64,000 bases of DNA. It comes from Lenzites betulinus (taxonomy: Eukaryota > Basidiomycota > Agaricomycetes > Polyporales > Polyporaceae). Shown piece after piece: positions 1 to 64,000 of this stretch. The position numbers and the translations under genes were made by a program. The number at the start of each line of letters is the position of its first letter. Position 1 is the first letter of the stretch. The DNA lies in contig JABYQU010000046.1 of assembly GCA_022264855.1 (NCBI GenBank), forward strand, positions 1 through 64,000, given 5' to 3'. The notes beneath the pieces were generated by a model, which ran no database searches, was not told the DNA's origin, and saw only the letters and a program-made list of their open reading frames with translations.

Positions 1-1
1 C

Positions 2-22
2 TGGTGACGAGAGCGGGTTCGA
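2..22 (+). other. Primer-binding site of gypsy element 1
   Basis: The sequence beginning TGGTGACGAGAGCGGG is complementary to a tRNA 3' end: its reverse complement ends in CTCGTCACCA and carries a TTCGAACCC T-arm motif. A reverse-transcription primer site normally lies directly after the 5' LTR, so that LTR should end just left of base 1. I could not decide which tRNA it is. Confidence 0.75.
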
Positions 23-66
23 GTTACCAGCCAACCTCACTCTAGGACCGAGCAAGACGAGACAAG

Positions 67-1686
67 GTGGCTCCCAAAGCCAGACACCTACAACTTGCGA
101 GAGACGCACAAGGGCGGTTCATCAGCAGAGCAACGCAACCGACCTCAGAAGACGAAGTAGACGACTCGATCCTACTGCCAGGGGGCCTAGAAACGGACTA
201 CTCCATCCCGTCCAGCCTCTACCCCTCAGCCAGCGCCAGCACGACAGCCTCGCCACGCAAGGAACACGCAGCACTGCGAACGGCCGAAACGGAAGACGCA
301 GACTCCAGCGCCGACCAAGCAGAGAGCCAGCCGCTGCGCTATAAGTTCCCTCCACAAGTTCCATCTCCGTTACACTCCGGCGAGCCTGCACTAGAGTCAA
401 CGCTAACAATGGCATCGACGACAGTTAGGCCCGAGAAACCAACGTTTGCGGGAGACCTCAACAAGGAGAACCCCAAGCAGTTCTGGAACGACGTGGAAGA
501 ATACCTGGAAGGGCTCGACGAAACCACCAAGTGCAAGAGAATCAGAAGACTATGGGAAGCGGACTCAGCGGCGGACGCATGGTATGAGGAGCTGAGCGAC
601 TTGGTAAAGAACAGCTGGGCGACGCTCGAGGAGGAGTTCAGGAAGGAGTGGGTGAAGAAGGACGCGCAAGAGCTTGCTGACCACGACATGTTAGCGATGC
701 TGAAGATCGACCTCCCGACCGACAAGGAACTCATTCAATTCGACACGCGCAACGGACGACCCATCTCGGGGCTGGTACGGTGGGCCAGAGACGTCAGCAA
801 CCTCGTACGGAAGTATCGCATCCCGGATCGCCTAGCGGAACGCTTTCGATCAGAGCTCAAAGCCGTCGTGCTGCGCGACGCGCTACCGACCGTAACGAGC
901 TGGAAGGAGTTCAACAACGCGATCGAAAGCTTGCAGCTAGCGAAGCTCAAGGACCGCATCGCGGTCATGGAAGCCTATAGCCCGAGCCGCGCAGCACCGG
1001 AGCAGCCCAAAGTCACCCAAGACGCAGGAAGAACACCAGTCACCATCGACGATCTCAACAATCTCGTCGCGCGTCTCAGCGTCACAACCCCGGTGAGCCA
1101 ACCCGCTACTTCAGTCTATCACGCGTACCCGGCGCAAGGACAGGCCTACAACGGCCAGCGCATGCGAACGAGCCCCGCGCCGCCCACTACACGTCCTCGA
1201 GCAGACGAACGCCTCGCGCTCATACGAACCAACGCGCTACCCCCACCGCCGGACACGGAGGAAGGGAGGAAGCTCTACGAACAGCAAAAGGCAGAGTGGC
1301 ACGCTAAGCACGGAGCCAAGGGTGCATACCCCAATGAGCAGCGCCCATACCCGCTACGACCAGGTACCCTTCCTGTCGCGTCCGACGAGTGCTGGAGGTG
1401 CGGAACGAGATCACACACGCGAGCGGTGACGTGCCCCGGACCGCGCGTAGACGACTTAGAGAACCAGTGGCGGGTCATGGCGGGTATGGCAGAAGGCGAC
1501 GTGCGGCGCATGAACCGAGCGACAGGCATACAGCTGGTGGAAACCGGCCAGGCAGACGGAGCGTACAACGCGCCGGAAGGATACGAGGCGGCGCGCAGCG
1601 GCCAGGTGTTCTGGCAAGGACAGTGGGTGCCTTTCGTCGCGGGGAGTGCCGGAGCAGAGATTGTATGGGAGTCGGGAAACGCGTAA
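67..1686 (+). CDS. gag: Gag polyprotein of Ty3/gypsy element 1
   Basis: The 539-codon frame encodes the structural Gag of an LTR retrotransposon, which would form the cytoplasmic virus-like particle. Residues about 115-200 (PEKPTFAGDLNKENPKQFW onward) resemble the retrotransposon Gag/capsid domain. Near the C-terminus a single zinc-knuckle-like cluster, CWRCGTRSHTRAVTC, should bind RNA. The middle is rich in Pro, Ala and Thr. The frame opens with GTG in a good start context and has no ATG until 409-411, so either an original ATG has mutated to GTG or translation starts at 409. It ends in TAA right after a -1 frameshift heptamer, which feeds ribosomes into pol. The family is certain; the start is not. 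Confidence 0.85.
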   Translation: MAPKARHLQLARDAQGRFISRATQPTSEDEVDDSILLPGGLETDYSIPSSLYPSASASTTASPRKEHAALRTAETEDADSSADQAESQPLRYKFPPQVPSPLHSGEPALESTLTMASTTVRPEKPTFAGDLNKENPKQFWNDVEEYLEGLDETTKCKRIRRLWEADSAADAWYEELSDLVKNSWATLEEEFRKEWVKKDAQELADHDMLAMLKIDLPTDKELIQFDTRNGRPISGLVRWARDVSNLVRKYRIPDRLAERFRSELKAVVLRDALPTVTSWKEFNNAIESLQLAKLKDRIAVMEAYSPSRAAPEQPKVTQDAGRTPVTIDDLNNLVARLSVTTPVSQPATSVYHAYPAQGQAYNGQRMRTSPAPPTTRPRADERLALIRTNALPPPPDTEEGRKLYEQQKAEWHAKHGAKGAYPNEQRPYPLRPGTLPVASDECWRCGTRSHTRAVTCPGPRVDDLENQWRVMAGMAEGDVRRMNRATGIQLVETGQADGAYNAPEGYEAARSGQVFWQGQWVPFVAGSAGAEIVWESGNA

Positions 1687-1719
1687 GGGTCGTTGGCGAG
1701 TGGGATCAAACGACGACCC
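1674..1719 (+). promoter_or_regulatory. -1 programmed frameshift signal between gag and pol
   Basis: GGGAAAC (1674-1680) sits in the gag frame as G GGA AAC, a classical X XXY YYZ slippery heptamer. It is two codons before the gag stop TAA (1684-1686). Six bases later GGGTCGT (1687-1693) can pair perfectly with ACGACCC (1713-1719) around a 19-nt loop. A -1 slip on AAC enters exactly the pol frame. The geometry is that of known retroviral and retrotransposon signals; activity is inferred. Confidence 0.8.
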
Positions 1720-4700
1720 TAATCACAGATCCAAAGCTAGCACAGATGGTCCCCGAACGAGCGTCGCACGCGCTCGAGGACGACAACGCGGTTCACTCGT
1801 GCGAAGCATTTCCGGCGGTCAAGAACGTTGTCTCAAGGACAGACGCTTGTACTAGCTCAACACCACATGTAGGCGAAGTGGAACACAATCAGACGGTTAT
1901 GCTGTACTCGGTGGATAGCGAAGGAAATGATGCGCACGAGTCAACCCCGTTCATATGCCAATTCACGCTCAGGAATAAGAAAACAGGTACTGCGGCACGA
2001 GTGAAAGGGCTCATCGATGATGGAGCCATGGTCAATGTGCTCGACGCAGAGCTATGGCCTAAGATAAGAGACAGAATAGGTTGCGCAGAGAAGTCCGCGC
2101 GAAAGCTGAGAATGGCGAACGGTGCAGTAGTAACGTCTCAAGGACGTTGGAGCGGCGAGTTCGATTTCGACGGAGTGCGCGTACAGAGTACATTTGAGAT
2201 CTTCCCGAGCGGTGGCGCATGGTCGTTCCTAGTTGGAAAACCACTGCTGGAGCGAATGCGAGCGGTCCATGACTACGACAAAGATGCAATCCACGTCAGA
2301 GACACCAAGCGCACAGCGACCCTAAGTAACCAGCGCGGGCGGACGTGGGGAGACAGAGCATTAGAAGCACGAGGGTTGAACTTAACCCTCGACGCTAAAA
2401 TGTGCACCAAAGAGCCCCGGAACGAGTCACACAGCACGCCAGTGACCCTTATGGTCAACGCAAAGGACAGTAGCAACACGCTCACGGAAAACATTACGCC
2501 CACAGAACCTACGCCAATGACCAAGCAAGTCAAGCACAGAGTAACGATAGAAGAGGTCGAAGATGAAGACAGCGTTATAGCACGCCAACAACGGATAAGT
2601 GACCCACCAGCAACCGCCGTCGGAAGTCAGCGCGGCAAGCAAGACAAACCGCGACCGCCGCCAGTACGGAAGCCAGCCCGGTGGGTCGCGGGGAGACGAT
2701 GGCCACCAAGCAACGGGCACAGCAGCGCAAGTGAGACCCCGACGACGCACGCGAAGAACTCTAGCGCGATCAACGGCGAGCACGATCGCGAGCGATACAT
2801 AGGACCAGACGCAGAGGAGCACACCAAAGACGACCTATTCGAGATCCCGGTAACGTCTGTAACAAGCGACGACAACAACGCTAACGATATATACACCAGG
2901 ACGTCCGAGCCCTTCAAAGCCCAGCGCGTCAAAGCCATAGTGGACGCAGTTCAAATAGGCGAAGATGTCACGGAAGCAGAGCGTAAAGAAATCACAAAAC
3001 TCATTGCAGAGTTCGCAGACTGCTTCGCGCTATCAGTGAAAGAAGTGACACCGGTGCCAGGTGCGATCCACAAGCTCAACGTTCCCCCTGATGCTACCTT
3101 CTCGAAGCGAATCCACCAGAAACCCCTGACGCCGCCGCAACGCGAGTACGTGCACAAGAAGATCGACGAATTAGTAGAAGCGGGCGCAATTGAACCGTGC
3201 ACGCCAGACGAAGTGAAGTGTATCGCACCAATCACGCTGGCGCACAAAGCACATGAAGGAGCCGGACTAACCATGGACGAGTTACAGCGCAGAGTCAACG
3301 AAGAATGCGAAGCCATCAACAAGCCAGCACCGTTCAACGTGCCGAAGCGAGCAGAAGGCGAAGCACGAGTACACACTACCAAGCCCAGCGAGCGCAAATG
3401 GCGAATCTGCCAGAACTTTGGAGAAATCAACAAAGTGACAGAAATTGCACCGATGCCGCAAGGCGACATACGCCAGAAGCAGCAGAGCGTCAGCGGACAT
3501 CGCTGGGTGTGTACTTTCGATTTCGCATCTGGGTTTTACGCTATCGTTCTCGCAGATGAATCACGGCCATATACGTGCTTCTACATCGAGGGAAGAGGTT
3601 ACTTCCGATGTGTCAAGATGCCCTTCGGCCTCACTGGAGCTCCTTCGGCATTCGCACAACTGACAGCCACGCACATGCACGACTTAATTGCCAAAGGAAT
3701 TATTGAGCTGTTCGTAGACGACGGCGCAACCGCAGGAGACGAGTTCAACGAGCTCCTAGGCAGGCTAAGAACAATACTACAGCGAGTGCGAGAGTCCGGC
3801 CTATCGTTGTCACCGTCCAAGTGCCAATGGTTCATGACGAACGCGGTGTTCGCGGGCGCATCTGTGGGACCAAAAGGCGTCGTACCAGACAGAGCTAAGT
3901 TGACGGCAGTAGTCGATTGGAAGAAACCGGAAGACGCACTTAACCTCGTTTCGTTCCTAGGCCTTACAAGCCACTTTCGCGACCTCATCAAAGACTATGC
4001 GCGCATCGAAGCTCCCCTTCAAGATCTATTGCGCGACGTTCACATACCCAAGGCAGCGAAGAAAGGGCTATACCAAAGGGCAATGCAGAACTACAAGCTA
4101 CACGACCACTGGACCGCAACCCACACAGAAGCTTTCGTACAGCTGAAGGTGATATTGACGTCTGAACCAGTACTACACAGGCCGCTATGGGACGGAACTC
4201 CCTTCATCATCACGACGGACGGATCGAAGGATGGCTTTGGAGCAGTACTCGCGCAACGGGCCAATACTACCCTGCCTAACGGACAGACAGTGAAACGCAC
4301 ACACCCTATAGCATACGCGTCGAAACGCACATCGAAAACTGAAGAGAAGTACAAATCGTTCATCTCAGAGTTCGCGGCGCTGAAGTTCGGACTAGACAAA
4401 TTCGCAGATATCATTTGGGGGTTTCCAATCGAGATCGAAACCGACTGCCAAGCACTGCGAGACGTGCTGACAAACGACAAGCTGACGAGTACACACGCAC
4501 GCTGGCGAGACGGAATACTTGCACATCAGATAGTCGACGTTCGGCATATACCGAGGAAACTCAACACGGTAGCCGATGGCCTTAGCAGGGTCGGCGAGAA
4601 CGCAGATCGAACGCCGGGCGATGGTAGCGAGTGGACGGTATGCGAAGACTGGGAAGCGACAACAGGACTCGTCAACGACATATTCCAGGTGAACGACGCC

Positions 4701-6035
4701 GAGCACACGGACAACGAGACTGACGCACTTTTGAAACGATTCGAACAGGAGCCAATGTTCGTAGAGGTGATAAACGCCATCATGAACCTCGGAGCCAGTG
4801 ACGAACGAAGTGCACGCCGCGCGCGCCACCGCGCAGAGCAATACATCATCGACGAGGGCAAACTCTGGCGCTTGAAGGGCGGAGAGAAGGCTCGAGCGCG
4901 TACGCGAGTGGAATGTATCACAAAAGCTGAAGCTGTCCAAAAAGCGACCAAACAGCACGCAAGAGGCGGTCACTGGGGACGAGACGCTATCAAGATCGCG
5001 CTAACAGACAGGTATTGGAGCCCAAAACTCGACGCATCCATCATGGAAGGGATCAAACATTGCGGCAAGTGCAAAAACTTCGGAGCGACGCACTTACATG
5101 CTTTACTAGATCCAATCACAAGACGCCATCCATTCAAACTGCTCGTAGCTGACTATCTTTCGTTACCAGACGGCAAAGGAGGATACCATACCGTAGGCAT
5201 GTTCCTGGACACCTTCGCGCAACACTTGTGGGCGTACAAGTTCAAAACGGCAGGAACAGGGAAAACGACCGTTGAAGGGCTTCGAAACATATTCCAGAAC
5301 TTCACATTGCCGGAAACGTTCATGACAGACGGCGGTAAGCACTTCGATAATCAGGATGTACGCGCTTACTGCCAACAGTGGAATACCAAAACACAAGTCG
5401 TCGCGGCATACTCGCCGTGGGTGAACGGCCTCATCGAAGGCACCAACAAGCTCTTGCTGCATGTCCTCAAGAGGTTGTGCGCGCCAGACTTAGGAGAAGA
5501 CGAAGAGCACACGGGCACGCTGCAACAGGACTGGAGCAACCTACCGCGAACATGGCCAGATCACCTAGACGAAGCCGTTAAGTGTCTGAACTATCGCATA
5601 CTGCCAGCGCTGAAGTTCTCTCCCAAAGAGCTGTTATTAGGAAGAGTCGTAAACACCCCGCACACACCCGTCGAGCTCGCACAGCAACCGGTGTCAGCAG
5701 CAGAAGCAGCAATGCACGTAGCATACGTGGCGCAGCAACACCTGGACGGCTACAAAGAAGCAGTACATCACGCGATACAGCGGAAGAAGGCCTTCGACAA
5801 GAGAGTCCTCGCATCAAAGCCAGGCGAACAAGTTTTCGAAGCGGGGTCGCTAGTACAGGTATATCGCAGCGACCTGGACTATACATTCAAAACGGAGCGC
5901 AAGCTGTTACCGAAGTGGTCCACACCATACCGCGTGGTGAGTCGTGTCCAGAATTCGTACCGAATCTCTACGCTAGGGGGGGAGGATATCGCAGGTCTTT
6001 ATCATGCCAGACGACTGCGACTATTCACCAGCTGA
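1680..6035 (+). CDS. pol: Pol polyprotein of Ty3/gypsy element 1 (3' end altered by insertion)
   Basis: Pol is read by -1 frameshifting from gag; the open frame itself starts at 1389. Residues below count from that point. An aspartic-protease-like motif IDDGA (the usual D[TS]G triad is changed) lies near 206. The RT spans about 600-830 with FVDD at 775-778. RNase H follows with TDGSKDGFGA near 940. The integrase has an HHCC zinc region (HARGGHWG ... CGKC, about 1190-1230) and catalytic D1255, D1314 and E1350, the standard D-58-D-35-E spacing. These domains make cDNA and integrate it. The apparent stop (TGA, 6033-6035) lies inside palindromic element A, inserted at 6028. The original frame resumes at 8583 and meets TGA at 8627-8629, the first bases of the LTR of element 2, so the true C-terminus is also lost. 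Confidence 0.9.
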   Translation, partial: RVRVVGEWDQTTTLITDPKLAQMVPERASHALEDDNAVHSCEAFPAVKNVVSRTDACTSSTPHVGEVEHNQTVMLYSVDSEGNDAHESTPFICQFTLRNKKTGTAARVKGLIDDGAMVNVLDAELWPKIRDRIGCAEKSARKLRMANGAVVTSQGRWSGEFDFDGVRVQSTFEIFPSGGAWSFLVGKPLLERMRAVHDYDKDAIHVRDTKRTATLSNQRGRTWGDRALEARGLNLTLDAKMCTKEPRNESHSTPVTLMVNAKDSSNTLTENITPTEPTPMTKQVKHRVTIEEVEDEDSVIARQQRISDPPATAVGSQRGKQDKPRPPPVRKPARWVAGRRWPPSNGHSSASETPTTHAKNSSAINGEHDRERYIGPDAEEHTKDDLFEIPVTSVTSDDNNANDIYTRTSEPFKAQRVKAIVDAVQIGEDVTEAERKEITKLIAEFADCFALSVKEVTPVPGAIHKLNVPPDATFSKRIHQKPLTPPQREYVHKKIDELVEAGAIEPCTPDEVKCIAPITLAHKAHEGAGLTMDELQRRVNEECEAINKPAPFNVPKRAEGEARVHTTKPSERKWRICQNFGEINKVTEIAPMPQGDIRQKQQSVSGHRWVCTFDFASGFYAIVLADESRPYTCFYIEGRGYFRCVKMPFGLTGAPSAFAQLTATHMHDLIAKGIIELFVDDGATAGDEFNELLGRLRTILQRVRESGLSLSPSKCQWFMTNAVFAGASVGPKGVVPDRAKLTAVVDWKKPEDALNLVSFLGLTSHFRDLIKDYARIEAPLQDLLRDVHIPKAAKKGLYQRAMQNYKLHDHWTATHTEAFVQLKVILTSEPVLHRPLWDGTPFIITTDGSKDGFGAVLAQRANTTLPNGQTVKRTHPIAYASKRTSKTEEKYKSFISEFAALKFGLDKFADIIWGFPIEIETDCQALRDVLTNDKLTSTHARWRDGILAHQIVDVRHIPRKLNTVADGLSRVGENADRTPGDGSEWTVCEDWEATTGLVNDIFQVNDAEHTDNETDALLKRFEQEPMFVEVINAIMNLGASDERSARRARHRAEQYIIDEGKLWRLKGGEKARARTRVECITKAEAVQKATKQHARGGHWGRDAIKIALTDRYWSPKLDASIMEGIKHCGKCKNFGATHLHALLDPITRRHPFKLLVADYLSLPDGKGGYHTVGMFLDTFAQHLWAYKFKTAGTGKTTVEGLRNIFQNFTLPETFMTDGGKHFDNQDVRAYCQQWNTKTQVVAAYSPWVNGLIEGTNKLLLHVLKRLCAPDLGEDEEHTGTLQQDWSNLPRTWPDHLDEAVKCLNYRILPALKFSPKELLLGRVVNTPHTPVELAQQPVSAAEAAMHVAYVAQQHLDGYKEAVHHAIQRKKAFDKRVLASKPGEQVFEAGSLVQVYRSDLDYTFKTERKLLPKWSTPYRVVSRVQNSYRISTLGGEDIAGLYHARRLRLFTS

Positions 6036-6485
6036 TGTACTCCTGATGTATCAGGAACCGTTTAGGACTCCGCGCCGCTTTACATCAGGAACAGGAAGCG
6101 TTCCTGATGTATCATGGGCGGCCGGGAGCGCCAGCGCTGCCCTCCGGGACCTGCCTAATATGGTAGGCAGGCCCGGGGGACAGCGCTGGTGCCCCCGGGA
6201 GTCTCTAATCCGTTATCTAATGCAGATAATGGCATTATCTAATCTCCCCTGTACTTTCCCGCGCGCCTGTGCCTCCCTCGCAGCCACATCCCGATTAGGC
6301 AGGTCTGCCTCAGCCAGCCACCCCTGCCTGCTTGCCCGCCCTATACCTCGCTCAGTTCTCGGCCGATTTGCTTCAAAACTAGCGCGTTTTACTCGGGGGA
6401 ACCTACGCTACAATCGCGCGCAAACGAAACGGGAATCCGGTAAGTACTGACCGTGCTACAGTGGATACAGTAACAGGGTGAAAGC

Positions 6486-6527
6486 GGCGACAAAGAACGG
6501 ACGATATCTCGTCCGTTCTTTGTCGCC
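6486..6527. repeat. Perfect 19-bp stem hairpin in left arm of element A
   Basis: GGCGACAAAGAACGGACGA (6486-6504) is exactly repeated in inverted form at 6509-6527 around a 4-base loop. The counterpart in the right arm is at 8072-8113, and element C2 has the same hairpin at about 16711-16755 and 18307-18352. Confidence 0.9.
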
Positions 6528-6764
6528 TCGGCGTGCGAATTGCGTTCCCATCACGAGGGAGTTCAGCGCGTTCGAAAGAGCCCTTATGCACGCGAATTGG
6601 CGCACGGACGGTGGAGCTGCGCTCCGCCCACCCGGGAGGAGTGCAGCTCCTCCTCCTCTGCGCATATTTCATTCGATTTGGCTCGAGTTTGTTTCCTTCA
6701 GTAACTAATACATTATATTACACAGGAAAGACGTTTTAAAGACAACGCAGGGCCCAGAAACTCG

Positions 6765-6809
6765 TCGAGGAGGGTGGGTAGTAGTGTGACTACTACCCAC
6801 CTTCCTCGA
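6765..6809. repeat. 20-bp stem hairpin in left arm of element A
   Basis: The stem built on GAGGGTGGGTAGTAG pairs with CTACTACCCACC with one mismatch around a 5-base loop. The right-arm copy lies at 7789-7836 and the C2 copies at about 16995-17040 and 18026-18072. The stem is conserved while the loop changes. Confidence 0.88.
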
Positions 6810-7260
6810 TGTATATCTCTGCCAGTTCTGCGCGTATCGCTGCGCAGAAGGCACCGTCAGAACGCGGCGCAACACAGCGTTCTAACGGTGCCCTTTGCGC
6901 GTCGATCCGACCGCAGCTACCCTCGCAATACGGCATCCTGTGTTCCATACAGTGTAATAACATGCTGTAGCGATAGAACCATGTAGAGTCCTTCAAATTC
7001 AATTTGTTTCCTTCCTCATATCAGTGCTGGCCGTTGCTATGTGTACACCGGAGTATAGGACAATCGGAGGCCGTCCCGATGTGTAATCTACTTATCTATG
7101 ACCAGAATGTATACCCTTGCTGCGCACGATCCGCGAAACCGATTGTGATCAACGCCCGCATGCTTATTGCTACATAGAACCGCTAGATGTATACAGAATC
7201 TCAAGGGAAACGGACCAGAACTGACGGAGATATTGTGTTATCACTGCAGACATGCAGGTA

Positions 7261-7293
7261 GCCGCCCACCGTCTTAAGACGGTCTCGGGCGGC
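7261..7293. repeat. Apex hairpin of element A
   Basis: GCCGCCC (7261-7267) pairs with GGGCGGC (7287-7293) and encloses the self-complementary GTCTTAAGAC. It lies close to the symmetry point (about 7301). Related hairpins sit near the centres of C2 (17492-17524), C4 (23749-23784) and, in a diverged form CTGTAAGAC/GTCTTACAG, C3 (20474-20493). Confidence 0.8.
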
Positions 7294-7690
7294 TTCAGCA
7301 AGTCTGTATGTATAGCACAGTACATACAGACCCTGTAGAACACTTTGTAGAGCAGTAATTCGAGTTCTTCGCCGATTTTCACGTTCTTGGGCTCGTCTGA
7401 AAGCTGTATACGACTGCTATCTAGCCACCTGCTTCATGAATATATTTGTGGTCTCAGTAGCTCTGTATCAGCTAACTTAGTGTGCACTAGTTGCAGTTTT
7501 CGAGTTTTTAATAACTTCCTGTGTTTTTTGAGGACAGATGGATCTCCATTGCTATATAGGAGGTAGATATAGTACATTAGGAATCAAATAAATGTATGCA
7601 GTGTTCCAGAGTACCTGTGAAGAGATGGAAGGGGGGTGAGCAGCTGGGGGGGGAGGAGGAGCAGAGAGGGATAGCGACGCGCTGCGTGGT

Positions 7691-7767
7691 CGTATCGCCG
7701 CGCAAAAGGCAACGCCAGAGAGCAGCATTCCGCCGCTTTCTGGCGTTGCCTTTTGCGCGGCGATACG
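7691..7767. repeat. 33-bp stem hairpin in right arm of element A (GCGCAAAAGGC hairpin)
   Basis: The stem starts CGTATCGCCGCGCAAAAGGC and pairs over about 33 bases with one mismatch around an 11-base loop. The left-arm partner is the shorter hairpin at 6842-6900. The same hairpin, with variants of the core, recurs in C2 (17063-17139, 17937-18003), C3 (19713-19769, 21039-21095) and C4 (about 23250-23310), which makes it the best shared marker of the superfamily. Confidence 0.85.
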
Positions 7768-8626
7768 CGCCGAAACGGCAGTGCTATGCGTCGAGGAAGG
7801 TGGGTAGTATTTCACTACTACCCACCCTCCTCGACGCGCTTCTGGGCCGTAGTTTGCTCGTAAAACGTACTATCTGTGTGCTACAATGTATTAGTAGATA
7901 AAAGAAACAAAGACGAGCAAAAAGAACGAACAATGAGCACAGGAGGAGGAGCTGCACTCCCCCCGGGGTGGGCGGAGCGCAGCTCCACCGTCCGTCGGCC
8001 GTTTCGCGCGCATGCGGGCTTGTTCGAACGGCGGTGATTCCCTCTTGATGGGAAAGCAGTTCGTGCGCAGAGGCGACAAAGAATGAACGAGATATCGCCC
8101 GTTCTTTGTCGCCTCTTTTACCTTTTTACTGTATGTACTGTAGGGAAGTCATTACTTACCGGATTTCCGTTCCGTTTGCGCGCGATTGTAGCGTATTAGC
8201 ACCCGAGTAAGACGCGCTAATTTTTAAGTGAATCGGCCGAGAAATGAGCGAAGGAAAGCAGAGCAAGCAGGCAGGGGTGGATGGCTGAGGCAGACCTGCC
8301 TAATCGGGATGTGGCTGAGAGGGAGACAGAGGCGCGCGCAGGAAAGCACAGGGAGATGAGATAAGCACATAATCTACGTTAGATAAGAGATAAGAGCCTC
8401 CCGGGGGCGCCAGCACTGTCCCCCGGGCCTGCCTACCATATTAGGCAGGTCCCGGAGGGCAGCGCTGGCGCTCCCGGCCGCCCGTGATACATCAGGAACG
8501 CTTCCTGTTCCTGATGTAAAGCGGCGCGGAGTCCTAAACGGTTCCTGATACATCAGAACTACAACAGGGGCTGGACTATTCACACCAAGGCCGGGCACGC
8601 AGCTCGCAGCAAGCGAAGCGCTTCGC

Positions 8627-9496
8627 TGATACGGTAAGAGGTGCTCTGACGGCCGATAGCCGAGGGGTAGAGGACGTCTAGGTGTGTGATGAAGGGGAGT
8701 AAGGTCTCGAGCTCCCTAGGTTCGCTAGTAGGCCGGCCCGCGTACTGTTCGCGCGCTAGCAGAAGGGAAGCCTCTCGCGCACAAGGCAAGAGCGCGCGCG
8801 GACTCGCGCTGTAGAAGGGCGCGCGCGGAGGTAAGCTCGGTAACGCAACGCGCGCAGGAATAACGCAACGCTCGCAGTCAGCCGCGGGGCTTCGCAACGC
8901 AGTACGCACGCAGTAAAACGCAGGAGGAACGGAATAAACGCAATATACGCAACTGACGGTACGCTGTCACAGCGGAGAGGTCTCCAGTCGTCCTGCCTTG
9001 AAGGGGAAGCTGTTGCACGTTGAGAAGCGCGAGGGACACGTTCCCAGCAGTTGAGAGAGTGAGGGGTGGATTGTCTGGGGGGTTCGAATGCCCCGAAATG
9101 ACTATGTACAAGAATGCCCGCAGGCTGAATCAAAAACACGTGCTACCACACGGAAGATAAGCGGAAACCGGGCCCGGGATGCCTCGCGCGCCGGGCGCAC
9201 TCGCCGCGCGCGATCCGACTCTTCGCGCGCCTCGTGCGCGCGCCACTGATGCGCCCCGCGGACCCGCGCGCGCGAGCAGCTAGGGCAGAGGGCTCTGGAT
9301 AGCGACAGGCATCGCGCGCGCCGTGGTGAAGTGCCCGCGCGCACCTTGACCTTGCGCGCGATGGGCTACGCGCACTGCGCGCGCGACGTAGGGGGTACCG
9401 AGGTGTGCGGTGGGCTCGGCGCGCGCTGTGGTTGGCGTGCGCGCGCAAGGGTGGAAAAGGAGGGTTTCTGGCCTGGAACGCCTGTGGAGCGTATCA
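8627..9496 (-). repeat. 3' LTR of gypsy element 2
   Basis: This 870-bp repeat begins TGATAC and ends GTATCA and matches 26149-27019 with scattered differences. In the element's orientation it is the downstream LTR. The terminal inverted hexamer and TG...CA ends are typical of LTRs. Its first three bases supply the TGA that now ends the frame of element 1 pol. Confidence 0.88.
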
Positions 9497-9758
9497 TCGC
9501 ACACAACAGAACGCCGAAGGAGCACGAGACCCACCAAGCGCTTCCACTAGCGACGCGTAATCGTCGCATCTGTCATCGACAAGCTAAGTCCATCATATTC
9601 TTTGCAATAGTACTACGCGAAGGCGGGGCAACGCCAACGCGAACAATGCATAAAAAGCAAGCCGATAACAACAGCATCCGCAACGACCTCTCTTTTTTCT
9701 CCTCTCTTTATCCTTCACTGCATACGCAACACTCTGTTGAAACCACGTTCATTCCAGC
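9497..9758. other. Sequence between 3' LTR and the 199-codon ORF
   Basis: No gene is visible. A CT-rich stretch around 9688-9720 (TCTTTTTTCTCCTCTC) precedes the ORF at 9759 and resembles a fungal core promoter, but that is inference. Confidence 0.4.
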
Positions 9759-10358
9759 ATGCTGTCATACCCTCCCGTACAACCCGTACGCAACGTCGAA
9801 GTCGCGTACACGAGCTACGCGGTCCATCCGCAAGGCCTCAACGTGTTCGAAGTCCAACGCGAGCCGAGTGGATCCCTGGGAAAGGGAGACGTGGTCAACC
9901 TCACGTACAAGAAAGCGAACGATGGATGGATCGTGCACACCGAAGTCAAACTCACCAAAATACGAACATTCGACAAGGACAGCGTCGAGTTCGTGGCAGA
10001 GCGGTGCCGCATAACTCCAGGCGAGGAACGCGACCATCTACCGTACGTCCTTCTCCACGTACCGCGATCGCAAGCACGCCTGGGATGGTGGCCGATGATC
10101 GAATTCGTGATCGGCCGGCCGTGGGCGTCCAACATCATCCCCTCAACCGTCAACTGGCAACCGCGAAGCGCGTTCCCGCGCGGACGACTTCCGATCGAAG
10201 TGCGACGAATCCTGGAGCCCGCGCGACCCGACGTCGAAGAAGTCTGCGAACTATTGAGGAAGGTGCCGGTAGAAGTCATCATGGAGATCACGCGGGAAGA
10301 CGGGGCGCGGGTGGAAGTCGCACGCGCAATGGTGGACGACGCGGACATCGCCATTTGA
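9759..10358 (+). CDS. Unrecognised 199-codon ORF, antisense to gypsy element 2
   Basis: The ATG at 9759 opens an uninterrupted frame ending TGA before a purine-rich tract (10357-10423). I do not recognise the protein. It has no clear membrane segment or signal peptide. It starts MLSYPPVQPVRNVEVAYTSY, is rich in Arg, Glu and Val, and has a compact middle (WWPMIEFVIGRPW). It lies inside element 2 between the truncated pol and the 3' LTR, on the opposite strand to gag-pol. It may be an antisense accessory gene of the retroelement, a captured host gene, or a piece of another element. A CT-rich promoter-like stretch lies upstream. Frame length and start context favour a real gene, but no homology is available here. 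Confidence 0.5.
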   Translation: MLSYPPVQPVRNVEVAYTSYAVHPQGLNVFEVQREPSGSLGKGDVVNLTYKKANDGWIVHTEVKLTKIRTFDKDSVEFVAERCRITPGEERDHLPYVLLHVPRSQARLGWWPMIEFVIGRPWASNIIPSTVNWQPRSAFPRGRLPIEVRRILEPARPDVEEVCELLRKVPVEVIMEITREDGARVEVARAMVDDADIAI

Positions 10359-10545
10359 AGGGGGGCGCATGGGACAGGGAGACGCGGCAGGGAGGAGGAG
10401 TAGGAGAGGACAGGAGGACGGGCGCCTACCGGAGGCTTAGTCAGCGGGATCCCAGATAGCATCGTGCATGTACCAGGCAGACCTCAGATCGATCCACCAC
10501 CATCTCCGCGCACTCTGTTCTCTGGGTCGCGTGCTCTAGGCTAGA
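10359..10545. other. Purine-rich tract and junction with truncated pol
   Basis: Bases 10357-10423 are almost all G and A on the plus strand and could be a polypurine tract. The join to the pol remnant lies near 10553. Confidence 0.4.
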
Positions 10546-10708
10546 CTACTCCAACGTGTCTACCGCTAGGATCACTGGCGCTTCGGACTCGTAGTCGAGC
10601 GCGCGCAAAGCTGGAGAGGCCAGTAGCGCGTCGATCAGGTCGCGCTGGGCCGCGCGCTGCGGCTCGCCGAACTCGAAGGGTACGTCCTTGCGCGTCAGGT
10701 GGACCAGC
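10546..10708 (-). pseudogene. Gypsy 2 pol fragment 5 (RT/RNase H junction)
   Basis: Reading leftwards, the frame gives VHLTRKDVPFEFGE ... SEAPVILAVDT, the connection between RT and the RNase H domain of gypsy Pol including its first catalytic Asp. It then ends abruptly (LE, stop), so the rest of RNase H and all of the integrase are deleted. It continues directly in frame from fragment 4 across the GGACCAGC duplication around element C1. Confidence 0.85.
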
Positions 10709-13429
10709 ACTTGTGGTTGCCACCATAATAATATAATCCCCCACCAGACTGGTGCACACCTCGTGTATTTTGTGATCACCACTTGTAATTGTTTAACGCT
10801 ACCCCAGCCATTGTATTATAAGTGTCAAGTATTATATTATAAGGACCACCTATTGTACAATCCCTGGGCAGTTTGTTTTTGATACTGTGGGCGCGTATTT
10901 GGGATTGTACAATCCCTGGGCAGTTTGTTTTATATTCTGGCAGCTGTGCCTGGTTTGTGTTCATCCATTATACAATCAGTGCCTGCTTGTAGGTCCCTGT
11001 TTACCGCTTAATGGGCGCTTTTTTGGCTTCCTAATAGGGTAGGCATACCAAATGACCGCATTTGGGCGCTTTTTTGGCTTCCAAATGGGGCAGGGGCCTA
11101 CCACCACCCCCTGGGGGCTCCCTTTTGGCCCCCCTGGGCGCATTATTGCCCTACTTTGTGCCCTATGTATATATGGTGATCATGATACATATTATGGTGT
11201 TCTGTGGGGGCTAAAAACCGACCAAAAGCAGTCAAAAATGCGAACCCAGGGCAGGGGTCAGCAGGTCCTGGTAGGTGCATGCAGCATATAAATGGTTCCT
11301 CTGGGCCCATTATGTTGATCAATATATCATTTGAAAGCTATAGCACAGGGCTTTCTGGGACAGCTATTTGCATAGCCCCCGATGCTGTACTGATGAAGAT
11401 ATGGCCTTTCGCATTTTCGCAAAAAGCAGCCGTTTTGTTTGCTCAATAGCTCCTGATCCAGGGCACATATAAATCCACCCTATACACCGTTAGATTTGTA
11501 TTTAGCAGACCTTTAGAACAGGCCTACTCTCAGGATATTCCATCCACATGTATTCTGTCCCTCCTCCTGCCTCCCTGCCAATAGATCGCCCTCCAGGGCC
11601 CTCAGTTCCTAATGGATTCCCTTGAAAGCCTTTGTAGTGTGTACTGGCAATATATCCATACATATTTCCAGCTTGGCATGATTTAGAATGGCCTACCCCT
11701 TCCGTGCCCTCTTGCTGTACATTTGGTGCACTTCCAGCTTGTTTGCTCCATAATATTATATCCTGTACAGATATGGCCCTGCTCTCTTTTGCATGTTGTC
11801 TGTGTATACTATAGCTACCAATAAATGTGCTCAAAAGTGTTATCCGACATCCGGATCTCTTATAGGCTCCTTATCAGTAGCCCACAGTGTAGCCCAATCT
11901 ATCGCGTTTTGGGGGCATATTATTTAGATCAGACTGCACATCTGTACTGGCATAGTGTTCAGGATTACATTGCACCAAACATCATGAGATTTGGTGGAGA
12001 AGTGATGGAGGTATGGAGGGAACACCTCAGAACAGCCCTTTGATGCAGTTGGTGAAGAATACATGAATGCACTGCTGTAAGCTGTGCTTGAGCATGTAGA
12101 CCACCATTTGGGATATTCTGCCCATACCTCCATCACTTCTCCACCAAATCTCATGATGTTTGGTGCAATGTAATCCTGAACACTATGCCAGTACAGATGT
12201 GCAGTCTGATCTAAATAATATGCCCCCAAAACGCGATAGATTGGGCTACACTGTGGGCTACTGATAAGGAGCCTATAAGAGATCCGGATGTCGGATAACA
12301 CTTTTGAGCACATTTATTGGTAGCTATAGTATACACAGACAACATGCAAAAGAGAGCAGGGCCATATCTGTACAGGATATAATATTATGGAGCAAACAAG
12401 CTGGAAGTGCACCAAATGTACAGCAAGAGGGCACGGAAGGGGTAGGCCATTCTAAATCATGCCAAGCTGGAAATATGTATGGATATATTGCCAGTACACA
12501 CTACAAAGGCTTTCAAGGGAATCCATTAGGAACTGAGGGCCCTGGAGGGCGATCTATTGGCAGGGAGGCAGGAGGAGGGACAGAATACATGTGGATGGAA
12601 TATCCTGAGAGTAGGCCTGTTCTAAAGGTCTGCTAAATACAAATCTAACGGTGTATAGGGTGGATTTATATGTGCCCTGGATCAGGAGCTATTGAGCAAA
12701 CAAAACGGCTGCTTTTTGCGAAAATGCGAAAGGCCATATCTTCATCAGTACAGCATCGGGGGCTATGCAAATAGCTGTCCCAGAAAGCCCTGTGCTATAG
12801 CTTTCAAATGATATATTGATCAACATAATGGGCCCAGAGGAACCATTTATATGCTGCATGCACCTACCAGGACCTGCTGACCCCTGCCCTGGGTTCGCAT
12901 TTTTGACTGCTTTTGGTCGGTTTTTAGCCCCCACAGAACACCATAATATGTATCATGATCACCATATATACATAGGGCACAAAGTAGGGCAATAATGCGC
13001 CCAGGGGGGCCAAAAGGGAGCCCCCAGGGGGTGGTGGTAGGCCCCTGCCCCATTTGGAAGCCAAAAAAGCGCCCAAATGCGGTCATTTGGTATGCCTACC
13101 CTATTAGGAAGCCAAAAAAGCGCCCATTAAGCGGTAAACAGGGACCTACAAGCAGGCACTGATTGTATAATGGATGAACACAAACCAGGCACAGCTGCCA
13201 GAATATAAAACAAACTGCCCAGGGATTGTACAATCCCAAATACGCGCCCACAGTATCAAAAACAAACTGCCCAGGGATTGTACAATAGGTGGTCCTTATA
13301 ATATAATACTTGACACTTATAATACAATGGCTGGGGTAGCGTTAAACAATTACAAGTGGTGATCACAAAATACACGAGGTGTGCACCAGTCTGGTGGGGG
13401 ATTATATTATTATGGTGGCAACCACAAGT
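10709..13429. mobile_element. Palindromic element C1 (near-perfect 1.3-kb arms)
   Basis: This 2,721-bp insertion in gypsy-2 pol has an exact 8-bp duplication GGACCAGC (10701-10708, 13430-13437) and termini ACTTGTGG/CCACAAGT. The arms (10709-12016 and 12122-13429, 1,308 bp each) mirror each other without a length difference, and their open frames translate identically. The loop is only 105 bp (12017-12121). It lacks the small arm hairpins of the other elements but shares GGGCGCTTTTTTGGC with C4 and a TTTGGTGGAGAAGT stretch near the centre with C3. The small ORFs in the arms are mirror copies with no recognised product. It is either the youngest insertion or has been homogenised. Confidence 0.88.
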
Positions 13430-16252
13430 GGACCAGCGCGTGCGCGCGCTGCGCGAAGTTGCGAATGAAGATGTGCGCAACCCCGATGGTGCCCAGGAAC
13501 GCGCGCACTTCGGAAAGGTCTTTGCATGGTCCCCAATTCTTGACGATCTCGACGCGCGACTCCTCGGGGAGACGTCCTTCGGGTGTACAACGGTGCCCGA
13601 CGACCATAATCTCGCGCCGGCAGACCATTGACTTTGTCCCTGAGAAAGTGCCTCCCGCGTACTTCATGCGCTGCGTAACGCGATTGACGTCTTGGAAGTG
13701 TTCCCACACGAAGCGGCGGATACCGGGGTTTGCGGAAATGGTCTTGTAGGTGCCATCCGCGCGCTTGTAGTCTGTCGCGGGACCTTTGACCGGTACGTCG
13801 TCGATGTAAGGAATGGTAAGATGAGGGATTTTGAGGCGCAGGATGTACGTGACGTCGTCATGGAAGATAGGGACCGAATTACACCACCCCATAGGCAGGG
13901 TACGATGGCGCAGCGCGCCAAAGGGAGTCTGGAAGGTGGTGAGGTCGCGCGAAGTGACTGAGATGAGCCGTTCGTCATAGCCGACATAGAGATCGAAGAT
14001 GGAACCACACGGGCGCCCTCCGAATTGCTCCGCGAGGTGGTCGGGCGTAGGAGGCACCCCGCTATGCTGGATAGTGACTTTGTTGAGCGGCTCCAGGCTG
14101 TGGACGATACGGAGGGAGTGTTTGTCCTTCTTCAGGACGCAGAACCAGCGCGAGCGGTAGGAGGAGTTGGATGGCTCGTACACGCCGGCCGCGATCTTCT
14201 TCTTGATGATGTCGCAGACCTCCTTGTAGAGTCCTGGAGGAATGGGGATGTTGCGCTCGACCCAGGGCGTGTGCGGGACCACCGGAAACTCCACAGGAGG
14301 GAAGAACTCGGGTTTGAAGCACCCGCGCTCGTCGTCGTTCCACGCGAAGGCCTCGTTCTGCTGGCTAAAGAAGTGATGAAGGAGCTTCTGTTCCTCTGGC
14401 CAGAGGAAGCCGCCGCCGTGAGCCTTGTCGACCGCCTCCATGCACTCCTGCGTATAGCGGCCCGTAGGTACAAACACGGGTGGGTGAGGACTGAGCGGCG
14501 GTATGCTCGCGAGAGGGTCGCCTGTGATGTTGCGCTCGATGCGAAAGTGTTCAGGCGACGTGCCGAGGACCGGGCGGACCTTGCGCGCGACCGGCTTGTA
14601 CTTCTTTTTGGCCGAGATGTACGCCTCGGTAAGTACGCCCGACCGTATTGGCTTCGCGCGGTAAGTCCATGTCGGTGGTGGAGAGGGGTCGCGCGATGCG
14701 TAGGCCAGTTTGGCCTTGGCGGGCGCGCGCGTTGGATGCGCGCGCGAGGAGTCGCGCGCGATGGGAGTCGAGCGCGCGGTGTCTTCCGCGCGCAATAACA
14801 CTGGGTCGCGCGCGGGGTATTGGTGGCTGGGGTTGCGCCCGCCTTGGAAGTAGAAGGACTAGGGAGTCCTTGAGACTGAGAGGAACCTAGAGGAGACATA
14901 GACGCGACCAGAGGAGCGGAACTGGACATAGACGGAACAAAGACATGAGGCGGGCGCGCGCTATAGGCGTCTTCATGGGGTTTTAGAGGCGTAGAGGGAG
15001 AAGGGGTTGCGCGCGGTGCGTCTCCATGTGGTTTTTCAAGTTTGTCGAGCAGAGATAGCACCTCTATAGGTAGTGCGTCGCAGGCAGAGAAATAGAGCGC
15101 GGAAAGAGGCAGAGATGGGTCAGGAGTCGGGGTATACGACGTGATGCGTGGCACGCCATCTTCTACAGTGATTACGCATGCGATCTCGCCATCCGGGACC
15201 TCAAGCAAGGGCTGGCTGTCCAAGGGGATGTCCGGCGTCGGAGGCACGAAAGCGCGCGCGCCCGCGCGCAATGGTGGGCACGGTCGCGATCGTTCCCGTG
15301 TTCGGACACACGATGGTCAGGGTCTGCTCCTCGTTAGTGAAGTTCTTGACGACGCTCTTGGTCAAAACGTCGAAGGGCCGACCCAGAAGGATGTCGTAGG
15401 CTGCATGACGAATGACGTGCACCTGCAGGTACAAGACAATGTCCGCCACTGCGAAAGGCACGTTCCGCACCAAGCCAAGCGACCGATCCACATCTCCGTT
15501 GGCGGACTGCATGTTAAGGACGATGGTCGGGTCATAGGCGAGCCGAAGAGCATGGCAGACGTCCTCGGACATGGCTACGATCTGAGAGCCCGGGTCGATG
15601 ATTGCCTCGACAAACTCCTTGTTGTCCACCAAGCCGACGATGGAGCGTAACGCGTGAGACTCCTTGGCGACAGTCAGGACATCGGGGTCGCTACCTGGCT
15701 CGAGCCGCTTGAGGTAGACTTCGTAGGGGTCAGGCACCACCACGCCCTCCGGGAGCAGCGGGTCGCCACTACAGGAGAATAGGGCAGGGTCGTCGGTGTA
15801 TTCCTCCAAGACCTCCTCGATGGTAGTGCAAGACGCCATCGCAATTACGCGCGTATCATCCGGCGCGCGTCCCTCGTTGCTACCGCGCGCGTCGGCTGGC
15901 GCGCGCGAATCGGTAGGGACGCGTTTCGGCGTGACTGCCTCGCGATAGCGCGCGCGAACCTCAGGGGAAATGGACAGGAGCTCCTCCGGTGTCAGGGTGA
16001 GCGTAGGGGCCTTCATGGAGCGCTCGAAGATGTCCTCCGCAAAGCTCGCACGGTAGACCGGCACTTGGGTCTTGTAGGCGGTGTCCTTGTCCTTCGGCGG
16101 TACGGGTGGCGCACCGAAGTTGCGCACGCGCGGAGGCGCATACGTTGCATCGCGCGCTGTCGCAAAGGGGTGTTCGCGCGAGGGTTCAGGGGTTGGAGAG
16201 GTGTGCGCGGCTATCGGCGCGCGCTGGTGCGGCGGCGGATCGCGCGCGGGCA
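13430..16252 (-). pseudogene. Gypsy 2 pol fragment 4 (protease and reverse transcriptase)
   Basis: Reading leftwards, an aspartic protease (AIIDPGSQIVAMSEDV, then AAYDILLGRPFDVL) is followed by a Pro-rich linker and the RT: PIPPGLYKEVCDIIKKK, RWFCVLKKDKHSLR, TLPMGWCNSV, and the catalytic box PYIDDV with YIDD instead of the usual YVDD. The frame changes near 15255-15275 and back near 14800, both in GCGCGC runs, so two compensating indels are likely. It meets C2 at the right (fragment 3) and C1 at the left (fragment 5), in frame in both cases once the palindromes are disregarded. As it stands it cannot make a complete Pol. Confidence 0.85.
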
Positions 16253-18815
16253 CCAGCTGTGGTAGTCGTAATGTATTATAAACCGTTCATGCGCCCGCGC
16301 AGCATTACATTATAAACCGTTCGTGTTCGTAATGTATTACGAGCAGCCGGGGACGCCAGCGCTGCCCTCCGGGACCTGCCTAATATGGTAGGCAGGCCCG
16401 GGGGACAGTGCTGGCGCCCCCGGGGGCCTCTAATCTCTTATCTAACATAGATAATGGCCTTATCTCATCTCCCCGGGACTTTCCCGCGCGCGCCTGTGCC
16501 TCTCTCGCAGCCACATCCCGATTAGGCAGGTGTGCTCTGGTCCTCCCTCCCCTGCGTGCCTGCTTCGGTTCTCCCTCGCTCAATTCTTGTCCGATTCGCT
16601 TCAAAACTAGCGCGTCTTACTCGGGCGATCTCAGGCTACAATCGCGCGCAAACGGGACTGGAATCCGGTAAGTACTGACTGTGCTACAGTACATACAGTA
16701 ACAGGGTATAATAGGCGACAAATAACGGGCGATATCTCGTCCGTTCTTTGTCGCCTCAGCGCGCAAATTGCTTTCCCATCAAGACGACGGTAAGCCCGTT
16801 CCAACGAGTCCCCACACGCGCAATTCTGCCCAAGGACGGTGGAGCTGCGCTCCGCCCACCCCAGGCAGGAGAGCAGCTCCTCCTCCTCTGCGCATATTCC
16901 ATTCGTTTTTGCTCGTTTTTGCTCTATTAAGTCACTAATACATTGTATGTCATGGGTACAACGTTTTACGAACATACTACAGCGAAGAAACACGTCCAGG
17001 AGGGTGGGTAGTAGTCCAACTACTACCCACCTTCCTCGACGCATATATCTGTCATTTCTGCGCGTATCGCCGCGCAAAAGGCACCTGCAGAAAGCGGCGC
17101 AACACAGCGTTCTGACGGTGCCCTTTGCGCGCCGATACGACCGCACGAACCGTCGCAATACGATATTCTGTGTTCCATGCAGTGTAATCACATGTTTCAG
17201 CGATAGATTCATGTGCAAGTCTTCAAATAACATTCTGTTTTCTTTCACTTATTAGTGTATGCCATCGCTATGTGTACACCGGAGTGTAGAACAATCAGAG
17301 CCCGTTCAAATGTGTAATCTACTTATCTATGACCAGAATGTACACCCTTGCTGTGCACGATCCGCCCAACCGATTATTATAAAAACGGGCACGATTAGTA
17401 CGCCATGGAGTCGCTATATGCGTACAAATTTGCAAGAGGAACGGACGAGAACGGACGGAAATATCGCGTTATTACTGTAGACATCCAGGTAGCCGCCCAC
17501 CGTCTTAAGACGGTCTCGGGCAGCTTCAGCATGTCTGTATGTACAGCACAGTATATACAGAACTTGTAGAACACTTTGTAGTACATAAATTCGAGTTCTT
17601 CGCCAATTTACATGTTTCTGGGCTTGTTTGAAAGCTGTATACATTGGCTATCGATGTATACACATCACAGATGTATTAGAGGTATACCTAGGTATGTAGG
17701 GATGAAATGAGTGTGCAAAACTCGCTGTTTTGCTCAGTTTTGCTCAGTCTATTGTTTATGCAGCACATATGAGTAAAGGTCATCATTGAATAGGTATATA
17801 CACTACATGAGATGTTAATAGACAAGTACATAGCATTCCAGAGTACCTGTTGAGAGATAGAAGGGGGGGTGAGCAGCTGGAGGAGAGGGAGGAAGAGCAC
17901 ATGTAGATAGCGACGCGCTACATGGTCGTATCGTCGCGCATAAGGCACCGACAGAAAGCTGCAATTCGCCGCTTTCTGGCGGTGCCTTTTGCGCGGCGAT
18001 ACGCGCAGAAACGGCAGCGCTATGTGTCGAGGAAGGTGGGTAGTAGTGGGACTACTACCCACCCTCCTCGACGTGTCTGTGGGCTGTAGTTCGTTGAGAA
18101 AACGTTATAATTGTGGAGTACAATGTATTAGTGAATGAATAAAGCAAGTGCGAGGAAAAAAGAATGAAATACGAGCACAGGAGGAGGAGCTGCACTCCCC
18201 CCGGGGTGGTCGGAGCGCAGCTCCACCGTCCGTCGGCCGATTTGCGCGCATGCGGGCTCGTTCGAACGCACTGAGCTCCCTCGTGATGGGAAAACAATTC
18301 GCGCGCAGAGGCGACAAAGAACGGACGAGATATCGCCCGTTCTTTGTCGCCTCTTCTGCACTTTCACTGTATCTACTGTAGAACAGTCAGTACTTACCGG
18401 ATTCCAGTCCCGTTTGCGCGCGATTGTAGCCTGAGATCGCCCGAGTAAGACGCGCTAGTTTTGAAGCGAATCGGACAAGAATTGAGCGAGGGAGAACCGA
18501 AGCAGGCACGCAGGGGAGGGAGGACCAGAGCACACCTGCCTAATCGGGATGTGGCTGCGAGAGAGGCACAGGCGCGCGCGGGAAAGTCCCGGGGAGATGA
18601 GATAAGGCCATTATCTATGTTAGATAAGAGATTAGAGGCCCCCGGGGGCGCCAGCACTGTCCCCCGGGCCTGCCTACCATATTAGGCAGGTCCCGGAGGG
18701 CAGCACTGGCACCCCCAGCTGCTCATAATACATTACGAACACGAACGGTTTATAATGTAATGCTGCGCGGGCGCATGAACGGTTCGTAATACATTAGAAC
18801 TACAACAGGGGCTGG
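16253..18815. mobile_element. Palindromic element C2 (same family as A)
   Basis: This 2,563-bp insertion in gypsy-2 gag-pol has an 8-bp duplication CGCGGGCA/CGCGGGGA (16245-16252, 18816-18823; one mismatch). Its ends are CCAGC/GCTGG with CTGTTGTAG close inside the right end. The iterons here are TAATGTATTA[CT]RAACCGT. The outer arms are virtually identical (an 87-codon mirror frame at 16408-16671 and 18394-18657 translates the same), while inner arms differ in hairpin loops. Hairpins lie at about 16711-16755, 16995-17040, 17063-17139 and their mirrors; the apex hairpin is at 17492-17524. The central region aligns by eye with that of element A. No protein gene is evident. Confidence 0.87.
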
Positions 18816-19207
18816 CGCGGGGAGGTCCGGCTTAGCAGCCTCGCGCGCTGCGCGCGCGGCCTCGCCACCAGCTGTGTCCGGGTATACAGGGGGCGCTGGG
18901 CCCGCGTCCGGTTGTGGAGCGTTTGTGGGAGCCACCGGCCGCCTCTGGAAGATACGTGGGGGCCTAGAAGTGATCTCGACTCCGTCAAAGGCCTGCTTGC
19001 CTCGCAGCGCGTACAGCTCGCGCTCCAACTGGTCGATGCGCGCGCCGGTGGACAGTTGGAACGTCGACACATTGATGGGCGCGCTCGGCACGACCTGGAG
19101 GACCATCTGGGCAGCGGGGGCCGGAGGGGCCCCACCCGACGCCATAGGATAGCGGCGGTACCACTCGAAGACCCGGTCACGCATTGTGAGCCCAGGAAGG
19201 TTGCGCA
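18816..19207 (-). pseudogene. Gypsy 2 gag fragment 3
   Basis: The frame read leftwards starts NLPGLTMRDRVFEWYRRYP and runs through a short heptad-like stretch (DQLERELYALRGKQ) to a Pro/Ala-rich end. It is the C-terminal part of Gag leading to protease. Disregarding C3 on its right, GSFVPRN runs directly into LPGLTMRDR, the arrangement usual in fungal gypsy Gags. On its left, PDLPA runs into RDPPPHQR of fragment 4. Confidence 0.8.
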
Positions 19208-21603
19208 CCATATGTTGTACCCATAATGTGTTACGAACCGTTTAGCTTCCGTAACCGTTTTACATTACGAACCGTCAGGGCTCGTAATGTGTTACGAAGC
19301 TCCGGAGAGCGCCCCGGGACCTTCCTAATTAGGCAGGCAGCCCGGGGGAGGCCTGTTATCTCCCCAAAGATAGCAGATATACCCAGATCTTACTGATTGT
19401 GCCCTTATCTCTTTAGATTAACTTGTTATCTCATCTCCCGGGTCCCTCCCCTGCCTCAATAGCCTCGCCACATGGGCGCTTATTTCGCGTTTTGGTGCGC
19501 TCCTCCTCCTGCTTCTTCTCCTGCTAGCTCACTCAGTTTTTACTCTATCAGGCTCTATCTAGGCTTGTTTGGAAGGCAATACAAATGCGAAAAATCGTAT
19601 ACAGGTTTCGCTAGACACAGGTAGGTACTCACATAAGTATCACAAGTGCTACTAGGGCGCTTCAAGCGACACAAAACAGGCGATAGCTCGCCCGTTTCGC
19701 GTTACAAAACCACGCGAAAGGACGCGTTAGAACCGTGCTTTCAGTGCGGTTCTAACGCGTCCTTTTGCGCGCAAAACGACACAGCGGTTCCCAAGTTATG
19801 CGTGCCCTTCCCCAGGAGCAGCATCCTTGGGAACATCTGGGCTGTTTCTCTTCCATTTTCTATCGCACATGTCTCATCTCTTGTATTTATACCATAGTAG
19901 TGTGCTCAAATGGATTCCACATACACGGAACCCGCCAATTCAGCTAAATCTAGTATAATATGGGTGATCATAGGACACCCTCCACACCCTCTCCCTTTGT
20001 TGATAGACCCCTTGTGACCTCTCCATACACCCTATGTATGCTACTACTAGTCTCCAATATATTTTAAACCCCTTCATTGCCTCTGACAGTGTGTCACAGT
20101 GTCTGCAATTTTAAAAAAGCGAGAAATACTTCTTCCTCCCTCAAAACCTCGATATCTCAGTGAAAAAGAGTCGTATCAATATTTTGTTTTTTGCAGCTGG
20201 TCCGTCTTGCATGTGTAAACAGACCCGTGGTCTTTGCGCCTTAATCGGTTGAGAACTGGTTCTTTGGCACCCTTGTCAGTTGTCAGCTATAGTGCCTGAT
20301 AGTACTTGATCCAGGCATGCGATAGTAAAACAAACTGTACCATTGAATAGACATTGAAAAGCCGAACATAACTCATTTTGAATCATAATATTTGGTGGAG
20401 AAGTCGCAGAGCTATGAGGAAAGTATCTAAGGGGTCTAGTTTGTGCTAGTGCATAGCTGTGTACTGTAAGACACTGTAAGACGGGTCTTACAGTCCCGGA
20501 GCATTGGTAAGCACAATATATGTATGTTCACACTCCAGAGCTCATAGCTCATTCATTTCTGGGTCGTTTCACATCGTTTCTTTTGCATTGATTAGCTACA
20601 TACGACGTCTACATGACCCAGGTATTAGAATTGATATTGGGTAGCATACTGGACGCCCATAGGGCAGATGATGTCAGAAGAAGAACTTGAATATATTCTT
20701 CATTTGAGACCTGGGTATCCTGAAACTTGGTATATACATATATGGGTGATAGATACACAGTCTGAGATAAACAGCGCCGGGGTGGGGCGTCAGGGGGGAG
20801 AAGGAAAGAGCAGGGAGGGGGGGTAGGGGGGTGTGCTATAGCTTGGGCTGGAACGTCTTCTTATGCTCTTTTTTGAGTGTTCTGAATGCTGTTCTTTACT
20901 TGAGGGGTTATATAGTACCTATAAATCAACTTTTAGGGCAATGTGACATGTTATGGGGGAGAAAAGAGCGAACTCCTCCAAGGATGCTGCTCCTGGGGAA
21001 GGGCACGCATAACTTGGGAACCGCTGTGTCGTTTTGCGCGCAAAAGGACGCGTTAGAACCGCACTGAAAGCACGGTTCTAACGCGTCCTTTCGCGTGGTT
21101 TTGTAACGCGAAACGGGCGAGCTATCGCCTGTTTTGTGTCGCTTGAAGCGCCCTAGTAGCACTTGTGATACTTATGTGAGTACCTACCTGTGTCTAGCGA
21201 AACCTGTATACGATTTTTCGCATTTGTATTGCCTTCCAAACAAGCCTAGATAGAGCCTGATAGAGTAAAAACTGAGTGAGCTAGCAGGAGAAGAAGCAGG
21301 AGGAGGAGCGCACCAAAACGCGAAATAAGCGCCCATGTGGCGAGGCTATTGAGGCAGGGGAGGGACCCGGGAGATGAGATAACAAGTTAATCTAAAGAGA
21401 TAAGGGCACAATCAGTAAGATCTGGGTATATCTGCTATCTTTGGGGAGATAACAGGCCTCCCCCGGGCTGCCTGCCTAATTAGGAAGGTCCCGGGGTGCT
21501 CTCCGGAGCTTCGTAACACATTACGAGCCCTGACGGTTCGTAATGTAAAACGGTTACGGAAGCTAAACGGTTCGTGACACATTATTGGTACAACAGCTGC
21601 TGG
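19208..21603. mobile_element. Palindromic element C3
   Basis: This 2,396-bp insertion in gypsy-2 gag has an 8-bp duplication GTTGCGCA/GTTGCGCG (19200-19207, 21604-21611). The right end carries CTGTTGTACC in inverted form; the left end is slightly eroded (CCATATGTTGTACC). The iterons are TAATGTGTTACGAACCGT. Arms of about 625 bp (to about 19832 and from about 20976) match closely, around a 1.1-kb AT-richer centre. Hairpins lie at 19665-19705 and 19713-19769 with mirror copies; the apex-like hairpin is at 20474-20493. TTATCTC/GATAAG motifs are frequent. No protein gene is evident. Confidence 0.85.
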
Positions 21604-22427
21604 GTTGCGCGGGACGAAACTTCCATTAGCTAGGACGATCCTGCCTTCTCCATTACGCGTGATACGCCCTTCCTTGATATCTTCTTCGGCATGCCTGCAG
21701 AAGCGCACCTGACAGCCCGCGTCGCCGCAGTAGTGGCAGTAACCACTGTTAGGCCGGTAGTCGTACTGGTTCTGACCGCCGATAGGGCCACCCGCGGCCG
21801 CGCGCTGTGCGGAAGTCATCGCCGCGGGGTTGACGCCCTGGGAACTGCTGCTGGGCCCGCTCTGCTCGACCATGGACTTCGCGAGAAGCTTGAGGAGCGG
21901 CGCGAGGTCCTCTACCTTCAGATCGGCTGCGCGCGCGCCCGAATTCTGAAGGGCCTGCGGCGCGGGGGCTGCGGCTGCCGGTAGATTGACCATCGCACCT
22001 GTCAAGACATACTCGGCCGCGCTGAGGACCTTATCCGGGTCGTACGGCTGGTCGGCCGGCTGATCCGGGAACTTGAGCTGCAACCGGTTCCTGACCTGCG
22101 CGCGAAGGGGCTCGCTGATGCCTTCAATGAAGAGACGATCACGCTCGGTGAGGCTGTAGACTCCGGACTTGATGAGGCTTGCAGTGATCGCCTTGAACTC
22201 GCGATGATACTCGGCCATCTCTGCGATAGAGTTGATGACGGACGCGCCGCGTCGGAGCGCGAGCGCTTGGGCATCCCGCACGAAGTAGGCTTTAACGACC
22301 CCTGCGCCCGGGTAGAGTTGGATGAGCGCGGCCTTGAATTCGGCGTACGTGGCCACCCCCTCCGACTCGGGCAATGCCTCCGCCAAGTCTGCAACGTCGA
22401 TGGGAAGGTACCGGACGACCCAGCTCC
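21604..22427 (-). pseudogene. Gypsy 2 gag fragment 2 with zinc knuckle
   Basis: Read leftwards, the frame goes VVRYLPIDVADLAEALPES, through the helical Gag/capsid region (EFKAALIQLYPG, RDRLFIEGISEPLRAQV), to a CHYCGDAGCQVRFC Cys cluster and the segment ITRNGEGRIVLANGSFVPRN. This is the central and nucleocapsid part of Gag. It is bounded by C4 on the right and C3 on the left, and the reading frame stays open throughout. Confidence 0.85.
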
Positions 22428-25400
22428 ACCTCCTGCTGTAACATTGATGCATCAGAGACCGTACAGCGCCCAGGCACCGTGATGCACCAAAGACCGTATA
22501 TTTAAGCGCCCAAAAAGCGCCCGTCTGAGATTCAATTAACATGTCTTAATTAGGCAGGAGGCCCCGGCAAGGCCAGCAGGGCCTGTTATCAGCTTTGATA
22601 ACAGGCGCTTTTTATCAATCCTTCCAAAAATGGTATGTACTAGTATCTCTTATCTCCTCAGCGCTTTTTTGATCATATCTGTGTATCTATCTAATCTCTA
22701 GGGCGCTTTTTTGGCCATTTCCGGCCTCCTCCCTAGGTATGCCCCCCCTCCCTTGCTCTATCTTGCTCAGTTCTCACCCGTTTCGCTTCGTTCTTTTTGC
22801 ATTAGGTGGCGTTCTCAAATGCGATCAAAACGCGCTACTTTTCGCGCCGTATAGTGAGCTGCAAAAAGTTTCGAAAAAACGCGCAGATTGGGCGCTTCCG
22901 GGACAAATTCGCCCACCGCCGGACCAATTTGTGTCGTACCGCGCCCGTGCTAGGCTCGTTCGAAAGCGATTAATAACCGCTTTCGAACGAGCCTAGCGCG
23001 ACGCGAATCGGACAAGAACCCGTCGAGACGTCCTCCTGCCAATGGGCAGGAGGACATCTTGCAATATCTCCCTCAGCTCTGGTTCGTTTTGCTTGGTGTT
23101 TGCTGACGAGTATACCTGCCAACAGCTGCTAATTAGATATACCATTCGTCTTGCGTGAAACAAACATAGGGCTGCCCAGGGAAGCGTCCAGTGTTCACCT
23201 ACTGGGCGCTTCCTTGTGCAATACCTCCTCCAATTTGCGCCCGATTCCCGCGCAAAACATGCCGTCGGAAAGCGGCTGAACGCAGCTTTCCGACAGTATT
23301 TTTTGCGTGGCAAGGCGACCACCCTGTGTGTTACAAGTTGATGTTCTCCCCCTGCCCTCTCCTCACATTTAGACTTACTCTCCACTTCTTCCACAGCAGG
23401 TAGTAGAGTATTACAGCCCCACAGATAATGCTTATACAGTGTATTAGAATCCCCTGAGGGTGTTTCAAGGTCTGTACAGTATATAGAACATAATACAGTG
23501 CTTAGATACTGCTTGAAACCCCTGAAACAGCAAAATGTCGCCCATATTTTACCATTTAGACAGTCTGTACAAATATATATATTACCAGATGTATACAGGT
23601 AGATTGGCACAGTCTATAGCTTTGTAACAAGCCTAATATCATACTGATAGGATGAGTAATGGCTGAGATATGTATTAGAGGCATAGCTATAGTTAAAGGC
23701 TTGCAGTGCTTCAGGTTTTGGCATGCTGTGGCTGCAAAACGGCCCATAGCCGCCCACATCGTCTTAAGACGCTCCACGGGCGCCTATTTACCCTCCTGAG
23801 GGTATAATACAAGTAACTATAGCATAAGACGTCCGTTTCCCTTGTAAATTGGTACACATCCTCGTATATATGGACGACACGTATGTACCAGTTTTCGCGT
23901 GCATTGAAGCATTATTGAGAGTGTAATAAGCGAAGAAAAGGCGGCCAAGTAAAAATAGCGTACTGAGACAGCCAATGCTCGTACTGCGACGCAAAGTACA
24001 TCGCCGGAAAGCGGCTGCACACCGCTTTCCAACGGTGTACTTTGTGCCGCGCTCGGGCCAAAACTGGCGATGCAATTGCTTGTGGAGGTGCCCAGTGAAC
24101 GAGCACTGGACGCCTCCTGGGGCAATTTGACCTCGTTTTTACACGGAAAGAATTGTACACCTATTTCGAAGACATCAGTGGGTACAATAGTGAAGAAACA
24201 CGAAGGGAAACGAGTGAAAACTGGTGAAGATATCGCAGGATGTCCTCCTGCCCATTGGCAGGACAACATCTCAGCGAGTTCTCGTTCGATTCGTGTCGCG
24301 CTAGGCTCGTTTGAAAGCGATGGATAATCGCTTTCGAACGAGCCCAGCGCGACCGCGGTGCGACGCAAACTGGTCCTGCGGTAGGCCAATTTGTCCAGGA
24401 AGCGCCCAATCTGCGCGTTTTTTTTCGAATTTATTTGTAGCTCACCGTATGCCTTCGGTAGGGGCGCGTTTTGATCGCATTTGAAAACGCCACCTAATGC
24501 AAAAAGAACGAAGCAAAACGGGTGAGAACTGAGCAAGATAGAGCAAGGGAGGGGGGGCATACCTAGGGAGGAGGCCGGAAATGACCAAAAAAGCGCCCTA
24601 GAGATTAGATAGATACACAGATATGATCAAAAAAGCGCTGAGGAGATAAGAGATACTAGTACATACCATTTTTGGAAGGATTGATAAAAAGCGCCTGTTA
24701 TCAAAGCTGATAACAGGCCCTGCTGGCACGGCGGGCATTGGGCGATTGCGGATAGGCTAAAATGGGTACAAAAGTCGAGACAAGAGGAAAAGTTTTGGCG
24801 CCTTTGGAATACCATTTTGTGTCCTGTGAAAGTTAATCTGGTTTCTCCATTTTCCTTCCTTTTCGACCATCGTTCATATTTTAACAAACGACGGCCGAAA
24901 ATTGCGCTGAAAGGCAGACAACAGGATGCGTTGAAACCCGCTTTTGTCCAGTGCACAAATGGGATCAGTGGAAAAAGCGCTGATCGGTTTCAAAAGCCAG
25001 CCGAAAGGTGTGTGCAGGTTTTTCTTTGGGAGCGTCTAACAAGTATACTGGCAAAAATCCATCGAAAAAGGAGAGCGTTTGTTAACCTTTGTTTGCATCC
25101 CGGACAAAATGGAATTAGTAGTTTACTAACAATCGAAACCCCTCCCGGACAAAAACGGGGGAAATTGTTAGCTATCTGACGTGATCAAAATCAGACAAAA
25201 GCCGGACGTAACCAAACCTGTTCGCCGGTGCAAAAAGCACACAAAAGCGGTCGAGGAGTTAACCTCTTGTCTCGACTTTTGGACCCATTTTGGTCTATCC
25301 GCAAAGGTCTAATGCCCGCCGTGTGGCCTTGCCGGGGCCTCCTGCCTAATTAAGACATGTTAATTGAATCTCAGACGGGCGCTTTTTGGGCGCTTAAATA

Positions 25401-25472
25401 TACGGTCTTTGGTGCATCACGGTGCCTGGGCGCTGTACGGTCTCTGATGCATCATCGCTACAACAGCAGCTG
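22428..25472. mobile_element. Palindromic element C4 with a nested TIR element
   Basis: This 3,045-bp insertion in gypsy-2 gag (about 2,445 bp without its nested element) has an 8-bp duplication CCAGCTCC/CCAGCTCT (22420-22427, 25473-25480). Inside the ends is CTGYTGTA. The iterons are GATGCATCAGAGACCGTA and TGATGCACCAAAGACCGTA, so all palindromes except C1 share the pattern TRATGYRYYA...ACCGT. An 18-bp perfect hairpin lies at 22951-22995, others at 23030-23055 and 23250-23310, and the apex hairpin at 23749-23784. Mirror frames at 22739 and 24560 begin MPPLPCSILLSSHPF. No protein gene is evident. Confidence 0.85.
24727..25323. mobile_element. 597-bp TIR element nested in C4
   Basis: Roughly 60-bp terminal inverted repeats start CACGGCGGGCATT and end in the inverse. 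A 3-bp duplication TGG (24724-24726, 25324-25326) flanks it. The empty site survives in the other arm of C4 near 22575-22590 (inverse of CCCTGCTGGCCTTGCC), which proves the boundaries. No ORF of note. CAC ends and a 3-bp duplication fit a non-autonomous CACTA/EnSpm-like element. Confidence 0.85.
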
Positions 25473-26080
25473 CCAGCTCTTGCGCTCCGCGTCGCCATGG
25501 GTCGCTGTGCGCTCGAACAAGAACTCCAGATCCTGGAAGAAGCGGCGGAGCGTTCGCGGGTTCGCGGGGTCGAAAACAGGTGCAGTGCTATGTCCGCGCG
25601 CGGGCATGGCTGCGCGCGCGTGCTGCGCGAGCGGTTCCGGATGCTGTTCGTCGGCCATATCGCGCGCTGGGGGGCTAGGGGAGCGCGCGCTTTCGGAGGT
25701 GCTTAGTGGTGTAGGGACGGCGGATTCGAGAATGTCCCGCTCTGAAGATGCTGGTAGCGCGGTAGTGGAGATGGTACGGCGCGAATGACGTAGATTCGTA
25801 GGGAAGTCGAAGTCCGAGGGTGGCGATGGGGGAACCTCTGGTGAGGAAGGCGCCGAATCTTCTCTAGGGAGGGCCTGGGCCAACTCTTGGAACCACGTGG
25901 TGGTGGGATTCGAGCGAAGGCGCCGAGCGCTGTAGCTGAGGAAGAGGGAAAGGGATTCGACGACGGTGTGGAGGTCTTGAGGGGTGCACTGGCTGTATCC
26001 AATGGCGAGCAGCTCGCGCAAGGCACTATCGAGCAGTTCCGCAGCTAGGTCGGACGCCGTGGTAGCAGCGCGCGTGCGCA
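25473..26080 (-). pseudogene. Gypsy 2 gag fragment 1 (N-terminal part)
   Basis: The leftward frame runs TASDLAAELLDSALRELL ... FDPANPRTLRRFFQDLEFLF ... GDAERKSW, the N-terminal half of a fungal gypsy Gag with a Ser/Pro-rich insert. It joins fragment 2 as ERKSW-VVRYLP across the C4 duplication. No in-frame ATG follows the TAG near 26090, so the start codon is lost or non-standard, as in element 1. Confidence 0.75.
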
Positions 26081-26129
26081 GTCGGCTCTAGGGTGCGTTC
26101 CGAAGGTGTAGGTCGAGATCTGAAACCCC

Positions 26130-26145
26130 CTCGCGGTGGGCTCCA
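26130..26145 (-). other. Putative primer-binding site of gypsy element 2
   Basis: Three bases after the 5' LTR, read leftwards, comes TGGAGCCCACCGCGAG. TGG start and position are right for a tRNA primer site. The T-arm match is less clear than in element 1. Confidence 0.55.
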
Positions 26146-26148
26146 AAA

Positions 26149-27019
26149 TGATACGGTAAGAGGTGCTCTGACGGCCGATAGCCGAGGGGTAGAGGACGTC
26201 TAGGTGTGTGATGAAGGGGAGTAAGGTCTCGAGCTCCCTAGGTTCGCTGGTAGGCCGGCCCGTGTACTGTTCGCGCGCAAGCAGGAAGGATGCCTCTCAC
26301 GCACAGGGCGGGAGCGCGCGCGGACTCGCGCTGTAGAAGGGCGCGCGCGGAGGTAAACTCAGTAACGCAACGCGCGCAGAAATAACGCAACGCTCGCAGT
26401 CAGCCGCGGGGCTTCGCAACGCAGTACGCACGCAGTAAAACGCAGGAGAAACGGAATAGACGCAATATACGCAACTGACGGTACGCTGTCACAGCGGAGA
26501 GGTCTCCAGTCGTCCTGCCTTGAAGTGGAAGCGGTTGCACGTCGAGAAGCGCGAGGGACACGTTCCCAGCAGTTGAGAGAGTGAGGGGTGGATTGTCTGG
26601 GGGGTTCGAATGCCCCGAAATGACTATGTACAAGAATGCCCGCAGGCTGAATCAAAAACACGTGCTACCACACGGAAGATAAGCGGAAACCGGGCCCGGG
26701 ATGCCTCGCGCGCCGGGCGCACTCGCCGCGCGCGAGCCGACTCTTCGCGCGCCTCGTGCGCGCGCCACTGATGCGCCCAGCGGACCCGCACGCACAAACA
26801 GCTAGGGCAGAGGGCTCTGGATAGCGACAGGCATCGCGCGCGCTGTGATGAAGTGCCCCGCACACATCTTGACCTTGTGCGCGATGGGCTACGCGCACTG
26901 CGCGCACGACGTAGGGAGCACCAAGGTGTGCGGTGGGCTCTGCGCGCGCTGTGGTTGGCGTGCGCGCGCAAGGGCGGAAAAGGCGGGTTTCTGGCCTGGA
27001 ACGCCTGTGGAGCGTATCA
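26149..27019 (-). repeat. 5' LTR of gypsy element 2
   Basis: This 871-bp partner of the repeat at 8627-9496 has the same TGATAC/GTATCA ends. It differs from it at scattered sites, including loss of several CG dinucleotides, so the insertion is not brand new. Confidence 0.88.
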
Positions 27020-27024
27020 ACGCG

Positions 27025-27489
27025 CCAAGTGATCTTTCCGGCGTCAAGGGGATGAAGAGGGAGCGTCTTCGCTCATGTCTATCATGGCGTGGAGGGCCCG
27101 CGCGCCACGACTGCGCTTTCGTCGTCGACAACGACGCTCTTCCAGGTTTCCGCGGGCTCGCGGTTGTGCGCATACATCTTCTTTTCTCGTTCAAGCATGG
27201 CAACGGTATCGTGTACCCATGTGCGCTTGTGTCGTGGTTTGTTTGGTCCAAGGACACGCCATGTGAGGACACTGGCATGTGGATTGTGGAACCCCATATG
27301 GACGATCAGGGACTGTTAGTTAAATCTGTAGTACATCTTGACTGTATGCTTCGTGCAGCGCACCTTATCGGCGTGTCAGGTCCCCATTTCATCCCACGGA
27401 CTCTTACTTACACCGACTCTTTAGATGCTTTCAACGCCTTCTATGTTAACAAGTATGCCGATCATCACGCTCACGAAATTGCATTCTAA
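27025..27489 (+). pseudogene. C-terminal fragment of a Plavaka-type (CACTA group) transposase
   Basis: The frame gives RGLAVVRIHLLFSFKHG, YPCALVSWFVW, DTGMWIVEPHMDDQG, VHLDCMLRAAHLIGV and ends YVNKYADHHAHEIAF. This succession (LxFSF, ALVxWF, DTGMWxVxP, HLDxxxRxAHL, FxAxYVNxxADHH) is the hallmark C-terminus of Plavaka transposases of basidiomycetes. Only about 130 residues remain. The 5' part is cut off at the LTR of gypsy 2, so it is a dead fragment or the target into which the retroelement inserted. Confidence 0.8.
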
Positions 27490-27771
27490 TCTCATATAGT
27501 GTTCCTTACTAACGTACTATTACATTTAAAAGTACCTGTGCAGACTAATGGACTCTGACTGAAGGCCGACTCCAACACCGTCGAAGTTCAGCGCCATGTG
27601 CAAGTGAACTTCAAGTCATACCAAGTATGATTCCGAATACTAACACAAACTATGGACACTGAAGTATGTTAGTTGACTCGAATTGGGTGGTCTTAGCCTG
27701 AAGTTGGGGCACTTCATCAAAGTTGGGGCTGGTTTGGTGTAAGCAACCGCTCAAGTCGGTGTCAAAACGCT

Positions 27772-28372
27772 GATGGATCGCAGCGTCCACCCGCGTGATC
27801 TTCTCCAGCGTCGATGCCAGGCCCGTCTTTGTTCCCAGGAAGGTCCAGTCACATGCGAGAAAGACGACGTATGGGGGCGCAACGAGCTCCTGCAGCGTCC
27901 AGCCGCGCTTGTGCCATCGGCTCTCCCAGAATTCGGAATCCTTGGCCCAAGGGTCTGTGCCGCGAGGGACGTTGGCAAGGTAGACGTAGCACACGTCCGC
28001 GTCGCGGTAGAGCGCGTACATTGAGTTGATCGCCTCCGAGAGCTCTGCGCTGCTGCGCTTGTCGATGCAGCACGAGTCAATCCAGATGAGACGGAAGCCA
28101 GCCTTGCGCGCAACCTCGCAGGCCCGCTTGACCTTCTCTGAGAGTTTCCGGTGAGAGAAGAATCTTTTGTTGAATCACGGAGGGGGATCATTGTACCATG
28201 GTTTAGGGTTCGCGATCGGGCACTTGGTCTGGAGCTCCACGATCTCATCGTATGTCTGTTCGCCCCCCTCCTCCTCAGAACGCCAGGTGTGAGACAGGAT
28301 CGCGTACGCCGTTGCGCCGACCTCGGCGATCCACACAAATTCGCCGGTGTATGTGTTCAAGAAGCGGGGCAT
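27772..28372 (-). pseudogene. HET-domain gene copy 1 (nonsense codon and truncation)
   Basis: Starting at ATG 28372, the product matches HET copy 4 almost residue by residue: MPRFLNTYTGEFVWIAEVGA, AILSHTWR, later RLIWIDSCCIDKRSS and RGWTLQELVAPPYVVFL. The codon that is CGA in copy 4 is TGA here (28177-28175), a C-to-T change at a CpG. Beyond about 27772 similarity stops within the HET region (after VDAAI), so the C-terminal two thirds are gone. HET domains act in non-self recognition and cell death; this copy cannot make a full protein. Confidence 0.88.
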
Positions 28373-30073
28373 CCTGGCGAGCTTGGAAACAGATAGTGAG
28401 CGTCCATAGCGATGTACAACCTCAATGCATACATACGTACACACTGCCTATGCTATCTCGTTTCCCAGTGAGGTAGATCTCCGGAGTGTTCACAGAACAC
28501 GAGGCAGCTTGGAGAAGGAGAGTCTCAGGTGGGTAGTCGGCTTGTCTCGTGCGATGTTTTTCGTCGTTCCGGAGTACAGGAGGGTGACTACGACAACGAC
28601 GGATGGCGTAAGAGAGCTATGAGGCAGAGAGGGTGGCTGGAAAGTGGCACACGATGGAGCGCGCGACGCACAATCCGGTACTTGGGAAAACCTTGTACAG
28701 TACCTCGCCGAGGGCACGGGGCTGAGGCAGGGCCTGTGAACGCATATTGCCTTGCGGCTTACCATGCCAAATGTCGGCGAGTGGACCGTGCCTGTGCCAT
28801 GCGCAGGAAGCGAGGCGCGAAGTGAGCTTCCTTCCATGCCTCCGCGGCTGCGTGTGCACGTATGCATGTACCTTGGAGTGCCCGAGCGGCTTCTCGTCCA
28901 CCACGCTGTCGCTGTCAATTGAAGTGCCCGTGAGTTTCACCTGCGACCTGCTGACCAGGCTATATAAGGTTACTTACCAATCCGGTCGGGCCCATGTGCG
29001 TCTGCCCTGGAGCCCTTCTGAATGGCTTTTCTAGCTCGCTAGCTTGTAGCATTTACCCAACGCGCGAGCATCCCAGCCTTCCGTGGAGCCCATGGTCGCT
29101 ACACTGGGCTCGAGTGTCAATATTAATTGAGATGGAGACCGACTGGACACATATGATCACGCAGCGCTCAGGCTGCGCTCTTGTTCGAATCAGGAACGAA
29201 TCTGTTAGTCAGCCAATATATAACTGCGGGTGCGTTGAGTTGCCGTAGCGTTCAGCTCTTGCCTACGACTCGGAGTGAGTGATGTATTGAGAGAGTGAGG
29301 AATTGTATTGGTTGACCGCTCGACAACGAGGCTGCCGCACACCCCGACGGGCTGTTTGTGCGTGTTAGGGTTGGAAGCTATTGACCTCCCGATCTCATCT
29401 CTGCCGCTAGCGAACATCGCACTTGGCGGCGACACTCGTTCACTCACCGAGATCTCTCATCCAATTCCAGCCCCTCTGGCATCCCTCAAAATTATTACAT
29501 ATATCTTATAAATATGCGTGCGTTCACGCTCAGTGTACATGGTCACGACGCACACGAGACTGCCGCGCGACACCCGGATCACGCAAACGGACCTATATTG
29601 CCGTCGGTGTTCTACGACGCATAGCGAACGTCCATTGAGCGGGAATTGCCTGGCGAACGGACAGGGTGGAAGATCGAGCGAACGAGGGCGGTTCGCCAAG
29701 CGCATCTTGTGGAATTGCTCAGGCGATCGTCGCACCTCGTCTGTTGTAGTACATATTCCAGAGGGAGAGTGGGACATGTAAGTATCTCGGGGACGCTGAA
29801 AACGCTTGCGAGGGCGTATACAGGAGCGAAGGTCGTCGGAAGACTGCGAGGCCGGGGTACGAGGCAGTTTCAGACCACTCGGAAGGCGTACCTCGATTTC
29901 CAGGGCACCTCGGTCGTCGATCAGGGCACGAGAGGGTGTGCCTTGGGTAGCACAAGGGCCCAGCACAACAGACGGGCACGATTTGAAGAGGGGCGCAGAC
30001 GTCGGACACTGCTCGCACGAAACCAGCGTTGCTTGAGGGCGACAGAACAGGCACGCATCTCGTGCTGTGAACA

Positions 30074-30430
30074 TCATCCCGCGTGCCATCGGTATGAAGC
30101 AGCGACTCGTACTGCCACGCCGTGCTGGTCACCGTGCTTCCATGCCCGCGGCGATGGACGACGCGGGCTCTCGTCCTGCATATGTTCCGATAAGCCACCC
30201 GCCATGTGGCACGATATCACCCTTGTTGCGCTCGCGATCACGACCGGGGAGATGCAATGGTGTACACCCGCGGCAGACGCGCGAATAAGTTTCGCTGTGA
30301 GTTCCGCCCGCGATTGCGCCCGGTCGCAGGCCGGCAGGTGAGTTTCGCCGCGGGCGTACGGGAGAGCCGCCAGAGCTTGCATAGTCGGCTTCGCGTTTGC
30401 TCGCGCTATGCTGCATATGATGGACGGCGC
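30074..30430 (-). other. Conserved coding-like block of module X, unit 1
   Basis: The leftward frame (ALAALPYARGETHLPACDRA ... SEHMQDESPRRPSPRAW ... HGVAVRVA) is matched on the plus strand of unit 4 near 50430-50760 (ALAALAYAHGETHLPVCDRA ... SEHMQDEIPRRPSPRAW). Many differences fall at third positions and substitutions are mild, which points to a once-coding exon. A Cys-rich continuation (ACLFCRPQATLVSCEQC) follows towards 29960-30060. No known family is recognised. Confidence 0.45.
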
Positions 30431-31115
30431 GTACCTATTATTTAGTACATGACACAATGTGCTAGTTGCGCGCGTGGTGGTCGGCTGGACGCCGTAAGCG
30501 CGTTTCCGCGCGTGCCAGACGCGGCGGGACGCGGTGAACGCTGGAGCTGACGTTGGGGCGTGAATCCCACAGATTGAACATACCAGGGGCGTCGGAGGTC
30601 CGCAGATGAGCCGCCTTCATGCGCCCGCGTGGTGCTGCGAGTAGTACATACCGTCTCATATACATGCCGGATATATGCCAACGTACCTTGTCCTGCACAG
30701 GCTCTGCCTCCAGGTGAGACGTGGGTAGAAGCGCTTGCCAACTCGCCTCTGAGCTTGAGGAACCGCGTGCGCCGTGCGGGAGACAAATAGGGTCGCTGTC
30801 GTGCCCGTGAAGTCTGAGACAAAGTGCCACACGAGCTCCTCCATCCCCAAGATCGGCGACCAGAGCCCGAAGAGTCAGAGACGTACCTGTGGGAATAGCT
30901 CGTCGGCCACAGTTCGCGCGAGCCCCGGCGTGAAAGCCGCGTGTTCATATGCAGTGCCCGAGACACTGCTGGACGTGGAAGAGGCGTCGACTATACGCAT
31001 CTCGCACCGCGACGACGGGCGATGCCGCCCGCGGTCTGCTGCACGACGGAGCAGACGGATCAGTCGTGCGCTCTACCCTGTCTTTCGTGGACACGAGCTA
31101 CGAACTCAGACGGTG

Positions 31116-31319
31116 TCATTGGGAGATCTTGGCTAGCACACGACCGCTAGCGTCCTTGCGGACCTTTGCCGTCCCGCACGAAATGTCGCTGACTTTGGCG
31201 CGGCGGGCGCGGCGGAGAACAGTGTGGTACCTGACGGAAATGCGATGCGCTGTAGAAGGAGGCGGAGAACCCAAAAATGGGTGCGCGAAGCGGATCGCAG
31301 GCGTTAAACTGCGGTGCAC
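31116..31319 (-). other. Second conserved coding-like block of module X, unit 1
   Basis: The frame ends RARRAKVSDISCGTAKVRK ... VLAKISQ and stop. Unit 4 (49540-49674, plus) gives RARCATVSDIPCGTAKARE ... VLAKISH and stops at the same place. Shared frame and stop suggest the last exon of a small gene transcribed from the TGACGTCA promoter. Function unknown. Confidence 0.45.
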
Positions 31320-31923
31320 GATCGTTTACAGAACAAAGAAATTGAGACGGCGAATATCTACCTTTGAAACCGATGCAAAGCCAACAGGGTCCCGGGAGGA
31401 CGGGTGGTCCGACGGTGTGGCTAGACGACGGCTATGGGTGCGCTCCTCCGTCTTCGACAATCGTCGGGCTCCGTACACGTCGGAGTTGGCCGTGCTAGAC
31501 AGCGTTTGGATCTGGGACGCATCTCGACGTGGATTGAAGCGAGAGTAAGCATGTACGTACCTTGTGAACGACAGCAAACACCACGTACGCATACCAGCGT
31601 CGTTAACGCCGCGGCTTCGACTGGACAGAGCTCGCGGTGGCCCGTGGAGCGGAGAGCGCGTGTCATTGGTGTACAGAGCGTGAGGAGCGCGGCAAAAGGG
31701 TGTAGACACGCGCACGTGGAGAGAGGTTATGGTGCCATGTCCAGCGCGAGGGCGAGCTGCAAGAAGGAATCACGCGTGGTGGCTGAGAGCAGGAGAGAGA
31801 CACGCGAGGCGCCAAACAGTGCGACACGGCAGAGGGAGCGCCTACGGGCACCGCGGGGCGAGAGGCCAGAGTCGTCCGAGATCCCGTGCAGTGAGCTCGA
31901 GGGCGCAGCCTGAGCTACGGCGG

Positions 31924-31992
31924 TATATATACAGGTCTCGGCCGAGGAGAGGAGAGCGCGAGAGAGAGCAGGCAGACTCACGCATGACGTCA
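31924..31992 (-). promoter_or_regulatory. Promoter of HET unit 1: TGACGTCA site and TATA box
   Basis: TGACGTCA (31985-31992) is the palindromic site of CRE/ATF-type bZIP factors. About 55 bp downstream on the minus strand lies TATATATA (31924-31931). The same octamer stands at the head of every HET unit. Binding is inferred. Confidence 0.6.
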
Positions 31993-31999
31993 CACGTTC

Positions 32000-33610
32000 C
32001 AGCGCCTACGCGTCTTGCGCCTGCCTCCACCACGCCGACTCTCCTCTGCTCCTGCCGCCGTACCAAGCTTCAGCGCATGAGCTTCAAGCTCGACTGGAAC
32101 TACTCGGCCGTACAGGGACCGCCGTATACCACGGTATTTTGGAAATCTCTTTTTTCTGTGCGTACGTACGGCTTTCTGCCGCTGCCTCGGAATTGTCCTC
32201 CTCATGTCTTGCAACATATGCCGCCTTCTATAATTTACTACAGGCCGCCACGCCGCGTATGGACGCCAGACGTTGCACACACGGACATATAGCATGCTCG
32301 AGTCCACTCCGCACGCGCAACGCGCGTCCAAGAACGCTGCGATTGTCGGGCGTCGACATTGCCCGCGCACGACCCCACCCGCCACCAGATTCCGCGGAGC
32401 AGTGCGCTCGCAAGAAATATCTAGCTATTAAAGAATACCCTTCCGCCATCCGCACACGCTACGAGTCCCAACTCCGCATTCAAAGCATTACCTAAGCAAT
32501 GCCGTCGTTCCGCGGGCAAGTACCACAGGTGCCAGCTGCTTGTTTTGTTCCTCAGCAAAAGCGCTCCCTGCCCGCGAAAAGATACCTCTGTCGATGCATT
32601 TACTGTGCCCGATGCGCTCCCGCCTTTCCTTGAACTGCCCGCATTCGATGCACTCACTATTGTTCAGCCCCGTCCAGGCTGGCAGGCCACGCTACTACAC
32701 ACAACTTCGTACGTATAGTAAGCACGCGCCGATTTGCCAGGGCTATCAGACTTGATCGAATAAAACGCGACTGTATTTGTGTCCTGGGCACTCGCGGACG
32801 TGCATCCCACGCAATTGTGCGTTGTTCCCCGACGCCTCGTCCCACCGCCGCTGTGCGACGAGATAGGTGTGCTCCTGCGTCTGTCAGGTAAAGATGCCCT
32901 TCTGGTACATTACTGACTTTGCTCCCATCCAGAGTCTTCCCAGACCGCCTCTACGTGTGCCCCAGTACCTACTACTGCCTACGACCTAGCAGTGCAACAC
33001 ACGGAATCCCCCGCCGCACCACTACAAACACCACGCCCAAGCCTAAAGAATCCCGTGGCGGCGTTCCAAGGCAACACAGCCTTTCACCGCGCTCAAGCCC
33101 CGGCGCATTCCACGCCGTCGTACGGGCGCGATTCTCAATCAGCGACGCTGACATCCCACTCGACATTGTGCAATCCCGAGCGGCGGCAACACGTCCACTG
33201 CTCATGCGAACCTCCACAGTACGCTTTCCACGCTCTCTGATCTTCCCGAAAAAGCTCGGCTGGACATCGGAAGGACTGCGCATGCGCACGATCACTACCC
33301 CGTCTGCACGCTCGGTGGCTACCCATCTCACGTCCCGTAGCTGTCTTGTAGTACTACTAACGTGTACGGCGTGTACATCCATGGTGGTAGATAAAACATT
33401 TAGTCCCTCGCGCTACTGCTGCCGGCCGCCGGCCCCTGTAAACTACAGTGCGATTAGACGGGCGAAAATATGCGGTGTGGCGAACTCGGCACACACCTCA
33501 CTGCATCGCCGTTTGATAGTCCGACCGAGCCCCTATGGCGACCGCTGGGGATTATGAGGTTCGTCAGGTTCAAAACCTGCAGGGACTCGGACACGGCGAA
33601 AGGTGCACGC
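32000..33610. other. Intergenic part of the HET repeat, between units 1 and 2
   Basis: No gene is supported. The stretch parallels 39.4-41.9 kb; for example 33.33-33.55 kb resembles 41.65-41.88 kb. It is the duplicated flank behind HET copy 2. Confidence 0.5.
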
Positions 33611-33617
33611 TGCATAC

Positions 33618-36037
33618 CTGTCGCGGCGTGTCATCAATCATGTCGTTCTGCACAGCGGAGTCGCAGGGTCCTGGCGGAGCTCCTGATCTTTCGCAAACAG
33701 CTGTCTGCTCAGATGTGGTGGTGGAGAACAGAATGGGGTCTGGAGAGTCCTGTTCAGCAGAGATGTGTGAGATATCCTTGTGCTGTGTAGAAGAGTGAAT
33801 CGAGAACTCACATGTGTAGTATCGGGATGTGGCGGTGGCAGCGGCGTGGCTTCTGAATCACGAGAGGAACCGTCTGGGGTGGCCTGAATCAGCGAATAGT
33901 CAGCAAGATGCTGCGATGGGGCTGAGCCAGTCGATGTAGCCGCGGATTCAGCCTGAGATTGTGTGGATGCGATGCAGTTGAGGAAAGGTTCGGAGAGCTC
34001 CACAGAGAACGAGAAGTAATCGGAATTTGTGGTGTATGCGCTCTCTAGAGGGTTCTCCAGCTTCAGCCGTAGTAGCCGAACGTAGTCCATCGAGGATCCA
34101 TTGGCATGAGTGCGGGACACGGTACAATCAGGGATGATAAATTCGGTCTCGGCGATCGTGCACGAGGGGAACCAGGTAAGATCGAAGGAACGGCTTTGGC
34201 GATTGTCAGTCATGTGAGGTGTGGAACATGAGTCGTTGTGCGGGGATGTTCTAGATGAGACATCATCGGCTGCTGGATATGCGGGGTGCACCGACTCGAT
34301 GGCAGAGGACATGGGAACACAAACAACAGAGAAACAGCAAGAGAATTCGTCATCTTCCGGTCGCTGAAGCTCTAGTTGAATTAGCATGGGGGGAGATGTG
34401 TGCTGGTCGTCGTCAGGGGGTTGCTGTGTCGCGCTGTGCATGCTCAGGGTCGTGCTCAGAAATACATCGGCTGGGCAAGTGTTTTCAGGATGCTGGCGCG
34501 ATTCCGCGACGAGCGGAGTGAGCGTAAAGCCGACTGCGCCCAGTTCCTCCTCGCAGTTGGGCGCAAGCCGGATCTCGGGCGCCTCCTCGCCCTTTTCCCA
34601 CATCCAGAGTGGATATGACGGGCGTTTCGAGAAGCCGATCCTGTGCGCCTTGGGCAGGACAGGCTTCTGCCAGTGACGCAGGAGGGACACCTCGACGCAC
34701 GTCGGCGCCACGTCATTGAGGTCCTTCAACACGGTCGCTGACAGGCGCAGAACGCGGGGAGACGTGTGCCACGAAGCGCCACAAGTTTCGCGGAAGCCGA
34801 TCGCAACGTTCTCCGCCGCGCCCACGTCTTCTTCTGGGCAGCGGAGGGGAAGCGCGATCAGGTGGCCGTCGCGGTCTGTGCAGGGCAGGAGCGCGAGGCA
34901 TTGAAACGGACTACAAGCAAACATTGCTTCCCTGCAGGTGTTGCACGCAACGTCGAATATATCATTCAGCATCCGAACTGTGTCGGGGGGCAGAGGGATA
35001 GTCACGAGCTCGATCCGAGCGCCTTGCGGGGTGAAGATGCAGTGCAGCGGAGGCGGTCGACGGCCCATGCACATCGCAAACTTGAATGGGGTGATGGGTA
35101 TGACGTCTCCGACATCCCAGAATGCGTCTGGAGAAGGTGCAAGTAATCCTGGGCCAATCTCCCCCCAAGGGCCACGAGAACCATGAGCGACCTTGTCTGG
35201 AGCCAACAGAGTGAGGCTTCGGCCCCATGCAAAGATACTCTGGTCGGGGATGTGCTTGATGATCTCCTCTTGCAACCGGAGGAATGCGTTCGTCCCCTCG
35301 CCGTAGATCGGCGACATGTGCACCCCGAAGATCCCGAGCAGCGAGTACGCCTGGTCCTCCACCCGCGTCGTCTCCCGCAAAGCCGCCCAGGACATCCTCT
35401 TCGCGACACTGGCAGACTCAATGGGCTTCATCCCTAACAGGATCGCAGCGTCCACCCCCGTGATCTTCTTCAGCGTCGATGCCAGGCCGGTCTTTGTTCC
35501 CAGGAAGGTCCAGTCGCATGTGAGGAAGATGACGTACGGGGGCGCAACAAGCTCCTGCAGCGTCCAGCCGCGCTTGTGCCATCTGCTCACCCAGAACTCG
35601 GAGCGCCTGGCCCGTGGGTCTGTGCCGCGAGGAACGTCGGCGAGGTAGACGAAGCACACGTCCGCGTCGCGGTAGAGCGCGTACATCAAGTTGATGGCCT
35701 CCGAGAGCTCGGCGCTGCTGCGCTTTTCGATACAGCACGAGTCTATCCAGATGAGACGGAAACGAGTGTTGCGTGCAACCTGGCAGGCCCGCTTGATTTT
35801 GTCCGAGAGATTCGGATGGGAGAAGAACGCATCGTTCACCGGCGGAGTGGTTTCATCGTTCCATGGGATAGGGTTCGCCGCCGGGCACTCGGTCTGGAGT
35901 TTCACGATATCGTCGTACGTCTGCTCGCCGCCCTCCTCATCAGAGCGCCAGGTGTGTGACAGGATCGCATACGGCGTTGCGCCGATCTCCGCGATCCATA
36001 CGAACTCGCCGGTGTAGGTGTTCAAGAAGCGGGGCAT
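33618..36037 (-). CDS. HET-domain protein, copy 2 (last exon missing)
   Basis: Start ATG 36037 was chosen because all copies begin MPRFLNTYTG there; the open frame extends 12 codons further upstream. Exon 1 is 36037-33812 (742 codons). A GTGAGT intron (33811-33750) leads to exon 2, 33749-33618 (44 codons), ending before GTATGC. The HET domain has its three blocks: AILSHTWR (about 24-31), LIWIDSCCIEKRSS (about 95-110) and RGWTLQELVAPPYVIFL (about 155-172), then the region VEDQAYSLLGIFGVHMSPIYGEG usual in polypore HET proteins. The Ser/Thr/Pro-rich C-terminal half is probably disordered. The third exon seen in copies 3 and 4 is absent, so this is a shortened or dying gene. Predicted role: vegetative incompatibility. 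Confidence 0.8.
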
Positions 36038-36099
36038 CCTGAATGGGATCGTGAGCAGATGGCAGACCAGCAATACATGATGTCAACCCATAGGTACAT

Positions 36100-39000
36100 A
36101 CACGACTGGCTACCCTATCTCGTATCTCCGGAGTGTTTTCAGAATACGAGGCAGCTTGGAGAGGGAGAGTTTCAGATGGGCAGTCGGCTTGTCTCGTGCG
36201 ATGATTTCGGTAGTCACGGGGTACCAGAGGGTGAGGGTGACAATGTATGGCGAGAAGGAGCGACGAGGCAGAGAGGGCGGATGGACAGCGGCATACCGCG
36301 GAGCGTGCGACGCACAAGCCGGCACTTGAGCAAACCTTGTACAGTACCTTGCCGAGTGCACGGTGCGGAGACCCGGCCTGTGCACGCATCTTGCCTTGCG
36401 ATCTACCATGCCAGATGTCGGCGAGTGGTCCGTACCTGTGCGATGCGGAGGAAGCGAAGCACGAAATGAGTTCCCTTCCATACTTCCGCAGCTGCGTATG
36501 CGCGTACCTTTGACCGCCCGAGCAACTTCTCGTCCACCACGCACTCGTTGTCCAAGGGCCCGTGGGATCGTCAAATCCCTATCGGTGCAGCCCGCTGACC
36601 ACCAGTTTTCTGAAACCAGTTCACCGGTCCGACCTTGGCGAGGTCGTGCTGTGATCTCACGCAGAGGATCTGCTGAGTACTCGTTCGCTCGGATATATAC
36701 CCAAAATTCTGGATCACAGTACTTATACTGTATAGTTTGAGATATCAGCATTGGGTCTGAGGCCATTGGATCTGAGGCTCTGAATATCAATGAGATAGGG
36801 AGGTATTCACTCACCCATCATGTCCGGACTGTCGTCAAGCCTGGCAGATCGATATTTATAACAAAGAGAAAGAATTCAGTTTCAGGAGCACCCAGAGTAT
36901 GGCGCACCGTCCATACGGCTAGTGCGCGGACATACGTACCGTTGCACAGCCCAAGAGGAGGCTGGGAAGAGTCGCCAGGCCCTCGGACCGGACTAGGCGG
37001 TGGGCTGTTTGTGCATGTTATGATTGGAAGCTATTGCCCTCCCGATCTCATCTACGGCCTGCTAGGGCTCCAGGAACTCGTCTCTCGCGTTGCATTGGCT
37101 GAGCCGTATGCAATGCTCTGAACGTGGTTGAGAGCTAATTCAAAGACATGTGCTACGAAGCTCAGCATATATGTATAGCACACGCGTGGCGCTGCCGCCC
37201 GACATTCGTGGCGAGCAAACTACCACATCGCTTTCCGCTGACGTTTTGCTGACGTTCTATGACGCATATTCTCTGATATACCGCCTCGGATTAATGCTCA
37301 CGCAATTACAGTGTTATTTCATCAAGGGGGCGCGCGAGAGACGAGTCAAGGGGCGGACGAGACCGATAGCTTTACGCTTCATAGTCGGAGCGTACAATAC
37401 GAGCCAGCTTGCCGCGTGGGGCGCATGCCGGCTCAACGTTCGTGTTTGAGAGAGTCAACTGAGCTTGACATTAAACGACTAACCATTATATGCGTAGAAA
37501 ACTACGACAGCGGCGCCTTGCGCTACGAAGCCTCTGGTACATTGTATGGCTGCTCACGGGGTCCATCAGCTATATTACTTAACGGTCATGGAATCATGCA
37601 ACGTCGAACGCACATAAAGCGGGCGGGGACTCTGACGGCGTCGAACAATACTGCGAGCAAGAGTGGGACTCCTAGTGCCTCTTCATTGTGGCGTCTGTCA
37701 TAATGTGCATCCCGGAGAGAGAGCGGGACACCGGGCTTGCAGGGGGGTGTACGCGCATTATCGCGGGGCTGAAAGTTATCCAGGCAGCTGGGAGCCTACC
37801 TCATGCGCAGGCGTCGACGGTCCATACGCAAGACATCTATCGTTGACCCAGGCGGCGTATTTCGGTCCATCTGGTGCGAGGTAGAACATTATTAACAGCG
37901 CCGCTCGAGTACGCACGCACAGAGCTTTGCACTGATAGCCCGGGACGGTGCGGGGCCCAGCGACGACGGTGATGCTCGCGGTGCGCGAGATGAGTAGCCT
38001 GCGCGCAGAATTTGGCAGGCAAACAAGCCCTCGGAGTGGAGACCGAGCTGAAGAGGAGTACGAGCTCCGAAGCTCCGCACGTAAGTCACAGTTTGGCGAA
38101 ATCGTCAGCCGTGTACCTGTGAAAACAGCCGGTCAGACCGAGTACGCGCAAGCTCTGTTTGGTAAAACTGTATGTCTATCGTATTGTAGATTACTGTCCG
38201 GGGAACTGCCGGCTGTAGGTGAGTAGTCCAATAGATGCCCCAAGTACCACCACCGCCGCTTGCTGCACGGCTGAGGAGACGGTAGGTCGCAGGACCTACC
38301 TATTTCATGGTGGTCATGCGCCTGATGCAGCGCAATATATTGTTCGGCACGCGACTGCCTGGGTACTCGCGACCCATGGCCGTCCAGAGAGATATCACCT
38401 AATTGGGCGCCGCGAGCACGCTGGGGACTGACACGTTGTGCGACGGTGCATCCGAGGGGAACTCGGTGGGGACTCGCGTTGGGGAGGAACGCGGGAATGC
38501 GCAAGATGGACGTGATTGTCCTTCGTCTTTTGCATCGCGAACTGACATACGAGGGACTGGACACTATTGTCGACCGTAAGACGGAGGTGAGACGGCGAGT
38601 GCGTACCTCTGATTGCGGCGCGTGGCCAACAGGGCTTGCGAGGGATGGGTGGTCAAGGGCGTCTTGCCGGACGGCGGGTGCAAGTGCGTTTCTCCGCCTT
38701 CGACAATCTGCGGGAGACGGTACATACACGCAGGGGGCCGCAGCACTGCACATTGTGCATCTCTCTGAGACGCACCTTGATATGGAACAGAGCGGGCGGA
38801 AGGAGGTACGTACTTTGTGCCCCTCCGCCGGGTACGACGGTAACCGCCACGTATACCAGAGCGACGGTCACCGTGGCTTCGACGGTATGCGCACGCAAGC
38901 GATGTCGGCTGGCCTGGGAGTGATAGCTTGTGGTACTTACCGCCTCGCACCAGCCGCAGTGTCGTGCTGCACAGAACTGGCGCGCAACGTACCTGAATGG

Positions 39001-39326
39001 GCTCGCGGTAGTCCAGGATGCAGCGAGCGTATTTCGTCGGCCGGCAGAGCGCGAGGAGTGTAGAACAGCCAGCGAGATACAGGCACATGGAGCGATGTTA
39101 TGTCGACGTGTCCAGCGCAAGCGCAAGGGGCAAGAAGGGGTCCAGCGTGGTCATAGTGAGAGCAGGAAGATGGTGCGCCAACCGGGCACGGGACAGAGAG
39201 CGCCCCAGACACCGCGCAGACAGACGCAGAGTTCTCGGAGATTGCGTGCAGTGAGAGAGACGAGCTGAAGCGTGTAGTGTGACCGAGCGCAAGAGAGAGA
39301 GCCACGACGTCCTCAGGGCAGGCTCA
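36100..39326 (-). other. Module X of HET unit 2
   Basis: This 3.2-kb stretch is colinear with the upstream regions of units 1 and 4. It contains blocks such as ALGKVLYKVCSSAGLCVARS (about 36.3 kb) and VVDEKLLGRSK before a GTACG donor (about 36.52 kb), and on the minus strand PQIVEGGETHLHPPSGKTP (about 38.67-38.73 kb). Frames are broken between blocks. No complete gene can be drawn. Confidence 0.4.
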
Positions 39327-39334
39327 TGACGTCA
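39327..39334 (-). promoter_or_regulatory. TGACGTCA site heading HET unit 2
   Basis: Same octamer and context (ACGTCA followed by CGCG) as in the other units; no TATA box is evident downstream. Confidence 0.5.
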
Positions 39335-41891
39335 CGCGCTCTGGCGCTTACTCTGCGACGCGCAATCCGCCCAAAGCCAAGCACTCACTCGACTCGGTCC
39401 TTAGGCGCACTCATCCCCACCCCTCTCCATCGCAGTTATTTGTCCTTGCCGCGCATATTCGCGCTGCGACATGTGACCCGAACTCACTCTGGGGACCATC
39501 GCGGGCGGGCGCACCCAGCCTGTACGTTCTATGCCCTCCGCAGGAGGGTTGTGTAGCACTAGGTAAGCTCTTAACGCACGCAGTGTACAAGACGGCGCGT
39601 AACGGCACTCCCAAAATGCACTCTCAAAGCTCCTCGAGGCGACCAGCATGTGCACACAGCGATGTCGGCCTGCGTGGCAATTTGTTTCCGGTAAAAGGTG
39701 CGTATTCGTTGAACAATTTCATTCGTTCAAGCGTATACCTCGTGCGATCCTGATGCAGCGTTGCACTCAAGCGCATACCGTGCTCCCCGCGTCTCAACCG
39801 GGCAGAAAAGCGCTCACACCCGTTGTCGAGCGACGCAGCCCGGTCCCCCCGTTCATCCCGAGTCCTGGATGCCTTGAATGGAATTCAAAGAGGTACGTGT
39901 GCGTTGCTGCACACACGCCGTCTGTTACTGACCTGTGCATAAATACATCTCGTGGGTCAGTGCGTCGTGAATCTTGAGCTACATCCGCCCAGGCATGTCC
40001 CAACAGGCGACTGGCTACCAGCCTTCCGCGGTCTCGCGCCCTGTCGGTCTCGAGAGCGTGCAATCGTTGCGGACTTTGCTCCGCATGGCGGCGATGCATG
40101 TCACAGCACGCCCTCGCACGAAGAACACTATCCCGCATCGCACGGATCGTTCCAGTATCGTGAGAGCGCGACTCGTGAGGAGTGACCGACGGGTATGCAC
40201 TCACAGCAGGATACGTAGCCGGACTGCTCCGCTGAAGCAGCACTGACGTTCCCACTGCCCCTTATCACAGTCGAGGCACGTCGCCGACGCAAAACACGCA
40301 GCGTTGCTCCAGGGAGCCCCCGTATACGCTTGCTAACACCTGGATCTCTCTCTACGACGGATACCCCGTCTATTCGTCATAATATTCGACGTCCTCCTAG
40401 CGGTACGCGACGATCACGCGTGAAGCATGCGGCCCATACCATTGCTGCGAGCATTGGGATATCTCCGAAAGCTCCTCACGCGCGCCGTGAGACTCTTTCA
40501 GGAGGCTCACGGTTGTCGAAGACCCTGCCCGTCCCAGTAGTGCCTGAGTAAGTGTACGGGCGGCCGCCGATCTGCGCCTGCTTGACATGCGCTCCTAAGA
40601 ACATGGACATGGACATTCGAGTGAGCAGTATTTGTTCTAGCCATGACTGACAGATCTGCACGTCGCGCGTCGCGTTGTATCGCTTCTGTCTGGTATGCGT
40701 AGCATGGCGGGGGAAATTACGAGGTACGTGTGAGGTCATTCGGAGCGTACACAGCAGGACGGCAGCACCCGGACAATGAACCAGAGGTCAGGCTATCAGA
40801 CCGACGCGAAAGCGGAGGCGTTCCGGCGCGTTTGTGTCACAGGACAGGAAGACGGGAGAGCGGGCGTGATGTGAAGTAGCGAGGCAGCAAACAAAGACAG
40901 GCCGCCCAGACTCCCGGTTATGCTCGCAGCAGTTGCACGCATTCGCTGCACTGACTATTGTCCGACCTGGTCTAACCGAGACACCCTTCGATAGGCTTCA
41001 ACAAGTCGTACTCATAGTCGACACGCGCTGAGCTCAGTTACGTCTCCCGGACGCTCGGCCGGAGGTGTGCATGCAACGACATCGTGCGCCGTCCTCCTGC
41101 GCCTTGTCTTACCTTCATGATAGGTACGTTCCTGTGCATGTACAGAGACCATGTCCTGCCGCCTGCGGGTACGTTCAAAGCTCTGCATGTATAAGTGGTA
41201 CGGCCAGCCAGGCCCCGCGCGTATCCCAGTGCCTATTGCCTGATATCTACGAGTCATCGGCGCGGAATCTGGCCACGCGCGTAGCCCCGGTGTTTCGTCC
41301 AGGTGTCATATATACACCGCGTAGATGTGAGATGCGGCACTCCAAGGCGACGCGGTGGCTTCCATAGGTCACGAGCGAGCAAGGCGGACGTTGTCTCCTG
41401 CGGACACCGCCAATATCCTCCGGAAAAATCAAGGCTCCCCGAACAGCAGCGCCCACGCCCACTCCTCGTACTAACCTTCACAGTACGCTGTTCAAACAAA
41501 GTAATCATGTTTACTTGAAGGCTCTGCACGACGTGTGAAAGACTGTCACTCTGCCCCATGTGCGCACGCTCGGTAAGTACCACAACCCGTGTTGTACATA
41601 GGAATATCCCGAGCTTCTCTGTTATACGGGTGTGTGGCTTGAGCTGTGTACATGAAAGTAGATAACAACCGTCCGGTCCCTTAGGATACCACCGCCGGCT
41701 GCTGTAGGCTGCAAATACACTGCGATTAGAGTTGTCAAACTATATGGTGCTGTGGGATTGGAACACACCTCGCTGCACGATACTTAGACGGCCCCATCGA
41801 CCCTCCGAGTCTACGGTGGACGCTGAGGGCTGGGAGGTTTGTCAGATTTACACACCGCGAGGACCCGAAGATCATAGCGCAGCCTGCGTAC
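39335..41891. other. Intergenic stretch between units 2 and 3
   Basis: No gene is supported. It is the counterpart of 32.0-33.6 kb and holds many GTACGT donors without consistent frames. Confidence 0.45.
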
Positions 41892-44750
41892 CTATTGTCG
41901 CGCGAAATCCATAGCCGTGGGCGTTGTGGTAGCAGCTTGAGAAATCGGCGGACGTTCCGCTGGTTTTGGCGGTGAGTGTGTGTGCAAGCAAGGAGCCATT
42001 GGAACGCTTACCAGTGCCTTTTGCAATGAGCCGCCGCTATCGGTCGATGGATCGCCAGATACGCCTTGGGCACCAGCAGCATCGAGCCTGGTGACATCAG
42101 CCAGTGGATATTCAGAGGGATATTCTGCGAACGCGGAGCGAGCGGCGTTGCCAGCGTCGTTGACTAGAGATGCCTCGCAGAGAGCCGTTTTCCCAAATGT
42201 CGCGGTAAGAGACATAGCGCGTGTTGGGGAATCCTGTTCAGTGCACATGAGCTCGTGTATTTGGACAGGTGACTCGAGCACTTGCCGTATCATAACGCCG
42301 CGGCGCACCGTCCAGTGGACCGTCGGAATGAGTCACATGCGGGCCGTGATGCATAGTAACAGCGCCGCAGGGCCCCGAGGCTTCTGGTCGCTCGCGGACA
42401 GCCATCGGCTCAGATGAGGCGATGGGAGACGGAGCGGGATTGGGAGACTCCTGTTTAGCATACATGAGTTAAATGCCCTTGCACTACGTGCAAGAGTAAT
42501 TCGAGGACTCACCGGTGTAGCATTGTGACGCAGCCGCGACGGTGGTGTACCTTCTGGATCAGGCGAAACATTTGCGGTGGCCTGAATCAGCGAACTGTCT
42601 GCCAGACGATCCAATTGAGCTAAGACAGGAGATACAGCAGCGGGCTCAGCCTGAGATTCAGTGGACACGGTGTTGAAAATGAAAGGCTCAGAGAGTTCCA
42701 CAGAGCACAAGAGATGATGGGAATTTCGTATGTATGCGTTCTCTATAGGCTGCTCCAGCTTCAGCCGTAGCAGCCGAACGTAGTGCATCGAGGCTCCATA
42801 GGCAGCGGTGCGGGAAACGGTACAATCGGGGATGATGAATTCGGCCTCGGCGATCGTACACGAGGCTGACCAGAAATCGATGTCGAAGGAACAGCTTTGG
42901 CAGTGTAGTTTGCCAGCCGTTGGAGGTATGTGACATGATTCATTGTGCAGGGCTGGTCGAGATGAGACATCATCGGCTGCTGGCGATGCGGGGTGCACCA
43001 ATTCGATGGCGGATGGTCTGTGAACACGATTAACAGAAAGATGGCAGGGGGTCCCGCCCAGGGGGGTCAGCTGCTGCAGTCCAAGTTGAACTTTTAGCAT
43101 GGGGGGAGATATGTGCTGGTCGTTGTCAGGGGGCTGTTGTGTTGTGCTGTGCATGCTCAGGGTCGTGGTCAGAATGAATTCGGCCGGGCGAGTGCCCTCA
43201 GGCTGGCGCAACTCGGACTCCAGCGGAGTGAGCGTAAACCCAACCGAACGCAGTTCCTCCTCGCAGTGGGGCGCAAGTCGGATCTCGGGCGCCGTTCCAC
43301 CGAGTTGCCACGCTATGAGTGGATATGGCCTGCGTTTCGAGAAGCCGTACCTTTGCGCCTTGGGCTCGACAGGCTTCTTCCAGTGACGCAGGAGGGACAC
43401 CTCGACGCACGCCGGCGCCACATCGCGATCCTTCAATACCGTCGCAGACAGGCGCACAATGCGGCGAGACGCATGCCACAAAGCGCCACAGTTTGCGTGA
43501 ATGCCGATCACAACGTTCTCTGCCGTGCCCATGTCTTCTTCATGGCAGCGGAGGGGAAGCCCGATCAGGTGACCGTCGCGGTCTGTGCAACGCAGGAGCG
43601 CGAGGCGTCGAAACGGACTACGCGCCATCGCTTCCGTGCAGTCGTTGCACCCATCGTCGAATCTATCACCCAGCATCCGAACTGTGTCGGGGGGCAGAGG
43701 GATAGTCACGAGCTTGATCCGAGCGCCTTGCGGGGTGAAGACGCAGTGCAGTGGAGGCGGTAGAAGGCCACGCAGACGGCCAATGTGCACGGCGAAATCG
43801 GATGGGGTGATGAGAGCAACGTCCCCGACATCCCGGAATGCATCCGGAGAAGCCGCAAGCAATCCAGAGTCAATCTCCCACAAAGAGCCACGAGAGTCAG
43901 CGAGAGTGTGCAGGTCCGACAGAGTGTAGCTCCAGCCCCATGCGAAAATGCTCTGGTCGGGGATGTGCTTGATGATCTCCTCCTGCAGGCGGAGGAACGC
44001 GTTCGTCCCCTCGCCGTAGATCGGCGGCATGTGCACCCCGAAGATCCCAAGCAGCGAGTACGCCCGGTCCTCCACCCGCGTCGTCTTCCGCGAAGCTGCC
44101 CAGGACATCCTCTTCGCAACACTGGCAGATTCCACGCGCTTCAGCCCTAGCAGGATCGCAGCGTCCACCCCCGTGATCCTCTCCAGCGTCCGCGCCAGGC
44201 CGGTCTTCGTTCCCAGGAAGGTCCAGTCGCAAGTAAGGAAGACGACGTACGGGGGAGCAACGAGCTCCTGGAGTGTCCAGCCACGCTCGTGCCATCTGCT
44301 CTGCCAGAAGTCTGAATCCTCCTCCCGTGGGTCTGTGCCGTGAGGGACGTCAACAAGAAAAACGAAGCACACGTCTGCATCGCGATACAGCGCGTACATC
44401 GAGTTGATCGCCTCCGTGAGCTCGGCGCTGCTGCGCTTGTCGATGCAGCACGAGTCGATCCAGATGAGACGGAAGTCAGTGTTGCGTGCGACCTCGCAGG
44501 CCCGCTTTATTTTCTCTGAGAGTTTTGGATGGGAGAAGAATGCTTGGTTAACCGGCGGAGCGGTTTCGGCGTTCCAGGGTTCGTGGGTTTCTATTGGGCA
44601 TTCAGTCTGGAGTTTCACGATATCGTCGTACGTCTGCTCGCCGCCCTCCTCGTCAGAGCGCCAGGTGTGAGACAGGATCGCGTACGGCGTTGCGCCGACC
44701 TCTGCGATCCATACAAACTCCCCGGTGTATGTGTTCAAGAAGCGAGGCAT
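41892..44750 (-). CDS. HET-domain protein, copy 3 (intact, 914 codons)
   Basis: Three exons: 44750-42513 (746 codons), 42450-42286 (55) and 42233-41892 (113 plus stop), all in phase 0. Intron 1 is GTGAGT...CAG. Intron 2 appears to be a GC-AG intron (GCAAGT at 42285). The start follows the MPRFLNTYTGEFVWIAEVGA opening shared by all copies; the frame extends 47 codons upstream without support. HET blocks: AILSHTWR (24-31), RLIWIDSCCIDKRSS and RGWTLQELVAPPYVVFL, then VEDRAYSLLGIFGVHMPPIYGEG and IPDQSIFAW. The C-terminal part is Ser/Pro-rich and ends MDFARQ. Expected role: allorecognition and induced cell death after hyphal fusion, by analogy with fungal het genes. Confidence 0.87.
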
Positions 44751-44751
44751 C

Positions 44752-45300
44752 CTGAAAGGGATCGTGAGCAGATGGCGGACATCTACAGCAATACATGGCG
44801 TAAATCCATAGGTACGCACACGGCTTACTGTATCAAAAACGTGATATTGCTCGGATGGGGATCGATTCGCGGATCGTGCGCCCTGCGTCAATGGCGGTCT
44901 TGGTCGTGCTGGGGTCCCAAAGAGTGAAGCTGGTTGAGGACGGCGATATGGAAGAGGCAGGATGTTCTGTGCGAGACGAGTACTGAAGCAGGGTGACCGT
45001 CCGAGCCAACCAGAGCACTATGTTAGATGGATTTGTGGACACGCACAGGACTCGCAGGCCTACCTTGCTGTTCTGCTCACGACGTCCAGTTTGTAAGGTG
45101 AAAAGAGTCGGGTCGTCTTCGAGTGGCGGGGATCCTAAGAGGTGAGGAGGGCGGAGAAATACGAGATGAGGGAGGACAAAGGGAGAGAGGGGCCAGTCGG
45201 AAGAGGCAGGAGATGAGGCGAGTGGCACGGAAGCCAGTACCTAGGTAAACCTCAAGCTGTGCAGCGTCTATGCAAGCTGTCGAGTAAGATTTTTTGCTAG
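44752..45300. other. Upstream region of HET copy 3
   Basis: Unlike the other units it lacks the ALGEVLYKV block directly upstream of the HET gene, so the unit was rearranged here. No gene is supported. Confidence 0.4.
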
Positions 45301-45311
45301 CATCCTAAACT

Positions 45312-45749
45312 ATGTATCCGTGTACGTACGAGGCAGTGTTCAAGGGCGTCCCCGTCCACGCCGCTGTTGCCATCGAAGCATTCGACGGCTCTCATCGCGT
45401 TCTCGTGACAGCTGTCCATATCCCATGTAGCGCCAGCGCAGCGCATCGTCGGCACTTCCGAAGCACTACTGTCGTTCCGTTTCCATTTCGCCCGGTCGTC
45501 GAGGCTGATGGCTATGACATCCGAGTAGAGCGCTTGTCCAACGGAACCGACTACACATTTCGTGCGCTGGTGAAGAAGCCCAATGTGAGAGGGCGAGGTT
45601 GTCCTGTGCTAGGAGGTAGTGCGGTTATTCCTGGCCCACCTGTGCTAGTATATGGTGCGGTCTGCATAGCAATTCACCGCACGAGCAGCAATCGCCGTCA
45701 CAGATGCAATGAATCTAACCTTGCTCGCCTTCTATGTCGTCCTTGTTAG
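45312..45749 (+). CDS. Hypothetical 145-codon ORF
   Basis: Starts MYPCTYEAVFKGVPVHAAVA and runs to TAG. Residues 1-95 have a balanced composition (VTAVHIPCSAS, VVPFPFRPVVEADGYDIRVE) that looks protein-like; the Arg/Cys-rich tail may be read-through of an intron beginning near GTGAGAGG (45585). It is divergent from HET copy 3. I do not recognise it. A chance frame remains possible. Confidence 0.35.
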   Translation: MYPCTYEAVFKGVPVHAAVAIEAFDGSHRVLVTAVHIPCSASAAHRRHFRSTTVVPFPFRPVVEADGYDIRVERLSNGTDYTFRALVKKPNVRGRGCPVLGGSAVIPGPPVLVYGAVCIAIHRTSSNRRHRCNESNLARLLCRPC

Positions 45750-48534
45750 GAAGCTCATCGGCGCGCATCACAGGCCATGAGATCCTTCTTATCCTATAGC
45801 GCATGGTTAGCAAGCAAGTTAAACCCTCATCGGCGAAAACTCGCCTGCGGATGGTGTCGTGAGACAGTGCTCAAGAATGATGCCATGGAGAGGAGCTTCA
45901 TGTAGACTTAAACGGCAATCTCGGAGGCGTCAACTGTACGTCCTGGGCAATGGGAAAATAGATGCTTGATTCCGGGTCATATTCACAAGGAAAGGCTGGT
46001 GATTTCAGCGCGCTGCAGCGGACATAGCCCGCGCGAGTCGAACGTCGAGTCGGAGTGAGTGCAGGGACAAAATCAGGCGCAGCATCTTGATCACCCACAT
46101 TGGGCTGTTTGTGCGTGTTAGGATCGAAAGCTGTCGCCCTCCCGATCTGATCTCTGCCGCGATCCAATCAAGTACTGTTCAATCGATTAAATAATCAATC
46201 ACTCACTCGCTCGCTCAGGATCTCTCAGACAATGCCAGCATATCTGGAACGTTCTGAACAAGGATAATATTTCATTCAAATACTTGTGAGCCATAGGGAG
46301 TCGTACAAGCACGGCACATGGCGTAAGCGCTGCTGCCCCATACACAGATCAAGCAAACTGAGCTCGGTCCACGCTCTCCATTCGGCTCACTCGTCCATGC
46401 GGACTATGCTTCTGTCGATGGTATATCAGCCCGCTTCTAATGAATGGGCGCCGAGGGCAAGCCAGGATAGCTGACAGCAATATTGTCATTGCATGACGCG
46501 CACAGTCAGGTGATTTTTCCGTTAGCCAATATATGCTTAGCTCGATGTGGGCATGAGTGGTCGTACGCCCCTAGGCCTATTCAGCATCGCGCTGCTGAGT
46601 GAATGGTGCCATCATTGGTATTCACGGGAGCTACCTGGTTTGTGCACGGTCATGGGCACAGATGGCACACAACAATCATGGGACGGAAGGGATCTCCAGC
46701 GGCGACGGACGACGTCGCCACATAAGAGCACTGGACGGTCACGTATCATCCAATGTGCTATTTACTGCGATGTACGGCCGCAAAACCGCTCGGATCGCTT
46801 CGGGAGGCATGTACGGGGAGATCGGGGCGCATATGTCAGCACACTGCGCGCGCGGCAAGCGGAGCACTTGTTCTGGCCGCGGAGACCCTGTTTCGTGCGT
46901 ACATATTTCAAACGGTTTAAACAATTTGCCTGTTCGGGATGTGGTTGTACAACGATAGTAAGTGCGTTTCTCTGCTTTTGAGGCACGATGGAACGGCGCA
47001 CACCCTACAGTCGGCGTTGTTGCACAAAATTCGGATATGGAACGCACCTGGGCTGGGAGTGGAGACGTGATCAGTAGGTACGTACCTGCATTCCCCAGTA
47101 TCACCGCACCGTCGGCCATGTGCGCACAGCGTACCTCGGGCTGCACGTACTCGCGGTACTTGGCGCTACTCGTGATGGTCCGAGGAACACAGACGTAAAT
47201 TTGCTTCATATTGAGAACAAGAGAGCAAACCAGGAGAGAAGAGACGCGTAGAGTGTAATTGTGTCTAGCGCGAGAGCGAGTTGCAAGAATTCAAGAAATC
47301 AATGACGATAGCCGTGAGGAAACAGACAGACACAAAGCGCCAGAGTGTTAAGACTGCGAGAGCCGAGTTCGAGACGGTGAGCGTCCTCAGACACAGCGTG
47401 AACGGAGGGCATGTACAGTCCGCAGCGAGCCCACGCAACGAGTGTCACTAGCACATTCTATAGCCACACAAGAACACGAGCAGTACTTCCGAAGGAGAGA
47501 CTCACAGAGCCAGAGCTTGAACTGCGTCACGGTCAGCTGTGTTTGCTGCGCCCGCGCATGACACAAGCATCCCGACGCCTACCACGCGACTTGCTCTTCG
47601 GCCACTTTCGAGTACGAGCGCGGTGTACGAGTATTGACCCGGGACGTCGGGGGGCCCAGCAACGACAGTGGTGTTCGAGGTGGGCGAAAGGGGCAGCGTG
47701 CGCGCAGATTGCAGCATGCGCGGAGGTCCTGTGTGTGAAGCTCGCACTGAAGCGAGACATCTTGTTGCGGATGCGTGGCCAACGGGGCTTGAGAGTGACG
47801 GGGGGGCAGGGCGTCTTGCCGGACAACGGATCTAAGTGCGCTTTCTCACCTTCGACAATCGGCGGGACACAGTACACGCCGGGGCGGTGGTGGTGTGATG
47901 CACACGTCTGCATCTGGGACGCACATCGATGTGGATTGGAGCGGGCGAAAGTAGGTACGTACCTTGTGCCCCTCCGCGGGGTATATGCGCGAGTGGCTAT
48001 CATCGCGGTCTCGACTGTGTGCTCGCGCAAACGACATCGGCAGACCAGAGAGTGGTTGTTGTGGTACGCACCATCTCAAACGATTGCAGTGATATGCTGT
48101 ACAAACGTTGCACGCAACATCAAGGACGTACCTGGATGAGCTCGGGGTGGTCCAGGGAGCAGACAGCGCGTTTTGTTGGCTGGCAGAGCGCGAAGAGCGT
48201 GGAACGAGCATGAATACACGCGCACCAGACTGAGGTTATGTTGGCATGTACAGCGCGAACGCGAACTGCAAGAAGGCATCCAGAGTGGTAGTAGAGAGCA
48301 AGGAGAGGAAGACGCGAGGCACCAAACAGTACGACAGGCGACACAGCGAGCGCCCACAGGTACCACGTGGCCAGAGTCTAGTGTCATCTCAGAGCCTGTG
48401 CAGTGGGATCCAGGGACTGGCGAACAGCTACGAAGCTCTGCATCCGGAGACATCCGAGTGAGTGGGTGAGCCGAAGACCAGGAGAAGAGTCGAGAGCAAG
48501 AGAAGACGCCGCAAGCGCGATCGCCACCCAGGCT
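45750..48534 (-). other. Module X of HET unit 3
   Basis: Diverged copy of the module upstream of the HET genes. It keeps PPIVEGEKAHLDPLSGKTP (minus, about 47.8 kb), matching PQIVEGGETHLHPPSGKTP of unit 2, and a CCAATATAT motif at 46.52 kb. No full gene is traceable. Confidence 0.4.
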
Positions 48535-48638
48535 CGCCTATGACGTCACGCGTTCCAGCGCCTACGCGACTCCCGCCGTCGGCGTGGTGGAGGCAGGCGC
48601 AAGACGCGTAGGCGCTGGAACGTGTGACGTCATGCGTG
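48535..48638. promoter_or_regulatory. Bidirectional palindromic promoter with two TGACGTCA sites (units 3 and 4)
   Basis: TGACGTCA at 48541-48548 and 48625-48632 stand in mirror image, each followed inward by GCGTTCCAGCGCCTACGCG or its near inverse, around a ~35-bp spacer. Unit 3 leads left and unit 4 right. The layout is that of a shared divergent promoter created by inverted duplication. Use as a promoter is inferred. Confidence 0.6.
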
Positions 48639-49539
48639 AGTCTCACTCACACTCATTCCTCCTCTCCTCGGCTGAGAACTGTATACCGCTGTAGCTGCAC
48701 CCTCGAGCTCACTGCACGGGATCTCGGACGACTCTGGCCTCTCGCCCCGCGGTGCCTGTGCGCGCTCCCTGTGCCGTGCTCGCGTCGCACTGTTTGGCGC
48801 CCCGCGTCTCTCTCTCCTGCTCTCCTGCTCTCAGCTACCACGCTTGATTCCTTCCTGCAGCTCGCGCTCGCGCTCGACATGACAACATACCCTCTCTCCA
48901 CGTACGCGTGTCTACACTCTTTTGCCGCGCTCCTCACGCTCAGTCCACCAATGACTCGCGATCTCCGCTCCACGGGCCACCGCGAGCCCCTCCAGGTACG
49001 TCTTATACGTTGCGTGCAAGGTTGGTGCAGCTCGGCACTGCGGTTTGTGCGAGAGGGTATGTACCACATAAAACCACTTTTGGTCCTTTCAACACCATTT
49101 GCATGCGCATACAGTCAAAGCTGCGGCGACGGCGATGCTGGTATGTATACGTGGCATTTGCTGTCGTTCCCCGCGGCGGAGCACAAGGTACGTACATACT
49201 TACTCTCGCTCTGATCCACGTCGAGGCGCGTCCCAGATCCAAATGCTGTCTAGCACCGCTAACTCCGACGTGTACGATGCCCCGACGATTGCCGAAGGCG
49301 GAGGAGCGCACCCACAGTTAGCGACCAGCAACGCCCTCGGGCCTCCCATCCTCCCCAAACCCTGTTGTCCACGCATCGTCATCACAGGTAGGCACTCGCA
49401 ATCCCAAATCCGTTTCTCTGGAAACGATCATGCGCCACAGTGTCTCGTCTGTCAGTTTGCGATATGTTTTGCGCAACACAAATGCCCGAGGACGAGCGCA
49501 CCCATTTTTGGGTCCTACTCCTCCCTCTACAACACATGC

Positions 49540-49674
49540 TTCTATCGCATTTCCTTCAGATACCGCGCTTCTCTCCAGCGTGCCCGCTGCGCAACAGTCA
49601 GCGACATCCCGTGCGGGACGGCAAAGGCTCGCGAAGACGCTAGCGGTCATGTGCTAGCCAAGATCTCCCACTGA
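49540..49674 (+). other. Frame-conserved block of module X, unit 4
   Basis: Partner of 31116-31260 on the minus strand: same frame, mild substitutions and the same stop position (TGA 49672-49674). Upstream blocks end at GTACGT donors (for example 48997) typical of fungal introns. Confidence 0.45.
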
Positions 49675-50429
49675 CATCGTCTGAGCCCATAGCCAATGTC
49701 CATCGGCCACCCAGGTAGGTCGTATGATGGACCCGTCTTCCCAGACGTGCAACATACCGCGAACGGCCTCACCTACCGTCGCGGTGCGAGGTGCGTAGCG
49801 AAGCTTCATCTACGTCTAGCAGTCTCTCGAGCACTATATGATGAACACGCCGCTTTCTTATCGGAGCTCGCGCGAGCTCTGCCTGACCAGCTGTTTCCAC
49901 AGGTACGTCTCTGAGTCTGCGAGCTCTTGTCGCCGATATTGGCCGCGGAGGAGCTCGTATGGCACTCCGTCTCGGACTCCACGGGCACGGCAGCGACCCA
50001 TTTGTCTCCCGCGCAGCGCACACGGCTCCTCAAGCTTACAGGCGAGGCGGCGAGCGCGTCCACACATGTTTCGCCGGGAGGCAGAGCCTGTGCAGGGAAA
50101 ACTACGTTGGCATCCATCGGCGTGTATGAGACGGTACGTACAACCTGCAGAACCGCTCAGACTCGTGCAGGCGGCTCATCTGCGGACGCTCCCCCAGCGG
50201 GATGGGCGGCATGAGGCCAGGTACGTACCTGCGACGATCCTCCACATCGAGGTATGTCCAATATGTGGGATTCACACCGCAACGCCAGCTCCGCCGTTTA
50301 TCGTATCCCGCCGCGTCTAGTACGCGCAGAAATGCGCTTACGTCGTCTAGTGACAACCTACTAGAACAAAGTGTGATAGGCTAAACAATAGGTACGCTCC
50401 GAGCATCACACCCAGCATAGCGCGAGCAA

Positions 50430-50760
50430 ACGCGAAACAAACTATACGAGCTCTGGCGGCTCTCGCGTACGCCCACGGCGAAACTCACCTGCCGGTCTGC
50501 GACCGGGCGCAATCACGGGCGGAACCCACAGCGAAACTTACTCGCGCGTCTTCCGCGGGTGTACAGTACTAGTGCCTCTCCCCGGTCGCGATCGCGAGCG
50601 GAACAAGCGTGATATCGTGCCGCATGGCAGCTGGCTTCTCGGAACATATGCAGGACGAGATCCCGCGTCGTCCGTCGCCGCGGGCATGGAAGCATGGTGA
50701 ACCGCACGGCGTCGCAGTGCGAGTCGCTGGTACATACCAACGGGTACGCGGGATGATATT
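50430..50760 (+). other. Second frame-conserved block of module X, unit 4
   Basis: Partner of 30074-30430. The frame has one TAG (50568-50570), which would vanish if a 78-nt GT-AG intron (about 50561-50630, phase 1) is spliced; unit 1 has no such stop. Ends FAV stop after GVAVRVAGTY. Pseudogene or spliced exon cannot be decided here. Confidence 0.4.
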
Positions 50761-50769
50761 CGCAGTATG

Positions 50770-52480
50770 AGCTACATCCCCGGCCTGTCGCCCTCGAGCG
50801 GGGCTGGTGTTCCGTGCGACTAGGAGCAGTCTCCGAAGTCGGCGCACCCCTCTGATATCGTGCCCGTCGGTTGTGCTGGTGCATTGTTGACGGCACCTCT
50901 GTCTGTGCTTGAATCGACGACCGGCGTGTTGTGAGAACTGAGGCACGCCATCGTAGGGGAGCGCAACGACTGCCCATGAGATCAGCTCGCCCGCAGCCAG
51001 GGAGAATGCCTCGTTCCCCGCCCTCGCAGTGTTCAGGCGCTCCGCATACGCCATCGGAAGCTCCTTCAGTACCTCCGAGCTACATCTGTGTTACCCACTC
51101 TCCCTCCCGGTGCGTACTACGATAGACGGCATCTACCCTGTCACAAGCACCTGTGCCAATCGAGAAGCTGCGCCTGTGGAATCGCTCTCGGTCACGAGGT
51201 ATTCTACATTGGCCGTTCACTAGCTACGTCTCGTTCGATGCACGCTCAATACGCGTCGTAGGAAATCAACAGACATTTACGTGCGTTTGCGCGATCCGGG
51301 TGTCGCGCGGCAGTGTCGTGCGTGTGCCGTGCATGTACGCTGAGCTCTATCACACATATATGAGCATACAAACTAGTTGAACGCATTCCAGATGTGCTGA
51401 CATTGGATCAGAGAGATGAGTGAGTGAACGAGTGTCGCCGCCGAGTGTGATGCATATGTTCGCTAGCGGCAGAGATGAGATCGGGATGTCAATAGCTTCC
51501 AATCCTAACACGCACAAAGAGCCCGTCCGGTGGTGCGGCAGCTGGCACGTGGTTGTCGAGCGGTCAACCAATGCACTTCGTCACTCCCTCAATACCTCAC
51601 TCACTCCGAGTTGTAGGCAGGAGTTGAACGCGACGGCTATTCAACGCGGCCGCAGTTATATATTTGCTGACCAACAGATTCGTTCCTCATTCGACCAAGA
51701 GCGCAGCCTGAGCGCTGCGTGCTAACCATATCCGTCCAGACGGTCTCTATTTCAATTGACACTCGTGCCCAGTGTAGCGACCATACGCTACACGGAAGGC
51801 TGGTTGCGCGCGCGTTAGGTAAATGCTACAAGCTAGTGAGCCAGAAAAGCCGGAAGGGCTCCAGGGCAACCGCACATGGGCCCGACCGGATTGGTAAGTA
51901 ACCTTATATCGCCTGGTCAGTGGACCACACGCGAAACTCACGAGCACTTTGACACCGACAGCGTGGTGGAAGAGAAGCCGCTCGGGCGGTCAAAGGTACG
52001 TGCATACGTGCACACGCAGCCGCGGAGGTATGGAAGGAAGCTCACTTTGCGCCTCGCTTCCTGCGCATGGCACAGGTACGGACCACCCGCCGGCATTTGG
52101 CATGGTAAGCCGCAAGGCAATATGCGTTCACAGGCCCTGCCTCAGCCCCGTGCCCTCGGCGAGGTACTGTACAAGGTTTTCCCAAGTACCGGCTTGTGCA
52201 TCGCGCGCTCGATCGTGTGCCGCTTTCCATTCACTCTCTCTGCCTCATCGCTCCTTCTCACCCTCCATCGACGTCCTCACCCACTTTGACTCCAGAACGA
52301 CGAAACCCATCGCTGGCAGGATACAAGCCGTCGTTCTACTTGAATCTCTCCCTCTACAAGCTACCTCGTATTCTGCAAACACTCCGGAGATACGAGATAA
52401 CGTAGTCGTCCGTGTGCGTATATATGCATCTACATCACATAACACTGCGGATGCTCACTGTCGGTTTCTAAACTGTCTAG
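50770..52480 (+). other. Remainder of module X, unit 4
   Basis: Inverted duplicate of 28.4-30.0 kb, with VVEEKPLGRSK before GTACGTGC (51996) and ALGEVLYKVFPSTGLCIARS (about 52.16 kb). Frames are inconsistent upstream of these blocks, so no gene model is offered. Confidence 0.4.
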
Positions 52481-52481
52481 C

Positions 52482-55355
52482 ATGCCCCGATTCCTGAACA
52501 CCTATACTGGCGAGTTTGTATGGATCGCCGATGTCGGCGCAACGCCGTACGCAATCCTGTCTCACACCTGGCGCTCTGACAAGGAGGGCGGCGAGCAGAC
52601 GTACGACGATATCGTGAAACTCCAGACCAAGTGCCCGACTGCGAACCCTAAACCATGGAACGATGATCGTCCTCCGCGATTCAACAAGAAATTCTTCTCC
52701 CACCCGAAACTCTCGGAGAAGATCAAGCGGGCGTGCGAGGTTGCGCGCAAGGCTGGCTTCCGTCTGATCTGGATCGACTCGTGCTGCATCGACAAGCGCA
52801 GCAGCGCCGAGCTCTCGGAGGCGATCAACTCGATGTACGCGCTCTACCGGGACGCAGACGTGTGCTACGTCTACCTCGCCGACGTTCCTCGCGGCACAGA
52901 CCCGCGGGCCAAGGACTCGGAGTTCTGGAAGAGCAGATGGCACAAGCGCGGCTGGACACTGCAGGAGCTCGTTGCCCCCCCGTACGTCGTCTTTCTCACT
53001 AGCGACTGGACCTTCTTGGGAACGAAGACCGGCCTGGCATCGACGCTCGAGAAGGTCACGGGGGTGGACGCTGGGATCCTGTTGGGTGTGGAGCGCGTCG
53101 AGTCTGCCAGCGTCGCAAAGAGGATGTCTTGGGCAGCAGAGCGGGAGACAACGCGGGTGGAGGACCGGGCATATTCGCTGCTCGGGATCTTCGGGGTGCA
53201 CATGTCGCCGATCTACGGCGAGGGGACGAACGCGTTCCTCCGCCTGCAGGAGGAGATCATCAAGCACATCCCTGACCAGAGCATCTTCGCATGGGGCTGG
53301 AGCCGCACACTGTTGGCTCTGGGTGAGGTTGCCGATGAATATCGTGGCGGATGGGTGGCGAGTGCCTCAGGACTACTTGCAGCTTCTCCGGACGCATTCG
53401 GGGATGTCGGGGACGTCGCTCCCATCACGGTCTCCGAGTTCGCGATGCGCATTGGCGACGCCCAAAACCTCGTACTCCCCCCGTTGCACTGTGTATTCAC
53501 CCCTCAAGGCGCGCGGATGGAGCTCCTGACTATACCTCTGCCCCCCGAAACGTCTGACATGCTGGCTGATGAAAATGCTGTTTCTTGCGACGACTGCAGG
53601 GTAGCGAATGCTCGTAGTCCATTTCGACGCCTCGCACTCCTGCGCTGCACAGATCGCGACGGCCACCTGATCGGGCTCCCCCTCCGCTGTCCAGAAGAAG
53701 ACGTGGGCGCGGCAGAGAACGTCGTGATCGGCGTTCATGCATGCTGTGTCAAGGAGCTCGAGTGGCATGAGTCTCGCCGCGTTGTGCGCCTGTCCGCGAG
53801 CGTGTTGAAGGATCTCGATGTGGCACCGACGTGCGTCCAGGTGTCGCTCCTACGTCACTGGAAGGAGCCTGTCGAGCCCAAGGCGCGCAGGGACGGCTTC
53901 TCTAAAATCGGGATACGTGCAGTCGATGTGTGGCAAGACGGGGGAAATGCGCCCGAGATCCAGCTTGCGCCCCACTGTGAGGAGGAACTGCGCTCGGTCA
54001 GGTATACGCTCACTCCGCTCGACTCCGAGTTGCGCCAGCCTGAGGACACTCGCCCGGCAGAGTTAGTCTTTACCACGACCCTGCACATGCACAGCACGAC
54101 ACAGAAGCCCCCTCACAACGACCAGCACATGCATCCCCCCATACTAATCGAACTAGAACTTCAGCGGTCGGAACTATACCATTCGATCCCCTGCCATCTT
54201 TCTGTTGATCTTCTTCACCCGCCCTCCGCCATCGAATTGGTGCACCCCGCATCGCCAGCGCCCGATAGTGTCTCATCTGCACCCCCCCTGCACGACGAAT
54301 CACATCACACGCCTCCAACGGCTGGCAATCCACACCGCCAAAGCAATTCCTTCGACATCTCCCGCTTTTCGACCTCGCGCACGATCGCTGAGGCCGAATT
54401 TGTGATCCCTGACTGTGCGGTTTCCCGTACCGATGCCGATGGAGTCTCGATGGACTACGTTCGGCTGCTACGGCTGAAGCTAGAGCAGCCTATAGAGAGC
54501 GCATACATAGAAGATTCCGATCATTTATCGTTCTCTGTGGAACTCTCCGAGCCTTTCATTCGCAACACCGCGCCCACTGATGCTCAGGCTGAACCCGCTG
54601 CTACGTCTACTGGCTTCGCTCAATCAGAGCGTCTGGCAGACAGTTCGCTGATCCAGGCCGCCGCAGAGCCCTCTCCTGATCCAGAGGTTATGCCATCATC
54701 GCGGCCGAGCTACAATGCTACACCGGTGAGTCCTCCATCCACTTCAATTCCACTTTGCATGAGAGAATTTAACTCATGTACGCTGAACAACACTCTCAGG
54801 AGCCCGCTCCGTCTCCCACCACCAGATCTGAGCAGAAGGCTGTTAGCGAGGGGCCAGGATCCCCCGGGCCCTGCGACGCCGTCATGCATGACGGCCCAAA
54901 TGTAGGCCATGTCGACGGCACACCTGGTACGGTGCCGTCGCCGCCTCACGATACCGCGCAGGTGAGCCCTCAAATGCTCTCTTCACATCTACCGAGGGCA
55001 TTCAACTCAGAAATAGGACGCCCCCGGATCCACCATGTGTCCCACCGCGGCGTCCAGGCAGACGGCTGCTCGCGAAGCATCTCCTGTCCACGACGCTGGC
55101 AGCGCCGGTCGCTCCGCGTTCGCAGAACATCCCTCTGAATATCCACCGGCTGATGTCGCCAGGCTCGATGCTGCAGGCGCCCAAGGTGTATCTGCCGATC
55201 CATCGACCGATAGCGGCGGCACGGTGCAAAAGGCACTGGTAAGCGTACCAATGGCTCCTTACCTGCACGCGCACTCACCGCAAAAATCAGCGGAACGTCC
55301 GCCAATTTCTCAAGCCGCTACCACAACGCCCACGACGATGGATTTTGCGCGATAA
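52482..55355 (+). CDS. HET-domain protein, copy 4 (intact, 914 codons)
   Basis: Exons 52482-54725 (748 codons), 54800-54961 (54) and 55017-55355 (112 plus TAA), all phase 0, with GTGAGT...CAG and GTGAGC...TAG introns. The total equals copy 3, which supports both models. HET motifs: AILSHTWR at 24-31, LIWIDSCCIDKRSSAE near 95-110, RGWTLQELVAPPYVVFL near 155-172; then VEDRAYSLLGIFGVHMSPIYGEG and IPDQSIFAWGW, the extension usual in polypore HET proteins. The rest is Ser/Pro-rich and ends TTMDFAR. It lies at the end of unit 4, inverted relative to the other three. Expected role: non-self recognition at hyphal fusion. Confidence 0.9.
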
Positions 55356-55631
55356 TAGGTACGCAGGCCGCGTTATGTTCTTTGGGTCCTCGCGGTGTGT
55401 AAGTCTGACCAACCTCACAGTTCTCAGCGTCCACCGTAGAGGGTTGGTCGGGCCGCCCAATGGTCATACAGCGAGATATGTTCCGAATACACAGCACCGG
55501 GTATATCAATAATTCTAATCTATAGTCAACATCAGCCGGTAGTGGTATCCTGAGGGGCTGGACGGTTGTTATGTACTCTCATGTACACAGCTCAAGCCAA
55601 CGCCTGTACAACAGACAAGGTTGGGATATTA

Positions 55632-55870
55632 CTACGACACGAGTCGTGGTCCGAGAGAAATGGCACTAGGAAAGACAGCATCTCGGTGGTAGTCGTCCAT
55701 GCTGGAAGTGTCCGAGGCGGAGTCTGTCGGCGAACGGTCTGCAAGACGCTCTGATGAGGCCGAGCTACTTGATGTACTGGCGGATTGTGGCTCCTTGAAC
55801 GTGGTCTTGCTGATGAAAGGTTCCGAGAGCTCGACGGAAAACAAGAGGTACTCGGGGTATTCCAATCATC
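55632..55870 (-). pseudogene. HET gene remnant (C-terminal part)
   Basis: The leftward frame YLLFSVELSEPFISKTTF ... SSERLADRS corresponds to HLSFSVELSEPFIRNT ... SERLADSS of HET copy 4. The HET domain itself is missing. It is the end of a fifth copy pointing opposite to copy 4. Confidence 0.75.
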
Positions 55871-55899
55871 AGGAAAAAATGGGATGCCTACATGGAGCT

Positions 55900-58540
55900 C
55901 CGTAGGCAATATAGCTGTGGTAGCTTCGTAGACATCCCCCCGTTTATCAGGCTGACATAGCTGTGCCTCGGCGCTCTGTAGCTGCCGGTAGCGCTCATAG
56001 GCAGCTATGGAACACTACCGTAGCACCTCGTAGCAGGTTATAGAAAACATTATACGGGCACAATAGCCTGATTCGAGCACAGAAGCACTCGCAATTTGGG
56101 AGGAAACAGATATTTTATTATTATATACGATATTATACATGAGGTGAGGCCCTTGGACGGTGACGATGGTTATATGGTGACTGAAGAGGGATGAGGGGCG
56201 AGCATCCCTTCCAGGACGAGAGACCCAGCAAGATTGGACTCAGAGTGACAGTAAGGAGCATAGGAGAGACTCAGGGGATGTCAGCAGTAGTCTGAGAACG
56301 GTGACTGCTACCATGAGATTGCCGGTGAGAGTACTGCTGGTGAACCCGAAGACCACCAGGTAAATGTCTTGATTAGCATCGAGACGGGCCAGAGCTAGCA
56401 CTAACACTGAGCTGAACCGACCGAAGCACGCTGCAGCCCAGGCTCAGAGGCAATTGAGGGCTTCCTGAGAATGCTGATGGCCGTTGACGAAGACCTCGAT
56501 GTCGGGTGCAGAGAGCTCATCGCCCAGGGTCCAGATGATGCTCAAGAGATAATCCTAGGCCAGGACGCCAGAGAGACCCAGAATCAAACAGGTTCAAGAG
56601 GAGGATGTGTCGACCCAAAAGCAAAGTGTTGACGCATGAGAAAAGCTCGGATGTAGCGAGAAAAGCTGGGGACGAGCAAACACAGCACGGGAAGGGACAC
56701 TACTACACTGTCGATGTAGATAGCAAGCACTAGAATGGAGACCGGGCTAGGACGCAGACGAGTGGGTTCAGAGAGCGAGAGCCGGGCACATAGGGGGAGA
56801 CGACAAGGAGACACGTCACGAAAAATCACCGAAGGGAGCAGTGTGCTCTGCGGAGTTCGCCGATGCATTAGCGCCTGCCCGACCGCCCTCCCTTGTAACT
56901 TTTATGCCTTAATCTCGCAATGTGTAGGCCGGCAGTTGTTAACGACCGTGAATGGGGAATACAAGGTGCGTATTTTCGATGTATTCATGTTTGACTATTT
57001 TTCTTTGGGCTACAACCACTACATGTTTCTACGGAGAGTACAGTGCAAGCTACATGTACTCACTGTGGGCGCGAAAGATGGTGGGCGCTACGACTATATT
57101 GGGTGATTAGTTCCGATCACCAGGCAAAGTGTGGACTAAGTAGTGGGTAGTGAAATTAGTAGTGAACGGACCTTTTCGGAGTTTCACTAGTTAAGGTAGT
57201 GATTATTACCTTGGACCATTCAACACTTAGCGCTCGAAAGATATCGGGGTAGGAACAAATATGAGCAAATACTACTTGCGAGCGTCTGGAGGATCTGCAC
57301 TTGACGACCGTTGTCTCTCTTGTCCTCATCCCTCTCTGAGTCTCTCCGAGTCGGCTCAGATCTGCGTCTATATGTTTCAATGTCTCTTGGCAATCGTCCA
57401 CCGGTCGCGCGTTCTGCTGTCGCGCGTTCTGTCTCGTGTTCTTTGACCTAGTCCGGGCTCTTTTCGCTACTCCCTGTCTCCCGACCTGCGGTGCGATTCT
57501 CATGGCTGGTCTAGCAGTCTTAATGCTCGGGATCTGACGACATATACCACCCTTATCGCTAATGTGCTCTCTGCGCTCGTTCAACTGCTTTACGGCCCCA
57601 GTACTGCTGTGCTCTAGCCTCCCTGAGTCGACGTCCAGGCTTTCAACCTACGTATGTTCATTGCTCTACAGACTCGCTTGTTGCTCTGCACTCTCGACTA
57701 CGCTCCCCGGTCAGCTGTCTGCGTGTTCATATCCTGGCTTCAGCACCCCGCCTGCCTCTCCCTCAGGCTCTTCCATGCACGCTTGCAATCCCATTCCTCC
57801 TGTGTACGTCCCATGTGAGTCTTAATTATGTGTGGTCTGTTGCCCCGTGGGGGCTTCGCTGCCCGTCTGCATGCCCCATCCCCGGTCTGTATACCCCACC
57901 GCCCATCCGTGCATCTCCCCCATGCCGCGACGCCTTCATCCATCTCCCCACGCTACGCCCCACCCCTCCATGAAACCTCACACCCCGCCCACCCTCACAT
58001 CGCTCCCTCCCCCCTCTACATCTTCCCGCATTCGAACCGCTATACCCAGCATACGCCTGAGCTGTATGAACCATGGCTTGCCCACGCCCACTGCATATGA
58101 ATAGTAGATTTCGTGTATAATTGCCGGTTCAAATAAGAATTTCTTTGAACATTCGTATCTAGCAACATGTGTGATACATGGCATAGTGAAAAGTAGCATT
58201 GGCGATGTAGCAAATCACCCAGTACCGAGGTCCAAAATTCAACCAGAAGAAGGCGTGCAGTCACTACTTTTCGAATTCACCAACATAGTGAAGTACGGCA
58301 AAATCTGGTTGAAAATTCCCGCTTATTGCACCAACAAAAGTGGTGATTGTACCCCGGCGTCAGACCGCGGAAGTATGGATAACCCCCACTTTTTGTAGAC
58401 GTTTATCCTACTTTGGGCATGGTGATAAACAGTTGAATTTCACAACGTATCAGTCGCTCAGTGACTACCGCTGCTATGTACCTTGCTGCGAAGCTACAGG
58501 CAAAATGCTTTTTCCTGATGATGCATGCGCGCTTTCTAGC
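55900..58540. other. Gene-poor stretch
   Basis: No gene is supported. It holds AT-rich patches (56.10-56.15 kb), C/T-rich DNA (57.3-58.0 kb) and short frames without coding character. Confidence 0.4.
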
Positions 58541-58590
58541 GGGATTTCCAGCTTGAGCTGTAGTAACCGAACATAGTCTATCGAGGACAC
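58541..58590 (-). pseudogene. Short HET gene remnant
   Basis: TTTCCAGCTTGAGCTGTAGT and the following bases match the segment encoding DYVRLLRLKLE of the HET genes (compare 34050-34100). Only about 50 bases are recognisable. Confidence 0.6.
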
Positions 58591-58599
58591 TAAAAAAGA

Positions 58600-59724
58600 G
58601 GGCGTAAGCGGACAGCGTGCCGATAGCGGGACATCAGACAGGAAAGCGGCGATGAGGTCAACCGGGAGGACTTGTCATTGCGATTAACGACGGTGGGACG
58701 CCGGAGTGGCACGTCTACACAACTAGGATCGATGCAGAAACCTCCGGAGGGACCGTACAGCGCACTATCAGCAGGTCTGCTCCTTGATGCTTTTGGAAGT
58801 CATACAGATGCGATCGCGGTCGAACACAAGTGGTTTAGGAGGGATTGTCCCTCTGTAAAGCAGAGTAGTTCCCTTTCGAGTCGTCGCCGGGGACAGAAAC
58901 AGCGCAGGAAGCATCGGATATGGTCACGGCGCCTGTGCCGGCGGTTTCTGAGGAACCGCGACATATTGAGATTGTGCTACCTCTGGCGGAGGTACGACCA
59001 CAACTGCCACCGTCCTGCGGACGAAGATTTCGTCAATGACTGATTATTGCATAGCTGCATGCATGAGCACATACTCAGGGTGTGGCCCCGAGCCTTTGAG
59101 GCGAATGACCCTGGTTTTGATTGTGCGGGCAGCGTCTCGTGCATGGGCCTTCCAGTTCCCCCAGAAGTTGCAAACCATCGAACCCGCTGGGACCCAACCA
59201 GTCCCAAAGTTCCCGGGACTCCCAGAGCTCACGTGATAAGCCAAACATGACACGCGTCATGCCCATATCCGGCCACTCATCATATCTCAGCGCTAACGAT
59301 TATCACTCGTCGTCAGCTACCATTCTACTTCGCCTCGTCGTTGAACAACGATGCCTGTCCTTACGACGCTTCAGTTTATCCTCCAGAACCTGTAAACTAC
59401 ATGTTTAATTGATATCTATCTACCCTGTAGCCTCAAAATCCATGCAGAAACAGAAGGTCGCCACTCTGTTGGCCTGGGATACATACGCGACAAGTTTGCC
59501 GACCACGATCCTGCCAGCCGTCGGCCAAACCCACTACGGGTTCTTGTTTCAAGTGCCAGGTGACGGAGGCGGGAGAATGTCCTCGAAACCTCCGTGTAGA
59601 CTTTAAAAGGTGAGCTCGTGAAGTCCAAGGATGCGCAACACATCCGGCTCTGCTCTTAGACAGCCTGCTAATCCTGCCGCTCCTTTACAGAATCATTACA
59701 CTACCTCACATTCTCTAACTCCGT
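58600..59724. other. Stretch without recognised gene
   Basis: A 123-codon frame at 58672-59043 has Arg-rich, unconvincing composition. Nothing else is seen. Confidence 0.35.
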
Positions 59725-62695
59725 ATGAGCTCCTTAGACACTCCTTTTAATCAACCAGGTCCGCCGCCGCCACCGCCTCCCACCGCTAAATGTCCCGACT
59801 GCCAGAGTGAACTCGGCAGCCTGCAGCTCTGCGGTGGCATGGGCGAAGATATCCACAACTATAACAGGTGGTATCAGAAGGTAAGCCGCCGTGTACTATC
59901 TGATATATGAGTACTCACTCGTTGGTGTCTTATTAGTGCACGGGATGCTCCAAGATCATCTTCCATGGCCCCAAAACCCCCTTGGAGTCGATCCCCGAGG
60001 ATGTCCAGATGCGATACACGCTGAACCAGTCGCTCCGAAGCAGCAGCGGGCCTAGCGGGGGCATCTTATGTGGCAACCCGGAGTGCGCGGGCCAGAGGAA
60101 TGGCCGACCGCGACGTGCAAACAAGGACTGCGCGCGCGTCCCTCCGCTATGTTCGACATGCTGCCTAGCAGAGTCCCCGCCGGTGCGGTGCAAGGCGCAC
60201 AGGCTCTCAGCGGCAGAGGTCCCAGTAAGTGTCTCAATACCTATCTTGTGTTGTACATTAATGAACTGACCGCTGTCCTTAGATCGCTTCAGCAGGCTCA
60301 TCCTCAACGCATCCTGTGGCCCCGTCCGCAGCGCCTCCACCCGTCATAAACATACCCGCCACCGGCCCTTCCACCGTATCACCTGCAGGCCCGTCCGCAG
60401 CGCCCTCCACAGGCTTTTCCGCTGCGCCTCCCTTGAGCGTTATAGCGATGCCCGCTGTGGTGGCGTCTTCGTCCAGCACGCCTCCCACTGGAATACCAAC
60501 CGTCACGGGTGGGAGCAGGACAGCAAACCTTCCGGTGCCAACCGTGACGGTGAAGTCGTATGCACGCCCCCTTCCGGATGACTATGCAAAGCCTTGGATC
60601 GCTGCTCATAAGAAGAAAGCTGCTCAAGCTGCCTTGGTCGATGCAAACCGCCAACTCCAGTTACAAGTGGCTAACACTGTGAAGGTCACAATATGGACAA
60701 CGGTATGGGATTCTCTACGGATGCTACAACACGTGCTCACTCAGATCATTAGGCATCGCCCCAATCACCGTGCAAGCTGCAGGTTGCAACACCGCATGCG
60801 AATCTCCTCGTTATCGGAGAGCACGATTGTCTTGTCACCGCGCTTGCTCTCAAGAACGCAGTCATCGAGGTGCTGAACTGCACTGATGGTGAATGGTACC
60901 AGCAGCCGCTTGATCTTCCTATCTCCATCCCACCTACTCGTCGTGTACTCCTGCGGACGCCCGGCCTCCAGAACACTGACTGCGGCGACTTTGCCACTGA
61001 GCTGTCGGCAGCGCTGGGCAGTCTCAAGCGCCCTTTCAGCGGCACCACCTCCCTTCCGGGAACACCCACCAAGGTTCGCAAATTCACCTATCCTGCCGGT
61101 ACGCCTCCTCGCACCCCGAGCAGTCGCGACCGTGTGTCCTCTGCTTCTGTGCTCCAACAAGACACCTCTTTGCTGCCGCGTCGTTCACCCAGCCCCATCC
61201 TGCCTCTGGCCGTCCCTCACAGCACTCCCGCCTCCACTGTAGTCTCACACGTCGCCGTTAACCCTCCCACAACGATGGTTACTACCACAGGCCCGCTACG
61301 AGACATCAAGCCCATCCCGTTTCCTCTCCGCTACGTTTGCGAGATGGATGCGGGCATGCAGCAAGGCGGCCTTGCTGATGACCACCTTACGGAGCCCAAG
61401 GAACGCTTTTCGCAAGCATTCCCAGGTACGCGGTTTGCCAAAACCAGCTTCTACCGTGCGCGTCAGATCTACCGCGAAGCTCGAAGCCTCGGTATTCTTG
61501 ATGATTACGTGGCAAAGGGGCGCACTAATGATGGGCTGTGGAGCAAACTTGTTCGTGATGTTGACCACCGCAGAGCAGCGCAACGCCTCAATAACACCCA
61601 TGAGCTCTTGGTGGCGCTTGGAGCATCCTCAAACCAGCATACGTTCTATGCTGCTGTATTCATTGCATGTTCAACTGATTGTCTCTTCATCAGCAGGGCA
61701 GGTCACGATGCCGGTCACGACGCCAGAGAAATATGAATATCGGCTTGTCAAACTCGAGTGGTACGAGGGCTGGGGTACGCAATTTGGATCGCGCTTCACC
61801 CCGGAGACGGAGCGTCTTGCTGTTTCCGTTACATTAGAACCTCAGCACCGTGGCACATCAAAGGATGTCTACTATGTTCGTCATTTTATCGGATTTTGCC
61901 ACTGTGGATACCACTGACAAACATGCCCAGATGACAATCCCAGAGGGTCCACCTCGCTTTCGTGGAAGCCACGTCGCAAAGAAGCTGCGCATTCCGGGGC
62001 TTCCTCCGGATTGGCGTACTCGGTTTCACAACGAACCAAGTATACATTTCCATGAAGCTCAGCGTGTCGCACGTGCTGGCGACATCATTTGTATGTTCGT
62101 TTATGAGGCGTCATTGAAGGGCGTTGCCTACGGTGAGTTTTCTGTGTTTTATTCATGCTACGTAAATTAACAAAGTGACGTATCAGCATTTGAATTCGTG
62201 CCCACATACATCGTAACAAGCGTCCGGGCTGGCAGTGATTCGGAGCCTAACTCCTGGATCGTCCAGAAGCAGCTGACGGGGGACCCGTTCCCATCTGCCC
62301 GCGACAGCAATGCTAATAGTCTGCTCTCGCAAACGATGGCAACATTTGGCCATTACGCACTTGTGCGTCATGGCGTACTCTTCGACAACTTCAAGGGTAC
62401 GTACCTTCAGTCGTGGTTGATATTATATTTTCTTATCATCGACTAGGCACATACATGGATCAGAAGTTGATATTCTATAGCTGCAGAACGAATAGGTAAT
62501 GTGCGTAATTTCTGTGGGCAACAGCGGACTTATATGTTTTTATATAGTGCGGAGGTGCCTAGTGCCTACATTGATGATGGCGGTGCCGCCGTCATTAATG
62601 GTTTCGTCACCGAGCATGAGTGCAACAACTTATGTATGGCACTCAACCTTGCTCCGCTCTCGATTATCACCGACCCCGATGTTATTGAACTATGA
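59725..62695 (+). CDS. Cys-rich hypothetical protein, eight or so exons
   Basis: Exons 59725-59880, 59937-60224, 60283-60702, 60753-61655, 61702-61875, 61931-62132, 62187-62396, then 62447 onward with an unclear last junction before AEVPSAYIDDGGAAV...DVIEL stop. The introns traced are 46-58 nt and phases agree throughout. The N-terminus after a Pro run has CPDCQSELGSLQLCGG and CTGCSKIIFHG, then CGNPEC and CSTCC: likely two zinc ribbons. A Pro/Ala/Ser linker follows. The middle has PFPLRYVCEMDAGM ... FPGTRFAKTSFYRARQ ... GLWSKL, a block I recall from polypore proteins of unknown function. The C-terminal third (FVPTYIVTSVRAGSD) has no recognised domain. Such zinc-ribbon proteins may bind DNA, but no function can be assigned. 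Its 3' end faces a KDZ gene. Confidence 0.75.
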
Positions 62696-62699
62696 ATTC

Positions 62700-62874
62700 T
62701 TGCACTGTTATGATATTTCATGGATATGGACAGCCTCTACGTACTTATGCTCTTTTGACTTACACTTCTCGTTACATCGCTACAGTTAATCCTAAACCAC
62801 TCGCTAATATCATTCCCGCTTTATAGTAGTAGTTATATCATACTAATGCGCCATCATATTTTGTATACAAACTA
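62700..62874. terminator. Convergent 3' intergenic region
   Basis: This AT-rich 175-bp gap separates the convergent 3' ends of the Cys-rich gene and the KDZ gene and should hold both polyadenylation regions. No precise signal is assigned. Confidence 0.35.
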
Positions 62875-64000
62875 TCACTCTGCTGGGAATAGAAGTGTGA
62901 CTGGTATCTTCCAAGGATGGTGCCCACGGCGCTCAAGGAGCTTCACTGTTAGTCGGTTACGCCGTTTAACCATCTCATCCAAGAAAAATGTGTAGCGCAC
63001 TGCATCCATCTCTCGCACCACCGCCATAAACCCGCCAAACCAAGCATTGGTTTCTTCACAGATCGAAGTGTTTACACGCCATCGATCGCCATCCACAAGG
63101 TCCGGAAACGCTGCCGGATTGCAGTATTGTTGGCATTGTGTGTCGGTGATGCGGTGCTTCGACTTGAAATGGAATACATCGACGGGAAGACCAGTGTTGT
63201 TGAAATAGGTGTCGCTGGTTGCATTCAGGTGCTCCCGGAGCCTGCAGTTATTGTCGTAGATAAAGATCTCCGGCAGTGACTGAGGTGTAGGAAAGACAGC
63301 CTTGAGATGCTCCTGTTGATACTTATGTTATCAATTGATATGCAGCGAGTGGGCCTGGACATACCTTGACACCACTAACAGCCTCGGACCCGAAAAATGT
63401 TGCGCGCGAAAGGATAATACCGCATGGACGCTCGATGAGCTGTTCATTATGAGTTCGACGCCGCCCAAAACGGGCTTTGACACCGCGCAATTTAGCACTT
63501 GCGGGGTCCGGATCCTTTCCGATACACTGCGAGTCATTCGCCCCGGGCCCAATCGTTGTACCCGCAGCTTCCAGTTCAGCGAACGAAATCGAGATCCTTC
63601 CCAAGGGGACATCGTCCCGAATGCCCGCATTGGGTAACCCCGGCGTGAGAGTCTCAGAAGCCACAGTCGAGTCCTCAAACTGACCAGTGACGATAACCTC
63701 CCCATCGTCGTCCCCCGGAGTCGGTGGTATGTCGAGTGTAAGGTCATTAGCGGGTGTCGTCTCCTCTGCTGGCTTTGGTTCCTCTGGTACGCACACACCG
63801 CTCGCCCGAAGACGAGCACGAAGTTGATGGATGGCGCGGAAGCTGTCTGCGTCTTTGCGGTATGCGTTCTCAAGCGACCGGTGGATCGGTATATTGCATG
63901 TCTGAAAGCCATGCTCGCGCGGCCTGTTACACTCGGTCACAGCGCAGAGGCTTGCTAGGTTTGCGTGCACAGGGCAATATATGTGATTTCGGGAGAGGAG
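62875..64000 (-). CDS. KDZ-family transposase-like protein, C-terminal exons (partial)
   Basis: The gene runs off the right edge; 5' exons are outside. Exon 64000-63365 begins with the Cys/His cluster CPVH ... CAVTEC ... CNIPIH, like the CxC clusters found with Kyakuja-Dileera-Zisupton (KDZ) transposases, then a linker and RTHNEQLIERPCGIILSRA. A GTATGT...CAG intron (63364-63313) leads to the last exon, 63312-62875: EIFIYDNNCRLREHL, GLPVDVFHFKSKH, CNPAAFPDLVDGDRW, NTSICEETNAWFGGFMAVVR and FFLDEMVKRRN, ending FPAE. These fit the end of the RNase H-fold catalytic domain with its late Glu (EETN). The protein would cut and join transposon ends in the nucleus. Whether it is part of a mobile element or a domesticated gene cannot be seen. 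Confidence 0.8.

Follow-up and report, generated by a model that had tools for sequence, protein, structure and literature searches.

What moves a large palindrome that carries no protein gene, and do such elements form a transposon superfamily of their own, as the original prediction held for five insertions in a polypore genome? The insertions lie in positions 1-64000 of contig C50 (333,891 bp), here called the window, i.e. the whole 64,000-nucleotide stretch that was analysed; the genome searched was the 37.4 Mb assembly of 108 contigs. Gypsy-type retroelement ORFs occupy the left part of the window and three HET-domain ORFs the right part, and no Rfam family matched window positions 5900-25600. 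The palindromes are very probably non-autonomous KDZ-group DNA transposons, with Kyakuja as the most likely lineage, and a KDZ transposase would mobilise them in trans. A repeat class that is abundant in a polypore genome and so far apparently uncharacterised would thereby be linked to a transposase group already known.

Five palindromes, their target sites and their copies

All five insertions have the long inverted arms that had been described for them.

6026-8573, no strand: A1, A-type palindromic element; 7-bp duplication GACTATT at 6019-6025 and 8574-8580; arms of ~885 bp
6026-6120, plus strand: left outer end of A1, with tip CACCAGCTGATGTA and the subterminal motif 19 bp in; mirror end at 8479-8573; A-type ends are common to the KDZ element C22
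10709-13429, no strand: C1, near-perfect palindrome with arms of 1322 bp and a centre of 79 nt; duplication GGACCAGC (8 bp) or GACCAG (6 bp), depending on tip register
16251-18814, no strand: A2, A-type palindromic element; 7-bp duplication GCGCGGG at 16244-16250 and 18815-18821
19206-21602, no strand: B1, B-type palindromic element; 7-bp duplication GGTTGCG at 19199-19205 and 21603-21609; arms of 625 bp, 99% complementary
22427-25472, no strand: D1, D-type palindromic element with a nested insert (~24728-25323); 7-bp duplication CCAGCTC at 22420-22426 and 25473-25479

A1 is located at the 3′ part of a Gypsy-type pol ORF, and an ORF adjoining A2 matches gag-type aspartyl protease. The short centre attributed to these elements is found in C1 only; the arms flank ~760 bp in A1, 1147 bp in B1 and, with arms of ~886 bp and the nested insert excluded, ~670 bp in D1. 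Their description as free of protein genes stands: three long ORFs tested within A2 and D1 gave no Pfam match, and a genome search with the KDZ model gave none inside the palindromes. An iteron pattern had been proposed for four elements; at both ends of A1, A2 and B1 the motif TRATRYRTYA..AACCG is found 19 bp in from the tip, and D1 has a variant of it, TGATGCATCAGAGACCGT. Their long similar arms make the elements candidates for causing inversions.

The tip register was re-derived from 35 elements: eight A-type loci (L001 is A1), eight C1-type loci (L039 is C1), the window elements A2, B1 and D1, the large elements C22, C79, C51, C26 and C33, and 11 copies of which the ends alone were fetched. 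All 35 have the tip form CA[CG]C..TGNNGTA or CAC[CT]TGTGG, the search pattern itself starting with CA. In this common register an exact 7-bp duplication flanks 24 of the 35, and none has an exact duplication of 8 bp or more, the length expected of an ordinary hAT or Zisupton element. The duplication is therefore 7 bp instead of the predicted 8. C1 alone can be read as 8 bp, and only in another register, with GGACCAGC around ACTT...AAGT; in the common register its duplication is 6 bp, around CACTT...AAGTG. The 24 exact duplications represent 22 independent sites, since L042, L043 and L045 have one site in common. As a control, left flanks were compared with the right flanks of other elements and agreed in 8 of 1190 pairs, 6 of which that trio would account for. 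Among the 11 elements with no exact 7-bp duplication, L044 and C34 miss by one base.

Empty sites were sought in the genome with one query that combined the five flank pairs, each joined over a single copy of the duplication, and 40 of the 135 candidates were scored. Those scored include sites matching 218-220 of 220 bases for A2 (at least 12, one of them 100% over 220 bp), C1 (at least 13), B1 (at least 14) and D1 (at least 16); for A1 they include no full empty site, flank pieces only being matched. The empty sites of A2, B1 and D1 keep their order and spacing (for example C12:76317, 75933 and 75117), so a single copy of a repeated element houses these three. All five insertions are genuine transposons.

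Ends with the A/B/D pattern number 175 in the genome, and the 100 listed form at least 42 convergent pairs, 34 of 2.1-3.2 kb and 8 longer; two of the 8 (pairs C50 and C52) are probably unrelated ends. From the 69 C1-type ends come 32 pairs: 31 measure 1.9-2.9 kb, and the other, at 13.7 kb, is a copy carrying a nested insertion. A further end type, E, yielded 7 pairs, 6 of them at 2.4-2.7 kb and the seventh at 0.9 kb. The genome thus holds at least 71 paired palindromes, and so many copies exclude a chance origin. The search bore out the prediction of gene-free palindromic transposons, giant for MITE-like elements and present in many copies, with target duplications and empty sites as its support. 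The uniform size also claimed for them holds within a type: 2548-2564 bp in all nine A-type copies, and 2.66-2.86 kb in 29 of the 32 C1-type end pairs (the rest 1.9, 2.6 and 13.7 kb).

MITEs are usually under ~800 bp. The palindromes are like them in being gene-free, with inverted ends, a target duplication, many copies, a narrow size range and ends common to an autonomous partner, but the window elements (2397-3046 bp) are several times longer and have hairpin-bearing arms.

Ends common to KDZ-encoding elements

Across the genome the Pfam KDZ model had 77 matches. Such matches lie within four of the 8 long end pairs, namely C22, C79, C51 and C33, and are missing from the other four (C19, C26, C50 and C52). 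C33 was discounted as a partner, its KDZ gene lying in a nested insertion with its own ends and the 8-bp repeat GAGATAAC. The remaining three span 12.6-14.4 kb, showed no second set of long inverted ends, and have ends of A type (C22, terminal repeats of 898 bp), B type (C79, 344 bp) and D type (C51, 439 bp). The sequence retrieved for C22, C51 and C79 holds 23, 23 and 24 ORFs of 150 aa or more; among the 10, 10 and 7 tested for domains, CxC2 was matched in C22 and C51 and KDZ in C51 and C79, and the KDZ matches of C22 stem from the genome search with the Pfam model. A protein search with the C79 KDZ ORF returned 328 proteins, and all 120 among those listed have a KDZ domain. C22 and C51 each also have an ORF matching the RNase H1 N-terminal domain.

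Palindromes and KDZ elements resemble each other in the outer ~75-100 bp and are dissimilar beyond that. Identity in successive 25-bp steps from the tip is

B1 and C79: 100, 100, 96, 88, 40%
D1 and C51: 100, 84, 92, 52%
A2 and C22: 88, 96, 96, 68%

Among 30 excised KDZ loci, the outer 93-100 bp of B1 matched one (L038) and no other, and C1-type or D1 sequence was found in none. The palindromes are without the KDZ transposase (PF18758), and C22, C79 and C51, which have the same ends, carry KDZ matches; the KDZ match between common ends is an association, in three elements only. We file the palindromes as what they most likely are, non-autonomous KDZ relatives and not autonomous members.

The KDZ transposase would be supplied by the separate 12-14 kb elements and would recognise the outer ~90 bp, i.e. 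the tip CA[CG]C..TGNNGTA and then the subterminal motif; it would excise the palindrome and reinsert it elsewhere with a 7-bp target duplication. Observed directly are the ends that the A, B and D types have in common with KDZ-encoding elements, the 7-bp duplications, the empty sites and the many copies. Mobilisation itself we infer from the general behaviour of cut-and-paste transposons, and A1, A2, B1 and D1 are most likely trans-mobilised, non-autonomous, Kyakuja-like KDZ elements. If so, KDZ elements can have giant gene-free hitchhikers, and the matched helper and hitchhiker ends A2/C22, B1/C79 and D1/C51 suit an excision assay. The KDZ elements C22 and C79 have a 7-bp duplication themselves.

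Several observations count against the KDZ model. The 11 of 35 elements with no exact 7-bp duplication include the KDZ element C51; no KDZ elements with C1-type or E-type ends were found; and the KDZ gene is oriented differently with respect to the CACC and CAGC tips in C22 than in C79 and C51.

The Kyakuja lineage is likewise inferred. Passages of a 2025 survey (PMC12730594) give 7-bp duplications and CA..TG termini for Kyakuja of Laccaria and an 8-bp duplication for Zisupton, and report that the TET-bearing transposons of Polyporales are exclusively Kyakuja; a duplication of 7 and not 8 bp points to Kyakuja. The palindromes match what is described there in duplication length, termini, Agaricomycotina host and the KDZ transposase of same-ended elements, and with their ends common to KDZ-transposase elements the proposal of an independent superfamily falls for the A, B and D types. 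Kyakuja-1_LB and Kyakuja-2_LB of Laccaria bicolor, which those passages describe as having no terminal inverted repeats, are unlike both the palindromes, which are gene-free, 2.4-2.8 kb long and built of long inverted arms, and C22, C79 and C51 with their terminal repeats; the contrast with these three counts against the assignment. More comparable to these three, in the parts of PMC12810828 that describe them, are KDZ1-KDZ3 of Cryptococcus neoformans, with a KDZ transposase, lengths of 9-11 kb, terminal repeats of 139-241 bp and 4-8 bp duplications; they differ as active autonomous elements with mostly 8-bp duplications, and palindromic hitchhikers go unmentioned in those parts. Giant KDZ elements and non-autonomous giant families have been reported from a brown alga (passages of PMC12477816). 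Among the matches listed in a search of open-licence papers (titles and abstract starts), none described gene-free palindromic KDZ elements in fungi.

Other superfamilies also make 7-bp duplications, among them hAT7 families of rust fungi (in the same passages of PMC12730594) and Galileo of Drosophila, a P-superfamily element for which sections of PMC4168063 give 7-8 bp duplications, foldback-like long terminal repeats of variable structure, repeat-only copies and ends as the most conserved part, features in which it resembles the palindromes. A hAT7, P/Galileo-like or Mutator/foldback transposase might then move the palindromes, with KDZ genes between the same ends by chance. We regard this as very improbable: the 27 ORFs tested (10 of C22, 10 of C51 and 7 of C79, of 70) gave no hAT, P or Mutator Pfam match, and KDZ and CxC2 were found. 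Galileo also differs in its P-type transposase and insect hosts, and those sections mention neither hairpins nor signature boxes.

The arms might alternatively be the long terminal repeats of a once complete KDZ element that lost its middle. KDZ elements of this genome do have long terminal repeats, and C26, with arms of 92-95%, resembled a 19.6 kb version of D1. However, C26 is a D-type palindrome with a later insertion; an 8-bp junction overlap and the flanking repeat GAGGGTAT rule it out as a giant parent of D1, and similar later insertions are present in C33 and C63. Derivation by internal deletion is improbable, given also how unlike C22, C79 and C51 the palindromes are inside their outer ends and the distribution of an arm signature.

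Signature boxes and hairpins of the arms

Four of the five window elements have this signature, box 1, in both arms.

6154-6169, plus strand: box 1 (CCTAATNNGGYAGGCA) in the left arm of A1; mirror copy at 8430-8445, minus strand
11030-11045, plus strand: box 1 in the left arm of C1; mirror copy at 13093-13108, minus strand
16379-16394, plus strand: box 1 in the left arm of A2; mirror copy at 18671-18686, minus strand
19324-19339, plus strand: box 1 in the left arm of B1; mirror copy at 21469-21484, minus strand

This 16-bp box has 114 sites in the genome, against 0 for the reversed pattern. Of 100 sites listed, 95 keep set spacings to an end of A, B or C1 type: 111, 120-121, 321-322 or 364-366 bp for 93 sites, and 270 or 316 bp for one site each. 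The remaining 5 fall within B-like matches. Box 2 (GGGCGCTTWTTT, one mismatch allowed) is 269 bp from both B1 ends, 306 bp from both C1 ends and 275 bp from the left end of D1. D1 is without box 1, and A1 and A2 are without box 2; neither box occurs in 38 kb taken from the rest of the window. Box 1 is missing from C22, C51 and C79, which speaks against internal deletion, and box 2 occurs once each in C22 and C51, distant from the ends. Judged by their sequence, the arms are sequences of their own with boxes and local hairpins, and not remnants of the KDZ elements found here.

The boxes also bear on C1, which had been described as sharing internal blocks with the other window elements; two short boxes are all that was found, and no long blocks. 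What C1 has in common with the others is the CA..TG tip form, a 7-bp duplication (in its relatives) and box 1, and we propose it as a relative within the KDZ group. It is possible, although we doubt it, that C1 and its relatives are of a different kind, moved by another transposase, and that only the A, B and D types are KDZ: C1-type tips read CAC[CT]TGTGG, unlike the TGTTGTA tips, C1 has no subterminal motif, and no KDZ partner with C1-type ends was found among 72 and 69 end matches. Against this stand the exact 7-bp duplication of nine C1-type copies (L041, L042, L043, L045, L046, C97, C72, C98 and C46), the CA..TG form of the C1-type tips, and the orientation of box 1, the same in C1 arms as in A and B arms.

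The hairpins are densest in the A type, whose arms have up to six local hairpins apiece.

6081-6900, no strand: hairpin-bearing part of the A1 left arm, its five local hairpins being 6081-6111, 6122-6198, 6486-6527, 6765-6809 and 6842-6900
7691-7767, 7788-7837, 8069-8116, 8401-8477 and 8488-8518, no strand: five local hairpins of the right arm of A1

At one threshold throughout, the density per kb is 4.5-5.7 in the left arms of A1 and A2, 3.4 in D1 and ~1 in B1 and C1. The same threshold gave none in the centres of A1 and B1, none in the left terminal repeats of C22, C79 and C51 or in 3-kb stretches from their bodies, none in window 1-6000, 8600-10700 and 13440-16240, and one in window 26-64 kb. 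Hairpins are likewise absent from the outer sequence retrieved for C97 (386 bp) and E_C63 (201 bp).

Conservation of pairing was counted in 16 arms from 8 A-type elements, the structure being derived from the same alignment as was counted; L002 was omitted as a near duplicate of L001, and L047 was dropped, its far end not being a tip. Over 136 hairpin pairs, 95.3% of cells are paired, as against 41-49% when slid by 1-3 columns, with 85.8% in helix 6. Cells changed on both sides number 24 (shuffled mean 8.7, reached in 0 of 500 shuffles) and pairs with a both-side change 9 (shuffled mean 6.1, reached in 11 of 500), and further pair types show no excess (32 against 33.4 shuffled; 445 of 500 shuffles were as high). 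Mean column identity is 94% within hairpins and 86% between them. The original prediction had invoked selection on the folded architecture: these counts lend some support for local hairpins within arms and none for the large palindrome, as the arms within an A-type element are only 79.7-95.5% alike in all nine copies. Stem pairing could also be kept by copying between stem halves instead of selection.

Possible exchange of ends and copying between arms

Exchange of ends, copying between arms and a function of the hairpins are less supported than the mobilisation model. Inward of about position 89, the elements at C24, C63 and C19 match B1 (83-89% in end pieces), and over the outer 125 bp their identity to B1 is 48-72% per 25 bp. 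Identity between C1 and C97 is 44-68% per 25 bp in the outer 275 bp and 100 and 96% immediately inward, and their cores are 95% alike. Faster change of the ends alone could imitate exchange; the sharp identity borders favour exchange, and ends look to have been exchanged between families. RIP or methylcytosine decay behind the divergence at constant length is unsupported in the A type: 16 of 17 listed A-type pairs (L001/L002 excluded; 36 pairs in all) have 175-271 transitions, 157-261 transversions and 5-15 indel events.

Some arms look homogenised. In the A-type copies L004 (95.5%) and L006 (93.3%), the two arms are closer to each other than to the arms of other copies (at most 90.6% and 87.1%), which is not so in the other 7 of 9. 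C1-type arms are 98.3-100% identical in eight full copies, and differences between copies can be split into symmetric (both-arm) and one-arm: 26 and 0 for L039/L043, 31 and 17 for L039/L046, 3 and 22 for L039/L044. L042, L044 and L045 have single-base gaps at variable positions, and assembly may inflate the symmetry of C1-type arms. The outer arm parts of C31, C97 and C98 are identical over 377, 374 and 327 bp within each element, and C31 and C97 are 76-100% alike per 25 bp.

A more tentative reading, one that we rate as rather unlikely, would join these observations: a single gene-free lineage would outlive its helpers by keeping its arms and swapping the outer 90-300 bp for those of whichever KDZ family is active, arm-to-arm copying would spread the new end, and the palindrome would be a device for changing transposase, its hairpins serving that copying or binding a host factor. 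If ends are exchanged while arms persist, a non-autonomous element has a route to survive helper loss. The 16-bp arm signature, conserved local hairpins, apparently exchanged ends and some homogenised arms look to go beyond the known kind. L004 and E_C63 have an identical tip at both ends and no duplication, a pattern as recombinants between copies would have.

Divergence and shared sites of the palindromic elements

Across 2.55 kb, pairs of A-type copies (L001-L008 and the window element A2) differ by 332-527 substitutions against 5-15 indel events, ranges drawn from 16 of the listed pairs with L001/L002 excluded. Such a scarcity of indels is unusual for non-coding DNA.

Four C1-type copies (L042, L043, L044 and L045) share one insertion site, and their flanks are 98.9-100% alike over 1.5 kb per side; the site belongs to a duplicated region. 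A D-type end lies ~276 bp from the C1-type copy in at least three of the four.

Insertions within palindromes

The centre of a D-type palindrome holds a 17-kb insertion (G000:C26:2039-19196; loci L056-L058) flanked by the repeat GAGGGTAT. Matches to Plavaka transposase, clathrin adaptor small chain, an RTC4-like domain and DUF6532 were found among its ORFs (10 of 40 examined), and the insertion may contain captured host genes.

Nested in a B-type palindrome is an element encoding KDZ (G000:C33:46505-57898; L048, L049). Its ends read CACCTGATCATCACAG, and its duplication, the repeat GAGATAAC, measures 8 bp and so exceeds the 7 bp of other elements. A C1-type copy is interrupted by an 11-kb insertion (G000:C63:104615-115570), known from its ends (L073, L074), with the 9-bp flanking repeat GCATTTGGG. 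Nested in the window element D1 is an insert of ~596 bp with 61-nt inverted ends (24728-25323); its target duplication is perhaps the 4 bp TGGC.

HET-domain ORFs

The window also contains three ORFs assigned by domain match:

33641-36073, minus strand, HET-domain ORF
42336-44891, minus strand, HET-domain ORF
52482-54902, plus strand, HET-domain ORF

Among the matches listed for them are many similar proteins of the same species, Lenzites betulinus.
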